Positions 1 through 64,000 of a DNA stretch of 64,000 nucleotides are shown here, in pieces. The notes beneath the pieces are model-generated. The model saw only the letters and a list, made by a program, of their open reading frames with translations, was not told where the DNA came from and did no database searches. Positions within the stretch are counted from its first letter, which is position 1. Every line of letters begins with the position of its first letter. Location of the stretch: NCBI RefSeq assembly GCF_007970185.1, contig NZ_CP042431.1:1736001-1800000 (forward strand). The letters are read 5' to 3'. This stretch comes from Pseudobacter ginsenosidimutans (lineage in GTDB: Bacteria > Bacteroidota > Bacteroidia > Chitinophagales > Chitinophagaceae). The position numbers were made by a program, and so were the translations under genes.

Positions 1-375
1 GGAAGAGATGGAAAGCTCACCGTGAATGGTGTTGACAATGGCGGCAACCCTTTCTCCAAAACATTTACCCCCGACCAGATGTGGAGCTATTACAACAACT
101 GGCAGGTGCTTTCTGAAAAATTCGTGTACAGTTCCGATTTCGTGAAACTGCGCCAGGTGATCATCAGCTACAGTATTCCTGTAGAGAAGATTTCATTCTT
201 GAAAATGCAATCACTCACCCTTTCACTGGTGGGAAGGAACCTGGCGATCCTCCACAAGGAAGCTGATAATATCGACCCCGAATCCACTTTCAGCAACTCC
301 AATGCCCAGGGCTTCGAAATGTTCGGTGTGCCCCGCACCAGGAGCTTTGGGGTGAACCTGATGGTTAAGTTCTAA
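1..375 (+). CDS. SusC/RagA-family TonB-dependent outer-membrane receptor, C-terminal end (partial)
   Basis: The reading frame is open from the first base, so only the C-terminal ~124 residues are present. The visible part reads as the last strands of a SusC-type beta-barrel: 'YSSDFVKLRQVIISYSIP', then 'LSLVGRNLAIL', an 'NIDPES' segment and a closing 'GVNLMVKF' that ends in the aromatic residue usual for outer-membrane proteins. A SusD-type gene follows after 23 bases, which is the standard SusC-SusD order. The pair should import an oligosaccharide or another large ligand through the outer membrane with TonB energy. The substrate cannot be read from this fragment; the GH20 gene two places downstream hints at amino-sugar glycans. 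Confidence 0.93.
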   Translation, partial: GRDGKLTVNGVDNGGNPFSKTFTPDQMWSYYNNWQVLSEKFVYSSDFVKLRQVIISYSIPVEKISFLKMQSLTLSLVGRNLAILHKEADNIDPESTFSNSNAQGFEMFGVPRTRSFGVNLMVKF

Positions 376-398
376 TTCACGATTCAAAAATTAACAAC

Positions 399-1949
399 AT
401 GCCACGTTTCAAATTATATCATAGCATACTCGCACTGGGCCTTTTGGGTGGACTGAGCGCCTGCGACAAAGACTTCGAAGAGGTGAATACCAACCCCAAT
501 GCCTCCACGAATGCCAATCCTGACCTGCTGTTTTCGCAAGCCATCCTTAAAGGGAACTATGTGCTGGACAGGACCTATTTCTATACCTCCTACCTGGGAG
601 CAGGAATGTATGTGCAGCATTTCGCGAATTACAAAGATGCTTCCCTCGCCGGAATGGGCGATAAATATGGTATCAATGATCTCTACCAGGGATTCTATTT
701 CACTTATCTCTATCCCAATGTGCTGGAAAACCTGCGACAATGCATGGAAGGGGCAGAGAAAGCCGGACATATGAACAAAGTAGCTACAGCCCGCATCTGG
801 CGCGTACTCCACTTCCAGCGGCTCACAGACCTTTACGGAGATGTGCCTTATAAAAATGCCCTGAAAGGATATCCTGAAAATGAGTTCCTGCCCACCTATG
901 ACCCGCAATCCGAGATCTACGACGGATTGCTCACTGAGCTTGACCAGGCTATAAGTGCCTTACAGGCAGGAGCACCTACTTTCGGTGCGGCAGACTTCAT
1001 TTACCAGGGCGATGTGGCCAAATGGAAAAAATTCGGTTACTCGCTGATGTTACGTCTCGCTATGCGGATGACTAAAATAGACGAGAACAAAGCAAGGACA
1101 TGGGCACAGAAAGCAATTGCAGGCGGAGTGATCGAGCAGGCTGCGGATAATGCGGCGGTTAAATATTTCAATACCGGGCAGGTGTACAATTTCAACCCGG
1201 TTGCCTATGAGATCGGCGCGCAGGATTACAAGGCCGATGCCTACGGCGATGCCAATGTGGAAGGTGGAAAGTTCAGCAAGGCCTTCATCGATTTCCTGAG
1301 GGATAATAATGATCCCCGCCTCCCCGTGATGGCTGTTACTTACAATGGAACAACACCAGACACAACATCGTCCATTGCCAAAGGTCTGCCCAGCGGCACA
1401 TTGAACAAGCCCAATAATTTCAAAACCTTTTCAGAGCCCAACCCCGCTACCATCCTTCGTTATGATGCACCCCTGCTGGTGCTCACCAATGCAGAGATGA
1501 GCTTCCTGCTAAGTGAAGCAGCCCTGCGCGGATGGACCAACGCCAATACTGCTTCGGCATACTTCAAAAACGGAATCGAGAACAATATGCGCAACTGGGC
1601 CAGGTTCGGCGCGGCAGGCGTGATTGCAGAACAACGCATCACGGATTATACAACTGCACATCCGCTGAATACAGGCGGCAGCTTCAATGATCAGATGAAC
1701 CAGATACATTCTCAATTCTGGGTAGCTTTGTTACTGGATGAACTGGAATGTTTCGCCAACTGGCGCCGGACAGGCTATCCCGTGCTTACCCCCACCAATG
1801 CACCGGGTAACCAGACAGGCGGTGTGATTCCCCGCAGGTTCCCTTACCTGCAAACAGAGCGAAGCAATAACAAAACGGCCTATGAAGCGGCCCTCGCACG
1901 TCAGGGAGCAGACAATTTATTAACAAGAGTTTGGTGGGATAAACAATAA
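399..1949 (+). CDS. SusD/RagB-family nutrient-binding outer-membrane lipoprotein
   Basis: A 516-residue protein with a lipoprotein signal: basic start, hydrophobic stretch and lipobox 'LSAC' at about residue 22. The mature protein begins 'DKDFEEVNTNPN', an opening typical of the SusD-like subgroup, and contains the alpha-helical TPR-like scaffold ('ATARIWRVLHFQRLTDLYGDVPY'). SusD proteins cap the SusC barrel and bind the glycan at the cell surface. It follows the SusC fragment by 23 bases, and its stop codon overlaps the ATG of the hexosaminidase gene by one base (TAATG), so the genes are very likely co-transcribed and translationally coupled. Length is normal for the family. The ligand is unknown. 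Confidence 0.95.
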   Translation: MPRFKLYHSILALGLLGGLSACDKDFEEVNTNPNASTNANPDLLFSQAILKGNYVLDRTYFYTSYLGAGMYVQHFANYKDASLAGMGDKYGINDLYQGFYFTYLYPNVLENLRQCMEGAEKAGHMNKVATARIWRVLHFQRLTDLYGDVPYKNALKGYPENEFLPTYDPQSEIYDGLLTELDQAISALQAGAPTFGAADFIYQGDVAKWKKFGYSLMLRLAMRMTKIDENKARTWAQKAIAGGVIEQAADNAAVKYFNTGQVYNFNPVAYEIGAQDYKADAYGDANVEGGKFSKAFIDFLRDNNDPRLPVMAVTYNGTTPDTTSSIAKGLPSGTLNKPNNFKTFSEPNPATILRYDAPLLVLTNAEMSFLLSEAALRGWTNANTASAYFKNGIENNMRNWARFGAAGVIAEQRITDYTTAHPLNTGGSFNDQMNQIHSQFWVALLLDELECFANWRRTGYPVLTPTNAPGNQTGGVIPRRFPYLQTERSNNKTAYEAALARQGADNLLTRVWWDKQ

Positions 1950-4210
1950 TGAAAAAGCTATTCGTACTTCCGTTCCTGATGGTCTCGGTTTTCCAGGTTT
2001 TCGCAAGGCAGCAGCCGATACAGCCGGCGCTGATTCCTGTTCCTGTGAAAGCAACTTATGGTCAAGGCTTCTCAGTGATATCAAAACAAACAGCAATCGA
2101 TGCCGGCAGTGAACTGAAGTACGAAGCTGCTTTATTGAATGAACTCATAAAACGAAACCTGGGCTATACGCTGCCTGTTATTGAGCACACCAACAGGATG
2201 TCTGTCAAACTCAGAATAGATACCCTTCTGGTGAAAGAACCGGAAGGGTATTTGCTGGAATCCAATGGCAATTTAAATATCACGGCGCATGATGGAGCAG
2301 GACTGATCCATGGCATTCAAACACTACGGCAATTGTGGGTTCTGCAAGAGGGAACATTGAAAATACCTGTTGCTAACATTCAGGACTATCCGAGATTCTC
2401 CTATCGTGGCATGCACCTGGACGTTTGCCGTCATTTCTTTTCCCTTGATTTCATCAAGCAGTACATCGATCTCCTCTCTCTCTACAAATTCAACACCTTC
2501 CACTGGCATCTCACGGATGACCAGGGCTGGAGGATCGAAATAAAGAAATATCCAAAACTGCAAACCGTTGCGGCCTGGAGGGATGAAACGATGATCGGTC
2601 ACAAGAAGGAACTGCCTCACAGTTTTGATGGAAAAAGATACGGCGGTTATTACACGCAGGAGCAGATAAAAGAGATCGTTCAATACGCAACCGAAAGGCA
2701 TATCACGGTAATTCCTGAGATCGAAATGCCGGGCCATGCGCAGGCCGCCCTGGCAGCCTATCCGGCGTTGGGCTGTACCGGCGGGCCATACAAGACCGCT
2801 ACTTTCTGGGGAATATTCGATGAGGTATTCTGCGCGGGTAAAGATTCCACTTTTACATTCTTACAGGATGTGCTGGACGAAGTGCTTACGCTGTTTCCAT
2901 CTCAATACATCCATATCGGCGGCGATGAATGTCCCAAAACAAGATGGAAGGCTTGTCCGCATTGTCAGAAAAGGATAAAAGAAGAAAACCTTTCCAATGA
3001 GGATGAGCTGCAGAGCTACTTCGTGGGCCGTATTGCAAAATATGTACAATCGAAAGGCAGGCGCGTGATCGGATGGGATGAGATCCTGGAAGGAGGTCTC
3101 GCCAAAGGCGCCACCGTCATGAGCTGGAGAGGAACCGGAGGAGCGGTGGAAGCCGCAAGAATGAATCACGATGCCATCATGACCACAGAAGACGAATATT
3201 ATTTCGATCACTATCAAAGCCTCTATCCTTCCGAGCCTGTTGCTGCCGGCGGTTATACATCACTGAAAGATGTGTATAATTACCAGCCACTCCCGGATTC
3301 CATCGATGCCAGCCTGCTGCCGCATATTAAGGGAGTACAGGGGCAATTGTGGAGCGAATATTTACCCACTGCCCAACAGGCATCTTACATGCTGTTGCCA
3401 AGAGCCATTGCACTGGCAGAAGCAGGCTGGAGCCAGTCGGCAAATCTCAATTACGATGATTTTCTGTTGCGTGTCCGGAAACAGGATGCCACACTGAAAC
3501 GTATCGGTCTAACCATGGCCAATAATTTTGACGAGATCACATTTACAACTGATAAAGTATTACGGGGTAGTCTTTCTTTTCATCTTCATTCCAGTTTCCG
3601 GGAAGCTGAAATACGCTACACTTCTGATGGCAGTTTTCCTGACAAGAGTAGCCGGGTTTATTCAGGCCTGGTGCAAACAGGTGGCAGAAATGGTGTAATA
3701 CGCGCTCAGCTTTTCCGGAACGGAATGCCCTGGGGACGGATATTTGAACTGCCCTACAGCATAAACAAGGCAACCGGAGCGGACATCACTGTCTCCGGTC
3801 TTCCCGCCGGCACCTCGGCTTCCAGACTGATGAATGGATTGTCTGGCACTCACCGGTACAACGATAACCAGTGGGTAAGATTCACCAACAATTTTGAAGC
3901 GATACTCGACCTGGGCAGCAGCCAGAGCATTTCAAAGTTCGGAGCAAATGTGCTCAATTATGCCTGGCAAAGGATGTGGCCGCCTGTATCGCTGGATTTT
4001 TATGTGTCGGATAACGGGACAGATTATACGAAAATCACTTCCCTTGCCAGTTTCCCTGTTAACGGCATCAACAAAGCAAGGGCAACAGTGAAGCCCGTGA
4101 ATGCCAGGTATGTGAAGATCTCCGGCCGGCATCCCGGTATTATCCCTGCTGGAAAATATGGCGCCGGATCAACAGCGCTGATGATGATAGACGAATTCAT
4201 TCTGGAATAA
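1949..4210 (+). CDS. Secreted beta-N-acetylhexosaminidase, glycoside hydrolase family 20
   Basis: A 753-residue enzyme with an N-terminal signal peptide ending near 'VFARQQ'. A GH20b-like N-terminal domain is followed by the catalytic barrel with 'FNTFHWHLTDDQGWRIEIK' and the family signature 'HIGGDECPK', whose Asp326-Glu327 pair is the substrate-assisted catalytic pair of GH20. After about residue 530 there is a chitobiase-type C-terminal domain ('IRYTSDGSFPDKSS'), and the last ~130 residues look like an F5/8-type (CBM32-like) carbohydrate-binding module ('YVSDNGTDYTKI'). It should remove terminal GlcNAc or GalNAc from glycans in the periplasm or at the surface. The start overlaps the SusD stop, placing it in the same operon, so the locus probably handles an aminosugar-bearing glycan such as chitin-oligomer, N-glycan or peptidoglycan material. 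Confidence 0.94.
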   Translation: MKKLFVLPFLMVSVFQVFARQQPIQPALIPVPVKATYGQGFSVISKQTAIDAGSELKYEAALLNELIKRNLGYTLPVIEHTNRMSVKLRIDTLLVKEPEGYLLESNGNLNITAHDGAGLIHGIQTLRQLWVLQEGTLKIPVANIQDYPRFSYRGMHLDVCRHFFSLDFIKQYIDLLSLYKFNTFHWHLTDDQGWRIEIKKYPKLQTVAAWRDETMIGHKKELPHSFDGKRYGGYYTQEQIKEIVQYATERHITVIPEIEMPGHAQAALAAYPALGCTGGPYKTATFWGIFDEVFCAGKDSTFTFLQDVLDEVLTLFPSQYIHIGGDECPKTRWKACPHCQKRIKEENLSNEDELQSYFVGRIAKYVQSKGRRVIGWDEILEGGLAKGATVMSWRGTGGAVEAARMNHDAIMTTEDEYYFDHYQSLYPSEPVAAGGYTSLKDVYNYQPLPDSIDASLLPHIKGVQGQLWSEYLPTAQQASYMLLPRAIALAEAGWSQSANLNYDDFLLRVRKQDATLKRIGLTMANNFDEITFTTDKVLRGSLSFHLHSSFREAEIRYTSDGSFPDKSSRVYSGLVQTGGRNGVIRAQLFRNGMPWGRIFELPYSINKATGADITVSGLPAGTSASRLMNGLSGTHRYNDNQWVRFTNNFEAILDLGSSQSISKFGANVLNYAWQRMWPPVSLDFYVSDNGTDYTKITSLASFPVNGINKARATVKPVNARYVKISGRHPGIIPAGKYGAGSTALMMIDEFILE

Positions 4211-4248
4211 ACAACAATAAGAGAACAAGTATTAAAATTTACACACGT

Positions 4249-4713
4249 ATGAGCACAGCAGAAGAAAGATTCAGGCAACTGGGATTAACATTGCCTCCTG
4301 CTCCCGAGCCACTGGGTGTTTATAAACCCTATGTACTGGATGGAAAATACCTCTACCTCAGCGGGCATGGGCCCGTGCAGGATGATGGTTCCCTCATTAT
4401 CGGACGTATCGGAAAGGAACTGGATGCAGACCAGGGGAAATTGTCGGCCAGACAGGTGGGCCTTACCATGCTGAGTACTATCCACACCCGGATCGGTGGC
4501 CTGAACAAAGTGAAAAGAGTGATCAAAATGCTGGGAATGGTGAATGCTACACCCGATTTTGAGAGGCATCCGCACGTGATCAATGGTTGCAGCGAATTGT
4601 TTGCAGCAGTCTGGGGAGAAGAGCACGGTGTTGGCGTACGCAGTGCTGTGGGCTTCGGCTCTTTGCCGGACAATATCCCCGTTGAAATTGAAGCGCTCTT
4701 TGAATTGTATTGA
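4249..4713 (+). CDS. RidA/YjgF-family protein (enamine/imine deaminase-like)
   Basis: A 154-residue cytosolic protein with the YjgF fold of the longer subgroup ('LYLSGHGPVQDDGSL', 'MLSTIHTRIGGLNKVKRVIK', 'VGVRSAVGFGSLPDNIPVEI'). Classical RidA hydrolyses reactive 2-aminoacrylate-type enamines from PLP enzymes; it uses a conserved Arg near the C-terminus, and here 'GVRSAVGFGSLP' is the equivalent region. It lies 38 bases after the hexosaminidase and upstream of a PfkB kinase and an M19 dipeptidase. That grouping suggests catabolism of an amino-bearing compound such as an amino sugar or D-amino acid, with this protein clearing an imine intermediate. The exact substrate is not inferable, and no PLP dehydratase is present in the window. 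Confidence 0.85.
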   Translation: MSTAEERFRQLGLTLPPAPEPLGVYKPYVLDGKYLYLSGHGPVQDDGSLIIGRIGKELDADQGKLSARQVGLTMLSTIHTRIGGLNKVKRVIKMLGMVNATPDFERHPHVINGCSELFAAVWGEEHGVGVRSAVGFGSLPDNIPVEIEALFELY

Positions 4714-4797
4714 TGGATTGCCATTTTTTAGATGTTTTGTGTTGACTGGCTTTTGTGATAGCTCAGGATTAATTAGTTTGCCGGAAAATCAACCACG

Positions 4798-5832
4798 ATG
4801 GATCAGCCTGCCGGGAAAAAAGTTCAGTTGGCAGCCTTTGGTGAATTCCTGTTAAGATTGCACAGTCACCAGGCCAAACGTTTTCAGCAAACCGATGCTT
4901 ACACTGCTTACTATGCAGGAGCGGAAGCCAATGTTTGCGTACTGCTGGCCAGGCTGGGCATGAACGTGAATTACGTCAGCCGTGTACCAGATAATGATAT
5001 CGCGCTGGCAGGGATCCAACAGTTGAAAAGCCATGGCGTAGGAACAGAACATATGATCTTCGGAGGCGACAGGCTCGGATTGTATTTCACGGAATCCGGC
5101 AATCATATCCGAAGCAGTCGTGTGATCTACGACAGGACCGGCGCCAGTTTCTCCGGCCTCCAACCAGGAATGATCAACTGGAAACAGGTGTTGCAGAACA
5201 CCTATTGTTTTCATTGGTCCGGCGTTGCCGCAGCCCTGAGCGCAAGTGCTGCGGATGTTTGCAGAGAAGCTCTGGAGGCCGCATCGGAATTGGGTTTGAC
5301 CATCTCGGGCGACTTCAATTATCGCAGCAAGCTCTGGCAGTACGGCAAACATCCGAAAGAGATCATGCCTGCTTTGTTGCAATACAGCACTGTGGCTGTA
5401 GCCGACCTTGATGCCGTGAATATTTATTACGGTATTGAAACAGATAAAGAACTGCCGTTGGAAGAAAGATTCAAACAAACAGTTCAGCAACTGCAACAGA
5501 AAATGCCGAAGCTGCAAACACTTGGTATGAGCTTTCGCAAAACCATCCAGCAGCAGACCGTTTACCTGGCAGCACTGGCGCATAAAGGCGAATATTATTT
5601 CTCCGAAGGCTATGCTATTCCGCATGTAACTGATCAGATCGGAACCGGCGATGCATTCACTGCCGGTATCCTGTATGGACTGATGCAGGAAATGACACCA
5701 CAAAATATCATCAGCTTCGCCACCGCCTGCGGTGTGCTTAAGCAAAGCATCGCAGGAGACTGGGCCATCATCAGCAAAGAGGAAATAGAAGAATTCATTC
5801 AGACCGGCGTTTCTGGAAGGATTATCAGGTGA
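4798..5832 (+). CDS. PfkB-family sugar kinase, probably 2-dehydro-3-deoxygluconokinase-like
   Basis: A 344-residue ribokinase-fold protein. The N-terminus carries the sugar-binding glycine region ('AGAEANVCVLLARLGMNVNY'), and the C-terminus carries the PfkB signature 'DQIGTGDAFTAGILYG', in which the Asp of GTGD is the catalytic base. Overall pattern and length fit 2-keto-3-deoxygluconate kinases, but other PfkB substrates are possible. If correct, it phosphorylates KDG on the way to KDPG and pyruvate. With the RidA-like gene upstream and the GH20/SusCD genes before that, one reading is amino-sugar acid breakdown through KDG. This remains inference because the dehydratase and the KDPG aldolase are not seen here. 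The ATG at 4798 sits 84 bases after the RidA-like gene. Confidence 0.85.
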   Translation: MDQPAGKKVQLAAFGEFLLRLHSHQAKRFQQTDAYTAYYAGAEANVCVLLARLGMNVNYVSRVPDNDIALAGIQQLKSHGVGTEHMIFGGDRLGLYFTESGNHIRSSRVIYDRTGASFSGLQPGMINWKQVLQNTYCFHWSGVAAALSASAADVCREALEAASELGLTISGDFNYRSKLWQYGKHPKEIMPALLQYSTVAVADLDAVNIYYGIETDKELPLEERFKQTVQQLQQKMPKLQTLGMSFRKTIQQQTVYLAALAHKGEYYFSEGYAIPHVTDQIGTGDAFTAGILYGLMQEMTPQNIISFATACGVLKQSIAGDWAIISKEEIEEFIQTGVSGRIIR

Positions 5833-5873
5833 GGATTTTCCAGAGTGTTCCGCAACTGACCAATAATGTCGGA

Positions 5874-5934
5874 GAGCCGGCAGTCGTTCGCCTCCCGGCG
5901 GGTGACCTGTATTTGTTCGCTGCTGGCGAACACC
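5874..5934. repeat. Intergenic hairpin repeat, copy 1
   Basis: Starts with GAGCCG and continues with CGCCTC, GGGTGAC, TTTGTTCGCT and GGCGAAC in that order. The second half forms a hairpin with arms TGTTCGC / GCGAACA and a 5-base loop (5914-5932). The same ordered blocks recur at 7042-7094, on the other side of the dipeptidase gene. It lies between the sugar kinase stop and the dipeptidase start. It has no coding potential, and its function is unknown; it could be a REP-like element or an mRNA 3'-end stabiliser. Confidence 0.65.
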
Positions 5935-5953
5935 CTAATTAAATAATACATAC

Positions 5954-7027
5954 ATGTTCATTATAGATGCGCATCTCGATCTCAGTATGAATGCCCTTGA
6001 GTGGAATCGCGACCTCCGTCTGCCGGTACACGCCATTCGTGAAAGAGAGCTGGGACTTACAGATAAACCCGACCGGGCCAAAGGCACTGTTGCCTTACCT
6101 GAATTGCGCGCAGGCAATATCGGATTGGTAGTGGCTACTCAGATCGCGCGGTATGTAGCGCCCGGAAACCCGCTACCAGGCTGGCATTCGCCGCAGCAGG
6201 CCTGGGCGCAGAGCCAGGGTCAGCTTGCCTGGTACAAAGCCATGGAAGCAGCAGGCGAAATGGTGATGATAAAAACAAAGAAAGACCTCAGCGATCATAT
6301 CGCATTGTGGCATAATGGTCAGCCCAATGATAAGAAACCAATTGGATACATACTTAGTCTCGAAGGTGCAGACAGCATCGTTACAATCGATCACCTGGAA
6401 ACAGCCTGGAAATATGGGCTTCGTGCCATTGGCCCCGCGCATTATGGTCCTGGTCGTTATGCAAACGGAACCGATGCTACCGGTCATCTGCATGCGCAGG
6501 GACGCGACCTGATCAAGGAAATAGAAAGACTCGGACTCATCCTGGATGCCACGCATCTTTGTGATGATGCATTCTGGGATGCCATGGAAATATTCAACGG
6601 AAATGTTTGGGCCAGCCACAACAATGTTCGTGCATTAGTGGACCATAACCGCCAGTTCAGTGATGAAATGGTACGCGCGCTCATCAGCAAAGGCGCTGTG
6701 ATCGGCGCTGCGCTTGATGCCTGGATGATGGTGCCCAACTGGGTTCGCCGGCAATCCACGCCGGAGGGCATGCACTGCAACCTGGAAGTTATCATCGATC
6801 ATATCGATCATATCTGCCAGCTGGCTGGCAACAGCCTGCATGCGGGGATCGGAACGGACCTTGATGGCGCATTTGGAAAGGAGCAATGTCCTTATGATCT
6901 GGATACAATAGCAGATTTGCAAAAACTACCGGAAATGTTCACACGCAGAGGGTATTCTACAGAAGATATTCAGAACATCCTGCATGGAAATTTTCTTCGG
7001 TTTATGCAGAAGGCTCTGCCTGAATAG
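5954..7027 (+). CDS. Membrane dipeptidase / renal-dipeptidase-like amidohydrolase (peptidase M19)
   Basis: A 357-residue metal-dependent amidohydrolase of the M19 family. The binuclear zinc site elements are recognisable in order: 'IDAHLDLSMN' (HxD) at the N-terminus, 'LSLEGADSI' supplying the bridging Glu, 'LDATHLCDDAF' and 'WASHNNVRAL' supplying His ligands, and 'GIGTDLDGAFG' supplying the Asp. No signal peptide is visible, so it is probably cytosolic despite the family name. M19 enzymes cleave dipeptides, often with a D-residue, and some act on N-acyl-D-amino acids. Its place after the RidA-like gene and the sugar kinase fits use of amino sugar-peptide or D-amino acid material, such as peptidoglycan fragments. 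It is bracketed by two copies of the same hairpin repeat. Confidence 0.9.
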   Translation: MFIIDAHLDLSMNALEWNRDLRLPVHAIRERELGLTDKPDRAKGTVALPELRAGNIGLVVATQIARYVAPGNPLPGWHSPQQAWAQSQGQLAWYKAMEAAGEMVMIKTKKDLSDHIALWHNGQPNDKKPIGYILSLEGADSIVTIDHLETAWKYGLRAIGPAHYGPGRYANGTDATGHLHAQGRDLIKEIERLGLILDATHLCDDAFWDAMEIFNGNVWASHNNVRALVDHNRQFSDEMVRALISKGAVIGAALDAWMMVPNWVRRQSTPEGMHCNLEVIIDHIDHICQLAGNSLHAGIGTDLDGAFGKEQCPYDLDTIADLQKLPEMFTRRGYSTEDIQNILHGNFLRFMQKALPE

Positions 7028-7041
7028 TCTCAGTGTGTCGC

Positions 7042-7094
7042 GAGCCGCTCGCCTCTGGGGGATGACAAACTTTTGTTCGCTTTCGGCGAACGCC
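7042..7094. repeat. Intergenic hairpin repeat, copy 2
   Basis: Contains the same ordered blocks as the copy at 5874-5934: GAGCCG, CGCCTC, GGATGAC, TTTGTTCGCT and GGCGAAC. The hairpin arms are GTTCGC / GCGAAC with a 5-base loop (7075-7091). It sits in the short gap between the convergent dipeptidase and antiporter genes, where a hairpin could help end transcription. The loop and spacer bases differ from copy 1 while the arms are preserved, suggesting that the structure is what is maintained. Confidence 0.65.
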
Positions 7095-7104
7095 GTGCCG
7101 AATC

Positions 7105-8724
7105 CTAATGATGCCCGTGCCCGTTTTCGCGTAACAATTTTTCCTGCTCAAGGTCCAACTGACCTTCAACTTTCCGGATCAGCTCATCTTCGAACTGGTC
7201 ACGGTCGCGGAGCTGGAACAGGCGTTGACGCTGTGTTCCCAACAACTCGAGGTAAATACTGTTGTAGACCAGTGAAGAATGTCTTTCCTTTTCGCCGGCG
7301 CCATGTCCTTCCAGGAAATTGGCGGTGAGCTGGAGATCGTTCTTCATTTGGTTGTAAAGATTTTGCAGTACAGGTTGTTTCTTCATCAGATCTGTGTACT
7401 GTTCTTCCAGGTGTGAAACCGCAGCAGTGAGCAGTTGATGGTGGAGTTTGGCTTCTTCCTCCTGTTCAGAAGAAGCGGGTTGTTCTTTATCGAGACCTAC
7501 CAGTTTGATCACCCAGGGAAGCGTAAGTCCCTGCAATACCAGAGTGATGAGGATAACAATGAAAGTAATGCAAAGGATTAAACTGCGGTAGGGAAATGGC
7601 TGGCCATTCTTCAGCAGCAGTGGGATAGACAATGCTGAAGCCAGCGATACCACACCGCGCATACCGGCCCAGCCGATCACGATGGGGCCGCGCCAGCCGG
7701 GGTTTTGATCAGCCACGGTGATCCATCGGCCTATCAATTTTGTCCAGCCTGCAGTGAACAAAGCGGTGATGATACGTGTAACAATGATCACCAAAGAGAT
7801 CACCACGCCATAAAAAATGGCCTGTCCTTTGGAGTAATCACCCAGGTTGCGCATGATCTCCGGCATTTCCAGCCCGATGAGCATGAACACCAATCCGTTC
7901 AATATGAATGTTATCGTGTTCCACATCGCATAGCCCTGTAAGCGGCTCTGGTGGCTGAGTGTAACATGACTGTGATAAGACAGGAACAGGCCGCCGCTCA
8001 CCACGGCCATTACGCCTGAGTAATGAAACGATTCAGCAGTCAGGTACATCAGGTAAGGCGCTATAAAGGAAAGTGCGATATCGATACTGGTGGTGGTGGG
8101 CAGCCAGCGATACATGGCATAGATGATCAGCGCGATGGCCAGTCCGATCACAACGCCCATCACCGCTACCAGTACAAAACTTACAGCAGCTTTTTGAAAT
8201 ACGAAAGTGCCGGTCATGATAGCGGCCAGGGCAAACCTGAATACGATCAGCGAAGAAGCATCGTTCACGAGGCTTTCCCCTTCCAGGATCTGCGTCAGCG
8301 GTTTGGGAATATTGATTCCTTTCAAAACTGAAGTGGCTGCAACTGCATCGGGTGGTGAAATGATGGCGCCCAGCAGAAAACCCATTGCCAGTGTGAATCC
8401 CGGGATCAGTGCAGTGGAAACGAAAGCCACTACCGTACTGGTGATCAGCACAAAGCCGAAGGCCAGCATCGTGATCACCCTTCGCCATTTCCAGAAAGCT
8501 TTCCAGCTGGTCATCCAGGCGGCTTCAAATAAGAGTGGTGGAAGAAATATCAGGAAGATCAGTTCCGGGTCGATGGTAATGCTCGGCAGGCCGGGAATAA
8601 AGCTGATGGCCAGTCCGCCCAATACCAGAAAGATAGGGTACGAAATGCGCAGCCGCTGGCCAAGCATTACCAGCATGGAAACAACAAGGATCAGTGCGAT
8701 ACAAAGCAATAAAGAATAATGCAT
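7105..8724 (-). CDS. Na+/H+ antiporter, CPA1 (NhaP/NHE-like) family
   Basis: A 539-residue inner-membrane protein with about twelve hydrophobic segments followed by a ~150-residue hydrophilic, charged C-terminal tail ending in a His-rich 'NGHGHH'. The transport core carries the CPA1 signatures 'GAIISPPDAVAATSVLKG' and 'LEGESLVNDASSLIVFRFAL', whose acidic residues form the cation/proton-binding site. It exchanges Na+ or K+ for protons in pH and salt homeostasis. It is transcribed alone on the minus strand, converging on the dipeptidase gene. The long soluble tail is probably regulatory. Cation preference cannot be told from the sequence. Confidence 0.93.
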   Translation of the reverse strand: MHYSLLLCIALILVVSMLVMLGQRLRISYPIFLVLGGLAISFIPGLPSITIDPELIFLIFLPPLLFEAAWMTSWKAFWKWRRVITMLAFGFVLITSTVVAFVSTALIPGFTLAMGFLLGAIISPPDAVAATSVLKGINIPKPLTQILEGESLVNDASSLIVFRFALAAIMTGTFVFQKAAVSFVLVAVMGVVIGLAIALIIYAMYRWLPTTTSIDIALSFIAPYLMYLTAESFHYSGVMAVVSGGLFLSYHSHVTLSHQSRLQGYAMWNTITFILNGLVFMLIGLEMPEIMRNLGDYSKGQAIFYGVVISLVIIVTRIITALFTAGWTKLIGRWITVADQNPGWRGPIVIGWAGMRGVVSLASALSIPLLLKNGQPFPYRSLILCITFIVILITLVLQGLTLPWVIKLVGLDKEQPASSEQEEEAKLHHQLLTAAVSHLEEQYTDLMKKQPVLQNLYNQMKNDLQLTANFLEGHGAGEKERHSSLVYNSIYLELLGTQRQRLFQLRDRDQFEDELIRKVEGQLDLEQEKLLRENGHGHH

Positions 8725-8788
8725 GCGGGAATCAAGGATTTTCAGGCAGAAAATTAGGATTTGTTTTCATACCTGAAAAAACTATCAT

Positions 8789-8826
8789 AAAATACAAAAG
8801 CCGCATCCATAGGGGGAATGCGGCTT
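8789..8826 (-). terminator. Rho-independent terminator of the DoxX gene
   Basis: Perfect 9-bp arms AAGCCGCAT / ATGCGGCTT (8798-8806 and 8818-8826) with an 11-base loop. On the minus strand they are followed by a T-rich run (TTTTGTATTTT). It lies just past the stop of the DoxX gene at 8849 and upstream of the antiporter gene, so the two minus-strand genes are probably separate units. Confidence 0.85.
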
Positions 8827-8848
8827 GAAGTTGTTTTATAGCAGGGAA

Positions 8849-9241
8849 TCAGATGGCGAGTGCAGGAACCTGGCTGGGGCGGCGCTCATATCTTTTCCAG
8901 ATATAGTAAGTAAAGAACATCACAGCCAGCATGATCAGTGGGAACACGGAGTAGGCGATCGGCGCTCCTACAATGGCCCAGCTTGCGGCGGCTGAAATAA
9001 AGTTGATAGTGAAACCGGCATATGCCCATTCTTTGATGGTTTTGTACCTGGTCTGCAGGATAGCGATAGCCCCGAGTATTTTGCCGGCGCCCACGAGGTA
9101 CATGATGTAATTGGGATAGCCCAGTTGTTGCATGGCTGCTTTGCCATCTTCGGTCATGGCAAATCCGGCAAATCCGTCCATCAGCATCAGGGCTGCGAAG
9201 ATGATCGTTACGATCCAGTATAAAGTTTTTGAAGGTTTCAT
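8849..9241 (-). CDS. DoxX-like small integral membrane protein
   Basis: A 130-residue protein with four hydrophobic segments, typical of the DoxX/DUF4267-like family ('YWIVTIIFAALMLMDGFAG', 'YLVGAGKILGAIAI', 'KEWAYAGFTINFISAA'). The ATG at 9241 ('MKPSKTLYW') fits the family length better than an upstream in-frame start at 9283. DoxX-like proteins are inner-membrane proteins linked in some bacteria to redox or thiosulfate metabolism, but most have no defined role. A strong terminator follows. The gene lies divergent from a GlxA-type regulator whose start is 130 bases away, so the regulator may control it. Confidence 0.85.
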   Translation of the reverse strand: MKPSKTLYWIVTIIFAALMLMDGFAGFAMTEDGKAAMQQLGYPNYIMYLVGAGKILGAIAILQTRYKTIKEWAYAGFTINFISAAASWAIVGAPIAYSVFPLIMLAVMFFTYYIWKRYERRPSQVPALAI

Positions 9242-9371
9242 GTGGTTGAATATTGTGGGTGAAGAAATATTTGTTGACAACAAAATTGAAAAGGATTAAT
9301 CAATTTTCACGGGTGTGTTCACGTCAATTTCCGGGGTTGATTGCGACGCTGTGCCATCCTACTTTTATTAC

Positions 9372-10355
9372 ATGAAAAACATCACGTTAGTTATCCCGAA
9401 AGGCGAAATCAGCCTGGGAAACATCGAAGCTGTAACGCAGATCTTCACCGCAGTGAATGATCTGTTACATGAAGGCGGAAATGCTCCTGCCTTTGAAGTA
9501 CAACTGGCATCCTGTGAAAGGGTGAACCAGATCGATAAACATATTGCCGTTACTGTTAACAGGCAGCTGGCCGATGTTGGCGCTACCGACCTGATCATTA
9601 TCCCATCTGTGCAGGGCCATATGGAATTGCTGCTGGAGCGGAACCTGGAGTTGATCGAATGGTTGAAGGAGCAGCGCGCCAGAGGGGCGGAGATCGCCGT
9701 GTTATCCTTGTCTGCCGCACTGCTGGCAGAGACAGGCCTGCTCAATGGTAAGGGCTGCACTTCGCACTGGATGATCGGCGAAGAATTGAAGAAGCGCTTC
9801 CCCGAGATCAAACTGCAGCTGTTCAAAGTATTCACCGATGAAGATGGACTGTACACCAGCGCCGGTGGGTTCAGCTTCCTCAATCTGCTGCTGCACCTGG
9901 TGGAAAAAGAAACCGACAGGGAAATGGCATTGCTGATCTCCAAGATCTTTGAGATCGATATTGACCGCAACAGCCAAAGCCCATTCATCATTTTCAGGGG
10001 ACTGAAACACCATGGCGATGATCCCGTTATCCGCGCACAGGAATACATCGAAGCCAATTACAAAGAAAAGTTGACTGTAGATGAACTGGCCCGCAAATTC
10101 CTGCTTGGCAGAAGAAGCCTTGAACGCCGTTTCAAGAAAGCTACCGAGAACACCGTGATCGAATACATCCAGCGTGTGAAAATGGAAGAAGCGCGCAAAA
10201 GCCTTGAAAGCTCACAGGGTAGTGTACACGAAATCATGGCTGAAGTAGGATATTCCGATCCGAAAGCCTTCCGGGAAGTTTTCAGGAAAATGGTGGGCCT
10301 CAGCCCGGTTGAATACAGGAGCATGATTGGCAGGCAGGCTCCCAGCGAATCTTAG
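9372..10355 (+). CDS. GlxA-type transcriptional regulator (DJ-1/PfpI domain plus AraC HTH)
   Basis: A 327-residue protein from the ATG at 9372 ('MKNITLVIPKGEISLGN'); a GTG upstream at 9315 would add 19 residues that do not look like the family. The N-terminal ~190 residues have the DJ-1/PfpI-like amidotransferase fold ('IAVLSLSAALLAETGLLNG', 'CTSHWMIGEELKKRFP'). The position of the usual nucleophile Cys appears as Ser, so the domain is probably a ligand sensor and not an enzyme. The C-terminus is a double AraC-type HTH ('LTVDELARKFLLGRRSLERR', 'VHEIMAEVGYSDPKAFREVF'). It probably regulates the divergent DoxX gene or unlinked targets in response to an unknown small molecule. Confidence 0.9.
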   Translation: MKNITLVIPKGEISLGNIEAVTQIFTAVNDLLHEGGNAPAFEVQLASCERVNQIDKHIAVTVNRQLADVGATDLIIIPSVQGHMELLLERNLELIEWLKEQRARGAEIAVLSLSAALLAETGLLNGKGCTSHWMIGEELKKRFPEIKLQLFKVFTDEDGLYTSAGGFSFLNLLLHLVEKETDREMALLISKIFEIDIDRNSQSPFIIFRGLKHHGDDPVIRAQEYIEANYKEKLTVDELARKFLLGRRSLERRFKKATENTVIEYIQRVKMEEARKSLESSQGSVHEIMAEVGYSDPKAFREVFRKMVGLSPVEYRSMIGRQAPSES

Positions 10356-10453
10356 AACAAACGGACTGCGGTTACTACGGGGAATGCGGGGAAAATCATG
10401 GAAAAATGTAAATTTGGAAAAGGCGCTATTTCCAATGCATTAACCCCCTTGCA

Positions 10454-11776
10454 ATGCCTGAGAATATTACAGACAGAACGGTGTTTTCCTTGCTGGAAGT
10501 TCAACGGAGTATCCAGAAAACGCTTACCGACAGGTATGGCAGTTCCTTCTGGGTAAAAGCCGAAATGAACAAGCTCAACTATTACAAGCAATCGGGGCAC
10601 TGCTATCCGGAGCTGGTAGAGAAACAGCAGGGCAAAGTGATTGCTCAACTGAAAAGTGTACTCTGGCGCGAAGATTTCGTGCTTATCAATAAACATTTCC
10701 TTTCTTTTCTCAACGAGCCATTGAAAGATGGCATCAAGATCCTTTTCCAGGCGAAGCTGATCTATGACCCTGTGCATGGTCTTAGCCTCCGCATCCTCGA
10801 TATCGATCCCAGCTATACCCTCGGCGACCTGGAAAAAGAAAAAATGGAATCCATCAGCAGGCTCGTCAACGAAGGCATCTTTGATCAGAACAAATTATTG
10901 CCCATCCCCCTGCTGCCACAGCGTATTGCTGTGATCTCCGTTGAAAGCAGCAAAGGCTATGTGGATTTCATAGAAGTGCTGGAAGGAAATCCCTGGCGAT
11001 ACAAATTCTTTCATTATCTCTTTCCTTCCCTCTTGCAGGGAGAGAAAGCAATCGATACCATCCGCCTGCAACTGGCCCGCATCCGGAAAGTGATCCATCA
11101 TTTCGATGTAGTGGCCATTGTACGGGGCGGTGGCGGAGACGTAGGGCTGAGTGTGTACAACAACTATGAACTGGCTAAGGCTATCGCGCTTTTCCCCATC
11201 CCGGTGATCACCGGTATCGGGCATGCCACCAACGATACGGTAGTGGAAATGGTGGCCCACGCCAATGCTATCACCCCTACTAAAATTGCGGAATACCTGA
11301 TCCAGCGGTTCCACAATTTCTCGGTACCCGTTATGCAGGCAACGGAAAAGATCACGGACCGCGCGAGACGATTGATACTGGAAGAAAGGAATAAACTGCG
11401 CTCGGAAGTGAAGCTGTTCCGGTCTGTAACGGCAACGGTCACCCTGGAACACCGCAGTCAGTTGATGAGCTCGGTTGCGCTGCTGAAGCAGCAGGCAAAA
11501 TATTTGCTGCGGGAACATCAGGATGAACTGACAAAGGTCCAGTTGACAGAAAAGACAGCTATATTCCTGAAAGAACAAAATTCAGGACTGGCCCAGCTTG
11601 AAAGGAATATCAATAATATGAGCCCTGAAAAAGTGCTCCAGCGCGGTTTTAGCATCACCCTGAAAGATGGGAAACTGATCAGGGACGCAGCCGAAGTAAA
11701 AGAAGGTGATACCTTAGAAACAGTACTTGCCAACGGAACCATCAGCAGTACTGCCTTATCCATAAAAAAACAATAA
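10454..11776 (+). CDS. xseA: Exodeoxyribonuclease VII large subunit
   Basis: A 440-residue catalytic subunit of exonuclease VII, which degrades single-stranded DNA from both ends into short oligonucleotides and takes part in repair. The N-terminal OB-fold ('VFSLLEVQRSIQKTL ... FWVKAEMNKLNYY') is followed by the conserved catalytic region 'VAIVRGGGGDVGLSVYNNYE' and 'FPIPVITGIGHATNDTV', then 'HANAITPTKIAEYL' and a long charged coiled-coil stretch. Length is normal. xseB follows after 5 bases in the same direction, so the two subunits are co-expressed. Confidence 0.96.
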   Translation: MPENITDRTVFSLLEVQRSIQKTLTDRYGSSFWVKAEMNKLNYYKQSGHCYPELVEKQQGKVIAQLKSVLWREDFVLINKHFLSFLNEPLKDGIKILFQAKLIYDPVHGLSLRILDIDPSYTLGDLEKEKMESISRLVNEGIFDQNKLLPIPLLPQRIAVISVESSKGYVDFIEVLEGNPWRYKFFHYLFPSLLQGEKAIDTIRLQLARIRKVIHHFDVVAIVRGGGGDVGLSVYNNYELAKAIALFPIPVITGIGHATNDTVVEMVAHANAITPTKIAEYLIQRFHNFSVPVMQATEKITDRARRLILEERNKLRSEVKLFRSVTATVTLEHRSQLMSSVALLKQQAKYLLREHQDELTKVQLTEKTAIFLKEQNSGLAQLERNINNMSPEKVLQRGFSITLKDGKLIRDAAEVKEGDTLETVLANGTISSTALSIKKQ

Positions 11777-11781
11777 GCTAT

Positions 11782-12009
11782 ATGGAATCTACATCATTGG
11801 ATTATACGCAGGCATTTGAAGAGTTGCAGCAGATTGTGAACGATATCGAACAGGGAGAGATCTCCGTTGATGAGCTTTCCACAAAAGTGAAGCGTGCCGC
11901 CGAGCTGATCCGCTTTTGCCGCAACAGGCTTACCACAACCGAAGAAGATGTGAACAAGATCATCAAGGAACTGGATGCGGCAGGAAGGGACCCGTTCCTG
12001 GAAGATTGA
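11782..12009 (+). CDS. xseB: Exodeoxyribonuclease VII small subunit
   Basis: A 75-residue helical protein with the XseB pattern 'YTQAFEELQQIVNDIEQGE' and 'ISVDELSTKVKRAAELI'. It assembles in several copies on the coiled coil of XseA. It begins 5 bases after xseA. Its TGA stop abuts the stop of the convergent response-regulator gene so exactly that the two stops form the palindrome TGATCA (12007-12012), with no spacer. Confidence 0.95.
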   Translation: MESTSLDYTQAFEELQQIVNDIEQGEISVDELSTKVKRAAELIRFCRNRLTTTEEDVNKIIKELDAAGRDPFLED

Positions 12010-12675
12010 TCAAATCTTTACCATACCAGCCCTGATGGCAAACAGCACCATTCCTATACGGGTATTCACTTTTAGCTTCTTGAATACAGATTCCCGGTAT
12101 CCATCTACGGTCCTTTCGCTTACCTGCAAATCCCGCGCGATCTCCATGTAACTTTTCTCGCTGCAGGCATGGCGGATAAATATGATTTCCCGTTCAGTGA
12201 GTTTGTCAGGAGATGAAGCCCCCTGATGGTTATTCAGAAGATGCCCTGCCGCCTGCAAGACCAGGTCTGTAACGGCATCGTTGTAATAGAATCCCTTCGA
12301 AAGAATTTCATTGAAAGCCAGTTGCAATTCCGCAGGGTCTGCATCTTTGAGGATATAACCCTTTGCACCGTGGCGGACCATTTTAATAATGGCGGTTTCA
12401 CTGTCCATTGTACTGAGGGCCAGGATGCAGATACCGGGATGGTTCACCCGGATCCAGTCGGCAGTAGCATAGCCATCCATTTCCGGCATGGAAATGTCCA
12501 GCAGCACAATGTCAGGAAGATGTGGCGCTTTCAGTTGTTTGATAAAGTCTTTTCCATTGGAAGCATCAAAAAGCACTTTGTAACCCGGAAACATATTGAT
12601 GAGCACCGCCAGTCCCTTCCGGAACATGGCATGATCATCCACGATGGTTATGTAGCGTGTTTCAGCCATGAGCAA
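12010..12675 (-). CDS. NarL/LuxR-type response regulator
   Basis: A 221-residue two-component response regulator. The receiver domain has 'ITIVDDHAMFRKGL' at the N-terminus (acidic pocket), the phospho-acceptor Asp in 'IVLLDISMPEMDG', and the conserved Lys in 'GYILKDADPAE'. The C-terminal LuxR-type HTH is 'LTEREIIFIRHACSEKSYME' followed by 'IARDLQVSERTVDGYR'. The start is at 12675 or two codons later at 12669; both lie inside the end of the upstream histidine-kinase gene (stop at 12662), so the two are translationally coupled. It is the last gene of a four-gene minus-strand operon and the partner of that kinase. Targets are unknown. Confidence 0.94.
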   Translation of the reverse strand: MLMAETRYITIVDDHAMFRKGLAVLINMFPGYKVLFDASNGKDFIKQLKAPHLPDIVLLDISMPEMDGYATADWIRVNHPGICILALSTMDSETAIIKMVRHGAKGYILKDADPAELQLAFNEILSKGFYYNDAVTDLVLQAAGHLLNNHQGASSPDKLTEREIIFIRHACSEKSYMEIARDLQVSERTVDGYRESVFKKLKVNTRIGMVLFAIRAGMVKI

Positions 12676-13468
12676 TTCTTATGCATAAACAGGTGCCTTC
12701 ACCGGCTGCGCTGCAGATCTGGGCATTGCCTCCGATCAGCGCAACACGATTGAGGATATTTTTCAGCCCCAGGCCGGAATGTCCTTTGAGTGCGGCTTCC
12801 GTATCAAAGCCAACGCCATTGTCCACGATCATGATATTCGTATGTTCTTTGGCGTGATGGATTCTGACCAGCAGACTGCTGGCTCCGGCATGCTTCAGGA
12901 TATTCTGCAAGCCCTCCTGCACTACACGGAACGTGATCAGCTTTTGCTGGTCTTTCAGGTAACAATCCTCCTCCCCTTCCAGACGCAGCTCAGCAGCAAT
13001 GGCGCCGCTTTTATTGATACGGTTGATCTCCTCCCTGATATTTTCAAGCCAGTTGAAATGCTGGGCCTGATCATGGTTCAGGCTTTTGGCAATCTCCCGC
13101 AATTCGGTCATGGCTTTTCCCACATTCTCTCTGACGGAATTCACCAGTTCGCCTTTTCCATTCAGCTGTTGTTGCAGGATATTGAGCTCCACTTTTGCCA
13201 GACTTAAGATCTGGCCCACATTATCGTGGATCTCCTGACTGATGAAATGAAAGGTCTGCTGCTGGATCTCCAGCCGTGATTCCAGCAATTGGTTTTCATA
13301 CAATTCCTGTATCCTCAATTTTTCCATTGCCATTTGTTTGCGGCGGCTGTTATGATGCATTACCATCACCAGGAAGAGGACAGCCAGGAAAAGTAATACG
13401 GCAACTACGGCAACGATCACTACAACGATCTGTTCAGTGGGGCTCGACATAAATAAAATCCATAACAA
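12662..13468 (-). CDS. Sensor histidine kinase (HisKA_3 / HPK7 type) with one membrane helix
   Basis: A 268-residue kinase with a single N-terminal transmembrane helix ('IVVVIVAVVAVLLFLAVLFL') and almost no extracytoplasmic part. It has a HisKA_3 dimerisation segment with the phospho-acceptor His in 'FISQEIHDNVGQILSLAKVE' and an HATPase domain with 'IVDNGVGFD' and 'GLGLKNILNRV'. It has no sensory domain of its own, so the signal probably comes from a partner. The membrane protein encoded just upstream overlaps it and is the obvious candidate. The start may be 13468 or the ATG at 13450 ('MSSPTEQ'). The downstream regulator gene overlaps its 3' end. Confidence 0.92.
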   Translation of the reverse strand: MLWILFMSSPTEQIVVVIVAVVAVLLFLAVLFLVMVMHHNSRRKQMAMEKLRIQELYENQLLESRLEIQQQTFHFISQEIHDNVGQILSLAKVELNILQQQLNGKGELVNSVRENVGKAMTELREIAKSLNHDQAQHFNWLENIREEINRINKSGAIAAELRLEGEEDCYLKDQQKLITFRVVQEGLQNILKHAGASSLLVRIHHAKEHTNIMIVDNGVGFDTEAALKGHSGLGLKNILNRVALIGGNAQICSAAGEGTCLCIRIAHG

Positions 13469-14085
13469 TAACTGGTGTATAAAATAATATTCGCGGTTGG
13501 GATAATAGCATAGTACAGGCTTTTATGCAGAAGCTGGATATCGTTCTCCCGGATATATGGCTGCAGGCCCAGCAATACCAGGGTAACCAGTGCAAAGAGC
13601 AGGTTTCCTGCATTGATCCAAAAGAACGGATGCCTGTACAATGAAATGGTGATGATATCGGTAACGGATAGCCTGAACAGGATCAGGCAGCTGAATACGA
13701 TGGTAAGGATCATCAAAAGAAGGAGCGACCAGGAATTGAATTCCTTCACTCCTTCTCCATAAAAATAGTTCACGAACATAAAGCTCATGCAGAGGATGGC
13801 AATCCACCGGAAGATCACAATAGCCATCCCTGAAAGGCCCAGCATCTGGCGGAACAGGTACAGCCAGAATGGGGTGGACAATATCAGGTAGATATTATAG
13901 ATGAAATAATTATTGTCCCAACCGAAGGCCTCGAAATTATTGCCAACGATCTCTACCAGGAAAATGAAAACCAGCAACGGCAGGAAAGCGCCGATGGACC
14001 AGGATTTCAGGCTCCGGTAAAACCAGATGGCAAAGGCAAGGCTGAGGAATTGGAAAAACTGGAACAGGTGGAAATGCATGATCAC
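13420..14085 (-). CDS. Multi-spanning membrane protein of unknown function, putative partner of the sensor kinase
   Basis: A 221-residue protein made almost entirely of hydrophobic segments, about six or seven membrane helices ('FFQFLSLAFAIWFYRSL', 'FLPLLVFIFLVEIVG', 'LLLLMILTIVFSCLILF', 'LLFALVTLVLLG'). I do not recognise a named family. Its 3' end overlaps the histidine-kinase gene by 31-49 bases depending on the kinase start, and the lipoprotein gene ends 3 bases before its own start. Tight coupling to a kinase that lacks a sensor domain suggests that it is the membrane sensing part of the system, similar in layout to 7TM-type receptors. This is inference from gene order and hydropathy only. 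Confidence 0.8.
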   Translation of the reverse strand: MIMHFHLFQFFQFLSLAFAIWFYRSLKSWSIGAFLPLLVFIFLVEIVGNNFEAFGWDNNYFIYNIYLILSTPFWLYLFRQMLGLSGMAIVIFRWIAILCMSFMFVNYFYGEGVKEFNSWSLLLLMILTIVFSCLILFRLSVTDIITISLYRHPFFWINAGNLLFALVTLVLLGLQPYIRENDIQLLHKSLYYAIIPTANIILYTSYCYGFYLCRAPLNRSL

Positions 14086-14088
14086 TGC

Positions 14089-14709
14089 TTAAGGTTGAAC
14101 GCCTCCAAGCTCCCACACTGTACGACCCTGTAATGCCGCAATCATGGAACCCGATCTGAATTTCCTGATCATCTGGTTGACCTGCAAGCCCTCGGATTTT
14201 TTCACGGGAACAATGAAGATACTGGTGCGGTTCAGTTTGTATTTCCAATCTGCGGGATCTTCCTGTACGGCTTTGAGGAAATCTTCATCCAGGTGACCTG
14301 GCATCATTAGAAAGCCGATGTCCGCAGGATCAGTTCCGGGAAAGGCTTTCATCATGCGGTTCATCCATTCCAGCATCTTTTCACCATCATAACTGACAGC
14401 GGTGGTGATGGGCTCTTGCGGCACTTTGATGGTAACCGTTCCATTTGGCTTAGCAACAAATCCATGCGCATTCATCATTTTTTCGTAACGGGTGAAACAG
14501 GGAACGGCTAATTCCAATTGAACTTCACGACCGGTAAATTGTGGCCCTGCTTTGGGAGAGACGGCTTCATGAGATGCAAGGGCACTTTTTAAACCGGGAA
14601 GATCCTGGGAGAAACTGTTGTCGGTTACTACCTGTTTTGTTTTACAGGAAATAAAAAGCAGGAAGGATAATGCTGCTGCAATGCAGCGCACGAGGTTTTG
14701 GTTAATCAT
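14089..14709 (-). CDS. Hypothetical lipoprotein
   Basis: A 206-residue protein starting at the ATG at 14709 with a clear lipoprotein signal: 'MINQNLVRC', a hydrophobic core and lipobox 'LLFISC' with the Cys at about residue 22. The frame stays open upstream to 14955, but those residues do not look like protein and would bury the signal peptide. The mature part has no motif that I recognise. It begins the minus-strand operon with the membrane protein, histidine kinase and response regulator, so it may act in signal perception at the envelope or be a target of the system. Function unknown. Confidence 0.8.
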   Translation of the reverse strand: MINQNLVRCIAAALSFLLFISCKTKQVVTDNSFSQDLPGLKSALASHEAVSPKAGPQFTGREVQLELAVPCFTRYEKMMNAHGFVAKPNGTVTIKVPQEPITTAVSYDGEKMLEWMNRMMKAFPGTDPADIGFLMMPGHLDEDFLKAVQEDPADWKYKLNRTSIFIVPVKKSEGLQVNQMIRKFRSGSMIAALQGRTVWELGGVQP

Positions 14710-15022
14710 GGCATTTAGATTTTCGTTTAAAAGGTACAAAATAATACGGGTTGAGGCCCATATCTTCCTGATATGCCAAAGTATAAATATTATTATTTCC
14801 CAAATGCGCACTTGCAGGGCTTTACCCGGAATCGGAGAATGAGTGGAAGGACAAAAAAGGAGGAAATCACGGTTGAATGCACCGGGAAAAATACCCGGAT
14901 GAGATTGGGGTGATTTTCCCGGTATGGTAGTTGCATTACTACCGGTGATGCTCATGTTTTTTACCGAACTTAGATAAAGGAAACACAGAAAGGAATAACT
15001 AACGTACCTCTAATGCACAAGT
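14710..15022. other. Divergent intergenic region with two inverted repeats
   Basis: 313 bases between the lipoprotein gene (minus) and the DUF1963 gene (plus). Two inverted repeats are visible. One has arms ACCGGGAAAAAT (14881-14892) and ATTTTCCCGGT (14913-14923), with one extra A in the first arm. The other has arms GGTAGT / ACTACC around a 6-base loop at 14926-14943. They could be operators or transcript hairpins. I see no clear Bacteroidota -7 element and no small gene. Confidence 0.4.
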
Positions 15023-15958
15023 ATGGGAATATTTGATTTTTTTTCTAAAAAGAAGAAAGCGCACCTCATCGATACTCCAATAATTCAAGCCACCCGGCAA
15101 ACGAATACTGAGAAAAAAATGCTACAGGTGGATGCCGAAATTTTACTCGAAAAAATTGAAGTGGTTCCCGGTCTCGTCCTGCCACGTGCTTTTGCCAATC
15201 ACTGGCCCGAACTCTCTCAATCAAAAACATCCTTTATCCAGATAAAAACCACACCTGCTGCAGCGCTTACACCCGGGCAAAGCAAGTTTGGATCTTATCC
15301 AAAGCTTCCTTTGAATTTCTCATATCCCAGGGATCAGCATGGCGAATACATGTTCCCGCTGGCCCAGATCAATTTCAGGGAATTACCTCCAATGCCAGGC
15401 TATCCGAGAACCGGCTTCCTCCAATTCTATATTTCTGCAGATGACACTTACGGATACCGTTTCGACAATCGTCCCAATGATTTCAGGATCCTTTTCTTTG
15501 AAGAGGCCGATGTTGAAAATTTCCAAGCCGATTTCAGTTTTCTGCAATCCACGATGGGATCGGAGTCTGTGCCGTTATCAGAGCCTCTTTCATTGCAATT
15601 CGAACTAAAAGAAGAATATTTCGGTCTGGGAAATGTTACCAATCAGATGAACCCCGGTATTTCCCTGGAGCAGATCGCAGCGCAATATGACGAGGAACTG
15701 GAAGAAGAACTGATGACCTGCGCCTATGATCATTTTACTCCCTCAGGTCATAAGCTGGGAGGTTATGCATATTTCACACAGACTGATCCGCGCGAATACC
15801 GCGAGGAAAAAGAAAAAGAATTTGTTTTGCTGCTTCAGATCGACTCCGATGATAAGATCATGTGGGGCGATGCGGGAGTGGCCAATTTCTTCATTCACCC
15901 CAACGATCTCGCCAAAAAGGATTTCAGCAAAGCCTTCTACACCTGGGACTGCAGTTAA
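15023..15958 (+). CDS. DUF1963 / YwqG-family protein
   Basis: A 311-residue soluble protein of the YwqG/DUF1963 family. Recognisable family stretches are 'GQSKFGSYPKLPLNFSYP', 'FPLAQINFRELPPMPGYPR', 'GFLQFYISADDTYGYRFD' and a late 'GHKLGGYAYFTQTDPRE'. A short basic N-terminus ('FFSKKKKAH') precedes the domain. The molecular role of the family is not established. Its TAA stop and the stop of the convergent kinase gene interlock in the tetranucleotide TTAA (15955-15958), so the genes have no spacer. A functional link to the kinase triad is not shown. Confidence 0.85.
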   Translation: MGIFDFFSKKKKAHLIDTPIIQATRQTNTEKKMLQVDAEILLEKIEVVPGLVLPRAFANHWPELSQSKTSFIQIKTTPAAALTPGQSKFGSYPKLPLNFSYPRDQHGEYMFPLAQINFRELPPMPGYPRTGFLQFYISADDTYGYRFDNRPNDFRILFFEEADVENFQADFSFLQSTMGSESVPLSEPLSLQFELKEEYFGLGNVTNQMNPGISLEQIAAQYDEELEEELMTCAYDHFTPSGHKLGGYAYFTQTDPREYREEKEKEFVLLLQIDSDDKIMWGDAGVANFFIHPNDLAKKDFSKAFYTWDCS

Positions 15959-17895
15959 ATCACCTTGATCAGTTGCTTGAAAGATTGTAGTTCGGCCTGA
16001 GCCTGTGCTACCTGCAGGCTGATGGCGCTGATCTGCGATTGCAGTTGTTTCCTTTTCGCCAGGATATGTTGCTTCAGCTGTTGCAGACCGTTATACTGGC
16101 TCCTGATCTCCTGTTCCAATTGTTTTTTGGATTGAGCGGCATCATCGATGATCCTGAGGAAAGCTTTATTGAGTTGCAGGTTGTCCGGGTAATACACAAA
16201 TCCACCGGCCATTTGTCTTTGCCAGGAAAGCAGCATCTGTTCATACTTTTGTCCGATTCCCTGCACCTTGATATTCCCCAGTTTCGTAAGATCCGATGCC
16301 GTTATTATGCCTGCATTGTACAAAGCCTGCTTTCGGTTGGCGCCGAAGCCGGGAATAGAATGGTCCTGTAATCTGAACTGTTGAAGAAAGTGATGTAGTT
16401 GCTGATTGTAGATCCTTTCTTCTTCCAGTCTTTTCTTTACCTGGATGGTCCTGGGCACTTCTCCATATTGTGCAATCAGTTGTATGATCCGCTTTCCATG
16501 CTGGTTGTATTGGTCCAGGTCCTGTGTACTCTGATAACTGTTCACTGCCCTGTTGAGCTGATTCGACAAGTTCTGGTGATTCTCATTATGCCTTTTCAGT
16601 TCAGCCTGGAGATACCATTTCCAGGGAAAGCCCATATAAAAAAACACTGAGAGGCCGAGTACCAAAAATCCGCTGGTAGTACTGATAATAAAAACAAAAG
16701 CGGCAGTCAATAGCAGCAGAGCGCTGATGGCTGTTTGCTGCAGTTCATACTTCTTCATGCGTCCGCCATGCTGTATTGTGGCCAATGGTTGTACTGGAAT
16801 GCTCAGGTCCGGTTCGGGAAAATAAACCGGGTCCACGGTAAACCCATGAATGAACCTGTCGAAGTCACTATGGATAGCGCTTTGAGCGGAATGCAGATCG
16901 TCTATGAAGTAAAGGATATTCCTTTTGGTCTTGAATTCGCACCAGGGGCATTGGGTGAGTTTGTTGGGAAAGATATGCAGCTTACTCCGGCTGCAATGGC
17001 TCATCTGTTGCAGCAATTGATTGGTGGCCAGGATCCATTGAGCAGGCATCGGCCGGGTGACTGATTCAAAAGCATCGTGAAAAAGATCGGTGATGCTATT
17101 GGGCAGGCTGTTGATATCGAAACTGTCTTTCGGAGGAGTGATCAGCTTATGGTTTTGACGAAGCGAGTAAGCAAACAATTGACGCTGGATGGCTGTTTCT
17201 TCACCGATATCTTCAGCGGTATGATTGATCCCTGCAAAAGGATGTCTTCCCAGGAACAATAACTGGAAGATGAGGATGGCCATGGAGAACGCATCGGTAT
17301 TGGCAGTGCGCACTACATTCTCAAAGGAAGGGAGCCGAAGCAATTCCGGGGGCGTGTATCGTGGCACACCTACTTCACAATAAAAATAATTGTTGCCATC
17401 GGATAGCTGGAAGGAATCGCAATCGATGAAGGCCACCATACCCTGTTTATTCACAAGCAGGTTTCCTTCGTTCACATCACCTACAACCATGCCAGCACTA
17501 TGCAGGGTGTGGAAAGCAGAAGAGATGTTGCGCGCAACATGTACCAAAAAATTATAGCCTTTGTCGGGGAAGATCCTTTTCCTGTCCATCGGGCTGAAGA
17601 GCATGTGCAGTGGCATGTATTTGTGAAGCTTCTTCATCACGAAGCCGCAGGGTTTTCCTTTTTTGTCGCGAACCAGGTCTGTGGGCCAGGCGGCATAAGC
17701 CTGCATTTGTTCCGAGAAGCGGTCCACCATCAGCTGCAGTTTATTGGCTTTGCTGCTGCTGAGTGGTTCCGAATACAGCTTCAAGACCTGGTCCGGATGG
17801 TCCGCCAGTTCATACACTTCACCTTCCCCTCCTTTGCCGAGAAGGTTGGACGTAATATATACGCCCTTACTGCCGCTGTACTGCTGGTTGATCAT
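15955..17895 (-). CDS. Membrane-anchored Ser/Thr protein kinase-like protein with helix-hairpin-helix (YegI/TerY-P type)
   Basis: A 646-residue protein with an N-terminal protein-kinase fold: glycine loop 'LGKGGEGEVYEL' (20-30), Lys39 in 'QVLKLY', catalytic-loop 'GDVNEGN' with Asp140 and Asn145, and 'FIDCDSF' (Asp158-Asp160) in place of DFG. A Cys/His cluster with 'CPWC' follows near residue 315, then a two-helix membrane hairpin near 405-435, a charged coiled-coil region and a helix-hairpin-helix segment ('SIPGFGANRKQALYNAGI', 'VQGIGQKYEQML'). This architecture matches the kinase of the TerY-P triad (E. coli YegI). PP2C phosphatase and VWA genes lie immediately upstream in the same operon (gaps of 3 and -4 bases), so the kinase and phosphatase probably act on a common target organised by the VWA protein. 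Confidence 0.9.
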   Translation of the reverse strand: MINQQYSGSKGVYITSNLLGKGGEGEVYELADHPDQVLKLYSEPLSSSKANKLQLMVDRFSEQMQAYAAWPTDLVRDKKGKPCGFVMKKLHKYMPLHMLFSPMDRKRIFPDKGYNFLVHVARNISSAFHTLHSAGMVVGDVNEGNLLVNKQGMVAFIDCDSFQLSDGNNYFYCEVGVPRYTPPELLRLPSFENVVRTANTDAFSMAILIFQLLFLGRHPFAGINHTAEDIGEETAIQRQLFAYSLRQNHKLITPPKDSFDINSLPNSITDLFHDAFESVTRPMPAQWILATNQLLQQMSHCSRSKLHIFPNKLTQCPWCEFKTKRNILYFIDDLHSAQSAIHSDFDRFIHGFTVDPVYFPEPDLSIPVQPLATIQHGGRMKKYELQQTAISALLLLTAAFVFIISTTSGFLVLGLSVFFYMGFPWKWYLQAELKRHNENHQNLSNQLNRAVNSYQSTQDLDQYNQHGKRIIQLIAQYGEVPRTIQVKKRLEEERIYNQQLHHFLQQFRLQDHSIPGFGANRKQALYNAGIITASDLTKLGNIKVQGIGQKYEQMLLSWQRQMAGGFVYYPDNLQLNKAFLRIIDDAAQSKKQLEQEIRSQYNGLQQLKQHILAKRKQLQSQISAISLQVAQAQAELQSFKQLIKVI

Positions 17896-17898
17896 GGA

Positions 17899-18660
17899 TC
17901 AGAATCGTGTTGCGAGAAAAAGGGTTTTATCGTCGTCGGTCCTGTTGTTGATGGCTTCGCTGTTCAGGTATTCTCCGAGTTTCCGGTTGAGAACGGCCAG
18001 GTGTTCTTCCTGTGTGGCCATTCGTAGCCATTTGAAAAGGTCGGCGAAGAATGGCTGGTGCACGCTGAGCGATTCATTGTTCAGGGTCAGCAGTTGCAGG
18101 CCGTCTGTGAACAGGGCTACTTCTTTGATGGTTTCGCGGAGCGTGACCACCCGGAGATGGCTCATATTGCTGTCGTCTACCAGGAAGGCGGTGGTATTGG
18201 AATACTCACCGTTATGCGGCCACCAGATTGTCGTGTATTGGTCTGCGTTGGTATCCCTGATGATGGCGCCATCGCCAACCTGGAAGAAGATGGCTGTGAA
18301 TTCTGTGATCACTGCACCGAGAAGGGTGCAGGAGTATTCGTTGATGTTTTCTTTTTTTTCTTCGGCAAACTGCAACAGGTTGTCGTACACCTTTTCAAGG
18401 ATAGCGATGATAGAGGCTTCTTCAATCGAACCATCAGCTGCTACGGCTTCGGAGAGCAACTGCACTGTGGTCTTAACAGTATAGTTGGCCGCTTCTGCTG
18501 CAAACTTTGCACTGCCTGCTCCATCGCTTGCACAACAGATCAGGGCTTCATCACCACCAGGAAGAGCGCAGGTTTTAAAGGCAAGCGCATCTTCACAAGT
18601 CCGCTGCGATTGAAGATGGGAAGTTCCGGTAACGGATTGTCCGATTGTTTTCCAGATCAT
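17899..18660 (-). CDS. PP2C-family Ser/Thr protein phosphatase (YegK-like)
   Basis: A 253-residue PP2C_2-type phosphatase. Metal-binding elements are visible as 'TCEDALAF' (Glu23-Asp24), 'CASDGAGSAKFAAEAA' (Asp46-Gly47), 'FQVGDGAIIRD' and a C-terminal 'NNRTDDDKTLFLA', which supplies the late Asp residues. It removes phosphate from Ser/Thr using two metal ions. Its start overlaps the VWA gene stop by 4 bases, and its stop is 3 bases before the kinase start, the compact triad layout of TerY-P modules. It most likely reverses phosphorylation by the adjacent kinase. Confidence 0.92.
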   Translation of the reverse strand: MIWKTIGQSVTGTSHLQSQRTCEDALAFKTCALPGGDEALICCASDGAGSAKFAAEAANYTVKTTVQLLSEAVAADGSIEEASIIAILEKVYDNLLQFAEEKKENINEYSCTLLGAVITEFTAIFFQVGDGAIIRDTNADQYTTIWWPHNGEYSNTTAFLVDDSNMSHLRVVTLRETIKEVALFTDGLQLLTLNNESLSVHQPFFADLFKWLRMATQEEHLAVLNRKLGEYLNSEAINNRTDDDKTLFLATRF

Positions 18661-19331
18661 ACTTCAGCCCAACCGGTAGGAGGTAAGAGATTCACTTTAT
18701 TGCCGGGATTCTTGCTGCTCACGGTTTTGAGTGAGCCGGAGAGCCAGATGAAGAATTCGCGGAACATAAGTCCTTTCAGCTTCAGTGGTTGACGCACGGA
18801 GATTTCGCGCAATACATCGAAGTTGGCGTCTTCCACGCCGATGGCGAAGAATGCGAAGGAATTCATCGATTCCCCTTCCCTCACCTGCATTGCGGCTTTG
18901 GTATGACTGTCTGTTGGCGCACCATCCGTGATGAGGATGATCCAGGGTTTGTAATACCCGATACCATGCGACTTATATTCATTCTTCCTGCGCGTAACCA
19001 TATCGATCCCGAGTGAGATGGCAGTACCCATAGGAGTATCGCCCTCCGCTTCCAATGGACGTGGGAAAAAATTGGTGACGGTGGAAAAATCCGCATCCAC
19101 TGTAACCGGGCCGAAAGTGATCATGGCAATTTCCACTCTTTTGGAAGCGAGCGGGTCGGCAAGCAATTCTTTTTTCAGCGTTTGGATCCCTTCATTGAGT
19201 TGTGCGATGGGTTTACCCGACATGGAGCCTGAAGTATCCAGCAACAACACGCAAGGGCATCTCGGTTCAGGATTATCTGCAAAACTTTCGCTTCCAAAGG
19301 GGATCTGCTCAAAAGAAATATACTCATCCAT
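18657..19331 (-). CDS. VWA-domain protein (TerY / YegL-like)
   Basis: A 224-residue von Willebrand A-domain protein with an intact metal-ion-dependent adhesion site: 'LLLDTSGSMSGKP' (Asp32, Ser34, Ser36), the Thr in 'EGDTPMGTAI' and the Asp in 'ILITDGAPTD'. There is no signal peptide, so it is cytosolic. Length and motifs match TerY/YegL, first member of the TerY-P triad with PP2C and a kinase. VWA proteins of this kind are thought to act as metal-dependent scaffolds. It is the first gene of the minus-strand operon; its promoter should lie in the 321-base gap to the divergent AraC gene. Confidence 0.92.
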   Translation of the reverse strand: MDEYISFEQIPFGSESFADNPEPRCPCVLLLDTSGSMSGKPIAQLNEGIQTLKKELLADPLASKRVEIAMITFGPVTVDADFSTVTNFFPRPLEAEGDTPMGTAISLGIDMVTRRKNEYKSHGIGYYKPWIILITDGAPTDSHTKAAMQVREGESMNSFAFFAIGVEDANFDVLREISVRQPLKLKGLMFREFFIWLSGSLKTVSSKNPGNKVNLLPPTGWAEV

Positions 19332-19652
19332 GTACAGAAATTATAAGTGTTGGTCTATATAAATGTAGTAAATCCCATTTAATTCCTTTTCGATTATATT
19401 GGATCCTTAATCGTATTCACTTATTAGCAATCATTTCAATTTCTTAACTGCATGTCAGGCGAGAAGAAATAACCATTGCTTTGATTGGCGATCCGGCAGC
19501 CAACAGTGGTGCATAGGTATTGAAGGTCCTTTTTGTACGATAATTCTTCCCGGGATAATATATTTTCTTATTTGATTCTTCAACCGGCGGTGACCCCGCC
19601 GATTTTTGTTTTCAAGATACCTCCTATGGAAATTCTGTAACTTTATAGACGC
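19332..19652. other. Divergent intergenic region with a GC hairpin
   Basis: 321 bases between the VWA gene (minus) and an AraC-type regulator (plus), mostly AT-rich. It contains a GC-rich hairpin with arms CGGCGG / CCGCCG and a 5-base loop (19585-19601), followed by ATTTTT on the plus strand. This resembles a terminator or attenuator inside the likely leader of the AraC gene, about 50 bases before its ATG. No small gene is visible. Confidence 0.45.
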
Positions 19653-20525
19653 ATGCAGGCAGACATCCATACATTATTTCAGTCGGACTTCTACCGCATA
19701 CTGGACTTCCGGTGCAGATGCACGGAGTGCACAACCTCGAAACCAGAATACAGCGATACTTTTGGGATCAGCTTTGTGAGAAAGGGAAATTTCTTGTTCA
19801 ATGTATTCAGGCATTCACTTGATTCTTACAACGGCTGTGTGCTGATCACGAAGCCTGGATTTGAAAGAACTGTCACACATGCCCACTCCGTGCCTGACCA
19901 GTGCACGATCCTCGAGTTCCACAAGGATTTTTTTTCTATTATTAAAAAGCATTATAAGCATTGTCGCTTTTTTCATGATGCGGACTGGCATTCCACGTTG
20001 ATCAGGACCAATGCTTCAACAGAGCTATTGCATTATATGGCCTGGCAGCTGGTCAATACGCGAAAAGGCAGTAAGCTGCAGATCGATAACCTGGTATTGG
20101 AGATAATGGACAAAGTGCTGGGAGAAATTACGGATTATCATCCCGATCCGGCCATCAACAGTAAGATGAAAAAGAACCACCTGCAGACTATCGAGCGGGC
20201 AAAAGAATACATCACCAATAATTTTACTACAGACATATCATTGATGGAGCTGGCTTCATTTTGCTACGTAAGCCCATTCCATTTTAGCCGGATCTTCCGC
20301 ACATTCACCAAAGTACCGCCTCATCAATACCTGGCAGATACCAGGCTTCAACACGCAGCGCTGATGCTTCGAACCACCAACTCACCCGTGGCAGATATTG
20401 CTTTTAGTTCAGGGTTCAACAGTATCGAGTACTTCAATAGCGCTTTTAAGAAAAAATATGATAGCGCTCCAGGCTCTTTTCGAAATCAGGAATTCAGGTT
20501 CCCGGTAATTAGCAAGATATCTTAA
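19653..20525 (+). CDS. AraC-family transcriptional regulator
   Basis: A 290-residue regulator. The N-terminal ~150 residues look like a cupin-type ligand domain with an unusual Cys pair near the start ('RCRCTECTTS'). The C-terminus has the AraC double HTH: 'DISLMELASFCYVSPFHFSR' and 'PVADIAFSSGFNSIEYFNSA' with the closing 'FKKKYDSAPGSFR'. Divergent from the VWA operon and 45 bases upstream of the DinB gene, which may be in its transcription unit. Effector unknown. The Cys cluster could sense metal or redox state; that is speculation. Confidence 0.9.
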   Translation: MQADIHTLFQSDFYRILDFRCRCTECTTSKPEYSDTFGISFVRKGNFLFNVFRHSLDSYNGCVLITKPGFERTVTHAHSVPDQCTILEFHKDFFSIIKKHYKHCRFFHDADWHSTLIRTNASTELLHYMAWQLVNTRKGSKLQIDNLVLEIMDKVLGEITDYHPDPAINSKMKKNHLQTIERAKEYITNNFTTDISLMELASFCYVSPFHFSRIFRTFTKVPPHQYLADTRLQHAALMLRTTNSPVADIAFSSGFNSIEYFNSAFKKKYDSAPGSFRNQEFRFPVISKIS

Positions 20526-20570
20526 GTGATCGCCAGCCGGCAGTTTTAGCTTTACTCTAAATAATTTATT

Positions 20571-20978
20571 ATGAAAGAGCATCTCTTGAATTTAGTAGAC
20601 ACTTCTAAGAAATATACGCTGGATGTGGCCAATGCCATGCCTCCCGGAAAATACGAAACCAAACCTGTAGACAGTGTTTGGAATTTTAAAGAGCTGCTTC
20701 ACCATATTGCCTATGGCATTGAATGGTGGGGATCGAATTATGTGCGCGGAGAGCAAATGGATTGGGCACCGGGTACAGTGAGCAAAGACAAAAAAGAAGT
20801 AATGAATTATCTGGAGAAGGCTTATGCAGGGCTGGAAAATGCCATTAAAGACCGGGCGCTTAATGAGGAGGAAGTGAAGGGCGTGCATGCAACGCTGGAT
20901 CATGTGACGCATCATAGGGGGCAGGCTGTGTTACATTTGCGCGTGCAGGGGCAGGAAGTGCCAGAGTATGTGTACTAG
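20571..20978 (+). CDS. DinB-family protein (putative metal-dependent thiol transferase fold)
   Basis: A 135-residue four-helix-bundle protein of the DinB/YfiT-like superfamily. The three His metal ligands are visible: one in 'FKELLHHIAYGIEWWG' and the HxxxH pair in 'LDHVTHHRGQAVLHLR' near the C-terminus. Members act in thiol-transfer or stress reactions, often with no known substrate. It follows the AraC regulator by 45 bases, and a terminator hairpin with a T-run lies at 21002-21030, closing a likely two-gene unit. Confidence 0.88.
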   Translation: MKEHLLNLVDTSKKYTLDVANAMPPGKYETKPVDSVWNFKELLHHIAYGIEWWGSNYVRGEQMDWAPGTVSKDKKEVMNYLEKAYAGLENAIKDRALNEEEVKGVHATLDHVTHHRGQAVLHLRVQGQEVPEYVY

Positions 20979-21001
20979 TTGTTTAGATAGCCATGAGGCG
21001 G

Positions 21002-21030
21002 AACTCCCCGGGTGACCGGTGGAGTTTTTT
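21002..21030 (+). terminator. Rho-independent terminator after the DinB gene
   Basis: Stem AACTCC / GGAGTT extended inward by CCGG / CCGG with one bulged T and a GTGA loop, followed by a run of six T. It lies 23 bases after the DinB stop and before the NUDIX gene. Confidence 0.8.
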
Positions 21031-21065
21031 GAGTTTGGGTATCAAAATTGTGTTCAAATTGAGTT

Positions 21066-21524
21066 ATGAAACAAAGCGCAGGAATCCTGATGTATAGAAT
21101 AAGGGATAATAAGTTAGAAATGCTGTTGGCTCATCCAGGCGGACCGTTTTGGAAGAACAAAGACCTGGGTGCCTGGAGCATTCCCAAAGGAGAATATAAT
21201 GAAGATGAAGAGGCTCTTACTGCTGCAATCAGAGAATTCAAAGAGGAAACAGGATTGTTGATTGATGGAGCATTTATTCAATTGGCACCTGTAAAACAGA
21301 AATCGGGAAAGGTTGTGCAAGCCTGGGCAGTGGAGGGAGATGCAGATATATCAACGTTTGTGTCTAATAAATTTACTATAGAGTGGCCGCCAAAATCAGG
21401 AAAAATGGTTGAGTTTCCCGAAGTGGATAAGTGGGAATGGTTTGGAGCGGAGAAAGCGAAAGAGAAGGTTTTATATGGACAGGCAGGATTGTTGGAGGAA
21501 CTTGCCGAATTGATAAAAAGTTGA
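21066..21524 (+). CDS. NUDIX hydrolase
   Basis: A 152-residue protein with a full Nudix box (GX5EX7REUXEEXGU) seen as 'GEYNEDEEALTAAIREFKEE' followed by TGL. The N-terminus 'KQSAGILMYRI' and 'GGPFWKNKDLGAWSIPKG' match the NTP-pyrophosphohydrolase group that cleaves nucleoside-diphosphate-linked compounds, possibly in nucleotide-pool or nucleotide-sugar clean-up. It is a single gene between a terminator and the restriction island. Substrate not determinable. Confidence 0.92.
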   Translation: MKQSAGILMYRIRDNKLEMLLAHPGGPFWKNKDLGAWSIPKGEYNEDEEALTAAIREFKEETGLLIDGAFIQLAPVKQKSGKVVQAWAVEGDADISTFVSNKFTIEWPPKSGKMVEFPEVDKWEWFGAEKAKEKVLYGQAGLLEELAELIKS

Positions 21525-21599
21525 AAAAAGAATAGAAAAGCATAAATTGTAGCCCTGCAGGCAGCATCTCCTTCAAAAGCAGGTAACTATTTGCATAAC

Positions 21600-22022
21600 A
21601 TGGCAGACGTACATGACAAAGCTACCCGTAGTTTTAACATGAGTAGAATTAAGAGCAAGAATACGAAACCAGAATTGCTGGTCAGAAAATTTTTGCACTC
21701 AAAAGGTTTTCGGTATAAGCTAAATGATAAAACTCTTCCCGGAAAACCTGACCTTGTCTTACCAAAGTATAGAACCATAATCTTCATTCACGGCTGTTTT
21801 TGGCATGGACATGAGGGATGTAAATTTTTTGTTGTACCCAAGACCAGGACTGAATGGTGGCTGAACAAGATTGCAATCAATACTGCCAATGATCAAAAAG
21901 CTGCTCTGGCTCTCATGAAGCAAGGATGGCAGGTGATTATAATTTGGGAATGTGAACTTAAGCCTAATAACATTGAGCTAACTTTAAGTCAACTTTTTTC
22001 TGAGCTTAAGCCGAACGTTTAG
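21600..22022 (+). CDS. vsr: Very short patch repair (Vsr) DNA mismatch endonuclease
   Basis: A 140-residue protein from the ATG at 21600 ('MADVHDKATRSFNMSRIKSK'). The E. coli Vsr active-site positions line up even in number: Glu25 in 'TKPELL', Asp51 in 'PGKPDLVLP', and His64 and His69 in 'FIHGCFWHGHEGC'; the following His and Cys are candidate zinc ligands. Vsr nicks 5' of the T in T:G mismatches formed when 5-methylcytosine deaminates in CCWGG-type sites. The next genes are a Dcm-like methyltransferase and an EcoRII-like nuclease, so it guards the genome from the mutagenic cost of that methylation. The region is AT-richer than its surroundings, suggesting transfer as a unit. Confidence 0.95.
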   Translation: MADVHDKATRSFNMSRIKSKNTKPELLVRKFLHSKGFRYKLNDKTLPGKPDLVLPKYRTIIFIHGCFWHGHEGCKFFVVPKTRTEWWLNKIAINTANDQKAALALMKQGWQVIIIWECELKPNNIELTLSQLFSELKPNV

Positions 22023-22084
22023 GTATGTAAAGCAATTCACATTTCTATGTAGATGGTGGATATCAAAGTCAATATTGCTTGATG

Positions 22085-22092
22085 TATCTTTG
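22085..22092 (+). promoter_or_regulatory. Possible Bacteroidota -7 element (TATCTTTG) upstream of the methyltransferase
   Basis: TATCTTTG matches the TAnnTTTG consensus of the primary sigma factor in Bacteroidota. It would give a leader of roughly 100 bases before the methyltransferase ATG at 22206. No convincing -33 TTTG is present at the proper distance, so this is weak evidence. Confidence 0.35.
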
Positions 22093-22205
22093 TAAATTGT
22101 AATGACGTAATGCTAATTTGGAGAAAACTAAGAATGTGAATCATCTCCGAAAATTACGCTCTCACAATTGGATTTTTGATTGATTAATGAGAAACGAATT
22201 AATTA

Positions 22206-23477
22206 ATGCAAAGCATAGAACAAGAAAACAAAACTCTCGAAAGCTCACTTCAACCTTTAATTGAAAAGTTATGGAAGGGGCATCTTTTTGGCGCGGAAAA
22301 CCATCGATCTGCAATTATTAGCCATTATCTTCACTCAAATAAGATTGTGTATAAAAAAAATGCTATTCAATATGGGAAGGAAATGATTAATGGTCACTTT
22401 GCTGAAAAAATGAATGATAAGATTGCAGAAGAAGCTTTGCAGTATATCATAAGGTATAACGATCAAATTATCCCATTTCAAAATCCTTCAAAACCTGAAT
22501 TTACATTTATTGATCTGTTTGCGGGCGTTGGGGGATTCAGACTTGCTCTGCAAAGTCTCCAGGGAGAATGTATTTTTTCCTCGGAGTGGGATAAAATGGC
22601 TCAAAGAACTTATTACGCGAACTTTGGTGAGATCCCTTTTGGAGACATAACCAAAGAAGAAACAAGAAAATGGGTGCCTGAAAAGTTTGATCTTTTATGC
22701 GGAGGATTCCCCTGTCAGCCATTTTCAATTGCTGGAGTTTCTAAAAAAAATAGCTTAGGCAGGAAGCATGGCTTCGAAGATGAAAAACAAGGAAATCTTT
22801 TCTTTCATGTCGCGAAAATTATTGAGGAAAAACGTCCGAAAGCTTTTTTTCTGGAAAATGTAAAAAACCTTGTATCACATGATAAGGGCAATACTTTTAA
22901 AGTTATCAAAGAAACGCTGGAAGAGCTGGGTTATACCTTCTACTCAAAAGTCCTTAACGGAAAACATTTTGTACCTCAACATCGTGAAAGAACTTTTATG
23001 GTAGGTTTTGACAAGAAGGTTTTCAAAGGAGAAGAACAATTTTCATTTCCCGAACTTCCACTGCCTGAAAGGAGGATAAAAGAAATTTTAGAAAATAGAG
23101 CAGATCCTAAATACACGCTTTCTGATAAACTATGGGATTATTTACAAGGATATGCTCGTAAACATAAGGAGAAAGGAAATGGATTTGGATTCGGCTTAGT
23201 AGATTTGAATGGTATTTCAAGAACTATGAGCGCCAGATATTATAAAGACGGTGCTGAAATCTTAATTCCCCAAAAGGACAAGAATCCCCGAAGGCTTACA
23301 GTTCGTGAAGCTGCCCGACTTCAGGGTTATCCTGATAACTTTGTGATAGATAAAGTTTCAATGAATCAGGCATATAAGCAGTTTGGAAACTCTGTGGTGG
23401 TACCACTGATACGAGCCATCGGTGAACAAATAGTTGAAGTACTCAAGAAGACACCAGTCAAGAAATCACGAAAATAA
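22206..23477 (+). CDS. DNA (cytosine-5) methyltransferase, Dcm/M.EcoRII-like
   Basis: A 423-residue C5-methyltransferase. A ~97-residue N-terminal extension, also seen in Dcm and M.EcoRII, precedes motif I 'FIDLFAGVGGFRLAL' (AdoMet binding), then motif IV 'CGGFPCQPFSIAG' with catalytic Cys170, motif VI 'FFLENVKNL', motif VIII 'PQHRERTFMVGF', the target-recognition region, motif IX 'RLTVREAARLQGYPDNF' and motif X 'QFGNSVVVPL'. All catalytic motifs are intact. The convergent gene encodes an EcoRII-like endonuclease and the upstream gene is vsr, so the predicted target is CCWGG with methylation of the inner C. The 3' end overlaps the endonuclease gene by 12 bases. Confidence 0.95.
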   Translation: MQSIEQENKTLESSLQPLIEKLWKGHLFGAENHRSAIISHYLHSNKIVYKKNAIQYGKEMINGHFAEKMNDKIAEEALQYIIRYNDQIIPFQNPSKPEFTFIDLFAGVGGFRLALQSLQGECIFSSEWDKMAQRTYYANFGEIPFGDITKEETRKWVPEKFDLLCGGFPCQPFSIAGVSKKNSLGRKHGFEDEKQGNLFFHVAKIIEEKRPKAFFLENVKNLVSHDKGNTFKVIKETLEELGYTFYSKVLNGKHFVPQHRERTFMVGFDKKVFKGEEQFSFPELPLPERRIKEILENRADPKYTLSDKLWDYLQGYARKHKEKGNGFGFGLVDLNGISRTMSARYYKDGAEILIPQKDKNPRRLTVREAARLQGYPDNFVIDKVSMNQAYKQFGNSVVVPLIRAIGEQIVEVLKKTPVKKSRK

Positions 23478-24731
23478 TTCTCCCGAAAAATCTTTAAGGT
23501 TAATCTGTCTGGATTTTAAATATGATATGAATTCTTTGAGATTCATAAGCCATGCTCTTTGAGCGGCATTATAGGTTGTATGTATTGAGGCGGGTAATAT
23601 CAATTGGAGTCCATGCGCCATCATTTCATTGGTTTGATTCTCGCTGATTCCTGGTTCAAGTGTTAGAAGGTGTTTGTTATTAATGCGTTTAGCTTCACTC
23701 AAAACTTGTCTCCACCTATCCTTACAAGTGGTTTTCACTCCAAGCATTGTTAGGTTTTCACTTTTAAAAGATGCCAGATGGTATTCTCTTGCTCCTGGAA
23801 ATAGAAAATCTGGTTTTGCTTTGTTCTCAGTTATTTTTGCTCTATCAAATTTTATTTGATAAAGTCTGAATATCTCTTCTGTATGATTTTCTAATGCAAG
23901 TCCGGCTCTTGACTTTCGTGTATTTTGAATACTTAATGAAAATTTTAGAAACCCCTCAACATCAACATTCCCATCTTTATCAAAAAATCCTTGTTTTAGT
24001 CTTTTTTCCAATTCCAATCGCTCCATTCTTCTAAATAACTTCTCTTCGTGATTCATCCATGACATTAATGCGGTATCTGGATCTTCCAGTGGTGCGATAT
24101 CTTTAAGTGATTGTCTGGTTAGTATAGAAAATTCTTTTGTAGTAGGCATTTTACCTTTAAGCCTTAAAAGTATTGAGTCGAGGAAATCCGTTTCAGTGTC
24201 TTCAATTTCAATACCCAGCTCTTCAAGTATGAAACGAACAGGAAAGTCGATCTCTTTATCCCCTGATTGCTGAAAATCCTGATAAACAAAGCTTTTGCCT
24301 GCTTGTACCGGTACTTCAAATAGCCAGAGTAATTGACTCTCCACTGTAGTTTGAGCAGGAGTTATGATACAAAGCAAAGTATTATCAGGTCGTTTAGCGA
24401 TTATTAAGAGATCCCCAGCTTGTGCACGTTGGGAAACATCTGTAGTAGGAAAATATAATCTCCACTCTGCTGCTCTTTCTTTACCAAATCTTGCGTCGTA
24501 CCATGAAAGCTGTGCGTCTGATGTTGTAGTTTCATTGTCGTCTCCCATCCAAACAAACCTGCTCCGAAAAGTTATTGTCTCACCAACTTCATTTGTCCCA
24601 AGAACTTTTTTTAAGGCTTCTGAGCCGTTGAATTCGTGTTGGTTAGATTTCTTGATATTTACTTCTACAGTTGAAAGTCTTTTAGCAGCAACTGCTACAA
24701 AGTATTGTGATAAATATCCTTTTTTATGCAT
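23466..24731 (-). CDS. Type II restriction endonuclease, EcoRII-like
   Basis: A 421-residue protein with the two-domain layout of EcoRII: an N-terminal DNA-binding effector-like part and a C-terminal PD-(D/E)xK-type catalytic part. The catalytic core reads 'KAKPDFLFPG' (Pro307-Asp308) followed by 'LGVKTTCKDRWRQVL' (Lys333 onward), a strongly conserved EcoRII-C block. EcoRII cleaves before CCWGG and needs two sites, one as an allosteric effector; both domains are present here, so the same behaviour is likely. It is convergent with its methyltransferase, overlapping by 12 bases, so the protective and toxic genes have separate promoters. Base composition is AT-rich. Confidence 0.93.
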   Translation of the reverse strand: MHKKGYLSQYFVAVAAKRLSTVEVNIKKSNQHEFNGSEALKKVLGTNEVGETITFRSRFVWMGDDNETTTSDAQLSWYDARFGKERAAEWRLYFPTTDVSQRAQAGDLLIIAKRPDNTLLCIITPAQTTVESQLLWLFEVPVQAGKSFVYQDFQQSGDKEIDFPVRFILEELGIEIEDTETDFLDSILLRLKGKMPTTKEFSILTRQSLKDIAPLEDPDTALMSWMNHEEKLFRRMERLELEKRLKQGFFDKDGNVDVEGFLKFSLSIQNTRKSRAGLALENHTEEIFRLYQIKFDRAKITENKAKPDFLFPGAREYHLASFKSENLTMLGVKTTCKDRWRQVLSEAKRINNKHLLTLEPGISENQTNEMMAHGLQLILPASIHTTYNAAQRAWLMNLKEFISYLKSRQINLKDFSGELFS

Positions 24732-25051
24732 GCTTTTTTACGAGCTTTTTTATTATTTTTCTAAAGACAATTTACAATTTAATGAAATTTTTGTAACAAG
24801 AACCTCCCCTAAATAGAACAGACCATTATCCAAATGCGCCGTCCACCTACAAACCACTTCTCTCCACAAATACCAAAAATTGATTTGAAAAAATTTACCC
24901 ATCAGCCAGATTGAATTCTTTCATTGTATTTGCTATTGTCCCCTTCACAAACTTCTTATTTTTCTAATGATTAACGTTGTTCCCGCTAGCGCATACATTT
25001 ATTCAACCTATCTTATGACAAACGTAAAGGCCTGCTCCCTTACCGTAAATC
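24732..25051. other. Intergenic region, no gene seen
   Basis: 320 bases of AT-rich sequence between the endonuclease start and the stop of the next minus-strand AraC gene. It must hold the promoter of the endonuclease, but I see no well-spaced promoter pair, hairpin terminator, repeat or small gene. This is the right-hand border of the AT-rich restriction island. Confidence 0.5.
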
Positions 25052-25909
25052 TCATATCACCTGCACATCCCTCACATTCACCGGCGAGCTTCCAAACTTC
25101 TGCTTAAATACCCTGCTAAAATGAGACGGATTCTCAAAGCCGCTCTCAAACGCAGCTTCGGCAACGGTTTTGGCCTGACTGGTCAATAGATGGCGTGCAT
25201 GATACAGTCTTTTGTCCATCAGCCATTTCCCGGGAGTTGTATTGAATAAAGAAACAAAATCTCTTTTGAATGCAGACAGGCTCCTCGCACTCAGCCTGGC
25301 ATAGTCCTCCAGTTTCAAGTTAAAACAGAAATTATCTTCCATCACACGTTGTAAAACAATCTGCGGCTCGTTCATCAATGAGCAGAACCAGGATAACAAT
25401 TGCTCATTGGCCGGGTTCTCTGCAATCAGCAATACCAGCTCACGGAATTTCAATTCCAGCAATAATGGATCGGGTTGATAGGAAGGCCTGAAATATGGCA
25501 TCAATGAAAGGAAATAAGCTTCCGCGGCAGTACTGTTATGAATGGGGATCACAGGATCAAGCTTTCCTGCCGGTCTTATCTTCTCTCCCGGTTTGCTTTT
25601 CAACACATCGCAGATGAATGCATCGGGTAAGAAAAAAAGTACAAAACAGAACTCTGTTTCATTGAACTGCTCAACAATGGAAGCGCCTTTCCTTACAAAT
25701 ACACAACTGCCTTTCTGAAGATCGTAAGAGCCATGTGGCGTATGCCAAACCTTTCTCCCTTCCATCACATACAAAACGTAATTGTGATGACTCCAGAGAT
25801 CGGCAAACTTTGAATCGAGCGGGCAAGTAAAAATAGAAACCAGCGCCTCTCCGCAACTGAGCTGGCGATAAGCGGGATTGCCTTTTACTGTAGAATAGAA
25901 ATTGTACAC
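25052..25909 (-). CDS. AraC-family transcriptional regulator
   Basis: A 285-residue regulator with an N-terminal cupin-like sensing domain ('LYVMEGRKVWHTPHGSYDL', 'GSCVFVRKGASIVEQF') and a C-terminal double HTH ('FNLKLEDYARLSARSLSAFK', 'TVAEAAFESGFENPSHFSRV') ending 'FKQKFGSSPVNVRD'. It is divergent from the TPR lipoprotein gene at 26081, which it may regulate. Effector unknown. Confidence 0.9.
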   Translation of the reverse strand: MYNFYSTVKGNPAYRQLSCGEALVSIFTCPLDSKFADLWSHHNYVLYVMEGRKVWHTPHGSYDLQKGSCVFVRKGASIVEQFNETEFCFVLFFLPDAFICDVLKSKPGEKIRPAGKLDPVIPIHNSTAAEAYFLSLMPYFRPSYQPDPLLLELKFRELVLLIAENPANEQLLSWFCSLMNEPQIVLQRVMEDNFCFNLKLEDYARLSARSLSAFKRDFVSLFNTTPGKWLMDKRLYHARHLLTSQAKTVAEAAFESGFENPSHFSRVFKQKFGSSPVNVRDVQVI

Positions 25910-26080
25910 GGGGCTGGTTGAACTGCAAAATTAGTATTTTGGCTGGTCCCCTGAATACTACTAACCGGTAATCTCTCCTGCACTTTCAGCTTCGATATTC
26001 CCGGCAATTGTCGAACTTTGTATCCTTCCCACCTCCTGCTGAATAGTCCGCACCAATTGGTCAACCTAAAATCGTTTTGT

Positions 26081-27769
26081 ATGAAATTGAAAATGAATTT
26101 CTCACAAAGCCTGGTGTTGCTATTCTGCCTGTTGCTGTTCGCCTGCAAAGAGAGCAGGAAAGCGCCTTCCAGGGCATCGATCGATGCACTGAACCTCAAA
26201 AAAGGACAACTGATCACCTGTGGCCCATCACAGCAGCTTGGCACCCTGCACTTTGCCATCGATGCTCCTGCAGCCACTCAATCTTCTTTTATGCTAGGGC
26301 TCAAACTGCTTCATTCGTTTGAATACGACGAAGCGGAAAAAGTCTTCGCCGGTATTATCGATCAAAACCCCGACTGTGCAATGGCGTATTGGGGAGTGGC
26401 AATGAGTAATTTTCATCCGCTCTGGGCGCCTCCTTCCAAAGCAGAATTGCAAAAAGGAAGCGCAGCCATCGCAATCGCAAGAGGACTGAAACCGGCTTCA
26501 AAAAAAGAGTCATCATATATTGAAGCCATCGCATCATTCTACGACCGCTGGCAACAAACAGATCATAAAACACGCTGCCTCCGGTTCGAAAAGGCAATGG
26601 AAGATCTGCACGAAAAAGATTCCTCCGATATGGAAGCCACCGTTCTCTATGCTCTGGCCCTGGATGCCGCGGCCAATCCATCGGATAAGAATTTTAAGAA
26701 ACAAAAAAAAGCAGGCGAACTCTTGCAGTCATTAGCGCCCGGTGCACCGGATCATCCGGGTATCGCACATTATCTTATACATACTTATGATGTACCGGAA
26801 CTAGCCTCCCTGGCGCTGCCCGCAGCAAGGAAATACGCATCCATAGCGCCATCGTCGGCGCACGCTTTGCATATGCCTTCTCATATATTTACAAGGCTTG
26901 GGCTTTGGGACGAAGCTGTTCAGTCCAATATCGCCTCCGTTTCTTCTGCACAATGCTATGCGCAACAAAATGGAATGAAACATTGGGACGAAGAATTGCA
27001 TGGCCTTGATTATCTGATGTACGCCTATCTCCAAAAGGGTGATACATACAATGCGAAAAAACAACTGGACTATCTGTTATCCATCCACGAAACATCGCCT
27101 GCCAATTTTAAAGTCGCCTATTCTTTCGCTGCCATACCTGCAAGGTATTACCTCGAGAGCCGCAATTGGAAAGAAGCAGCCCGCCTTCCTTTCCCTGTTG
27201 CCAATTTTTCCTGGGATGATTTCCTCTGGCAAAAAGCGATCATCCACTTCGCAAGAGTGATGGGCGCGGTACATACGGGTCAGACAAAGATCTCAACAGA
27301 GGAAATACAGGAATTGAAACGAATCAGGGATACACTTGCCGAACAGGGGGATACTTACAAGGCACAACAGGTAAGTGTGCAGTTGGCAGCAGGTGAAGCC
27401 TGGGCAAAACTCAGATCCGGAAAGAAAGGAGAAGCCTTGCAACTCATGCAGCTCGCTGCAAAAATGGAAGACAGCACAGAAAAACATCCCGTAACACCTG
27501 CTGAAGTATTACCGGCAAAGGAATTGCTGGGCGATATGCTGATGGAACTAAAAGATTATCAGGCTGCTCTCGAAGCATATGAACAAAATCTTAAGAGACA
27601 TCCCAACCGCTTCAATGCATTACTCGGGGCAGCACAGGCTGCATCAAAAACCGGAGAAAAATCAAAAGCAATCGACTACTATCACCGATTGATATCGATA
27701 GCAGTTACAAATAGCCCCAAACCGGAATTACAACTGGCTAAACAATCATTGGAAGAAATGGAAAAATGA
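26081..27769 (+). CDS. Tetratricopeptide-repeat lipoprotein of unknown function
   Basis: A 562-residue protein from the ATG at 26081, with a lipoprotein signal ('MKLKMNFSQSLVLLFCLLLF' then 'ACKES'). Helical TPR-type repeats follow, for example 'LLHSFEYDEAEKVFAGIIDQ' near the N-terminus and 'YQAALEAYEQNLKRHPNRFN' near the C-terminus, with a central 'LHMPSHIFTRLGLWDEAV'. An earlier in-frame TTG at 26018 would bury the signal peptide. It probably sits in the periplasm as a protein-binding scaffold. Its stop is only 6 bases from that of the convergent hybrid regulator. Partner unknown. Confidence 0.88.
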   Translation: MKLKMNFSQSLVLLFCLLLFACKESRKAPSRASIDALNLKKGQLITCGPSQQLGTLHFAIDAPAATQSSFMLGLKLLHSFEYDEAEKVFAGIIDQNPDCAMAYWGVAMSNFHPLWAPPSKAELQKGSAAIAIARGLKPASKKESSYIEAIASFYDRWQQTDHKTRCLRFEKAMEDLHEKDSSDMEATVLYALALDAAANPSDKNFKKQKKAGELLQSLAPGAPDHPGIAHYLIHTYDVPELASLALPAARKYASIAPSSAHALHMPSHIFTRLGLWDEAVQSNIASVSSAQCYAQQNGMKHWDEELHGLDYLMYAYLQKGDTYNAKKQLDYLLSIHETSPANFKVAYSFAAIPARYYLESRNWKEAARLPFPVANFSWDDFLWQKAIIHFARVMGAVHTGQTKISTEEIQELKRIRDTLAEQGDTYKAQQVSVQLAAGEAWAKLRSGKKGEALQLMQLAAKMEDSTEKHPVTPAEVLPAKELLGDMLMELKDYQAALEAYEQNLKRHPNRFNALLGAAQAASKTGEKSKAIDYYHRLISIAVTNSPKPELQLAKQSLEEMEK

Positions 27770-27775
27770 ATTGTA

Positions 27776-30700
27776 TTATCCGGAAGTTTTTGCCCCGTAC
27801 TCGCTTGGGTTTACACCATATTGTTTCTTAAACTCACGGCTGAAATATTTACTGTCTTCATACCCCACCATATAAGCGATCTCATACACGGTGTGTCGTT
27901 GCCCCGAAAGCAGCGTGGCTGCCTGTTTCAGCCTGAGGGACTTCACAAAATCATTTGCACTCAGCCCGGTAATGGCTTTGATCTTTTTGTATAAAACAGG
28001 TTGGCTCATCAGAGCTTTCTGGGCAAGCACGCCTACACCAAAACCCGGATCGTCCATGTTTTCAAGAACAATGTTTTCGATGTTTTTAAGGAAGGCTTCA
28101 TCCAATGGATGCAAGGCAGGAAATGTCAGGGGAGTATCAGGCGCAGTTGAAGAAGAAGCCTGAACGTCTTCGCCTGGAAATGTTTTCCGGCCCAGTGTTG
28201 TATTGAAATGCTGCCAGTACTTCTCTCTTGCCAGCAATAAATTCTGTACCGTCAGTTCCAGCACTTTCGTACTGAATGGCTTGGTCAGGTAAGTGTTCGC
28301 GCCGGTCTGAAGCCCGCTGATCTGGTGCTCCACCGCGGTCTTAGCCGTGAGCAGCACTACAGGAATATGACTGGTACGTATATCCGATTTGATCCTGCTG
28401 CAGAATTCAAGCCCGTCCATTTCAGGCATCATTACGTCACTGATGATCAGGTCTGGAATATGTTCTACCGCATATACCAGCCCTGATGCTCCATCTGCCG
28501 CTTCTGCTATGAAATATTTGTCCTGGAGTGTTTCTTTGATGAACGTCCTGATTGCTCTATTGTCTTCTACCAGCAAAATGGATGGTTTGCCATTGTTGCT
28601 TATCAAAGAACCCTGCACAGGGCTTGTTTCTCCGGCAAGGATGGTTTGGATGACGGGAAGATCGGCAGTAGCAACCAGCTGACCGGGCGCATAATGCTGT
28701 ATTCCTTTCAGGAGCGTTACACGGAAAATAGTTTCATGAAGATCCTGGTGGCTAAGTTTGGTGGAGCTGACGCTGATAGTGCCTTTATGCGCCTGCACAA
28801 TACTTTTTGACAATGCCAGGCCGATCCCATAACCGGTGTTCTGTTGTCCGTGATCATTTTCCTGGAAGTAATTATCGAACAATCGGTCTACATTCTCGCG
28901 AGCAATCCCCTTTCCGCTATTGGCCACGGTGATGATCACCTGTTTGGCGTCATCCTGAATGGTAAGTTTCACAAAACCACCATCAGGCGTGAATTTGAAT
29001 GCATTTGAAAAAAGATTGTAGAAAACTTTTTCCATTTGTTCACGATCGAATGTAAGGTTGATATGAGAAGGATGAGCAGAAAACTGCTGATCGATATTCC
29101 GCGATGCGGCAATATCTCCAAAGCTATTGTAGATCGATTGGGCAAAGTCAGCAATATCTGTAGTGGATGCGTGCAGTGTGAGATGTCCTGTTTCTGCTTT
29201 CCTGAAATCCATTAGTTCATTCACCAGTTGCAACAGGCTATCCGAGTTGGATCTGATGGTTTGCAGCAATTGTTTATCGGCCGTATTGCCGCTGTTCTTG
29301 CTCATCAATTTTTCCGTAGGACCGGTGATCAGGGAAAGATGTGTTCTTATTTCATGGGAGATATTGGTAAAGAAATTCAATTTTAGTTGGGTGAGCGTGT
29401 TGCTTTTTTTCATCAATGCCTGCATCAGGAAGTAACGGGCAACAAAGAACACGAGGGCCAATCCCGCAAGAATGTACAACGTATAGGCCCACCATGTTTT
29501 CCAAAAGGGAGGCAGCACCTGTATCTTCAGTGAAATGGGGGTGCCCCAGACTCCATCATTATTACTTCCTTTCACGATCAGTGTATAATTACCGGAGGGC
29601 ACATTTGAATAACTGGCGAGCGGATCGCTGGTGTAGGTAAAGTTATCGTCGAAGCCTTCCAGCTTGTAGGCGTACCTGTTCTTTGCGGGTTTGATGAAAT
29701 TCAACGCAGCAAATTCCACAGAGAATGCATTCTGGTTATGCTTCAGTCTGATTGCAGATGTATAACTGATCTGTTTTTGCAACAAACTGTCCTGTGCGCC
29801 TGTTTTCACTTCTTTATTATGAAGATTGAAAGAGGAGAACGCTACAAGCGGCGCTTGCAGGTTCTGACTGATAGCAGCAGGTTCAAAAGCAGTAAGACCA
29901 AAGTAACCGCCGAAATACAGTTTTCCATCCGGGGCTTTGTACCAGGCATTATTATTGAAAACATTGCCGGCCAGTCCATCTTCCGTGTTGTACACATTGC
30001 AGGAACCTGTAGCAGGATTATATCTCGCCAAACCGTTGATGGTACTGATCCATAGCTCCCCGTTTTCGCCTTCGATGATGCCGAGCACATTATTGTCCGG
30101 CAATCCTTCGTTCTTTGTGATGCTCGATTTCTGGTTTCCATTTTTATCCAAAAGAACCAGTCCGTTCTCACCGCTGCCCGCCCAAATGCGTTGTTGTTTA
30201 TCTTCATACAAACAGTTCACCGGAAAGATGGAGCTGTCTGTTTTCAACAGTTTGCTGCCATCAGCAGTAAGAATATACAGTCCTCGCCTGGTCCCGGTCC
30301 AGATTGTATTGGTTGAAGTAAGCAGTGTAGAAAGAATGGATTGCCGTTGCAGTTTCGCGAATCCTTCAGGAGCAGGAAGTGGCTCCAGTTGTGATCCTTT
30401 CTTTTGATAAAGTTGAAGTCCCTGTGTTTCCGTGCCTATCCAGAAGCGACCAGCTGCGTCCTGCATCAGGCTCGTGATCTCAGCTCCCTGCAGATAAGGA
30501 TCAGCTGCATTGTAAAGGTATCGGATGAATCGGTTCTTGCTGCGATCGAAAAGATTGAGGCCACCCCCATGCGTACCCGCCCAGATATTCCCCTCTTTGT
30601 CTTTGTACAAAACTTTCACCAGGTTGGAACCAGGGCTGTAAGGATCATTGGAATTGTGTTTGTAATAAGTAATGGAACCATCGCGGCCAAACCGGTTGAT

Positions 30701-31855
30701 GCCTCCGCCTTCGGTTCCGATCCAGAGATCGTCGTCATTATCCTGCACAATGGAACTGACAACATTATTGTTCAACTTCCTGGAAGACCTGGTGGAGTAT
30801 ACAGTGAATGGCGTGCTCAGTGAATAAAGACAATTCACGCCACCAAAAAAAGTTCCCACCCAGATGGAACCGGTCTTATCCATATACAAACTATGTACAG
30901 AATTCTGACTGAGGCTGGCATCGTTCCAGGGATCATTGATGAAGGTAGAGATCTGTTCTGTTCCGGCCTGCAACTTTGAAAGTCCTTCCTGGGTACCGAT
31001 CCAAAGATTCCCTTCCTTATCCAGTAAGAGTTTGCGGATATGATCGCTGGCGATCCGGCTATTCACATTTTGATAGCGATGGAATGTACCGGTAACGGGA
31101 TCATATAAATGCAATCCTCTGTGCGCAGTGCCGATCCAGAGTTGATTGCGTTTGTCGCGTACGATGCTCTTCACCTGGTTGTCTACCAGACGTGTTTCAC
31201 CGGCTTCCTGGTGAAAGATCTCTTTAACGGAGAATTTGCCGTTCTGTTCGTGTAACTGTACCAGGCCATGGTCCGATCCTACCCAGATGACACCTTCATC
31301 TTCATACACACAATTGATATTGGTAAGCCGAAATGCATTACCGGTAAACCGGCTGACCGGAACCAGTACCGCTTGCTGAACATCTGCAATCAGGTAAAGG
31401 GTATTCCGGGTGCCTGCCCAGATCCTCCCCCGGCTGTCTTCGAACAAACAGATGATCTCTTTATCGCGACTGCTGATGGCTGCATCTTTTTCGAATGGAA
31501 TAAGATCGAACTGATCTGTTTCAGAATGATAGCGGTTGAGCCCGTTCTGTGTGCCTGCCCATACCTGGCCATTGCGATCGGTGAGCAGGCAAAAAATATA
31601 ATTGTTGGAGATGCCTGATCTGTTGCCGGGTGTATTCTTATAAATGGTGAATTTCCGGGAGTCGTATTTGTTGAGCCCCTGTCGCGTGCCGAACCACATG
31701 AAACCTTTGGCGTCCTGTGTAATGGCAATGACCGAGTTTTGGGAGAGGCGATCAGACACATCAAGGTGTGAAAAACTCATTTGCTGACAAATTCCCTGCA
31801 CGGAGATCAGCAGCAAAGCCTGTACAACAAGCAGTATTCGATTCGGAAAACTCAT
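27776..31855 (-). CDS. Hybrid two-component system regulator (one-piece sensor kinase/response regulator, SusR-like)
   Basis: A 1359-residue protein with all parts in one chain: signal peptide (ends near 'ICQQ'), about 650 residues of Reg_prop beta-propeller repeats (recurring 'GxIWVGT' and 'GLNRY' patterns), a Y_Y_Y domain ('RYAYKLEGFDDNFTYTSD'), one membrane helix near 780-800, a HisKA domain with His834 in 'ISHEIRTH', an HATPase ('VANSGKGIA', 'GIGLALSKSIV'), a receiver with Asp1140 in 'ISDVMMPEMDG', and a C-terminal AraC HTH. Position 839 after the H-box is His where Pro is usual, but the phospho-acceptor is intact. Such regulators sense a glycan fragment in the periplasm and switch on the adjacent locus, here the divergent SusC operon at 32136. 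Confidence 0.96.
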   Translation of the reverse strand: MSFPNRILLVVQALLLISVQGICQQMSFSHLDVSDRLSQNSVIAITQDAKGFMWFGTRQGLNKYDSRKFTIYKNTPGNRSGISNNYIFCLLTDRNGQVWAGTQNGLNRYHSETDQFDLIPFEKDAAISSRDKEIICLFEDSRGRIWAGTRNTLYLIADVQQAVLVPVSRFTGNAFRLTNINCVYEDEGVIWVGSDHGLVQLHEQNGKFSVKEIFHQEAGETRLVDNQVKSIVRDKRNQLWIGTAHRGLHLYDPVTGTFHRYQNVNSRIASDHIRKLLLDKEGNLWIGTQEGLSKLQAGTEQISTFINDPWNDASLSQNSVHSLYMDKTGSIWVGTFFGGVNCLYSLSTPFTVYSTRSSRKLNNNVVSSIVQDNDDDLWIGTEGGGINRFGRDGSITYYKHNSNDPYSPGSNLVKVLYKDKEGNIWAGTHGGGLNLFDRSKNRFIRYLYNAADPYLQGAEITSLMQDAAGRFWIGTETQGLQLYQKKGSQLEPLPAPEGFAKLQRQSILSTLLTSTNTIWTGTRRGLYILTADGSKLLKTDSSIFPVNCLYEDKQQRIWAGSGENGLVLLDKNGNQKSSITKNEGLPDNNVLGIIEGENGELWISTINGLARYNPATGSCNVYNTEDGLAGNVFNNNAWYKAPDGKLYFGGYFGLTAFEPAAISQNLQAPLVAFSSFNLHNKEVKTGAQDSLLQKQISYTSAIRLKHNQNAFSVEFAALNFIKPAKNRYAYKLEGFDDNFTYTSDPLASYSNVPSGNYTLIVKGSNNDGVWGTPISLKIQVLPPFWKTWWAYTLYILAGLALVFFVARYFLMQALMKKSNTLTQLKLNFFTNISHEIRTHLSLITGPTEKLMSKNSGNTADKQLLQTIRSNSDSLLQLVNELMDFRKAETGHLTLHASTTDIADFAQSIYNSFGDIAASRNIDQQFSAHPSHINLTFDREQMEKVFYNLFSNAFKFTPDGGFVKLTIQDDAKQVIITVANSGKGIARENVDRLFDNYFQENDHGQQNTGYGIGLALSKSIVQAHKGTISVSSTKLSHQDLHETIFRVTLLKGIQHYAPGQLVATADLPVIQTILAGETSPVQGSLISNNGKPSILLVEDNRAIRTFIKETLQDKYFIAEAADGASGLVYAVEHIPDLIISDVMMPEMDGLEFCSRIKSDIRTSHIPVVLLTAKTAVEHQISGLQTGANTYLTKPFSTKVLELTVQNLLLAREKYWQHFNTTLGRKTFPGEDVQASSSTAPDTPLTFPALHPLDEAFLKNIENIVLENMDDPGFGVGVLAQKALMSQPVLYKKIKAITGLSANDFVKSLRLKQAATLLSGQRHTVYEIAYMVGYEDSKYFSREFKKQYGVNPSEYGAKTSG

Positions 31856-32135
31856 GGGTGTTCATTAAAAAGCAGGCATGGGAGATATTGTTGACTGGCA
31901 ATCTGAGGACTTCAATTTAGGTTATTTTTTAAAACGAAGGAGGCAGGAAAATACTTTGGAACATCGTTTGAAACCAATCAACACACCATTTGTATTAGGA
32001 ACAAACTCAATATAAGCAGCAGTTCACCGTCATTTTTTAAAAATTGACCCTATAAAGCCGAATTTTTCACCCCATGTTCCTTCAATTATTCGCCAAATTC
32101 GTCAGGGATTGCGTAACCATATTAATGTATTGCTT

Positions 32136-35100
32136 ATGTCATTGAAAGCTCAAAGCCATAGTCGCCGTTCAGGCGGCCGGAAGCTTCAGTTAATTCTTTT
32201 TCTATTTTTCTCTTTTTCCATTCCTGCACTTGCCCAGAAGAAAGTTTCGGGTACAGTGAAAGATGCTGAGGGGAAACCCGTTCCTGCCGTAACAGTTTCC
32301 GTAAAAGGAAAGACTGCTGCCACCAATTCAGACTCCAATGGAGCGTTCAGCATCCAGGCCAGCGTGGGAGATACCTTACAGTTCACCAGTGTGAACTTCG
32401 ATCCTGTTTCGCAGGTGGTAGGCGAAAAGAACGAATATTCCATTATTCTCAATAACAAGGTCAGCAAGCTGGACGATGTGATCGTCATCGGCTATGGCAC
32501 CGTTCAGAAACGGGATGTGACCGGTTCTGTTTCCAAAGCGCCGGTGGAAGACATGCAGAAGGCGCCGGTCCGTTCATTTGATGAAGCACTTGCTGGTCGT
32601 GTTGCCGGAGTGAATGTGTCTTCGGTTGACGGACAACCCGGCTCAGCCGTGAACATCACCATCCGCGGCGCCAACTCCGTTACGCAGGATAACTCGCCTC
32701 TTTATGTGATCGATGGATTTCCGATCGAAAGCCCCAACAACAATTTCATCAATCCACAGGACATCGAATCTATCGAAGTCTTGAAAGATGCGTCGGCTAC
32801 AGCAATCTACGGTTCCCGTGCCGCAAACGGGGTGATCATCATCACCACCAAAAAAGGAAAGGCCGGTCCGCCCGTGGTAACACTGAGCAGCTCCTTCGGA
32901 CTGCAGAAAGATTATAACCGGATGAAGCTGTTGAGCCCTTCCCGGTTTGTGGAGTACCAGCTGGAAAGGATCCCAACCGATGCCAACAATATTTACCTGT
33001 CAGATGGTAAGTCGCTCGACTACTACCGAAGCATTCCGGAAATAGACTGGCAGGACCAACTCTACAGAACAGCTCCCATGAGCAATAATTCCATTTCCAT
33101 CAGCGGCGGCAACAATACCACTAAATATTATGTGTCTGGTAATCTTCTCCGGCAGGAAGGCGTGATGGTGAACTCCGGATACAGGAGATACCAGGGCACC
33201 ATGTCGCTCAATCAGACATTCAATTCTAAACTCAAAGGCGGTGTGTATGTGAATTATGCTTACAATAAACAAAACGGCGCATCGCCTTCCACTCCGAATA
33301 GCAGCAGCTCCACTGCTTACTCTTTGTTCAGCGTGTACGGATACAGAAATTTCTCCCTGGACGGTTCAACGGGCTTAACAGATCAGCTCTTCGATCAGTT
33401 CATAGATCCAACCATCGATCTGCGAATGAACCCGGTGATCAACCAGAAACATATGCTGCGTGAGAACATCGGACGTAACACCATTATCAATGCCAACCTG
33501 GAGTATGCGATCCTGAAAAATCTGAAACTGAAAATAACAGGAGGCATCAACAGCACCATTACACAGAATAACCAGTTCAATGATACCAATACTGTCTACG
33601 GCAATAAACGTTCCTTGCTGGGATCACAAAATGGCGTGAATGGAAGCGTGATGTATTATAACTCTTCCACCTGGGTGAATGAAAACACATTGACATGGAA
33701 CAAAACCTTCAATCGCAAGCACAACTTCACTGTGCTGGCCGGTATGTCGGAGTCTGTGAACAAATCTTCCAGTCATGGTTCTTCCGCCACCAATCTCCCC
33801 AATGCGCAGCTGGGCATCAGTGGCCTGGATGAAGGCACACCGCAGGTGGTGCGCGCCACCACCACCAGTTGGGGATTAATGTCATTCCTCGGAAGAGCAG
33901 ACTACAAATATGGGAACAGGTACCTGCTCACTTTTTCTTATCGCGCAGACGGTTCTTCAAAATTTGCGAAACACAATCGCTGGGGGTATTTCCCTTCCGG
34001 CGCTGCCGCCTGGAAATTCAGCGAAGAAAAATTCATGAAACAGTTTGAGGATATTCTCTCGGAAGGTAAACTGCGCGTGAGTTACGGTCTTACAGGTAAT
34101 AACCGTGTAGGCGATTTCACTTATCTCTCCGCCATCAACCTGGCAGTGAATCCGCAGGGATATACTTTCGGGAATACTACCATCTCAGGCGCCATCCCAT
34201 CCAACTTCGGAAACGAAAACCTCACCTGGGAAACAACAGAGCAATTCAATATTGGTCTGGATCTCGGGTTTCTAAACGACAGGATCAACCTCACAGCCGA
34301 TATCTATCGTAAGAAAACAAAGGACCTGCTGATCTATGCCAATATTCCGCTTTCTCTCGGATATGCACAAGCGTACAGGAATATCGGCAGCGTACAAAAC
34401 CAGGGCCTCGAACTTACAGTGGGCACCACCAATATCGACAACCGTGATTTCAAATGGAAATCCAGTTTAAACATAACTTTCAATCAGAACAAGATCCTGC
34501 AGCTGACAGAGAACCAGGAATCGATCCTCTCTGCGGCTCCTTTCGATCAATACTTCAGAACCATCCCGGCCTTTATTTCCAAAGTGGGCAATCAGTTGGG
34601 AATGATGTACGGTTTCATCTGGGATGGCGTTTACCAGTATGAAGATTTCGATGTCTCCAACACGGGTAACTATGTATTGAAGGATCATATCACCACCAAC
34701 GGCAATACACGCGCAAATATCCAACCCGGCGATATCAAATTCAGGGATATCAATGGCGACAAAGTTGTTGATGCGAACGATTATGCCGTTATCGGAAGGG
34801 GACTGCCCATTCACACAGGCGGTTTCACCAATGAGTTCACGTATAAGAATTTCGATCTGAATATTTTCTTCCAGTGGTCTTATGGCAACGATATCATCAA
34901 TGCGAACCGCTACATCTTTGAAGGAAATATTCTCGGCCGTTCACACCTAAACCAGTTTGCGAGCTTCGCCGATCGCTGGAGCCCCACTAATACCGATTCT
35001 AAAATTCCACGCGGCGGCGCTGGTGGCTATGGGCCCACAACGCCCACTGGAACTAATTCCCGGGTGATCGAAGACGGTTCTTATCTAAGGTTGAAGACCG

Positions 35101-35318
35101 TTCAACTCGGGTATAATTTTTCACCTAAGACCCTGCGCTTCCTGAAAATAAAATCAGCCAGGCTATATGCAGCAGCACAGAACCTGCTCACCTGGACTGA
35201 CTACTCCGGTGTTGATCCTGAAGTGAGCATCTTCAATTCGGTACTCACGCCTGGTGTGGATTACTCGGCGTATCCCCGCCCCAGGACCATCACATTTGGA
35301 CTGAACGTGACATTCTAA
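32136..35318 (+). CDS. SusC/RagA-family TonB-dependent outer-membrane receptor
   Basis: A 1060-residue protein from the ATG at 32136 (an in-frame TTG lies at 32109). It has a signal peptide ending 'PALAQ', a carboxypeptidase-like beta-sandwich ('KVSGTVKDAEGKPVPAVTVS'), a TonB-box-like 'DDVIVIGYGTVQKRDVTGSV', a plug with 'PLYVIDGFPIES' and the SusC signature 'VLKDASATAIYGSRAANGVI', and a long barrel ending in Phe. It imports oligosaccharide with the SusD partner that follows 24 bases later. It is the first gene of the operon with GH88 and a heparinase-like lyase, so the ligand is probably a uronic-acid-containing oligosaccharide. The 280-base gap to the hybrid regulator holds the promoter, though I could not place a consensus -7 box. 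Confidence 0.96.
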   Translation: MSLKAQSHSRRSGGRKLQLILFLFFSFSIPALAQKKVSGTVKDAEGKPVPAVTVSVKGKTAATNSDSNGAFSIQASVGDTLQFTSVNFDPVSQVVGEKNEYSIILNNKVSKLDDVIVIGYGTVQKRDVTGSVSKAPVEDMQKAPVRSFDEALAGRVAGVNVSSVDGQPGSAVNITIRGANSVTQDNSPLYVIDGFPIESPNNNFINPQDIESIEVLKDASATAIYGSRAANGVIIITTKKGKAGPPVVTLSSSFGLQKDYNRMKLLSPSRFVEYQLERIPTDANNIYLSDGKSLDYYRSIPEIDWQDQLYRTAPMSNNSISISGGNNTTKYYVSGNLLRQEGVMVNSGYRRYQGTMSLNQTFNSKLKGGVYVNYAYNKQNGASPSTPNSSSSTAYSLFSVYGYRNFSLDGSTGLTDQLFDQFIDPTIDLRMNPVINQKHMLRENIGRNTIINANLEYAILKNLKLKITGGINSTITQNNQFNDTNTVYGNKRSLLGSQNGVNGSVMYYNSSTWVNENTLTWNKTFNRKHNFTVLAGMSESVNKSSSHGSSATNLPNAQLGISGLDEGTPQVVRATTTSWGLMSFLGRADYKYGNRYLLTFSYRADGSSKFAKHNRWGYFPSGAAAWKFSEEKFMKQFEDILSEGKLRVSYGLTGNNRVGDFTYLSAINLAVNPQGYTFGNTTISGAIPSNFGNENLTWETTEQFNIGLDLGFLNDRINLTADIYRKKTKDLLIYANIPLSLGYAQAYRNIGSVQNQGLELTVGTTNIDNRDFKWKSSLNITFNQNKILQLTENQESILSAAPFDQYFRTIPAFISKVGNQLGMMYGFIWDGVYQYEDFDVSNTGNYVLKDHITTNGNTRANIQPGDIKFRDINGDKVVDANDYAVIGRGLPIHTGGFTNEFTYKNFDLNIFFQWSYGNDIINANRYIFEGNILGRSHLNQFASFADRWSPTNTDSKIPRGGAGGYGPTTPTGTNSRVIEDGSYLRLKTVQLGYNFSPKTLRFLKIKSARLYAAAQNLLTWTDYSGVDPEVSIFNSVLTPGVDYSAYPRPRTITFGLNVTF

Positions 35319-35342
35319 TTCGCAACGATAAACTTGTTATAT

Positions 35343-36953
35343 ATGAAACCGATTTTGTTATTCTTATTGCCGGCGCTGGTACTTGCTACGGGTTGCAATA
35401 AGATACTCGATAGACAACCCACGGACTTCATACAGCCGGATAATTATTACAATAGTGAGCAGGATTTGAACTTTGCACTTACAGGCGCCTATGATCCACT
35501 GGGTAGTGAATACCTCTACGGCAGTTCGCTTTGGTTCCAGTTCGGAAGCTGTTCGGATGAATCGTTCTATCCCAATACTGCCAACTCCTTTTCAGCTCCC
35601 ATGTTCTACCAGTTCGATTATACCAATCCGTATGTGAGCGGATTATGGGAACAATGCTATGTTGGGATCGAACGCGCCAACCTGCTGATAAAGAATATCA
35701 ACAAACCCAACATGGATGAAACGAAGCGCCAGGTGATCCTGGGTGAAGCGCTCTTCCTGCGCGGGTTCTATCATTTCCTGCTGGTGAGCAATTATGGCGG
35801 TGTGCCCTTGAAACTAACGCCTACGGCAAATATCAACTCCGTGAATATTCCCAGGGACGATGCTGCTACCGTGTATGCACAGGTGCTGGCGGACATGAAA
35901 GAAGCCGAAGCCAAAGTGAGCAAAGCATCTGTGATCGGTAATGGAAGTCATGTTTCGCAAACCACTGTTCAGGGAATGCTGGCGCGTGTTTGTTTGTACA
36001 TGGCAGGTAATCCGCTCAACGATCAAAGCAAATACGCGGAAGCATTGAGTTGGGCGCAGAAAGTGCAACAAAGCGGCGAACACCAGTTGAATACCAATTT
36101 CGATCCCTTACTCACCAATTCTGCCTATAGCCAGGTGTTTATTAATCAGACAAGGGATGTGTACGATGTAAAGGAAAGTATGTGGGAAGCAGACTTCTAC
36201 ATGAATGGACAAAATACCGCTTACAACGAAGGAGGCAGATTGGGTACTTACCAGATGGGTTGCCAGAATATCGATACCGGCTTCGGTTCCGGCAATATCA
36301 GGACTACCATCAAACTGTACAACCTGTACAAGACAGGCGATCAGCGCCGCGACTGGTCCATTGCTCCGTTCAGCTTTACCAGTACAGCCACAACGGCGGT
36401 CCGCGTGAACTATACAGCCAGTAATATCATTGGTCGTGAAAGCGGCAAATGGAGAAGATATACCGAGCTCCCTCCCAAACAACAATACAGAACAGGCACC
36501 AATTTTCCGATCCTTCGCTACAGTGATGTACTGCTGATGCTGGCCGAAGCTGAGAACGAAGTGAATGCCGGACCTACACAAGCGGCCTATGATGCCATCA
36601 ATGAAGTGAGAAGACGCGGCTATGGAGTTCCGTTAGATCAGCCCGATGTAAATGCCGATCTCCCTGCTGATCTCTCCTATACTGATTTCAAACAACAGAT
36701 CCAGGACGAGCGCGCACGCGAGCTGTGTTTTGAAGGATTGCGCAGGCCCGATCTCATCCGATGGGGAATATTCAAACAGGTGATGGACGCGATGGTGACC
36801 GAGATCCAGGCTTCCAATGCCAGCGTTACCAACAAGAACAGGTGGATACTGGGTTACAGTACCGCCGGCTCTTCTCCGCGCTACACCATCTTACCTATTC
36901 CCGCGCTGGAGCTCAATATCAATAAAGCCATCCGCCCGAACCAGGGCTGGTAA
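35343..36953 (+). CDS. SusD/RagB-family nutrient-binding outer-membrane lipoprotein
   Basis: A 536-residue lipoprotein from the ATG at 35343 with lipobox 'LATGC' at about residue 18, then 'NKILDRQPTDFIQPDNYYNS'. The SusD helical scaffold is visible ('GEALFLRGFYHFLLVSNYGG', 'AYDAINEVRRRGYG', 'DERARELCFEGLRRPDLIRW') and the end reads 'LPIPALELNINKAIRPNQGW'. It binds the glycan at the cell surface over the SusC barrel encoded 24 bases upstream. Length is normal. Confidence 0.95.
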   Translation: MKPILLFLLPALVLATGCNKILDRQPTDFIQPDNYYNSEQDLNFALTGAYDPLGSEYLYGSSLWFQFGSCSDESFYPNTANSFSAPMFYQFDYTNPYVSGLWEQCYVGIERANLLIKNINKPNMDETKRQVILGEALFLRGFYHFLLVSNYGGVPLKLTPTANINSVNIPRDDAATVYAQVLADMKEAEAKVSKASVIGNGSHVSQTTVQGMLARVCLYMAGNPLNDQSKYAEALSWAQKVQQSGEHQLNTNFDPLLTNSAYSQVFINQTRDVYDVKESMWEADFYMNGQNTAYNEGGRLGTYQMGCQNIDTGFGSGNIRTTIKLYNLYKTGDQRRDWSIAPFSFTSTATTAVRVNYTASNIIGRESGKWRRYTELPPKQQYRTGTNFPILRYSDVLLMLAEAENEVNAGPTQAAYDAINEVRRRGYGVPLDQPDVNADLPADLSYTDFKQQIQDERARELCFEGLRRPDLIRWGIFKQVMDAMVTEIQASNASVTNKNRWILGYSTAGSSPRYTILPIPALELNINKAIRPNQGW

Positions 36954-36977
36954 TTGTTCAAACCTAATAATGATTGT

Positions 36978-37934
36978 ATGTTGAAATATAGTTGTTCAAT
37001 ATTGTTCTTGCTGGCAGGACTCAGCGCCTGCACCAAAAAGCTCAGCAACGGCTCCTCCGATTTTGCAGTAACTGCGCAAAGAACTTCACTCAACGCAGGA
37101 GACACTGCAAGATTCAGTTTCGCAGGTAATCCCGATATCATAACTTTCTATTCAGGAGAGCCGGGCAAAAGATTTGAATTCAAAGACCGTGTGCAGGCCG
37201 AGGGCTTGCCTGTGGTGAATTTCAGCACAGTAAGGGCCAATGGTGTGCAACAGAACACACTCCTGCTGATGATCTCTTCTGATTTCAAGGGAGTGGTTCG
37301 TGGCGATACCAACAGCACCAAAGCAAATATTGCTGCCGCAACCTGGGAGGACATTACTTCGCGCGCCACGCTGGCCCTGAGTGGCACTACGGCTGTTCCT
37401 TCCGGCGATATAGAGCTCACCGATTTTGCAGAAGCAGGCAAGCCTGTATACATCGCTTTCAAATACATTGCTGAAGCGGGAAGCATCCAGCCCAAATGGA
37501 CCATCAGCAATTTCACCGTGAAGAATAATCTGTCCGATGGAACCAGCTACACCATCGCCAACATGAATACTTCCTCAACGCCTTATACAAATTATGGGGT
37601 CAATACTTTCAGTCCGGGATTTGCCTCTTACACGCTGCAAAACAATTTCAATTGGTCCGTCAGCACAACCAGTATGGTAATTACCGGTGCAACCTCAGTG
37701 GGGGCTGCAGGCGCCCCCGCCGAGGCATGGCTTTTCATCGGTCCCATTAATCTTCGCAAAGTGACGCCCGATGCAGGATTGGTGATCAAGAACGGAGGTC
37801 AGAATATGGCTGATCTGAATTTCTATACTTTTTACAATACACCCGGCAACTACAAGGCAACCTTCGTTGGTGGTCGCGTGAGCATCGAAGAAACAAGTGT
37901 GACCCCGCATAATATCGATATATCTGTACAATAA
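36978..37934 (+). CDS. DUF5017-like surface lipoprotein (putative accessory glycan-binding protein)
   Basis: A 318-residue lipoprotein from the ATG at 36978 with lipobox 'LSAC' near residue 18. The mature N-terminus has an Ig-like region ('DTARFSFAGNPDIITFYSGE' followed by PGKRFEF) of a type I associate with DUF5017; the C-terminal half looks like an all-beta domain. Proteins in this position, just after SusD, often serve as surface glycan-binding proteins (SusE/F-like role). It lies 24 bases after SusD and 24 bases before GH88. The family name is from recall of the motif, and the binding role is inference from position. Confidence 0.75.
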   Translation: MLKYSCSILFLLAGLSACTKKLSNGSSDFAVTAQRTSLNAGDTARFSFAGNPDIITFYSGEPGKRFEFKDRVQAEGLPVVNFSTVRANGVQQNTLLLMISSDFKGVVRGDTNSTKANIAAATWEDITSRATLALSGTTAVPSGDIELTDFAEAGKPVYIAFKYIAEAGSIQPKWTISNFTVKNNLSDGTSYTIANMNTSSTPYTNYGVNTFSPGFASYTLQNNFNWSVSTTSMVITGATSVGAAGAPAEAWLFIGPINLRKVTPDAGLVIKNGGQNMADLNFYTFYNTPGNYKATFVGGRVSIEETSVTPHNIDISVQ

Positions 37935-37958
37935 AGTGAAAGCGATAAAACCGTAACA

Positions 37959-39215
37959 ATGAAATACCAATTTTTTGTGGTGATTGGCCTGTTGATAGGT
38001 TCAGCCTTTATCCGGAATGATGAACAACAGTTTTTGCAGGATAACTTCTCGTTTGCAAAATCACAGATCAAAGGAATGCTGGAAGAAGCCAATAAGTACG
38101 ACACACTTTTTCCCCGCACCATCGATGAAAAAGGAAAATTGAAACTGACAGATAAGTACGAATGGACCTCCGGCTTTTTCCCTGGCAGCCTCTGGTACCT
38201 CTATGAAGGAACAAAGAATGATTCCATCAAACAGGAAGCCATCGAATGGACAGACAAACTGGAATCCCTGAAATCCTTCACGGAACACCACGATCTTGGA
38301 TTCATGATGTATTGTAGTTACGGCAATGCTTACCGGCTCACCGGAAACGAAGTCTACAAGCCACTGCTGGCGCAGGCTGCGGCCAGTTTAAGCACCCGCT
38401 TCAGCGAAAAGACCGGCGTCATCCGCTCCTGGAACATGTTCGGCTCCTGGGATGGTAAGAACAAATACAATTATCCCGTGATCATCGACAATATGATGAA
38501 CCTGGAGCTGCTGTTCTTCGCTACAAAAGTTACAGGAGATCCGAAATATAAAAAGATAGCCATTACGCACGCAGACAATGTGCTGAAGAACCAGGTCCGT
38601 GCCGATGGAAGCTGCTACCATGTTGTTTGTTATGATGCACAAACAGGGAAAGTATTAAGTCGCGAAACCGTACAGGGATATGCCAACAATTCCACCTGGG
38701 CCCGCGGCCAGGCCTGGGGTATTTATGGTTTCACGATGAGCTATCGCGAAACGAAAGATCCGCGCTATCTGAAAACAGCCATGAAGATGGCTGACTTCTA
38801 TATCAATCATCCCAACCTGCCCAACGACAAAGTTTGTTACTGGGACTTCAATGCTAACCAGAATGGCTATACGCCTTCCGTTCGTTCGCGCGCGCCACAG
38901 ACGCCCACCAATTACCGCGACGTGTCCGCAGCTGCCATCACGGCTTCCGCCCTGTTGGAACTCTGTGTGCTGGCGGGCGACAAAGGCGCAGCCTATAAAG
39001 AAGCGGGCATAAAGATCCTGCATTCCCTGAGCTCGAAAGTGTACCGTTCCGAAGCCGGAACCAATGGCGGATTCCTGCTGAAACACAGCGTGGGCAGCAT
39101 CGCGCATGGATTTGAGATAGACGTACCGCTGGTGTACGCAGATTATTATTACCTGGAAGCGTTGAACCGTTATCAGCAAATATTAGAAAAGGACAATACC
39201 GCTTCGATTCGATAA
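37959..39215 (+). CDS. Unsaturated glucuronyl hydrolase, glycoside hydrolase family 88
   Basis: A 418-residue (alpha/alpha)6-barrel enzyme with a weak N-terminal signal ('FFVVIGLLIGSAF'). The two catalytic Asp residues known for this family are recognisable: Asp112 in 'EHHDLGFMMY' and Asp167 in 'PVIIDNMMNLELLF'. Other family stretches are 'YEWTSGFFPGSLWYLYEG' and 'NSTWARGQAWGIYGF'. It hydrates the 4,5-unsaturated uronic acid left at the non-reducing end by polysaccharide lyases, releasing a keto acid. The gene directly downstream encodes a heparinase II/III-like lyase, so the two work in sequence on a uronic-acid polymer. Confidence 0.93.
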   Translation: MKYQFFVVIGLLIGSAFIRNDEQQFLQDNFSFAKSQIKGMLEEANKYDTLFPRTIDEKGKLKLTDKYEWTSGFFPGSLWYLYEGTKNDSIKQEAIEWTDKLESLKSFTEHHDLGFMMYCSYGNAYRLTGNEVYKPLLAQAAASLSTRFSEKTGVIRSWNMFGSWDGKNKYNYPVIIDNMMNLELLFFATKVTGDPKYKKIAITHADNVLKNQVRADGSCYHVVCYDAQTGKVLSRETVQGYANNSTWARGQAWGIYGFTMSYRETKDPRYLKTAMKMADFYINHPNLPNDKVCYWDFNANQNGYTPSVRSRAPQTPTNYRDVSAAAITASALLELCVLAGDKGAAYKEAGIKILHSLSSKVYRSEAGTNGGFLLKHSVGSIAHGFEIDVPLVYADYYYLEALNRYQQILEKDNTASIR

Positions 39216-39239
39216 TTTCAGGTTGTAAAAAAGAAACGC

Positions 39240-41120
39240 ATGTACATCCCCGTTCAAATGAAACCTGCCTTGCTCTTCATAGGTATCCTGCTGACGGCAA
39301 CAGTTTCATGGAGCCAAATGCCCCTGATCGATTCTGCCAAGATCCAGGACCACCCGAGATTACTTCTATTGAAAGGAGAAGAGGAAAGGATAAAAACAGA
39401 GATCAGGAATAATGCAATATGGAAAAATGTACATGATGCCATATTGAAAGAATGTGATTCCATCTTAAAAAAATATCCCGTTGAACGGACGATGATCGGC
39501 AGGAGATTATTGCAGGTGTCCCGGGAAGGTCTGCGCAGGATCTTTTTCCTGAGCTATGCCTGGCGCACAACCGGCAAGAAGAAATACTTCAATCGCTGCG
39601 AAGAGGAAATGCTGGCCGTTTGCAATTTCAGCAACTGGAACCCAGACCACTTCCTGGATGTAGCCGAAATGACGATGGCTGTTGCTATCGGCTACGACTG
39701 GCTCTATCATGATCTGTCAGAAAAATCGAAAAATGTAATCAGGAAAGCCATTATCGAAAAAGGCATCAATCCTTCGCTCGAAAAAAAATACAATGGCTGG
39801 TTACGTGGCACCAATAACTGGAACCAGGTCTGCAATGCAGGGATCAGTTTCGGAGCACTGGCCGTTTATGAGGACCAGCCACAGGTGACTATGGAATTGT
39901 TGCGCCGCGCAGTAACCAGCATTGTGAAGCCAATGAATGAATATGCGCCTGCCGGCAATTACAAGGAAGGCTACAGTTACTGGGGATATGGAACTTCCTT
40001 CAATGTGTTCTTCAACAGTGCCCTAGAAAAAATCTTCGGAACAGCATTCGGGTTGAATGAACAACCTGGTTTTATGGAATCTGCATCTTTCTACCAGCAC
40101 CTGATCAGCCAGGAAGGTGCGCCGTTCAACTATTCCGATGCCGGCAGTCTGGAAGGACTGCAGCCGGCTATGTTCTGGTTTGCCGATAAACTGAATGACC
40201 CGACATTGCTATTTGTTGAAAAGACTTATCTCTTAGAATCGAAATTCAATGCAAGAACAAACAGGCTGCTGCCTGCTGCAATGATCTGGGGCAAAGGCAT
40301 CGCAACAGAAAAGATCAACGAGCCTGCACAGAAGACCTGGGCAGGAAAAGGAGACAACCAGGTAGTGATGATGCGCACGAGCTGGAAGAAGAACCAGGGC
40401 ATCTATGTAGGATTCAAAGGTGGATCACCTTCCGTTAGTCATGCTCATATGGATGCCGGCTCTTTCGTAATGGATGCTGGCGCATCCAGGTGGTCTGCCG
40501 ATCTCGGCATGCAGCAATACAATTCGCTTGAATCTGCCGGACTGAGCATCTGGGATATGAGCCAGGGCTCTCAACGCTGGGACGTATTCCGTTATTCCAA
40601 TTTTTCACATAGCACACTCACCGTTAACGGACATCTTCAACAGGTTAAAGGAAATGCGCCGCTCGTAAGCTTTTCAGATGATTCAATGAATACACGCGCT
40701 GTACTTGATCTGACCAATATTTACAAACAGGACCTGGCAAATGCGCGCAGGGGTATTGCGATCATCAACAAACAATATGTAACCGTTCGTGATGAATTAG
40801 AGAGCGGAGACAGTACTTGCATTATCCGCTGGACCATGCTTACACCTGCAAAAATAGTAGCTATCGATGGCCACCAGGCGCAACTCGAAAGTAAAGGACA
40901 AAAGCTGTTCATCAGCGTAGCCGGACTGCCAGGCGTGAAACTGCAAACCTGGAGAACAGATCCTCCCCACAGTTATGATGCTGTCAATCCTGGTACCACA
41001 CTGATCGGATTTGAAATGAGTTTACCTGCCCGTACAAAAATATCATTCAATGTGATACTGGTACCGGGAGAAGGCATCGCAATCAAAAGATCAGACCTGA
41101 AGGAACTGGATCAATGGTGA
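39240..41120 (+). CDS. Heparinase II/III-family polysaccharide lyase-like protein
   Basis: A 626-residue secreted protein. The start is at 39240 or the ATG at 39258 ('MKPALLFIGILL'), with the signal peptide ending 'TVSWSQ'. The N-terminal alpha-toroid has 'RGTNNWNQVCNAGISFGA' and 'NYKEGYSYWGYGTSFNVFF', and the C-terminal beta-sandwich has 'SVSHAHMDAGSFVMDAG', all typical of heparinase II/III-type lyases where Asn, Tyr and His residues perform beta-elimination. It should cut a uronic-acid polymer to give unsaturated oligosaccharides for the GH88 enzyme just upstream. The exact polymer (glycosaminoglycan, alginate-like or plant/bacterial uronate) cannot be told. It ends the operon, 7 bases from the stop of the convergent GT39 gene. 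Confidence 0.9.
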   Translation: MYIPVQMKPALLFIGILLTATVSWSQMPLIDSAKIQDHPRLLLLKGEEERIKTEIRNNAIWKNVHDAILKECDSILKKYPVERTMIGRRLLQVSREGLRRIFFLSYAWRTTGKKKYFNRCEEEMLAVCNFSNWNPDHFLDVAEMTMAVAIGYDWLYHDLSEKSKNVIRKAIIEKGINPSLEKKYNGWLRGTNNWNQVCNAGISFGALAVYEDQPQVTMELLRRAVTSIVKPMNEYAPAGNYKEGYSYWGYGTSFNVFFNSALEKIFGTAFGLNEQPGFMESASFYQHLISQEGAPFNYSDAGSLEGLQPAMFWFADKLNDPTLLFVEKTYLLESKFNARTNRLLPAAMIWGKGIATEKINEPAQKTWAGKGDNQVVMMRTSWKKNQGIYVGFKGGSPSVSHAHMDAGSFVMDAGASRWSADLGMQQYNSLESAGLSIWDMSQGSQRWDVFRYSNFSHSTLTVNGHLQQVKGNAPLVSFSDDSMNTRAVLDLTNIYKQDLANARRGIAIINKQYVTVRDELESGDSTCIIRWTMLTPAKIVAIDGHQAQLESKGQKLFISVAGLPGVKLQTWRTDPPHSYDAVNPGTTLIGFEMSLPARTKISFNVILVPGEGIAIKRSDLKELDQW

Positions 41121-41127
41121 TTGGATT

Positions 41128-42648
41128 TCATTCAACCATTTCTTTATACCCCTTCAATCTATACACATAGAAATACCTGGCAACTTTTCCATTCCTGATC
41201 TGTGGAATGGAAACAGGTGCCGATACTTCGCTGAATCGTTTTGTTATTGCTTCCGGAACGGGCTCATAAAAATTGGAAATGCCGATATAATAGGCATCTT
41301 CTCCAGGTTTCAATTCCGGAAGTTTTTCATTCAGCCAGGCGAAATGATGGATGGCGTTGATATCGCCAATGCCTTTCACAAAGAGACCGATTGGCCGGGC
41401 TACATAGAAATCGAGATGGGCTGCGGGGAACCAGTAGTTGCTGAAAATAAAGCGGGGGCTGTCTTTTGCGGATTTTTTGTCTTCTTTATACAAATTACTG
41501 AAGTCTTTCCCGAAATTTCGCCAGCCACTCATGTCGAGGGTAATATCATGTTTGCCGAAGTCGGGTATGGATTTATTGCCGAGGGTTCCGGGCCAGTAAT
41601 TGATGATGCAGATAGCAGTGAGCAGCACGCCTGCTGTGAGACTAATGCCTGCGGTTGTCCATTTTTTTACTTTCCGGGAATTGATCCCACTTAGGCGGGC
41701 GGCTGTCAGCAGTATTAAAGTACTGTAAGCAGGGCCGCTCCAATGCGGTAATGTATCGTTAAAGAGGGAAAGGAAGATTACTGTCAGGATCAATGGAAGG
41801 CCCAGCCAGAGGATCAGTGAATATTGTTTCAATTTCCATTTGAGCGCAACCAATGAAGCAACCAGGAGAATTACATTCAGTGGATTATTATATGCAAAGG
41901 ATCCCAGTAGTTCCCGGATAAAACTGTCGAATTGAAAATGCCGGATAAGGATGCGGCTGCCATGATAATCTACCGTACTCATTTTGTTGCTGATAGTCCA
42001 AAGGAATGAGGGAACCAGCATAGCAGCAGTAATCAGGGCGCTGATATAAAGAAAAGGATTTTTGAGCAGGCTTCTTTTGTGAAAAAGAATAAAGCCTCCA
42101 AATCCAAGCCAGCAGAAGATGCCATGCACTTTGCTGAGTATGCAAAGTCCGATGCTGATACCAAGAAGGATCAGGTTGATATTGATAGAGAAGCTTCGCT
42201 TACTGCCGGCAATCCGGATTATCAGATAAACGCTTAGCATCCAGAAAACCATTTGCGGAGAATCAGGCAGGATCAGTAGCCCGGCAATTACACTGCTATA
42301 AAAAGAGGCTGTGAAAAGGCAGGCGGCAATCCAGCCGGTCCGCTCACTGCTCAATGATTTACCCGAAAGATAGATCAACCAGGTGCTAATAGCTGCGCCA
42401 ATCACGGAAGCCAGGCGGATGAAGAACTCATGGTTCCAATGCAGTCCGGCAGTAAAGAAGCGGATGCAAACTCCAACCAGGGGAGGATGATCGAAATAAT
42501 TCCATTGAAGCTCTTTGGCGTAAGTCCAATAATAGACTTCATCATTATTCAATTCCACTATTCCACTTAGCAATAACCTGATAATGGACGAAATAATGAT
42601 CAGCAGGATAGTCTTCCTTTTATGATCAGATGGCTGCAGGCCGTTCAT
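41128..42648 (-). CDS. GT39/ArnT-type membrane glycosyltransferase
   Basis: A 506-residue protein with about ten to twelve membrane helices. Near the N-terminus, 'VELNNDEVYYWTYAKELQWN' contains the acidic pair that is catalytic in PMT/ArnT-type transferases, followed by 'YFDHPPLVG', a hallmark of this family. These enzymes use a polyprenyl-phosphate sugar donor to glycosylate a lipid or protein on the periplasmic side. Its start overlaps the PAP2 phosphatase gene by 23 bases, consistent with co-expression; PAP2 enzymes can recycle polyprenyl carriers or modify lipid A, so a lipid-glycosylation function is plausible. Acceptor unknown. Confidence 0.9.
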   Translation of the reverse strand: MNGLQPSDHKRKTILLIIISSIIRLLLSGIVELNNDEVYYWTYAKELQWNYFDHPPLVGVCIRFFTAGLHWNHEFFIRLASVIGAAISTWLIYLSGKSLSSERTGWIAACLFTASFYSSVIAGLLILPDSPQMVFWMLSVYLIIRIAGSKRSFSININLILLGISIGLCILSKVHGIFCWLGFGGFILFHKRSLLKNPFLYISALITAAMLVPSFLWTISNKMSTVDYHGSRILIRHFQFDSFIRELLGSFAYNNPLNVILLVASLVALKWKLKQYSLILWLGLPLILTVIFLSLFNDTLPHWSGPAYSTLILLTAARLSGINSRKVKKWTTAGISLTAGVLLTAICIINYWPGTLGNKSIPDFGKHDITLDMSGWRNFGKDFSNLYKEDKKSAKDSPRFIFSNYWFPAAHLDFYVARPIGLFVKGIGDINAIHHFAWLNEKLPELKPGEDAYYIGISNFYEPVPEAITKRFSEVSAPVSIPQIRNGKVARYFYVYRLKGYKEMVE

Positions 42649-43282
42649 ATTGGTTGGATGGATTTTTTCCTACGGCTCTTCCTCTTACAATGTAAGATTT
42701 ATACCCGTAATCTATGAAGATGGAGCTGGCAACGCCAATGATGATGCCGGTAGCCACATCTTCAACAAAATGCTGGCCCAGGTAGATACGTGAATAGCCT
42801 ACCAGGATGGCTGCCAGGAATGTAAGGATGCAAATTGGCCTACTGCTTGTATTCATGCTGAGCATAGCCGCTACTGCAAAGGCAGTTGTGGTGTGCCCGG
42901 ATGGGAAGCTGGCAAAGCCGCTATGCGTAACACCTTCGATGAAATATTGATAAAAGTTTTCAGGGAAGAATGTTTTGGGCCTGGGTGCCTGGAACAACGC
43001 TTTGAGTAATTGTACCACCAGACCGGAAAAAAGAAATGTAATCAGCAGCTTTATTGCGAGTGTAGTTTTCTTCACTATGAAATAACAACTTACCAGCAGG
43101 ACCGCTACAATGCCATCGCCAAGATGGGTGAAATGAGTGAACCACCAATCCAGTAAAGGACAATGGAAAAAATTGGCGCCAAGGAAGGAGGTGGTTTTGG
43201 AGAAGCAGCAAACGATCAGGAGAAGCGGGCAGATCAGGATCAATGTGTACTGCTTGAAAAGATTTCCAGGGTTGTTGGGCAT
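42626..43282 (-). CDS. PAP2-family membrane phosphatase
   Basis: A 218-residue protein with about five to six membrane helices and the three-part phosphatase motif intact: 'KALFQAPRPK', 'SFPSGHTTTAF' and 'GYSRIYLGQHFVEDVATG', with His in the second and third parts as catalytic residues. Substrates in this family include undecaprenyl diphosphate, phosphatidic acid and lipid A phosphates. It overlaps the GT39 gene by 23 bases, so the two probably act on the same lipid-linked pathway. Confidence 0.92.
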   Translation of the reverse strand: MPNNPGNLFKQYTLILICPLLLIVCCFSKTTSFLGANFFHCPLLDWWFTHFTHLGDGIVAVLLVSCYFIVKKTTLAIKLLITFLFSGLVVQLLKALFQAPRPKTFFPENFYQYFIEGVTHSGFASFPSGHTTTAFAVAAMLSMNTSSRPICILTFLAAILVGYSRIYLGQHFVEDVATGIIIGVASSIFIDYGYKSYIVRGRAVGKNPSNQYERPAAI

Positions 43283-43375
43283 ATGATTGAGTTGCGCCCA
43301 AAAGTATTCCGGGAATGCTACCTGAATTTTATGGTACTGTTACGGGATTGATAACAAAAGAAACGACTGGCGTTT

Positions 43376-43894
43376 TCAAAGTTTTATTTTGAGGTTGTAA
43401 TCTTTCTTTAATGTTAACAGCGCTTCGGCATTGCCAATGGCATCGTCTACGGGGTTGTGAGTATGCGCAGTTTTGCGGAGGTGTTTGAAATTCTGGTAAG
43501 TGTCTTTAACCAGGCCTTTATACAAACTGCCAAGGTTGGATGAACTATGTCCAAAAGGATTTGCCCCTGTGAAATGATGAAAGTACCAGCAGATGAACAT
43601 CCAGTCGAAGCCATTATTGTCGCTTATAAAACTCGGTCTGTTCGGCGAAACTTCCTTCAGCCAGGCTGCGAAGTTTTCCATAACTGATTTGGGGTTGTCG
43701 AAGTTGTTGGTGTCTTCCCTGGTGAATCCTGAAACAGCGAGCGCTTCGGGGATGAATTGATCGGAGATGGGTTTTAGTTTTCCGTAAAAGGATTTGTTGA
43801 GTTGTTCGTCAACCAGCACGGCGCCAAAAGAGATCATCGAATAATCTCCGGGAATGGGACCATCGGTTTCAACATCAACCATGATGTAAGCCAT
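43376..43894 (-). CDS. DEDD-family 3'-5' exonuclease
   Basis: A 172-residue exonuclease of the DnaQ/RNase T superfamily. ExoI motif is 'IMVDVETDGPIPGDYSMI' (Asp and Glu ligands), the central Asp lies in 'ISDNNGFDWMF', and ExoIII is 'THNPVDDAIGNAEALL' with the His five residues before Asp that marks the DEDDh type. It degrades DNA or RNA 3' ends. There is no domain beyond the nuclease, so it is a stand-alone proofreader, repair or RNA-processing enzyme. Divergent from the S1-domain gene at 44030. Confidence 0.9.
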   Translation of the reverse strand: MAYIMVDVETDGPIPGDYSMISFGAVLVDEQLNKSFYGKLKPISDQFIPEALAVSGFTREDTNNFDNPKSVMENFAAWLKEVSPNRPSFISDNNGFDWMFICWYFHHFTGANPFGHSSSNLGSLYKGLVKDTYQNFKHLRKTAHTHNPVDDAIGNAEALLTLKKDYNLKIKL

Positions 43895-44029
43895 ATTGAT
43901 TGTTTGTTAGGAGCAGGTAATAGCGCCTGCTCTGCAAAATTAAGTTCCTCTTTTGCATTTTTGTATATATCCGCTCAACAACCTGTGCGGGTGTTACCAA
44001 ATTGCTGTTTCTTTGCACAAAACCGGATT

Positions 44030-44875
44030 ATGGCAGACAGCATGATAAAAGTTGGAGAGTTCAATCGTTTAAAAGTGGCCCGTACATTCGATTTCGGCAT
44101 GTACCTGGGTGAGGGTAAGGATGTTGTGCTGTTGCCAAAAAGATTCATTCCCGAGGGCGTGAAAGTAGGAGACGTGTTGAATGTATTTGTTTATCACGAT
44201 TCTGAAGACCGCCTGATTGCCACCACCCAGCGCCCGAAGGGCGTTGTGGGCGATATTGTTTACCTGCCGGTTGTATCTGTTACTCCGCATGGCGCCTTCA
44301 TGGATTGGGGATTGATGAAAGATATTTTCGTGCCCAAATCAAAACAGCTGACGGGTATGCGCGTTGGCGGCAGTTATCTCGTGAAGATCTTCCTGGATGA
44401 ACAGACAGGCCGCGTAGCCGCTACTGAAAAAATAGAACATGGATTGTCCAACGATCTGCTGACGGTAAAAGAACTGCAACTGGTGGACCTGCTGATCTAC
44501 CGGAGAACAGATATTGGGTACAGCGTCATCATCAACAACATACACACAGGCGTACTTCACTTCAATGATATTTTCCAGCAGATCACTGTAGGTGATAAAG
44601 TGAAAGGCTATATCAAGAACATCCGCGAAGAAAATAAGATCGACGTGGGGGTTGGAAAACCCGGCTACCAGCGCGTAGAAGATGAGACCGGCAAAGTATT
44701 GCGATTGCTGGAAGAGAACAACGGTTACCTGCCTTATAATGATAAATCAAGTCCTGAAGATATTTATGAATTCTTTGGGATGAGTAAGAAGGTCTTCAAG
44801 ATGACAACCGGTAATTTGTACAAAGCCAGGAAGATCGAGTTTACACAGACAGGGATCAAGCTGGTGCAGGAATAG
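44030..44875 (+). CDS. S1-domain RNA-binding protein, CvfB/YitL-like
   Basis: A 281-residue cytosolic protein from the ATG at 44030 ('MADSMIKVGEFNRLKVARTF'); the frame is open further upstream but would run over the divergent exonuclease gene. It has tandem S1-like OB-folds ('VVSVTPHGAFMDWGLMKDIF', 'FQQITVGDKVKGYIKNIRE') and a C-terminal winged-helix segment ('SSPEDIYEFFGMSKKVFKM'). This is the CvfB layout; CvfB in Gram-positives binds RNA and affects expression of many genes. A role in RNA metabolism or translation is likely. Confidence 0.92.
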   Translation: MADSMIKVGEFNRLKVARTFDFGMYLGEGKDVVLLPKRFIPEGVKVGDVLNVFVYHDSEDRLIATTQRPKGVVGDIVYLPVVSVTPHGAFMDWGLMKDIFVPKSKQLTGMRVGGSYLVKIFLDEQTGRVAATEKIEHGLSNDLLTVKELQLVDLLIYRRTDIGYSVIINNIHTGVLHFNDIFQQITVGDKVKGYIKNIREENKIDVGVGKPGYQRVEDETGKVLRLLEENNGYLPYNDKSSPEDIYEFFGMSKKVFKMTTGNLYKARKIEFTQTGIKLVQE

Positions 44876-44951
44876 AGTAAGATTATAGTAGTATTTTTTC
44901 GTATATTGGTAGTAGTTCAGGAACCATAACCATTAACCTAATCATTCTACT

Positions 44952-45446
44952 ATGAAAAGAATTACTACCGCCCTTGCGGCCTTAGCTTTCATGCTTTGCT
45001 TCGTCCCTATTTCAATGGCTCAATCAGCGGACTGTGAAGAGATCAAAAAGGAAAATGAATATTTGAAAAAGGCGCTGAACATTCTCACTCCTGTAAAAAC
45101 AGCTACATCAAAAAAAATGGATTTTCTTCTCACTAAGTGTGAAGGAAATATCAAAGAACAAACAGTTACTATTACATTGGTTGTTACGAATCATGGGCCC
45201 AATACAGAACTTAACTTCCGGAAGACCACTGGAGTTGATGTAGAAGCGAATGAATACGAAACCTATAGAATTAAGATAGGAAGCGGGGGCTCTAGCAATA
45301 AGGTTTTTACAGATGTACCTGTAAAGACAGTATTCCAGTATGAAAAAGTCCTGCCATCAATAAAACTAATGAAACTGATTGCCTTGGAATTCGGCGGAAA
45401 CGATCCCGGCTTTGAATACAAGGACATTCCGATCACCTGGAAATAA
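44952..45446 (+). CDS. Small exported protein of unknown function
   Basis: A 164-residue protein with a clean signal peptide ('MKRITTALAALAFMLCFVPI' then SMAQS), a short charged helix ('ADCEEIKKENEYLKKAL') and a beta-rich domain ('TITLVVTNHGPNTELNF', 'FTDVPVKTVFQYEKVLPSI') resembling an Ig-like fold. I recognise no family. It is a single gene followed by a very strong hairpin terminator shared with the convergent DeoR gene. Confidence 0.8.
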   Translation: MKRITTALAALAFMLCFVPISMAQSADCEEIKKENEYLKKALNILTPVKTATSKKMDFLLTKCEGNIKEQTVTITLVVTNHGPNTELNFRKTTGVDVEANEYETYRIKIGSGGSSNKVFTDVPVKTVFQYEKVLPSIKLMKLIALEFGGNDPGFEYKDIPITWK

Positions 45447-45489
45447 AACACAGGGAAACCCACCTTACAGTTATTGCACAGAAAACCAG

Positions 45490-45549
45490 AGCGTTTCAAT
45501 AAAAACCCGGACAGCATCTTTATCCTGTCCGGGTTTTTATTGAAACGCT
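45490..45549. terminator. Perfect 25-bp inverted-repeat bidirectional terminator
   Basis: Arms at 45490-45514 and 45525-45549 are exact reverse complements over 25 bases, with a 10-base loop. The core CCCGGACAG / CTGTCCGGG is flanked by AAAAA and TTTTT, so a T-run follows the GC stem on both strands. It lies between the convergent small exported protein gene and the DeoR gene and serves both. The outer AGCGTTTCAAT / ATTGAAACGCT part goes beyond what a terminator needs. Confidence 0.93.
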
Positions 45550-45559
45550 ACAGCAATGT

Positions 45560-46327
45560 TTATTCCGCAATCACCACTTTCACGCCTGACTTCTCTATTT
45601 TATTCACTGTTTCCCTGCTCACTTCTCCATCTGTAATGATATAATCGATCTGATCCAGGTTACAGATCTTGCCCAATCCCCTGCGATCGAATTTAGAACT
45701 GTCTGCACAAACCACTACTGTCTGCGCCAGCTTGATCATTTTTTGATTCAGGCTCGCTTCAACGATATTGGTGATGGTAAGCCCATGTTCAAGGTCTATT
45801 CCATCTACTCCAATGAAAAGCACGCCGCAGGTCAGTTCATCCAAAACTCTTTCTGCGAAAGACCCTGCTGTTGACGAAGAGCTTTGATGCACCAGGCCGC
45901 CAAGCTGGAGTATCTCCACATTCGGACGGTTGATCAGTTCCAGCGCCACTTTCAATGCAGGCGTGATAGCGATCAATCTTTTTTCCGGATGCAATTGCCG
46001 GGCTACCTCAAACACAGTAGTGCCTGATCCTATTATAATGGAGTCGTTCTGACCGATCAGGCCGAGTGCAGCTTTCGCGATCTTCTTCTTTTCATCGGAT
46101 TTGATGAACTCTTTTTCGTCGATGGGCCGCTCGATAGCGTAGGGATTATTGATAGAGCCGCCGCCGCGGGTGCGGAAGAGCAGCTTTTTTTCTTCCAACA
46201 GTTTCAGGTCTTTCCGGATCGTAACGCCACTCACTTTCATTTCATCCATGAGTTGAGGAATGCTGACCTGCCCCTTTTCCGCTAGTTTCTTCAGGATGAA
46301 CTGATGCCTGTCTGTGATCGTTTTCAT
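45560..46327 (-). CDS. DeoR-family transcriptional regulator
   Basis: A 255-residue repressor with an N-terminal DeoR HTH ('RHQFILKKLAEKGQVSIPQL', 'VSGVTIRKDLKLLEEKKLL') and a DeoRC sensor domain ('IIIGSGTTVFEVARQL', 'LFIGVDGIDLEHGLT', 'VVCADSSKFDRRGLG'). DeoR proteins bind a phosphorylated sugar or polyol, which releases them from the operator. It lies divergent from the 16-kb operon starting at 46735 that encodes two FGGY kinases, so a kinase product is the likely effector and that operon the likely target. Three CAAAG repeats at 46347-46389, just upstream of its start, are candidate operator elements. Confidence 0.94.
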   Translation of the reverse strand: MKTITDRHQFILKKLAEKGQVSIPQLMDEMKVSGVTIRKDLKLLEEKKLLFRTRGGGSINNPYAIERPIDEKEFIKSDEKKKIAKAALGLIGQNDSIIIGSGTTVFEVARQLHPEKRLIAITPALKVALELINRPNVEILQLGGLVHQSSSSTAGSFAERVLDELTCGVLFIGVDGIDLEHGLTITNIVEASLNQKMIKLAQTVVVCADSSKFDRRGLGKICNLDQIDYIITDGEVSRETVNKIEKSGVKVVIAE

Positions 46328-46463
46328 ACAATAAAGTTAAGTTTCACAAAGTTGCCAATATTTCCTAATATTTTCAAAGTCTTGCAAAGAGTTTACGATT
46401 TGGTAAAAAATATCAACTGTAATCGCCTAATCTCCACTTTAATTTCCTTTCTTTTTATTTAAT

Positions 46464-46496
46464 ATTGTTTAATTTAGTTAAATTACTTTACATTTG
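46464..46496 (+). promoter_or_regulatory. Bacteroidota-type promoter of the twelve-gene operon
   Basis: ATTG at 46464-46467 (three of four bases of the -33 TTTG) and TACATTTG at 46489-46496 (full match to -7 TAnnTTTG), separated by 21 bases, within the usual 19-21 range. Transcription would start near 46500-46503 and run toward the SusC gene. Confidence 0.6.
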
Positions 46497-46507
46497 GTTA
46501 ACGCTCA

Positions 46508-46545
46508 TGGCCCAAATGAAAGCAAATATCGGCTTTTCCGGGCCA
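46508..46545 (+). promoter_or_regulatory. Imperfect stem-loop at the 5' end of the operon leader
   Basis: Outer arms TGGCCC (46508-46513) / GGGCCA (46540-46545) and inner arms GAAAGC / GCTTTTC with one bulged T. It begins a few bases after the predicted transcription start, so the mRNA would open with a hairpin. It may stabilise the long transcript or be a regulatory structure; it does not match a riboswitch that I know. Confidence 0.45.
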
Positions 46546-46734
46546 GATTTTACCACGATTGCTCTTTTCAAGGCTTCAATTCATAATGATTTGTTTACAG
46601 ACAGGTAATGTTTTGTTTAATTTCTGATCATTCTTTTGCAAAACATTAATTCTTTTTAACTGAAATGAAACAAAATTTAAGAGGGTTGATGGCCGAGGAA
46701 AAAATTAGTAAGCATCAAAAAACTAAAAGCTGAT

Positions 46735-49700
46735 ATGAAAAAAAATCTCTGCTTTGCCATTACTCAGCTGCAAAGCGCGCTCCGGAAAGTTTCCGGCAAT
46801 TGGCTACCAGGCCTGGTTTGGCTCCTTCTCTTCTCTGTACCGGCAGTTGCACAAACAAAAAAAATCACCGGAAAGATCACTGACGAACAAAACAAACCCC
46901 TCGAAGGGGTGAGCATCAGCGTTAGGCCCACCGGATCCGGCACTACCACCAATGCGGAAGGCGAGTTTACACTGAATGTTCCCGCTTCCGCAGAAACACT
47001 GGTCTTTTCAGCAGTTGGCTACCTGGAAAAGGAAATGACCATCGCTAACAACACTACTATTAATGTCACACTGAAAAAAGATGTGGCCGGACTGAACGAA
47101 GTAGTGGTAGTGGGCTATGGTACGCAGAAAAAAGGCAACCTCACCGGTTCCGTTTCTGTGATCGGCAGTCAACAAATTGAAAGACGCCCCAACACTTCCA
47201 CTTCAAATGCTTTACAGGGTCTTGCCCCAGGCGTTACCGTTACATCCCAGACCGGTTCTCCCGGCGGTGATGGCGGACAGATCCGAATCAGAGGCATCAA
47301 CTCCTTCGGAGGCTCCAGCAGCAACCCACTCGTGATCATAGACGGGGTGGCAGGTTCCATCGACGATATCGATGTAAACCTCATCGAGTCTGTTTCAGTT
47401 TTGAAAGATGCGGCCTCTTCCGCCATCTACGGCTCCCGCGCCGCTAATGGCGTGATCCTCATCACCACCAAAAGAGCGAAAGATAAACTGTCTGTGAACT
47501 ATAGAGGATTCGTGGGCAAACAATCACCTACGGATATTCCCAAAGTAACAGATGGCCTCACTTACATGAAGGTGTTCAACGACGCCAGCATGAACGATAA
47601 TAATATCAAGATCTATAGCGACGAAGACATTGAAGAGTTCAGAAAGAAATATGAAGCCAATCCCAAAAACTACGATTGGCAGGACGCTATCCTCGATGGA
47701 AGCGGATTAATGCAGAACCACTTCATTTCTCTCATGGCCAATAGCGGCATCGTTCGTGTGAACCCATCTTTCAGCTACACTGACCAGGAAGGCATCATCA
47801 GGAACACCAATTTCAAACGCTATATCTTCCGCAATAACCTCGATATCACTCCCAACAAACAATGGAATATCAAGGCTGACGTGTCTGTAACCAACAGGAA
47901 CAGGAAACAGATTGCCGACGAAGGCACCATCTGGAACTACCTCGGAAGGATGCCAACGAATATCCCTATCCGTTATGGCGATAAATGGTCGGACGGTTGG
48001 GTAAAGATCAATCCTGTAGGTTATATCCAGGACGGTGGAAACCGCAAGACCAATAACCTGGAGTTCTACGGTAACCTCAGCGTGAACTTCAAGCCCGTGG
48101 ACTGGCTCTCACTCACCGGTATGTTCGCGCCGCGTTACCTCACTTCCAACGTTCATACTTTCAGGAAAAGTGTACCCACTTATTATGAAGATGGGTCTGA
48201 CGCAGGCGCAGCCAACACTTTCACGGAACTCACAGAGTCCGCCATCAGGTATTTCTATGGCACTTACCAGTTCCAGGCCACAGCCCAAAAGAGTTTCGGC
48301 GATCACAACTTCAGCCTGATGGCCGGTACTTCAAGAGAAACATACGACGAAAAACTCCTCTCCGGCTACAGAAGGGATTTCGTGTACGACAATTATGAAC
48401 AACTCACCGCAGGTGCAGATGACGCAACAAAAGATAATAACGGCACCCAGAACCAATGGATCCTCATCTCAGGATTCGGCAGGTTCAACTACGATTTCAA
48501 CGGCAAGTACCTGTTTGAAGCCAATATGAGGTACGATGGTACTTCGCGTTTTGCAGGAGACAACCGCTGGGCAGCATTCCCTTCCTTCTCTGCTGGATGG
48601 GTGGTGTCTAAAGAAGACTTCTGGGATAAATTCAGTCCGGTAGTGAACATGCTGAAGATCCGTGGATCATGGGGTAAGCTCGGTAACCAGAATATCGGCA
48701 ACTCCTACTATCCTTTTGCAGAAGCCCTATCACTGAGCAGTGTTTCCATGGGAGGAAATATCTACCAGATGATCACACAGACCACGCTCTCCAATCCCAA
48801 TCTCCGCTGGGAAGAAACAGAAATGAAAGGAATTGGCTTTGATGCGAACCTGTTCAACAAATTCTCCGTAACATTCGATTACTACGATAAAAGAACAGAC
48901 GGCATCCTGCTCAAATTGAATACATCTCAACTCACTGGTCTTGCTTCGCCTTATCAGAATGCCGCAGTGGTGTCCAACAAAGGTTGGGAAGTTTCTGCCA
49001 GGTATGATAACAGGTGGGGCGATTTCCAGTTCGGTGTTGGATTCAACCTCTCCGATGTGAAGAACAAGATCATCGATATGAAAGGACAAACTTCAGGTGA
49101 TCTTCTCCGTCAGCAGGAAGGATATTCCATCAATTCTATTTATGGTTATATCGCTGATGGTTTGTATCAATCACAGGAAGAGATCAATAACGGTCCTACA
49201 CAGATCGGAACGCTGAAGCCCGGTGATGTTCGTTACAAAGACATTGCAGGAGCAACAGGTCCTGATGGCAAACCAGCGCCGGACGGCAAGATCACAGATG
49301 CAGACAAAGTGATCATCGGCAGCACCATCCCCCGTTACACTTACGGTGGTAACCTCGATCTCGGATGGAAAGGATTTCGCCTGAGCGCTTTTGTACAGGG
49401 TGTTGGAAAAGTGGATGGCTACCTGAACTCTCACTATGTGATCCCGGCCGCCAACTCCAGCGCCATCAAGCCCTGGCAGCTGGATTACTGGACTCCGGAA
49501 AATACGGATGCTGCATTGCCCCGCGTATCAGTTACTTCTACCAACAATACACAGAACTCCACTTTGTGGATGCGCAGCGCAGCTTATCTCCGTTTGAAGA
49601 ATGTTCAGCTCGGATATGAGATCCCGCAAACCATTCTGAAAAAAGTAGGCATCCAGAAAGCATTTATCTATGTGAATGGACAGAACATTTTCACCAAAAC

Positions 49701-49830
49701 CAATTTCTACGAGGGATATGATCCTGAGATCAACTTCGATGCCGGTGCATCGGATGGCGTGGCATTGGGTGGTGGAAACTTCTATCCCCAGGTTAAGGTC
49801 TTCACATTTGGTATTGACATTAAATTCTAA
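46735..49830 (+). CDS. SusC/RagA-family TonB-dependent outer-membrane receptor
   Basis: A 1031-residue receptor, first gene of the DeoR-controlled operon. It has a signal peptide ending near 'PAVAQ', a carboxypeptidase-like domain ('ITGKITDEQNKPLEGVSISV'), 'NEVVVVGYGTQKKGNLTGSV', a plug with 'PLVIIDGVAGSIDDID' and the SusC signature 'VLKDAASSAIYGSRAANGV', and a barrel ending 'VFTFGIDIKF'. It imports a large ligand with the SusD partner 5 bases downstream. The operon contents point to a polyol or sugar joined by phosphodiester bonds and not to an ordinary polysaccharide; there is no glycoside hydrolase in the operon. Confidence 0.96.
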   Translation: MKKNLCFAITQLQSALRKVSGNWLPGLVWLLLFSVPAVAQTKKITGKITDEQNKPLEGVSISVRPTGSGTTTNAEGEFTLNVPASAETLVFSAVGYLEKEMTIANNTTINVTLKKDVAGLNEVVVVGYGTQKKGNLTGSVSVIGSQQIERRPNTSTSNALQGLAPGVTVTSQTGSPGGDGGQIRIRGINSFGGSSSNPLVIIDGVAGSIDDIDVNLIESVSVLKDAASSAIYGSRAANGVILITTKRAKDKLSVNYRGFVGKQSPTDIPKVTDGLTYMKVFNDASMNDNNIKIYSDEDIEEFRKKYEANPKNYDWQDAILDGSGLMQNHFISLMANSGIVRVNPSFSYTDQEGIIRNTNFKRYIFRNNLDITPNKQWNIKADVSVTNRNRKQIADEGTIWNYLGRMPTNIPIRYGDKWSDGWVKINPVGYIQDGGNRKTNNLEFYGNLSVNFKPVDWLSLTGMFAPRYLTSNVHTFRKSVPTYYEDGSDAGAANTFTELTESAIRYFYGTYQFQATAQKSFGDHNFSLMAGTSRETYDEKLLSGYRRDFVYDNYEQLTAGADDATKDNNGTQNQWILISGFGRFNYDFNGKYLFEANMRYDGTSRFAGDNRWAAFPSFSAGWVVSKEDFWDKFSPVVNMLKIRGSWGKLGNQNIGNSYYPFAEALSLSSVSMGGNIYQMITQTTLSNPNLRWEETEMKGIGFDANLFNKFSVTFDYYDKRTDGILLKLNTSQLTGLASPYQNAAVVSNKGWEVSARYDNRWGDFQFGVGFNLSDVKNKIIDMKGQTSGDLLRQQEGYSINSIYGYIADGLYQSQEEINNGPTQIGTLKPGDVRYKDIAGATGPDGKPAPDGKITDADKVIIGSTIPRYTYGGNLDLGWKGFRLSAFVQGVGKVDGYLNSHYVIPAANSSAIKPWQLDYWTPENTDAALPRVSVTSTNNTQNSTLWMRSAAYLRLKNVQLGYEIPQTILKKVGIQKAFIYVNGQNIFTKTNFYEGYDPEINFDAGASDGVALGGGNFYPQVKVFTFGIDIKF

Positions 49831-49835
49831 GAACA

Positions 49836-51605
49836 ATGAAACGCTTTAATAATATAACAAAGATTGCGGCAGTTACTATCGGGGCCATCATCACCCTGAA
49901 TGCCTGCAAACCCGATCTTATTTCTCTCAACGGTCCATCTACCGGATCATTCCCTGCCAATGCCAAAGAAGCGGAAATGGGCTTGTTCGGTGCTTATCAG
50001 AACATCAGCAAGCTGGATGCTGCCAGCACACCGATGTGGCATGTAATGGACAATATCACTGATATTGGTTTTGCCAGACCCGGCACTAATTATACATCAC
50101 CGATCACCAGCGCTATCACAACAGACAATGCCCTGGTGAATAAACCCTGGCAGGTACATTTTGCAACCATCGCGCGTTGTCATACTGTGCTTGATAACCT
50201 GGAAAAGCTGAAAGCAAGCATGACGGAGACAGCCTATGATCAGCTGGATGCAGAGCTGCGCTTCGTGCGCGCTTACTGCTATTCTCAACTGATCGAGCTG
50301 TACGGCGGAGTACCTCTGCTCACGCATTCTGTTGACCTGAGCAATGCGAGTGTACCTCAATCGCCCAAGGCAGAAGTAGAGCAATTCATCCTGGATGAGT
50401 TGACTGCCATTGCAGATAAGCTTCCCATTTCTCAATCACAATTCGGAAATGTAAGGGCATCACGCGTAGCAGCTTACATGCTCAAAGCAAGAGTGGCGCT
50501 GTATGCAAAGAAATATAAGGACGCAGCAACAGCTGCCAATACCGCCATTTCACTTTCTGCAGGTGTGCATGATCTGACAGAATTCAACAGTACTATCAAT
50601 TATGTTGGGAAAGACCACACTGTTGGCGAGCCAGACGCGTCTAATATCTTCGGACATGCGGGATTCAAGTCCAGCAAGGAATGGATCTGGGTGGCCGAGT
50701 ACAACATGAATATTCCTGGTAACACACATAACCAGCAATACTATTCAGCATCACGTTTGGGTAAGGGTGTTTGCTACTGGGGACCCACGCAGGACCTCAT
50801 CAATACTTTCCAGTGTGATGATGGTCTGCCGATCACTGAGTCTCCCCGGTACGATGCCTCCAAACCATTTGAGAACCGCGATCCCAGACTGGACATGTAT
50901 TGCGCACGCCCGCATATGAGGTATGTAGGTTACCAGTTTGAACCAGCCACCAGCTTTCCGCAGGTAAAGAATTACTGGCCGGTGATCAATGGTACTTCGC
51001 CCACGGCGCCCAATGTAGCCAATGCAGATGCCACCAACGCTTTCAGATCTTTCAGTGGTTATCTCTGGCGTAAGCCGATCGATCTGGTTGATTTCGGTTC
51101 TACCTCTGTAAGTGGCGTATCGGATCTGAATGTAGGCATCTTCCGATTTGCTGAACTGTTGTTGTTGTATGCAGAAGCAAAGATCGAAGATAATGATATC
51201 GACTATACCGTTTATGAAGCCATCAACAAGATCCGTCGTCGTGCGAAAATGCCTGAGCTGCCCACCAGCCTCACGCAGGCTCAATTGCGCAAGGCGCTGC
51301 GCTATGAGCGCAAAGTGGAACTGGCAAACGATGGCCTGAGATGGTACGATCTCCGTCGCTGGAATATTGCCAAAACAGTCATGAACGGAGTGATCTACCT
51401 TAACAGGGATGCAAAAGCCTGGACGAAAGAAGTGATTACCGGATTCGATGAAAGCTATACACCGATCTACAATCATGCGGAAGCTGTAAAATATTTCACT
51501 ACCCAACAGGTGGTGTACCAGGAGAACAAAGATGAATTGTGGCCTGTGCCCAAATCTGAAATGGATGCCAACAAGAAGTTGGAGCAAAATCCCGGATACA
51601 AATAA
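49836..51605 (+). CDS. SusD/RagB-family nutrient-binding outer-membrane lipoprotein
   Basis: A 589-residue lipoprotein with lipobox 'TLNAC' near residue 23 and the SusD helical scaffold ('ELRFVRAYCYSQLIELYGGV', 'VYEAINKIRRRAKMPELP', 'LRKALRYERKVELANDGLRW' followed by YDLRRW). The end 'PVPKSEMDANKKLEQNPGYK' is typical. It lies 5 bases after its SusC partner and captures the ligand at the cell surface. Confidence 0.95.
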   Translation: MKRFNNITKIAAVTIGAIITLNACKPDLISLNGPSTGSFPANAKEAEMGLFGAYQNISKLDAASTPMWHVMDNITDIGFARPGTNYTSPITSAITTDNALVNKPWQVHFATIARCHTVLDNLEKLKASMTETAYDQLDAELRFVRAYCYSQLIELYGGVPLLTHSVDLSNASVPQSPKAEVEQFILDELTAIADKLPISQSQFGNVRASRVAAYMLKARVALYAKKYKDAATAANTAISLSAGVHDLTEFNSTINYVGKDHTVGEPDASNIFGHAGFKSSKEWIWVAEYNMNIPGNTHNQQYYSASRLGKGVCYWGPTQDLINTFQCDDGLPITESPRYDASKPFENRDPRLDMYCARPHMRYVGYQFEPATSFPQVKNYWPVINGTSPTAPNVANADATNAFRSFSGYLWRKPIDLVDFGSTSVSGVSDLNVGIFRFAELLLLYAEAKIEDNDIDYTVYEAINKIRRRAKMPELPTSLTQAQLRKALRYERKVELANDGLRWYDLRRWNIAKTVMNGVIYLNRDAKAWTKEVITGFDESYTPIYNHAEAVKYFTTQQVVYQENKDELWPVPKSEMDANKKLEQNPGYK

Positions 51606-51640
51606 GAAGAGTCTTTATACAGATCATTTAATTGCGTAGA

Positions 51641-52882
51641 ATGAAAACATTGCTTAGCCCTGAGAAGAGACGTTGGTTTATCGTTGCCATAATTTTCCTG
51701 GCCATAGTGTTCAACTATGTGGACAGGCAGATTGTGTCGATACTAAAGCCATTGCTCAAATCTGAGTTCAGTTTGAACGACAGCGGCTATGCATGGATCC
51801 TGAACATCTTTACCATTTGTTATGCTGTGATGTATCCTGTTACAGGATGGATGGTAGACAGATTCGGCGCGCGGTTGGTGATGTTCTGGGGAATCATCAC
51901 CTGGTCACTGGCCTGCATTGGTGGCGGCCTGTCCAGGACGATCGGACAATTCGGTTTTTTCCGCGGATTGCTTGGAGCAGCGGAGCCTACCAATTTTCCC
52001 GCCCAGTTGAAAGTAATTGCAATATGGTTCCCCGGTAAACTGCGCGCTACTGCGAATAGTCTTTGCGTAGCGGGCAGTTCTATCGGGGCCATTATCGCTC
52101 CACCCACTATTGCATGGCTCGCCATTACATACAGCTGGAAAGTAGCCTTCATCACAATGGGCGCTATTGGAATACTGATTGCCATTTTATGGAAGCTCAT
52201 CTATCGTGATCCTCCGGCGCATATCATGAAGGAAGCAACCACCTCCAGTTCCGGAGAACCAACAGCAGCATTTGAATGGAAACAGTTATGGAGTACAAAA
52301 AGTCTCTGGGGCATATTGCTGATAAGATTTGTGAGCGATCCGGTTTGGTATTTCTGTCTGTTCTGGCTGCCAGGATATTTACAGGAAGAATCCGGGCTCA
52401 CACTGGCGCAGGTTGGCATGTTCGGATGGATACCTTTCCTGTTCGCAGATGTAGGCGCCATCGGCACTTCGGCCTGGTCCGATAAACTGGTAAGAAAAGG
52501 ATACGATCCATTGAAAGCAAGAAAAGTGATGCTGACCCGTGTTGCCGTATTAAGTCCCTTATGCGCACTTACGCCGTACCTCGGTGGCGCATGGGCAACG
52601 CTGGCAGTGTTCAGTATTGTGGCCATCGCCTGCCTGAGCTGGTTGTTTACGATCAGCGTGGTAGTAGCGGAGGCTTTTCCTGTAAAGAACGTTGCCAGTG
52701 TACTCGGCATTGCCGGTGGCTTTGGCGCATTGGGCGCTGTGCTGTTCAACTACTTTGTAGGACAGTTCATGGGAACATTGGGTGCCGAAAAAATATTCAT
52801 CGCCATGGCATTCCTGCATCCATTGGCGGTATTGATCTTATGGACGATGGTGCGTCCGGAAAAACCGAAAGCAAAACCATAA
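51641..52882 (+). CDS. MFS transporter, anion:cation symporter (ExuT-like) family
   Basis: A 413-residue carrier with twelve predicted helices, from the ATG at 51641. The N-terminus 'FLAIVFNYVDRQIVSILKP' and the loop 'GWMVDRFGARLVMFWGI' match the ACS family, whose best-known members carry hexuronates, other sugar acids and organic phosphates. It should move an acidic product of the operon's periplasmic enzymes into the cytoplasm. It starts 35 bases after SusD. The exact substrate cannot be read from sequence. Confidence 0.9.
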   Translation: MKTLLSPEKRRWFIVAIIFLAIVFNYVDRQIVSILKPLLKSEFSLNDSGYAWILNIFTICYAVMYPVTGWMVDRFGARLVMFWGIITWSLACIGGGLSRTIGQFGFFRGLLGAAEPTNFPAQLKVIAIWFPGKLRATANSLCVAGSSIGAIIAPPTIAWLAITYSWKVAFITMGAIGILIAILWKLIYRDPPAHIMKEATTSSSGEPTAAFEWKQLWSTKSLWGILLIRFVSDPVWYFCLFWLPGYLQEESGLTLAQVGMFGWIPFLFADVGAIGTSAWSDKLVRKGYDPLKARKVMLTRVAVLSPLCALTPYLGGAWATLAVFSIVAIACLSWLFTISVVVAEAFPVKNVASVLGIAGGFGALGAVLFNYFVGQFMGTLGAEKIFIAMAFLHPLAVLILWTMVRPEKPKAKP

Positions 52883-52894
52883 AATATAAATCAG

Positions 52895-54283
52895 ATGATA
52901 AGAACAATCGCAGAGCCAGCCAGGGAACTCACTGTGAGAAAAGAAACAGATGTACTGGTGATTGGCGGAGGACCTTCAGGTATCATGGCTGCATTGGCGG
53001 CAGCCGAAGATGGATTGAATGTAATGCTGGTAGAGAGCCGCAGCTTCGTTGGTGGCAACATGACCATCGGATTACCCATCCTCGGATTCCTCGGTCAAAA
53101 AGGAAACCAGATCATCAAAGGACTTCCACAAAAACTGATCGACAGACTGAAAGCAGTTCAGGCTTCCAGCGAACATCGTCCATGCCCATTGCACATGAGC
53201 CTCACCCTGGTGGAACCCGAAGCGGTGAAAACAGTGGCATTGCAAATGCTGGTGGAAAGCAAGGTGGATGTATTGTTCTATGCTTTTTGCGCTGGCGTTG
53301 TGATGGAGAAAGATGAATTGAAAGGCGTGATCATTGAAAGCAAAGCCGGACGCGAAGTGATCCTCGCCAAAACTATTATCGATTGCAGCGGGGATGCCGA
53401 TGTGGCTTATCGTGCAGGCGTTCCCTGCGAATATGGCAACGAGAACGGCGGTGTTCAGCCCCCTACCCTGATGTTCTGTCTGGGTGGCGTGGATACAGAG
53501 AAACTGCGCACCAGCATTGCGAATGAACCCCGCACTTATCTTACCGATTTTATCCCCGCAGAATATTTTGGACAAAACAACCAGTTTGTACTGGTAGGTA
53601 TGCGCAACCTGATCAAACAGGCGCAGGAAGACGGACTAACACTCACCACTGAACGAACTATCCTGATCACCGGCCTGCGCAAAGGAGAAGTTTGGGTGAA
53701 CATGACGCGCGTTAGCGGCGTGAATGGTACAGATCCCGGAAGCCTTACCCATGGCGAGATCGAAGGCCGTCACCAGATCCAGGATATTCAGAAATACCTC
53801 ATCGAATACGTACCCGGATTCGAGAATGCCTACTTCCTGAAAACCGCTCCATTCCTCGGCATCAGGGAAACAAGACGTATTCAGGGACAATACACCATGA
53901 CCCGCGAAGATATCATGGCCTGCCAGCATTTTGATGATGCTATTGCAGTAGCCAGTTATCCGCTCGATATCCATCACCCTCAGGGCGGCGGTTGTACATT
54001 GGAGTGGTGTGGCGATTGTTACGATATCCCCTATCGTTCCCTCATTCCTCAAAAAGTAAAGAACCTCATCGTGGCAGGGCGTTGCATTTCCACAACACAT
54101 GAAGCAATGTCTGCGATTCGTGTTATGGCGCCTTGTATGGCGATGGGTGAAGCCGCTGGCCGTGCTGCGAAGATGGCCGTCAGACAAGGTGTTCAGCCTG
54201 CTGATATCGATGTAAAGAAATTGCAGAAAGAGCTGCTCGAAAAAGGAGCTTACCTGCGTATCGAAAAAGAACAACTCGCATAA
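52895..54283 (+). CDS. FAD-dependent oxidoreductase (PF12831-type)
   Basis: A 462-residue flavoprotein. The N-terminal Rossmann motif is 'DVLVIGGGPSGIMAALAAAE' followed by the ribose-binding Glu in 'VMLVESRSFVGGNM', and the C-terminal FAD-binding part is 'NLIVAGRCISTTHEAMSAIR'. A Cys-rich loop 'GGGCTLEWCGDCYD' near residues 367-380 could bind metal or be redox-active. There is no signal peptide, so it is cytosolic. It probably oxidises an alcohol or hydroxy acid derived from the imported compound. It lies 12 bases from genes on both sides. Confidence 0.88.
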   Translation: MIRTIAEPARELTVRKETDVLVIGGGPSGIMAALAAAEDGLNVMLVESRSFVGGNMTIGLPILGFLGQKGNQIIKGLPQKLIDRLKAVQASSEHRPCPLHMSLTLVEPEAVKTVALQMLVESKVDVLFYAFCAGVVMEKDELKGVIIESKAGREVILAKTIIDCSGDADVAYRAGVPCEYGNENGGVQPPTLMFCLGGVDTEKLRTSIANEPRTYLTDFIPAEYFGQNNQFVLVGMRNLIKQAQEDGLTLTTERTILITGLRKGEVWVNMTRVSGVNGTDPGSLTHGEIEGRHQIQDIQKYLIEYVPGFENAYFLKTAPFLGIRETRRIQGQYTMTREDIMACQHFDDAIAVASYPLDIHHPQGGGCTLEWCGDCYDIPYRSLIPQKVKNLIVAGRCISTTHEAMSAIRVMAPCMAMGEAAGRAAKMAVRQGVQPADIDVKKLQKELLEKGAYLRIEKEQLA

Positions 54284-54295
54284 AACTGTTTAAGC

Positions 54296-55213
54296 ATGTC
54301 AACCGGAAGGAGAAAATTTTTAAAAGGCATCAGCGCAGCAGCCCTGCTGCCTGCGTTGCCGGCTTTCGCCAGGCAAAGCAGCACTGCATCTGCTAAAACC
54401 GGCGCGCACCGCATTCTCACCTGTAATATCCGTGTAGCATTGGACGAAGATGAAGCAAAAGGTGTGGGCTGGTCATCCAGAAAAGATATCTGTCTGAAAG
54501 TGATCGGCAGCAAAAAACCGGATATGATTTGCTTGCAGGAAGTGTTGAAAGTGCAGGCCGATGATCTCAAAAAGCATTTTACCTCCTTCCAGTTGTTCGG
54601 TTTCGATGGCCCTGAGATGGATGCAAATCCAACAGGCTATCATGGCATCGCCAAAAATCCCATCCTGTTTTCCAAAGACCGTTATGAATTACTCACGGGA
54701 GGCACTTACTGGCTTTCCGAAACACCACTGGTGGCAGGAAGCAAGTCCTGGGAAACTGCCAGGGCAAGACATGCGAACTGGATTAGATTAAAAGATAAGA
54801 AAACCGGAAAGGAACTGAGGATCGTAAACCTGCACCTGGACCATATTTCAGGAGAAGCGAAGATCCAACAGGCCAAAATGGTGGTGGATGAAAGCGCACA
54901 ATACCAACCGGATTTCATCCAGATCCTTACTGGTGATTTCAATACAAGATTCGACAGTAAAGTATTCGAATCTGTTCGCAACGGTGGCTGGAAAGAAAGC
55001 TATGAAACCATCCATGGTCAAAAAGAAGCCGGGCATACCGGACATGAATTCCAGGGAACAAATTATGATAAAGCCGCTACGAAAGGCCGGATCGATTATA
55101 TCTGGTACAGGGGAAGGATCAAACCAACCAATGCAACTATCATCAAGGATGCAGTGAATGGCAAGTTCCCCAGTGATCATTTCTTTTTACAGGCAGACTT
55201 CGTTATCGATTAA
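54296..55213 (+). CDS. Tat-signal endonuclease/exonuclease/phosphatase-fold phosphodiesterase
   Basis: A 305-residue protein beginning with a twin-arginine signal ('STGRRKFLKGISAAALLPAL' then PAFA), so it is folded before export. The EEP catalytic set is present: Asn in 'TCNIRVALD', Glu in 'MICLQEVLK', His in 'NLHLDHISGE', Asp and Asn in 'LTGDFNTRF', Asp in 'GRIDYIWYRG' and the final 'SDHFFLQADF'. Members cleave phosphodiester or phosphomonoester bonds in nucleic acids, sphingomyelin or inositol phosphates. Here it is likely a periplasmic hydrolase for the operon's phosphorylated substrate. Confidence 0.92.
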   Translation: MSTGRRKFLKGISAAALLPALPAFARQSSTASAKTGAHRILTCNIRVALDEDEAKGVGWSSRKDICLKVIGSKKPDMICLQEVLKVQADDLKKHFTSFQLFGFDGPEMDANPTGYHGIAKNPILFSKDRYELLTGGTYWLSETPLVAGSKSWETARARHANWIRLKDKKTGKELRIVNLHLDHISGEAKIQQAKMVVDESAQYQPDFIQILTGDFNTRFDSKVFESVRNGGWKESYETIHGQKEAGHTGHEFQGTNYDKAATKGRIDYIWYRGRIKPTNATIIKDAVNGKFPSDHFFLQADFVID

Positions 55214-55225
55214 AAAATATTAACA

Positions 55226-56335
55226 ATGAAGAAGAGCATTTTCGGTTGTTTATTACTGTTGTTGCTGGTAAGCTCCGGCGTTTTTGCACAGGAAAAATAT
55301 CAGAAACCTGTATTGGAGCAGAAAGGTTCCTGGAGCCTGATCATGGTGCCGGATCTGCAGAACTATGTGAAATGGCAAAGGAACCAGCCATTGATAGACC
55401 TGATGATGGCCTGGATAGTGGATAATATCGATACGCTCAATATCAAGTTTGTGGTGCAGGTAGGCGACCTGGTGGAGAATGATGGAAAGATCACCAATGA
55501 TTATGATGGCGATATCACTTCCAAAGGCCAGTGGGACTATGTAGCCAAAGCCTTCAGCAAACTGGATGGCAAGGTACCTTACATCGCTGCCACCGGCAAT
55601 CACGATTATAGTATTGACAGGCTGGGAAACCGAACCTCTTTATACAGCCAATTCTTCTTTACTGAAAAGAATTTTCTCAATCAGAAATATCTCGTTCAAA
55701 ATACAAGAAATGAACAGGGGCAGCCAACCCTCGAAAACTCTGCCTACGAGTTGAAAGGATTGAATGGAAAGGATTATCTCTTCATTACAGCAGAGTACGC
55801 GCCAAGAGATACAGTGCTTACATGGGTAAAAAATGTCGCTGCGCTTCCGCAATACAAAAATCACAAAGTGATCCTCGCTACACATGAATTCCTGAATGCA
55901 AAGGACCAGCGCACAACAGGTAAACCACAATGGATCTGGTGGGAGCCATATAATGTCGACAATATGATCCAGAAGGGGCCACGCATCCCGCTTCCCAACG
56001 CCAACAACGGTCAGCAGATCTGGGAGAAAACGGTGCAGCCATCTTCCAATATCGAAATGGTATTGTGCGGCCATATCTCCGGTGAAGGTTACAGAAAGGA
56101 CAAGAATGCTGCGGGCAAAAATGTTCACCAGATCTTATTCGATGCACAATCAATGGGCGGCGGCCACCGAGAAGGTAATGGCGGCGACGGCTGGTTGCGC
56201 ATCATTGAATTCTTCCCCGACGGAAAAACTGTAAAAGTTAAAACATTTTCTCCCTTGTTCGGCATCTCGCCAACAAGCAGACCCAATGCCTGGAAGAAAG
56301 ATAACAGGAACGAGTACTCGTTTACGCTCGACTAG
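55226..56335 (+). CDS. Secreted calcineurin-like metallophosphoesterase
   Basis: A 369-residue protein with a signal peptide ('MKKSIFGCLLLLLLVSSGVF' then AQ). Metal-binding elements appear in the usual order: 'MVPDLQNYV', 'VQVGDLVEND', 'AATGNHDYS', 'ILATHEFLN' and 'VLCGHISGEGYR'. It hydrolyses phosphomonoesters or diesters using two metals. It lies between the EEP-fold enzyme and the second MFS carrier, 12 bases after the former, and probably completes periplasmic release of the phosphate or polyol. Confidence 0.92.
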   Translation: MKKSIFGCLLLLLLVSSGVFAQEKYQKPVLEQKGSWSLIMVPDLQNYVKWQRNQPLIDLMMAWIVDNIDTLNIKFVVQVGDLVENDGKITNDYDGDITSKGQWDYVAKAFSKLDGKVPYIAATGNHDYSIDRLGNRTSLYSQFFFTEKNFLNQKYLVQNTRNEQGQPTLENSAYELKGLNGKDYLFITAEYAPRDTVLTWVKNVAALPQYKNHKVILATHEFLNAKDQRTTGKPQWIWWEPYNVDNMIQKGPRIPLPNANNGQQIWEKTVQPSSNIEMVLCGHISGEGYRKDKNAAGKNVHQILFDAQSMGGGHREGNGGDGWLRIIEFFPDGKTVKVKTFSPLFGISPTSRPNAWKKDNRNEYSFTLD

Positions 56336-56365
56336 TTCAACATAGAAACCAAATACGATTGCTGC

Positions 56366-57640
56366 ATGAGAAACGAAACCATTACTAACAAATTCGGCAT
56401 CCCGCCATCACTCTTATCCGGCTACCTGGGCATCCTGTTGTTCATGATGGGAGACGGAATGGAAACGGGATGGCTGAGCCCTTATCTTTTGGAACGTGGC
56501 CTGAGCATTCAGCAGAATGCCACGCTGTTCACTGCTTACGGAGTTACCATTGCCATTGCTTCCTGGTTCTCGGGTGTGATGGCGGAATCTTTTACGCCAA
56601 AAAAAGCGATGCTGATCGGACTGCTGATTTATCTGGCAGGCACAGCCGGATTCATTGGCATCGGACTGGATAAACTGGATATGCCTGTGATGCTGATCAC
56701 TTACGCATTGCGCGGATTCGGTTATCCATTATTCGCTTATTCCTTTTTAGTATGGGTGTCTTACGTGACGCCTCCGAATATGCTGGGACGTGCCGTTGGT
56801 TGGTTCTGGTTTGTGTTCACCGGTGGATTGAATGTGCTTGGCGCCTTCTATTCCAGCTGGGCCATCCGAGAGCTCGGACATATCCCTGCTTTGTGGAGCG
56901 CCGTATTCTGGGTATTGCTCGGAGCACTGTTTGCACTGGTGCTGAACAAAGCGCCATTCAAAAGAAATGAAGATGCAAAACAGAACAAATGGAAAGAATT
57001 GATGAAGGGTCTGACCATTGTTCGAACCGAACCTAAAGTAGCACTGGGTGGAGTTGTGCGCGTGATCAATACAACAGCTCAGTTTGCTTTTCCTGTTTTC
57101 CTTCCAACTTATATGGAGGCGCATGGATTCAGCACAACGCAATGGTTGTATATCTGGGGCACCATCTTCACCAGCAATATCGCTTTCAACCTGATCTTCG
57201 GTTTTGTGGGGGACAGGCTCGGCTGGAGACAAACCATTGCCTGGTTCGGTGGAGTGGGATGTGGCATCACTACATTATTGCTCTTCTACATCCCTCACTA
57301 CACAGGCGGGAATTATTGGCTGGTAATGCTGGCCGGTATCGCCTGGGGAGCTTGCCTGGCGGGCTATGTACCGCTTTCTGCATTGGTTCCATCGCTGGTG
57401 AAAAAAGATAAAGGAGCCGCAATGGCCATCCTCAACCTGGGAGCAGGGCTGCCTGTTTTTGTTGGACCGGCAATCGTTGGTCTTTTTATCGGAAGCCTCG
57501 GTGCAGAAGGGATCATCTGGATCCTGGCCGTACTTTATTTCATCAGCGCAGTCTTGACAAGGTTCATCACTTTGCCTGATACGGATACTGATCACAAAAG
57601 CAAATTACAGGTTGCAGAGTCTTCAGTATTGCCATCATGA
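56366..57640 (+). CDS. MFS transporter, RbtT/DalT/CsbX-like (pentitol permease) family
   Basis: A 424-residue, twelve-helix carrier. The N-terminal 'ILLFMMGDGMETGWLSPYLL' and 'LRGFGYPLFAYSFLVWVSYV' match the family containing ribitol (RbtT), arabitol (DalT) and CsbX permeases. It is likely to bring a polyol or pentose released in the periplasm into the cell for the FGGY kinases encoded downstream. It is the second MFS carrier in the operon, of a different subfamily from the ExuT-like one, so two products are probably taken up. Confidence 0.88.
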   Translation: MRNETITNKFGIPPSLLSGYLGILLFMMGDGMETGWLSPYLLERGLSIQQNATLFTAYGVTIAIASWFSGVMAESFTPKKAMLIGLLIYLAGTAGFIGIGLDKLDMPVMLITYALRGFGYPLFAYSFLVWVSYVTPPNMLGRAVGWFWFVFTGGLNVLGAFYSSWAIRELGHIPALWSAVFWVLLGALFALVLNKAPFKRNEDAKQNKWKELMKGLTIVRTEPKVALGGVVRVINTTAQFAFPVFLPTYMEAHGFSTTQWLYIWGTIFTSNIAFNLIFGFVGDRLGWRQTIAWFGGVGCGITTLLLFYIPHYTGGNYWLVMLAGIAWGACLAGYVPLSALVPSLVKKDKGAAMAILNLGAGLPVFVGPAIVGLFIGSLGAEGIIWILAVLYFISAVLTRFITLPDTDTDHKSKLQVAESSVLPS

Positions 57641-57664
57641 TCTATGAAAAATTGTTAAACATTA

Positions 57665-58684
57665 ATGAGACATATGAGAGTATTGATTACAGCGCCCTAT
57701 CATGAGAAAGGTTTGTTTGATGTAAAGCAGGACCTGGGAGAAGTAATTTATCGTCCATGGAAGGAGAACGGACGGGCTTATAATGAAGATGAGCTGATTG
57801 CGCTTTTGTACGAAACTGAAGCCGAAGCACTCATCACTGAGCACGATCATGTAACTGAGAAAGTGATCAACGCCAATGCACACCTGCAATTCATTGGTGT
57901 GTGCAGGGGCACGCCTTCCAATGTTGCTGTTGCAACCGCCACCAAACATGGCATTCCTGTTTTCTATACACCCGCCCGTAATGCACAGGCAGTAGCAGAA
58001 ATGTTCATTGCCAATGTGATCACCTTTATGCGAAAAACATTGCCGGCAATCGACTGGCTGCGGGGACGCAACTGGAGCGCAGGTGCGCATACCTCTTACC
58101 TGCAATTCAAGGGAAATGAGTTGGCAGGGAAAAAAGTAGGTATGGTTGGGTTTGGCGCTATTGGTCAGTTGATCGCCAGAATGATCGAGAACTATCCCTG
58201 CTCTATCGCATACTACGATCCATATGTGAATGCATCGTCATTCCCCTCTTACCAGCAACTTAGTTTGGAAGAACTGTTCTCCACCTGTGATATCGTATCC
58301 ATTCACTTACCGGTAACGGCAGATACAAAAGGAATGATCAATGCACGACTGTTTGAATTGATGCGGCCCGATGCCATTTTCGTGAATACAGCAAGGGCGG
58401 TGGTTGTGAACAGGAATGATATGTACAGCGCTTTATCGCAAAACAAGATCAAAGGCGCCATCCTTGATGTGTTCGATAACGAGCCTCCGGATGAATTGGA
58501 TTATAAGATCATCGATCTGCCGAATGTATTGCCTACACCGCATATTGCCGGCGCTACGCATGAAGTGGAAGATCATCACGTGCGCATTCTCAATGAGGTG
58601 CTGGTGGAATGGTTTGTTCATGGAAAGCATAGTGCAGAGCGTCTGGCCAATAAGGAAATATTATCATCGTATATTCAACGATAA
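57665..58684 (+). CDS. D-isomer-specific 2-hydroxyacid dehydrogenase, NAD-binding
   Basis: A 339-residue protein (an alternative ATG at 57674 gives 336 residues). The NAD fold is 'GKKVGMVGFGAIGQLIARMI' (GxGxxG), and the catalytic triad of the family is visible: Arg in 'FVNTARAVVVNR', Glu in 'LDVFDNEPPD' and His in 'PTPHIAGATHE'. It interconverts a 2-hydroxy acid and its 2-keto acid. Fit with the FAD oxidoreductase and ExuT-like carrier suggests that part of the pathway runs through a sugar acid. It ends 12 bases before the first FGGY kinase. Confidence 0.92.
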   Translation: MRHMRVLITAPYHEKGLFDVKQDLGEVIYRPWKENGRAYNEDELIALLYETEAEALITEHDHVTEKVINANAHLQFIGVCRGTPSNVAVATATKHGIPVFYTPARNAQAVAEMFIANVITFMRKTLPAIDWLRGRNWSAGAHTSYLQFKGNELAGKKVGMVGFGAIGQLIARMIENYPCSIAYYDPYVNASSFPSYQQLSLEELFSTCDIVSIHLPVTADTKGMINARLFELMRPDAIFVNTARAVVVNRNDMYSALSQNKIKGAILDVFDNEPPDELDYKIIDLPNVLPTPHIAGATHEVEDHHVRILNEVLVEWFVHGKHSAERLANKEILSSYIQR

Positions 58685-58696
58685 AAAAATTGAAAG

Positions 58697-60151
58697 ATGA
58701 AACAACAGGATGCATACCTGGTGCTTGATATCGGTACTGGCAATGTGCGATCTGCTATCGTAACGCCGTCAGGTAAAATACTGGGAGTAGCGAGAGCCGA
58801 TATCCGATATTATCGCGATGAGCTTTACCCCGATTCCATTTATTTCAAGCCTGAAGAGCTCCGGGAACAACTCAAGCAACTGACTGCACATGCATTGCAG
58901 CAGGCTGGCGGCGTGAATATTACAGCCGCTACCACCACCAGCCAACGGGAAGGGATTGTGTTGGTGGATAAATCCGGCAAAGCCGTGATAGGTCTGCCAA
59001 ACATTGATCATCGTGGCCGCGAATGGGAAAATCATTTTCCGGACAAGAGCAGGATCTATCAATTGACTGGCCGTTATCCTACTTCCTTATTCTCTTCCTA
59101 CAAACTGGTAGGGATACAAAAAAAGAGAAAAGAGATCTGGAATGAGTTGAACTTCTTTCTCAGCATCAGCGATTGGGCCGCCTGGGAATTGAGTGGAATA
59201 GCAGTATACGAGCATTCGCAGGCATCTGAAACTTTGTTGTATGATGTAGCTGCGGGTAAATGGAGCGAAGAACTCTGCAGCATGTTTGGCATTGCCCAGG
59301 AGTTGTTACCGCCACTTTCTCAATCAGGTTCATTGATTGGAAAAGTGAAAAAAGAGATTGCTGAAGGCTGGGGAGTCAACGCACTCGCTGAGGTTGTTAC
59401 CGGCGGTGGCGATACGCAGATGGCGATCAAAAGCACAGAGCCCTCTGTTGGCGATGTGGTGATCGTTTCTGGGACCACTACACCGGTGGTAAAACTCGAA
59501 GGATCTTATATCACTGATACAAAAGAAAGAACCTGGACCAGCAGGGATATCGTAAAAGACAGGTTTGTATTTGAAGCCAATGCCGGCGTTACCGGTTTGA
59601 ACTATCAGCGTCTCAAGGAAGTATTCTATCCGAACGAAGGCTATGATGTGATAGAGCGGGAACTGACAGAAACGGCCAGTAAAAAATGTGTGGCGAGCCT
59701 GGGCTCGCTGATTGCGGGCGAAACAAAGCCGGTGACCTGGGGAGGGTTCGTGTTTCCGGTTCCGGTTTCGCATGAGCTGAGCCGTGGGAGTTTCGTTTGG
59801 GCTACACTGATGGATATTGCATTTTCCATTGCAGAGAATTATAAAGTACTGGCAGAAGTATCTGGTCATGATGCCGGGTATATCTGGGCCTGTGGCGGCG
59901 GATTACAGAGCCGGACCCTGCGCAAACTGATTGCCGTTATCACCGGGAATGAAGTAAGGGTGAAAGCCGGATTTGAGCAGGCGTCCGTTATTGGCGCCGC
60001 TATCCTTTGTAATGAAGCAAACGGAGTTGTTGTAGAAAGAGAAGAAGCAAAACAAGAAAGCTCGGTGGCTGCTGGATGGGATAAAGGCGAGATAGAAAAA
60101 TATTATGAACAATGGAAAGCAACAAGAGAGCAGTTCAGGGCTGTCAGCTAA
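58697..60151 (+). CDS. FGGY-family carbohydrate kinase (first of two)
   Basis: A 484-residue kinase with both actin-like lobes: phosphate-1 motif 'YLVLDIGTGNVRSAIVTPSG', the central 'VTGGGDTQMA' and 'VSGTTTPVVKL', and the adenosine loop 'WACGGGLQSRTLRKLIAVIT'. FGGY kinases phosphorylate pentuloses, polyols and related sugars; this sequence is not close enough to a named one for me to give a symbol. It is followed by a second, clearly different FGGY kinase. Confidence 0.93.
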   Translation: MKQQDAYLVLDIGTGNVRSAIVTPSGKILGVARADIRYYRDELYPDSIYFKPEELREQLKQLTAHALQQAGGVNITAATTTSQREGIVLVDKSGKAVIGLPNIDHRGREWENHFPDKSRIYQLTGRYPTSLFSSYKLVGIQKKRKEIWNELNFFLSISDWAAWELSGIAVYEHSQASETLLYDVAAGKWSEELCSMFGIAQELLPPLSQSGSLIGKVKKEIAEGWGVNALAEVVTGGGDTQMAIKSTEPSVGDVVIVSGTTTPVVKLEGSYITDTKERTWTSRDIVKDRFVFEANAGVTGLNYQRLKEVFYPNEGYDVIERELTETASKKCVASLGSLIAGETKPVTWGGFVFPVPVSHELSRGSFVWATLMDIAFSIAENYKVLAEVSGHDAGYIWACGGGLQSRTLRKLIAVITGNEVRVKAGFEQASVIGAAILCNEANGVVVEREEAKQESSVAAGWDKGEIEKYYEQWKATREQFRAVS

Positions 60152-60163
60152 ATTGATGTGAAC

Positions 60164-61606
60164 ATGAGTGAAGCATATTTTATTGGGATCGATATTGGCA
60201 CCCAGGGTGCAAGAGTAGTGATGCTGGATGAAACCGGCCGGCAGTTGGGAGCGAAAGAAGAAGTGTTCCCATTGACAGAAGATTCACGCGAAGAACAATC
60301 GCCTGAACTTTGGTGGGAATGCTGTTGCAGATTGATCCCTGCTTTGGTTAAAGAAGTAAAGGACCAGGCTCCAATGGAAAAGATAAAAGCTGTTGCCGTT
60401 ACTTCTACTTCCGGCACCATCATTCCATTAGACCAGGATTTCAATCCTTTACACAATGCGATCATGTACAGCGATCCGCGTTCTGCTCAGCAGGCATCAT
60501 TCTGTAAAGCAATAGCAGAAAAAAATGTACAGGAAGGATATACGGCATTCAATGCATCCAGCGGATTACCCAAGATGCGTTGGTTCCTGGAAACATGCCC
60601 GGAAAAAACAGAACAACTGTACAAATTCATACATGCATCGGATTTCATCACCGGAAGATTATCCGGTCAGTATGATATAACCGATTATACCAATGCTATG
60701 AAATCAGGCTATGATCTTCATAAGGATCAATGGCCGGGCTATATCGCAGAGCAGATCGGTATTCGCCGCGAGTGGTTGCAGGAAGTGAAACCTTCCGGAG
60801 AGCCGATCGGAGTCATCCGGAAAGAACTGGCCAAACAATTTGGACTTCCGGAGACTCTTATTGTAACAACTGGCATGACTGACGGCTGTGCCTCACAGGT
60901 AGCATCAGGTGCAGTTAGCCCGGGCCAGTGGAATACCACTATCGGCACTACACTGGTGATCAAGGGCGTTACCAAACAATCTGTGAATGATCCGTCGGGA
61001 GCCATTTACAATCATCGTCACCCTGCCGGTTACTGGATGCCTGGCGGCGCCAGCAATACCGGCGCTGATTGGGTAAGTAAATTATTTGGCGGCCAGGATT
61101 TGCAGAACTTAGGCAAAGAGGCAGCGTTAAGATTGCCTGCTGCTTCATTGGCCTGGCCTTTATTACAGAAAGGTGAAAGGTTTCCGTTTGTTTCGCCACA
61201 GGCTGTTGGCTTCTGGCCTGAAGGAGATGAAGTGGAGAAGTTCACTGCATGCATGGAAGGTGTGGCGTTCATAGAGCGGTTCGCTTATGAAAGGATTGCA
61301 TTATTGTCAGGCGAAAAAATAGAAAAAGTATTCTCTGCCGGAGGCGGCAGTAACAGTGATACCTGGTTGCTGATCAGGAGCAGTGTACTGAAGGTACCTG
61401 TCTGCAAAATGAAGAATGTATCAGGTGCGGCAGGCGCAGCTATCCTGGCTGCATCACGAAGTTATTATGATGGGCTGCAATCCGCTGCTGCCGCGATGGT
61501 TACTCCGGAATTGACTGTACAGCCATCACCTGAGTTAGTAAACGCCTACGATCAGAAATACAAATTGTTTATTGAAGAATTACAAGCAAGAAAAATATTG
61601 AACTGA
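60164..61606 (+). CDS. FGGY-family carbohydrate kinase (second of two)
   Basis: A 480-residue kinase from the ATG at 60164 (an in-frame GTG lies at 60158). It shows 'GIDIGTQGARVVMLDETG', 'TTGMTDGCASQVASGAV', 'QWNTTIGTTLVIKGVT' and 'FSAGGGSNSDTWLLIRSS', the usual FGGY elements, with the catalytic Asp in 'GMTDGC'. It shares little sequence with the kinase before it, so the pair probably acts on two different substrates and is not a recent duplication. Its product is a candidate effector for the DeoR regulator. Confidence 0.93.
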   Translation: MSEAYFIGIDIGTQGARVVMLDETGRQLGAKEEVFPLTEDSREEQSPELWWECCCRLIPALVKEVKDQAPMEKIKAVAVTSTSGTIIPLDQDFNPLHNAIMYSDPRSAQQASFCKAIAEKNVQEGYTAFNASSGLPKMRWFLETCPEKTEQLYKFIHASDFITGRLSGQYDITDYTNAMKSGYDLHKDQWPGYIAEQIGIRREWLQEVKPSGEPIGVIRKELAKQFGLPETLIVTTGMTDGCASQVASGAVSPGQWNTTIGTTLVIKGVTKQSVNDPSGAIYNHRHPAGYWMPGGASNTGADWVSKLFGGQDLQNLGKEAALRLPAASLAWPLLQKGERFPFVSPQAVGFWPEGDEVEKFTACMEGVAFIERFAYERIALLSGEKIEKVFSAGGGSNSDTWLLIRSSVLKVPVCKMKNVSGAAGAAILAASRSYYDGLQSAAAAMVTPELTVQPSPELVNAYDQKYKLFIEELQARKILN

Positions 61607-61608
61607 AC

Positions 61609-62208
61609 ATGCTGAAGATCTTCTTACTCAGACACGGTGAAACAACCTACAATGCAGATAATAACCGCTATTGCGGAAGAACAGATATCCCGCTCACGGA
61701 AAAGGGAGTAAAGCAGGCGGAAGAAGTGAAAAGGCAACTGGAAGGGATCGAATTTACCGCAGTATATTCTTCGCCTCTCCAACGCGCATATACAACCGCA
61801 AAGATAGCTTCCGGCAAAGATCCTATAAAAGATGAACGACTGATCGAAGCAGACTTCGGTACCTGGGAAGCAAAAACAAAAGAAGAGTTCATTGCGGAGA
61901 ATGAATCGTTGTGGCTGGACTGGATGCACAATCCGGCAATCTATCGCGCAGGCGGAACGGGAGAAACAGGAGCTGAGATCGTAGCCAGGGTAGATGATTT
62001 CTTTCAATCACTACAACAAACCTATTCAGAAGGGAATATCATGGTAGTGGCGCATAATGGCATCAACCGATTATTCATGGCGCATAAATTAGGTATGCCT
62101 TTAAAGAACTACCGGCAGTTGGTGCAGCAAAACTCATCTATCACCTGCTTCACACTTGATAAGAACGGAACGCTTACGCTGGAATTACTCAATTCAAAAC
62201 TTCGGTAA
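61609..62208 (+). CDS. Histidine phosphatase (phosphoglycerate-mutase-like) family protein
   Basis: A 199-residue cytosolic protein. The phospho-acceptor His9 lies in 'FLLRHGETTYNADNNRYCGR' and the second His in 'MVVAHNGINRLFMAH'; an acid/base Glu is in 'LIEADFGTWEAKT'. It removes phosphate from a small phosphorylated metabolite. It starts 2 bases after the second kinase and ends directly before the GDPD gene, with no gap. In the pathway it may dephosphorylate an intermediate or overflow product. Confidence 0.92.
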   Translation: MLKIFLLRHGETTYNADNNRYCGRTDIPLTEKGVKQAEEVKRQLEGIEFTAVYSSPLQRAYTTAKIASGKDPIKDERLIEADFGTWEAKTKEEFIAENESLWLDWMHNPAIYRAGGTGETGAEIVARVDDFFQSLQQTYSEGNIMVVAHNGINRLFMAHKLGMPLKNYRQLVQQNSSITCFTLDKNGTLTLELLNSKLR

Positions 62209-63096
62209 ATGAAAACATTCTTGTTGGGAATTGTTGCTTCAATGGCCGCACTGTTAATGGCTTCAACCGGTTCTGCCCAGTTGAAAACGATAAAAGTGAA
62301 AACGCCTGCTGACCTCCATGGATTTTTCCATTATTCGGGAAAAGAAAAAAAGATCATCAGCGGGCACAGAGGAAGTTACCTGACCGGTTATCCTGAAAAT
62401 GCGATCGAGACTTTCGAGTACGTGTTGAAGCATACCCCGGCCTTTTTTGAAATAGACCCGCGCCTGACCAAAGACAGTGTGATCGTGTTGTTGCATGATG
62501 CCACTTTAGACAGGACCACCACCGGAAAAGGAAAACTTGCAGATTACACCTGGGAAGAAGTAAAACAATTACGGTTAAAAGATAAAGATGGAAATGTAAC
62601 ACCATACCGTATCCCAACACTGCAGGAGGCAATCGACTGGGCCCGTGGAAAAACCATTCTCAATCTGGATAAGAAAGATGTACCAATGCAAATGACAGCG
62701 GATATCATTCGGAAAAATAATGCAGGCAGCTTTGTGATGGTGACCGTACACAATGCCAAACAGGCGAAATTTTATTTTGATGATGATAACCAGCGGATGA
62801 TGTCTGCTTTTGTAAAAACAGAAGACGCTCTAAAAGAATATGAAGCTGTTGGCCTGCCCTGGAAGAATATGATCGCATACATAGGTTCAGAGAATAAACC
62901 AGCCAATAAGACCATGTTTGATCTGCTGCATGCACGCGGTGTGATGTGCATGATCTCAGCAGCGCCGGTATATGATAAGTTGGAAACTAAGGAAGAACGT
63001 GCCGCGGCATTTCGGGATATTTTCAAACAAGGTGCAGATATTCTGGAATCTGATCTGCCGGTTGAAGTAGCGGAGGCTGTAAAAAGTAAACGTTGA
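62209..63096 (+). CDS. Secreted glycerophosphodiester phosphodiesterase
   Basis: A 295-residue protein with signal peptide 'MKTFLLGIVASMAALLMAST' then GSAQ. The GDPD catalytic set is complete: His53-Arg54 in 'ISGHRGSYLTG', Glu63-Asn64 in 'YPENAIETF', Glu81 and Asp83 in 'FEIDPRLTKD', and His96-Asp97 in 'LLHDATLDRTTTGKG'. It cleaves glycerophosphodiesters to glycerol phosphate and an alcohol; related GlpQ enzymes also trim teichoic acid. It begins immediately after the histidine phosphatase stop, is the last gene of the operon and is followed by a terminator at 63121. Confidence 0.94.
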   Translation: MKTFLLGIVASMAALLMASTGSAQLKTIKVKTPADLHGFFHYSGKEKKIISGHRGSYLTGYPENAIETFEYVLKHTPAFFEIDPRLTKDSVIVLLHDATLDRTTTGKGKLADYTWEEVKQLRLKDKDGNVTPYRIPTLQEAIDWARGKTILNLDKKDVPMQMTADIIRKNNAGSFVMVTVHNAKQAKFYFDDDNQRMMSAFVKTEDALKEYEAVGLPWKNMIAYIGSENKPANKTMFDLLHARGVMCMISAAPVYDKLETKEERAAAFRDIFKQGADILESDLPVEVAEAVKSKR

Positions 63097-63120
63097 TGAT
63101 TTCAATTTAAGAAAATCCGG

Positions 63121-63145
63121 AAGCGACTGAATGGTCGCTTTTTTT
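63121..63145 (+). terminator. Rho-independent terminator of the twelve-gene operon
   Basis: Stem AAGCGAC / GTCGCTT (7 bp) with a 6-base loop, running into seven T in a row. It is 24 bases after the GDPD stop. Confidence 0.88.
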
Positions 63146-63273
63146 ATGCGCGTTATTTATTCCTCTCCCTGGTTTTCATTTATGTTCAGAACAAGTGTAT
63201 TATTACTAAAATTGGAGTAGTTTTCCGGCGTTTCCCTAATTTCACTTTTTTACTAACTGATTTTTAAAACGAC

Positions 63274-63873
63274 TTGTCGGTAAATTATTCAAATATAGAA
63301 CAGGAACTGCTTAATCGAATCGCAGAGGGAGATGAGGCAGCTTTCAAGGAGCTTTATGACAGAAGCTGGAACCGTTTATATGCATTTGCTATTTCCTGGC
63401 TTAAATCCGGAATATTGGCGGAAGATGTTGTGCAGGACATTTTCCTGAAGCTATGGATCAGGCGGGCTGAATTGAGCGCCATTAAGAATGCCGACAATTA
63501 TCTCTTTATTCTCTGCCGGAATGCCGTCCTCAACTTGATGGAAAAAAATGCCGTTCGCCAAAAGAGTGGCAATGAAATTGCTTCTGCGCTTGAATCTCCT
63601 TTGTTACCGGATGCTGTATTGCAATTGAAGGAATTGAAAACAACCATCAATCAGCTGGTAGAGAAATTGCCCACCCAACAGCGGCTGGTATATAAAATGA
63701 GCCGGGAAGAGGGCCTTACCCATGATGAAATAGCCCAGCGCCTGGGAATCTTAAAGGAAACGGTTAAAAATCACATGGTGCGGGCCTTGAATACCCTCCG
63801 GAAAAATGCTGACCCGGGTAACACGCTGGCGCTGCTGTTTTTTTGGATGCTGGAATTGACCTTAAAAAAATAA
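63274..63873 (+). CDS. ECF-type RNA polymerase sigma-70 factor
   Basis: A 199-residue sigma factor with region 2 ('GDEAAFKELYDRSWNRLYAF', 'AEDVVQDIFLKLWIRR') and region 4 ('LPTQQRLVYKMSREEGLTHD' followed by EIAQRLGILKETVKNHM). The only start that keeps region 2 intact is the TTG at 63274: an in-frame TAA lies nine bases upstream and no ATG occurs before the conserved region. A probable FecR-type gene follows. In Bacteroidota such pairs normally control a SusC/SusD locus, here beyond the window edge. Confidence 0.9.
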   Translation: MSVNYSNIEQELLNRIAEGDEAAFKELYDRSWNRLYAFAISWLKSGILAEDVVQDIFLKLWIRRAELSAIKNADNYLFILCRNAVLNLMEKNAVRQKSGNEIASALESPLLPDAVLQLKELKTTINQLVEKLPTQQRLVYKMSREEGLTHDEIAQRLGILKETVKNHMVRALNTLRKNADPGNTLALLFFWMLELTLKK

Positions 63874-63923
63874 TTCACGGCGCTGTACCTGTTTGATATG
63901 TTGCCTGTCTTTACTTATACAGT

Positions 63924-64000
63924 ATGCAATCAACCGATCTAAACATATTAATTGAGCAGTACCTTACTCAGGAGCAAAGCCCGGAAACACAGGAGCAATT
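63924..64000 (+). CDS. Probable FecR-type anti-sigma factor, N-terminal start (partial)
   Basis: Only 25 complete codons are in the window: an ATG followed by 'QSTDLNILIEQYLTQEQSPE' and TQEQ. The 'LIEQYLT..QSPE' pattern is the usual opening of FecR-like anti-sigma factors in Bacteroidota, which hold the ECF sigma factor at the membrane until a TonB receptor signals. It lies 50 bases after the sigma gene, the standard place. Based on a short fragment and context. Confidence 0.65.
   Translation, partial: MQSTDLNILIEQYLTQEQSPETQEQ

Follow-up and report, generated by a model that had tools for sequence, protein, structure and literature searches.

Organic phosphodiesters, among them teichoic acids and glycerophosphodiesters, are large pools of phosphorus and carbon in soil. 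The described systems closest to the locus analysed here are the SusCD polysaccharide utilisation loci of Bacteroidota, the ribitol/D-arabitol (rbt/dal) and tetritol operons, the lsr (autoinducer-2) operon, teichoic acid turnover of the GlpQ/PhoD type and a DHAP-shunt-like operon of Enterococcus raffinosus p1_Er676. Like the SusCD loci, the present operon of Pseudobacter ginsenosidimutans combines adjoining SusC and SusD, exported enzymes, carriers and kinases; unlike them, it has no glycoside hydrolase, lyase or other CAZyme among its 12 genes by family profiles, as the preliminary description had stated for hydrolases and lyases, and its SusCD is optional in relatives. In open-licence PubMed Central, we found neither a description of this operon nor a SusCD locus for organic phosphodiesters. 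Price et al. 2022 (PMC9007349) mention Pedobacter; FGGY, xylitol, sorbitol, arabitol and 2-hydroxyacid are absent from the main text of that paper.

In the window (the whole 64,000-nucleotide stretch that was analysed), positions 46735–63096 hold 12 same-strand (+) ORFs with intergenic gaps of 0–35 bp according to the ORF list, which bears out the tight twelve-gene operon proposed earlier. It opens with the importer that had also been reported, namely SusC, a TonB-dependent transporter (46735–49830; PF07715, PF13715, PF00593), and a SusD-like surface lipoprotein (49836–51605; PF07980, 161 bits). These are followed by an ACS/ExuT-type MFS carrier (51641–52882; PF07690), whose best model, TIGR00893, gave 216 bits and did not reach the cut-off of 395; we set its start at 51641, where the ORF list has a TTG start at 51632 instead. 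Next come a FAD-dependent oxidoreductase (52895–54283; FAD_oxidored PF12831, 437 bits), an EEP-fold phosphoesterase (54296–55213; PF03372, 57 bits) and a calcineurin-like phosphoesterase (55226–56335; PF00149, 28.9 bits against a cut-off of 21.5; no NCBIfam match). The remaining genes encode an RbtT/DalT/CsbX-family carrier (56366–57640), a D-2-hydroxyacid dehydrogenase, HADH (57665–58684; PF02826, PF00389), the LsrK/XylB-like FGGY kinase 1, FK1 or FGGY1 (58697–60151; PF00370, PF02782), the AtXK-1/SePSK-like FGGY kinase 2, FK2 or FGGY2 (60158–61606; 5htr 181 bits, 5htn 162 bits), a CobC/PspA-like histidine phosphatase, HP (61609–62208; PF00300, 182 bits), and a glycerophosphodiester phosphodiesterase, GDPD (62209–63096; PF03009, 80.8 bits). 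The two kinases are thus unlike each other, as had been noted. By eye, the N-termini of EEP (twin-arginine type), the calcineurin-like protein, GDPD, SusC and SusD fit export, and those of HADH, FK1, FK2, HP and the FAD protein, which appears cytoplasmic, do not indicate it.

The preliminary description did not mention a divergent gene on the minus strand (45560–46327) that encodes a DeoR/AgaR-type regulator (PF00455, 158 bits; PF08220), scoring 223.5 bits with the AgaR model, under the cut-off of 260. Between it and the operon lies a candidate operator (46438–46497, unstranded) of tandem repeats (TTTAATxxxx) about 10 bp apart, with the best match at 46458–46484. At three mismatches or fewer, the pattern has a single match in the whole 7.8-Mb genome, before the core operon, and none in 100 shuffles of the window; the repeats are conserved across DeoR upstream regions. 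At two mismatches, 8 of 16 genomes give any match. Those in G077 and G245 lie off the operon and two of those in G022 equal its two control matches, so we treated them as chance; the operon site of G077 (L051) was detected by a weight matrix. A promoter-like TACATTTG (TAnnTTTG; 46488–46495, + strand), which we take to be the Bacteroidota -7 element, stands where the repeat array ends; the evidence for it is weak, as 9 of the 44 regions have it where 2.07 would be expected. DeoR presumably represses the operon. At the gathering threshold, one tRNA was all that a search for RNA regulators returned in the window, L064, L101 and L144, so a known riboswitch is absent there.

We compared 80 named loci chosen by FGGY1. 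The order RbtT-HADH-FGGY1-FGGY2-HP was collinear in 70 of them, with GDPD next after HP in 64; a few of the other 16 are truncated or below threshold. DeoR was present in 62/80, on the opposite strand in every case. Because three loci (L055, L057 and L058) keep all 12 genes collinear, the gene order is not due to chance. The stable unit is nevertheless DeoR with the divergent RbtT-HADH-FGGY1-FGGY2-HP-GDPD, and the exact 12-gene set amounts to a local combination. The core is preceded by SusC and SusD in just 10 of 79 chains, and this pair is a dispensable, optional add-on in relatives; in one relative, ExuT, the FAD oxidoreductase, EEP and the calcineurin-like gene form an operon of their own that includes a separate GDPD. 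The idea of one dedicated SusCD locus therefore has to be given up. EEP and the calcineurin-like gene adjoin in only 9/80 loci. No locus with the exact set has been described as far as we found, but what relatives conserve is the unit of six genes. Since the same candidate operator precedes both the core and, in one relative, the separate second-module operon, the two modules are, judged by this shared site, one regulon.

The core half is found again in many relatives and, in a similar form, outside the phylum: a Streptomyces locus (L144) carries a corresponding set of six families and no SusCD; the second FGGY there is not closely related to FGGY1, and no GDPD was found within the 21-kb stretch. 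Some relatives carry added GH106 or sulfatase genes, GH106-like sequence occurring in 16/80 loci. Among 46 extra chain neighbours scanned, we observed GDPD three times, a purple acid phosphatase N-domain twice and PF01663 four times, of which at least the one in L061 is a sulfatase. L061 also has a second EEP. In Niabella, a lipoprotein stands in place of GDPD (predicted structure, mean pLDDT 37.2).

GDPD (nearest structure 3mz2; 337 bits, E 9e-100) is a stable, co-inherited member of the unit, its distances correlating with those of the core genes (Spearman 0.51–0.83, 48 loci). We looked at the neighbours of ten further GDPDs of the same subfamily at other loci. In three cases the cluster also contains a mannitol/arabitol-dehydrogenase-like gene, which adjoins GDPD in L155, is separated from it by one PfkB gene in L166 (a locus of this same genome) and lies about 7 kb away in L156; this supports a polyol-like headgroup released from a phosphodiester. 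In L161, GDPD occurs with RbtT, a glycerol-1-phosphate-dehydrogenase-like gene and a HAD phosphatase, and in G022 it sits inside an ExuT operon. Five of the ten have no recognised polyol gene nearby, which counts against a polyol. The carrier is RbtT-like as claimed before (TIGR00897, 554.6 bits against a cut-off of 375), and the named TIGR00897 members are pentitol carriers. It is 39–65% identical to the 40 best plasmid records listed. Three of its five nearest plasmid relatives (65%, 54% and 52%) belong to ADH-RbtT-DhaKL operons with an RpiB-type isomerase inside or adjoining, presumably for tetritol catabolism; the other two sit among other genes, again to the disadvantage of a polyol. FK2 gave 204 bits with the XylB model (cut-off 380) and is nearest to AtXK-1/SePSK in the PDB; SePSK phosphorylates D-ribulose, according to an excerpt of PMC4880283. 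Human FGGY, for which PMC4873967 cites weak ribitol kinase activity as unpublished data, sets an example of a polyol kinase within the FGGY family.

Taking together the gene content, the conservation, the shared operator, the co-inheritance of GDPD and its clusters with polyol-dehydrogenase-like genes at some other loci, all observed directly, the best explanation, to which we give close to an even chance, is that a DeoR-controlled operon frees a polyol-like headgroup, most likely C4–C5, from a phosphodiester and then catabolises it. What each enzyme does, the sequence of steps, the substrate, the direction in which HADH works and the parts played by HADH and the two kinases are inferred from the protein families, and so is repression by DeoR. 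On the outer side of the inner membrane, GDPD would cut the diester and remove phosphate with the help of EEP and the calcineurin-like enzyme, and SusCD, where present, would import a larger form of the substrate. The freed alcohol would enter through RbtT. An anionic product accompanying it would enter through ExuT and be oxidised by the FAD oxidoreductase. Inside the cell, FK1 might phosphorylate the alcohol or its ketose, HADH perform an NAD-linked redox step, FK2 produce a phosphorylated ketose (a pentulose phosphate, for example) and HP strip misplaced phosphate. The predicted FAD oxidoreductase structure (mean pLDDT 65.6) matches general FAD folds only and so offers no hint of a substrate. 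The nearest PDB entries of EEP are 3g6s, 3l1w, 3mpr and 4c1r; among the matches listed, the sole close relative with a functional name is the mannosyl-6-phosphatase 4c1r (E 1e-22), and EEP may be a phosphomonoesterase. Of the three exported phosphodiesterases first proposed, the export-type N-termini and the families stand, but not the assumption that all are of the phosphodiesterase type.

We counted the TIGR00897 membership, the co-variation and contexts of GDPD, the shared operator and the FK2–SePSK likeness for a polyol, which leaves the phosphodiester-to-polyol theme in place, though not teichoic acid in particular. Against it stand the Streptomyces locus without a nearby GDPD, the lack of any known polyol-family dehydrogenase among the 12 genes, and the lack in all 80 loci of homologues of the mannitol-DH, Zn-ADH, DhaKL and RpiB of the comparison operons, mannitol-DH-type genes occurring at other loci only.

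HADH itself points to a different substrate. Its Arg244-Glu273-His293 and R81-x-x-P84-x-N86 signature are invariant in 18/18 aligned sequences; the former, which we take to be the catalytic set of D-2-hydroxyacid dehydrogenases, occurs here with the NAD domain PF02826 and would favour an acid over a polyol. The compound imported by RbtT might then be a keto-acid, an aldonate or of the 5-deoxy-pentulose type; HADH would reduce or oxidise it at the 2-position and the FGGY kinases phosphorylate it, with GDPD merely releasing it; we consider this sugar-acid or deoxy-sugar core unlikely. FK1 is nearest to LsrK (5ya0, 106 bits) among solved structures, and HADH-FGGY pairs occur near mtnK/mtnA and mtnB genes, that of Klebsiella within methionine-salvage genes, which also speaks against a polyol. 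In B. subtilis, YoaC is an FGGY kinase and YoaD a HADH, in an operon under a SAM riboswitch. This pair has no assigned function in PMC2885750, where its annotators guess that it acts on glycerate. However, the RbtT family and some GDPD contexts indicate polyols, and the FGGY proteins of Klebsiella and S. atratus are only 23–28% identical to FK1, so these pairs may act on another substrate. MtnK, MtnA and a class II aldolase are present in L135 (DHAP shunt), but homologues of its MtnK, MtnA, FucA-type (class II) aldolase and Fe-ADH were found neither in the operon nor in any of the 80 loci (E 1e-10), which also counts for the polyol. The GlpK Arg-Glu and Asp residues given in a portion of PMC3245297 align with FK1 R84, E85 and D239 (the alignment leaves the Tyr135 position ambiguous), and this agreement does not choose a substrate.

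Strict teichoic acid use, a special case of the polyol pathway in which GDPD and the calcineurin-like enzyme cut a ribitol- or glycerol-phosphate wall polymer and ribitol is consumed, had been put forward first and now seems quite improbable. A GDPD predicted to be secreted (PF03009, export-type N-terminus), SusCD and the likeness of FK2 to a D-ribulose kinase agree with it, and PMC7086022 describes GlpQ as a glycerophosphodiesterase whose substrates are teichoic acids of the phosphoglycerol type. Nothing indicates it in particular: known ribitol dehydrogenases are absent from the 12 genes, SusCD and the EEP–calcineurin pair are as infrequent as described above, L144 has no GDPD within its 21 kb, and the GH106 or sulfatase additions of relatives, GH106 at least, are unexplained by plain ribitol phosphate. 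Slightly less probable still is a nucleotide cofactor or sugar nucleotide dismantled by EEP, calcineurin and GDPD-type enzymes, its pentose part passing to FK2. In Niabella L130, an operator match is followed by an exported nucleoside-hydrolase-like gene (PF01156); another such gene adjoins ExuT in L046, and a homologue occurs in L121, whose chain after GDPD includes a PfkB kinase. But the hydrolase gene was seen in just two of the 80 named loci and in L046, and the PfkB kinase in one chain (once among the 46 scanned neighbours). That the three exported phosphoesterases of one operon merely scavenge phosphorus is most improbable, given that the genome has a single DeoR-linked operator site and that the operon also contains cytoplasmic carbohydrate genes.

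Beyond the polyol reading itself, a rather doubtful but broader proposal is a new pathway, common in outline to Bacteroidota and Actinomycetota, in which a HADH of a distinct R-x-x-P-x-N clade, two unlike FGGY kinases and HP would convert a polyol or its phosphate to a central sugar phosphate with no dedicated isomerase or aldolase encoded; one kinase would place a phosphate, and HP would remove phosphate once the other kinase has done its part. In Bacteroidota, one DeoR operator would tie in exported phosphoesterases, the polyol being drawn from a phosphodiester polymer or headgroup. If confirmed, the six genes would be a marker for organic phosphodiester use in soil Bacteroidota, the operator would allow the regulon to be read in relatives, HADH, FK1, FK2 and HP would be directly assayable enzymes, and function could be assigned more readily to the HADH-FGGY pairings, which are met repeatedly across several phyla.

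Compared with the other known systems, the operon shares with lsr the FK1–LsrK likeness and, unlike lsr, has no further lsr-type gene among its 12; membership was rejected, as FK1 and FK2 reach 142 and 130 bits with the LsrK equivalog model against a cut-off of 528, and the likeness is kept as a lead for FK1. With GlpQ/PhoD-type turnover it has in common the GDPD fold and a calcineurin-like phosphoesterase, whereas its GDPD is nearest 3mz2, its calcineurin-like protein matches PF00149 weakly and a sugar pathway is attached. The E. raffinosus operon, which counts against the polyol reading, has adjoining HADH (40.5%) and FK1 (32.7%) relatives in the same order with DeoR divergent ahead; unlike the operon here, it carries an NhaC-like carrier, aldolase, Fe-ADH, MtnK and MtnA, and its 25-kb stretch gave no match to FK2, HP, RbtT or GDPD. 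The rbt/dal and tetritol operons share the RbtT-family carrier and, in L139, a DeoR regulator; homologues of the L139 DhaK, DhaL and RpiB are absent from the operon and from all 80 loci. In place of their SDR or mannitol-type polyol dehydrogenase, Zn-ADH, DhaKL and RpiB, the operon described here has HADH, two FGGY kinases and HP.

We found that the twelve-gene, same-direction operon of the preliminary description (46735-63096) was borne out by open reading frames and family searches, with gaps of 0–35 bp. On this strand the genes run SusC, SusD, an ExuT-like carrier, a PF12831 FAD oxidoreductase, EEP, a calcineurin-like phosphoesterase, RbtT, a D-2-hydroxyacid dehydrogenase (HADH), two FGGY kinases (FK1 and FK2), a histidine phosphatase (HP) and a glycerophosphodiester phosphodiesterase (GDPD). 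A divergent DeoR gene (45560-46327) lies ahead of them. The operon end was placed at GDPD, because a gap of 177 bp follows it, and then a sigma factor gene (starting at 63274) and a further TonB-plug protein of the SusC type. The first metal motif of the calcineurin-like protein (55226-56335) apparently starts, by eye, with D-L-Q and not with D-x-H, the usual start in such phosphoesterases. Another SusCD locus of the window, at 32109-41120, carries DUF5017, GH88 and heparinase II/III-like genes. As the preliminary description had supposed, no account of the operon was found in the literature, where mainly open-access papers were searchable.

Next, the conservation of the operon was surveyed. 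Of 244 genomes in the family, 16 had RbtT (TIGR00897 above cut-off), this 7.8-Mb, one-contig genome among them; RbtT was also present in 3 of 395 of the phylum sample and in 1 of 295 in the order of genome G894. It was accompanied by HADH, FK1, FK2 and HP in 15 of 16 loci (15 other family loci and that of genome G245), all except L053, a short contig. An FK1-alignment search gave 138 relatives in named genomes, and the best 80 were analysed; in this set FK1 is present by construction, only the closest relatives are represented and loci truncated by contig ends are counted in. The named locus closest by FK1 is that of Pseudoflavitalea rhizosphaerae (94%). By genus name all 80 are apparently Bacteroidota, bar one record labelled Williamsia, which we take to be mislabelled as it sits among Chitinophagaceae.

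The operon is modular. Among the best 80 of 138 loci, RbtT-HADH-FK1-FK2-HP is collinear in 70, GDPD follows HP in 64 and DeoR is present in 62, on the opposite strand every time. ExuT and the FAD oxidoreductase are neighbours in 21 of these loci, the oxidoreductase and EEP in 19, and EEP and calcineurin in nine. Same-strand SusC-SusD pairs over the score thresholds occur in nine, seven of them within 8 kb upstream of RbtT; at any score, both precede HP within one chain in 10 of 79 chains (L060 gave no chain). Full twelve-gene collinearity was seen in three of the 80. Where all seven genes could be called (48 loci), correlations of GDPD distances with core-gene and DeoR distances range over 0.51–0.83, and those within the latter group over 0.40–0.74, kinship being ignored in both.

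The regions upstream of DeoR contain a candidate operator, made of tandem repeats with a spacing of about 10 bp. Its consensus, at up to five mismatches, matched 44 of 60 DeoR-upstream regions, the same from which it had been read off, versus 3 of 1200 mononucleotide-shuffled regions. The window match (46458-46484, no mismatch) is the sole site in the genome at up to three mismatches. A leave-one-out matrix gave 62 matches scoring at least 20 in the 1.63 Mb of the 80 loci, less independent than they appear as the set holds close relatives, and dinucleotide shuffles of the same 1.63 Mb gave none. Near DeoR, RbtT, ExuT or SusC (−150 to +700 bp of the gene start) lay 61 of the 62; 54 loci had a match beside one of these genes and 26 had none at this score. 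With a stricter pattern (two mismatches), a site was found at the operon in just 6 of 16 genomes. In genome G022, an ExuT-FAD oxidoreductase-GDPD-EEP-calcineurin operon at 1.44 Mb stands apart from the core at 2.49 Mb, and the operator precedes both; two further matches there equal in number its two control matches. Four Sphingobacterium loci (L106, L109, L113 and L122) have one site ahead of ExuT and a second ahead of RbtT. The operator ahead of both modules in G022 and the paired sites in Sphingobacterium indicate that the two modules form one regulon, also where they are separated.

Hints on the substrate were sought in the relatives of the individual proteins. For RbtT, the surroundings of its five nearest relatives from the plasmid collection were read: three belong to ADH-RbtT-DhaKL operons (L139, L142 and L143), one lies beside a PTS, a xylulokinase and an ADH (L140) and one close to pyruvate-dehydrogenase-type genes and an FGGY kinase (L141). 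FK1 is nearest to LsrK and FK2 to AtXK-1/SePSK; SePSK reportedly phosphorylates D-ribulose (PMC4880283). HP is similar to the CobC and PspA phosphatases, EEP is nearest to 3g6s, 3l1w, 3mpr and the mannosyl-6-phosphatase 4c1r, and GDPD is close to 3mz2.

Searches for the same GDPD subfamily in 296 and 345 genomes gave matches in 4 and 8, own genome and core loci counted, and the surroundings of ten copies outside the core unit were read. A mannitol-dehydrogenase-family gene is in the same cluster in three of the ten, adjoining GDPD (L155), with one gene between (L166) or about 7 kb away (L156); the top match of these genes is D-arabinitol 4-dehydrogenase, under its cut-off. One copy (L154) is that of the G022 ExuT operon, and five (L159, L160, L162, L163 and L164) have no recognisable polyol gene nearby. 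In L161 (5744-11198), a DeoR gene borders a compact, kinase-free operon that consists of GDPD, a glycerol-1-phosphate-dehydrogenase-like gene, a gene for a HAD phosphatase and an RbtT 66.5% identical to that of the window. A second SusC-bearing locus of the own genome, at ∼3.198–3.212 Mb (L165 12003-20000 and L166 1-5756), has two GDPD genes, an Rbs-type ABC transporter, a mannitol/arabitol-dehydrogenase-like gene and a PfkB kinase, and is perhaps another phosphodiester-linked polyol locus.

We also scanned 46 of 75 extra chain neighbours, some outside the operon proper, with 25 of 52 matched families listed. Among the matches listed, GH106 accounts for nine of the 46, PF01663 for four, sulfatase and GDPD for three each, the purple acid phosphatase N-domain for two and PfkB for one. 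Homologue searches found GH106-like sequences in 16 of the 80 loci. A GH106-type alpha-L-rhamnosidase lies close to the core in Niastella, Niabella and others (L077 14818-17850), so the substrate of those loci may include rhamnose. A conserved lipoprotein of ∼396 aa replaces GDPD after HP in L117, L119, L124, L130 and L131, and likewise takes its place in L046 and L049; the two copies scanned had no Pfam match. A myo-inositol-1-phosphate synthase gene convergent with DeoR, identified by the scan of L086 (5316-6542), belongs to a gene cluster that recurs in seven of the best 80 of 138 loci. None of the 80 loci had homologues of MtnK, MtnA, aldolase or Fe-ADH (queries from the Enterococcus raffinosus operon L135), of DhaK, DhaL, RpiB or Zn-ADH (queries from L139), or of two mannitol-dehydrogenase genes and the L161 dehydrogenase.

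Most of this evidence fits a DeoR-controlled system in which a polyol-like moiety would be freed from a phosphodiester and then catabolised. We give this reading slightly less than an even chance, because the HADH triad, the DHAP-shunt neighbours and the nucleoside-hydrolase-like gene point elsewhere. Teichoic acid, one of the candidates in the preliminary description, is only one possible source. The Arg244-Glu273-His293 triad of HADH, invariant together with R81-x-x-P84-x-N86 in 18 of 18 aligned proteins (13 sampled among the available Bacteroidota sequences, the other five belonging to Bacillota, Actinomycetota and Pseudomonadota), and the DHAP-shunt neighbours of the E. raffinosus HADH/FK1 pair speak for an acid or deoxy-sugar rather than a polyol. 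The substrate may also be a nucleotide, as a nucleoside-hydrolase-like gene occurs at a few loci (2 of 80 by homologue search). Exported inosine-uridine nucleoside-hydrolase-like genes were seen in L130 (5789-6811, after an operator match) and L046 (14970-15965, adjoining ExuT), with a homologue also in L121.

Counterparts of core genes were found beyond the Bacteroidota. Streptomyces sp. KN37 (L144) has HADH-HP-FK2-FGGY next to DeoR and RbtT; its 21-kb stretch gave no match to GDPD or SusCD. The order in Streptomyces sp. BHT-5-2 (L145) is DeoR | RbtT-FGGY-FK2-HP-HADH. In Streptomyces NBC_01727 (L146) it is FGGY-HADH | HP-DeoR-FK2; RbtT has no match there, and ∼6 kb off lie a gene of the GDPD family and a sugar ABC transporter. 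Identities to the window are 45–49% for RbtT (L144 and L145), 32–36% for HADH, 35–36% for FK2 and 29–37% for HP. The other FGGY kinase of the three loci matches FK2 (23–26%) and not FK1, so it is equated with FK1 by position only. In Klebsiella (L136 9887-13029), mtnB, an FGGY kinase and HADH stand in a row within a methionine-salvage cluster. The DHAP-shunt-like operon of E. raffinosus resembles the operon of the window in its adjoining HADH (40.5%) and FK1 (32.7%) and its divergent DeoR gene; an NhaC-like carrier stands ahead of HADH/FK1 there, and aldolase, Fe-ADH, MtnK and MtnA come after the pair.
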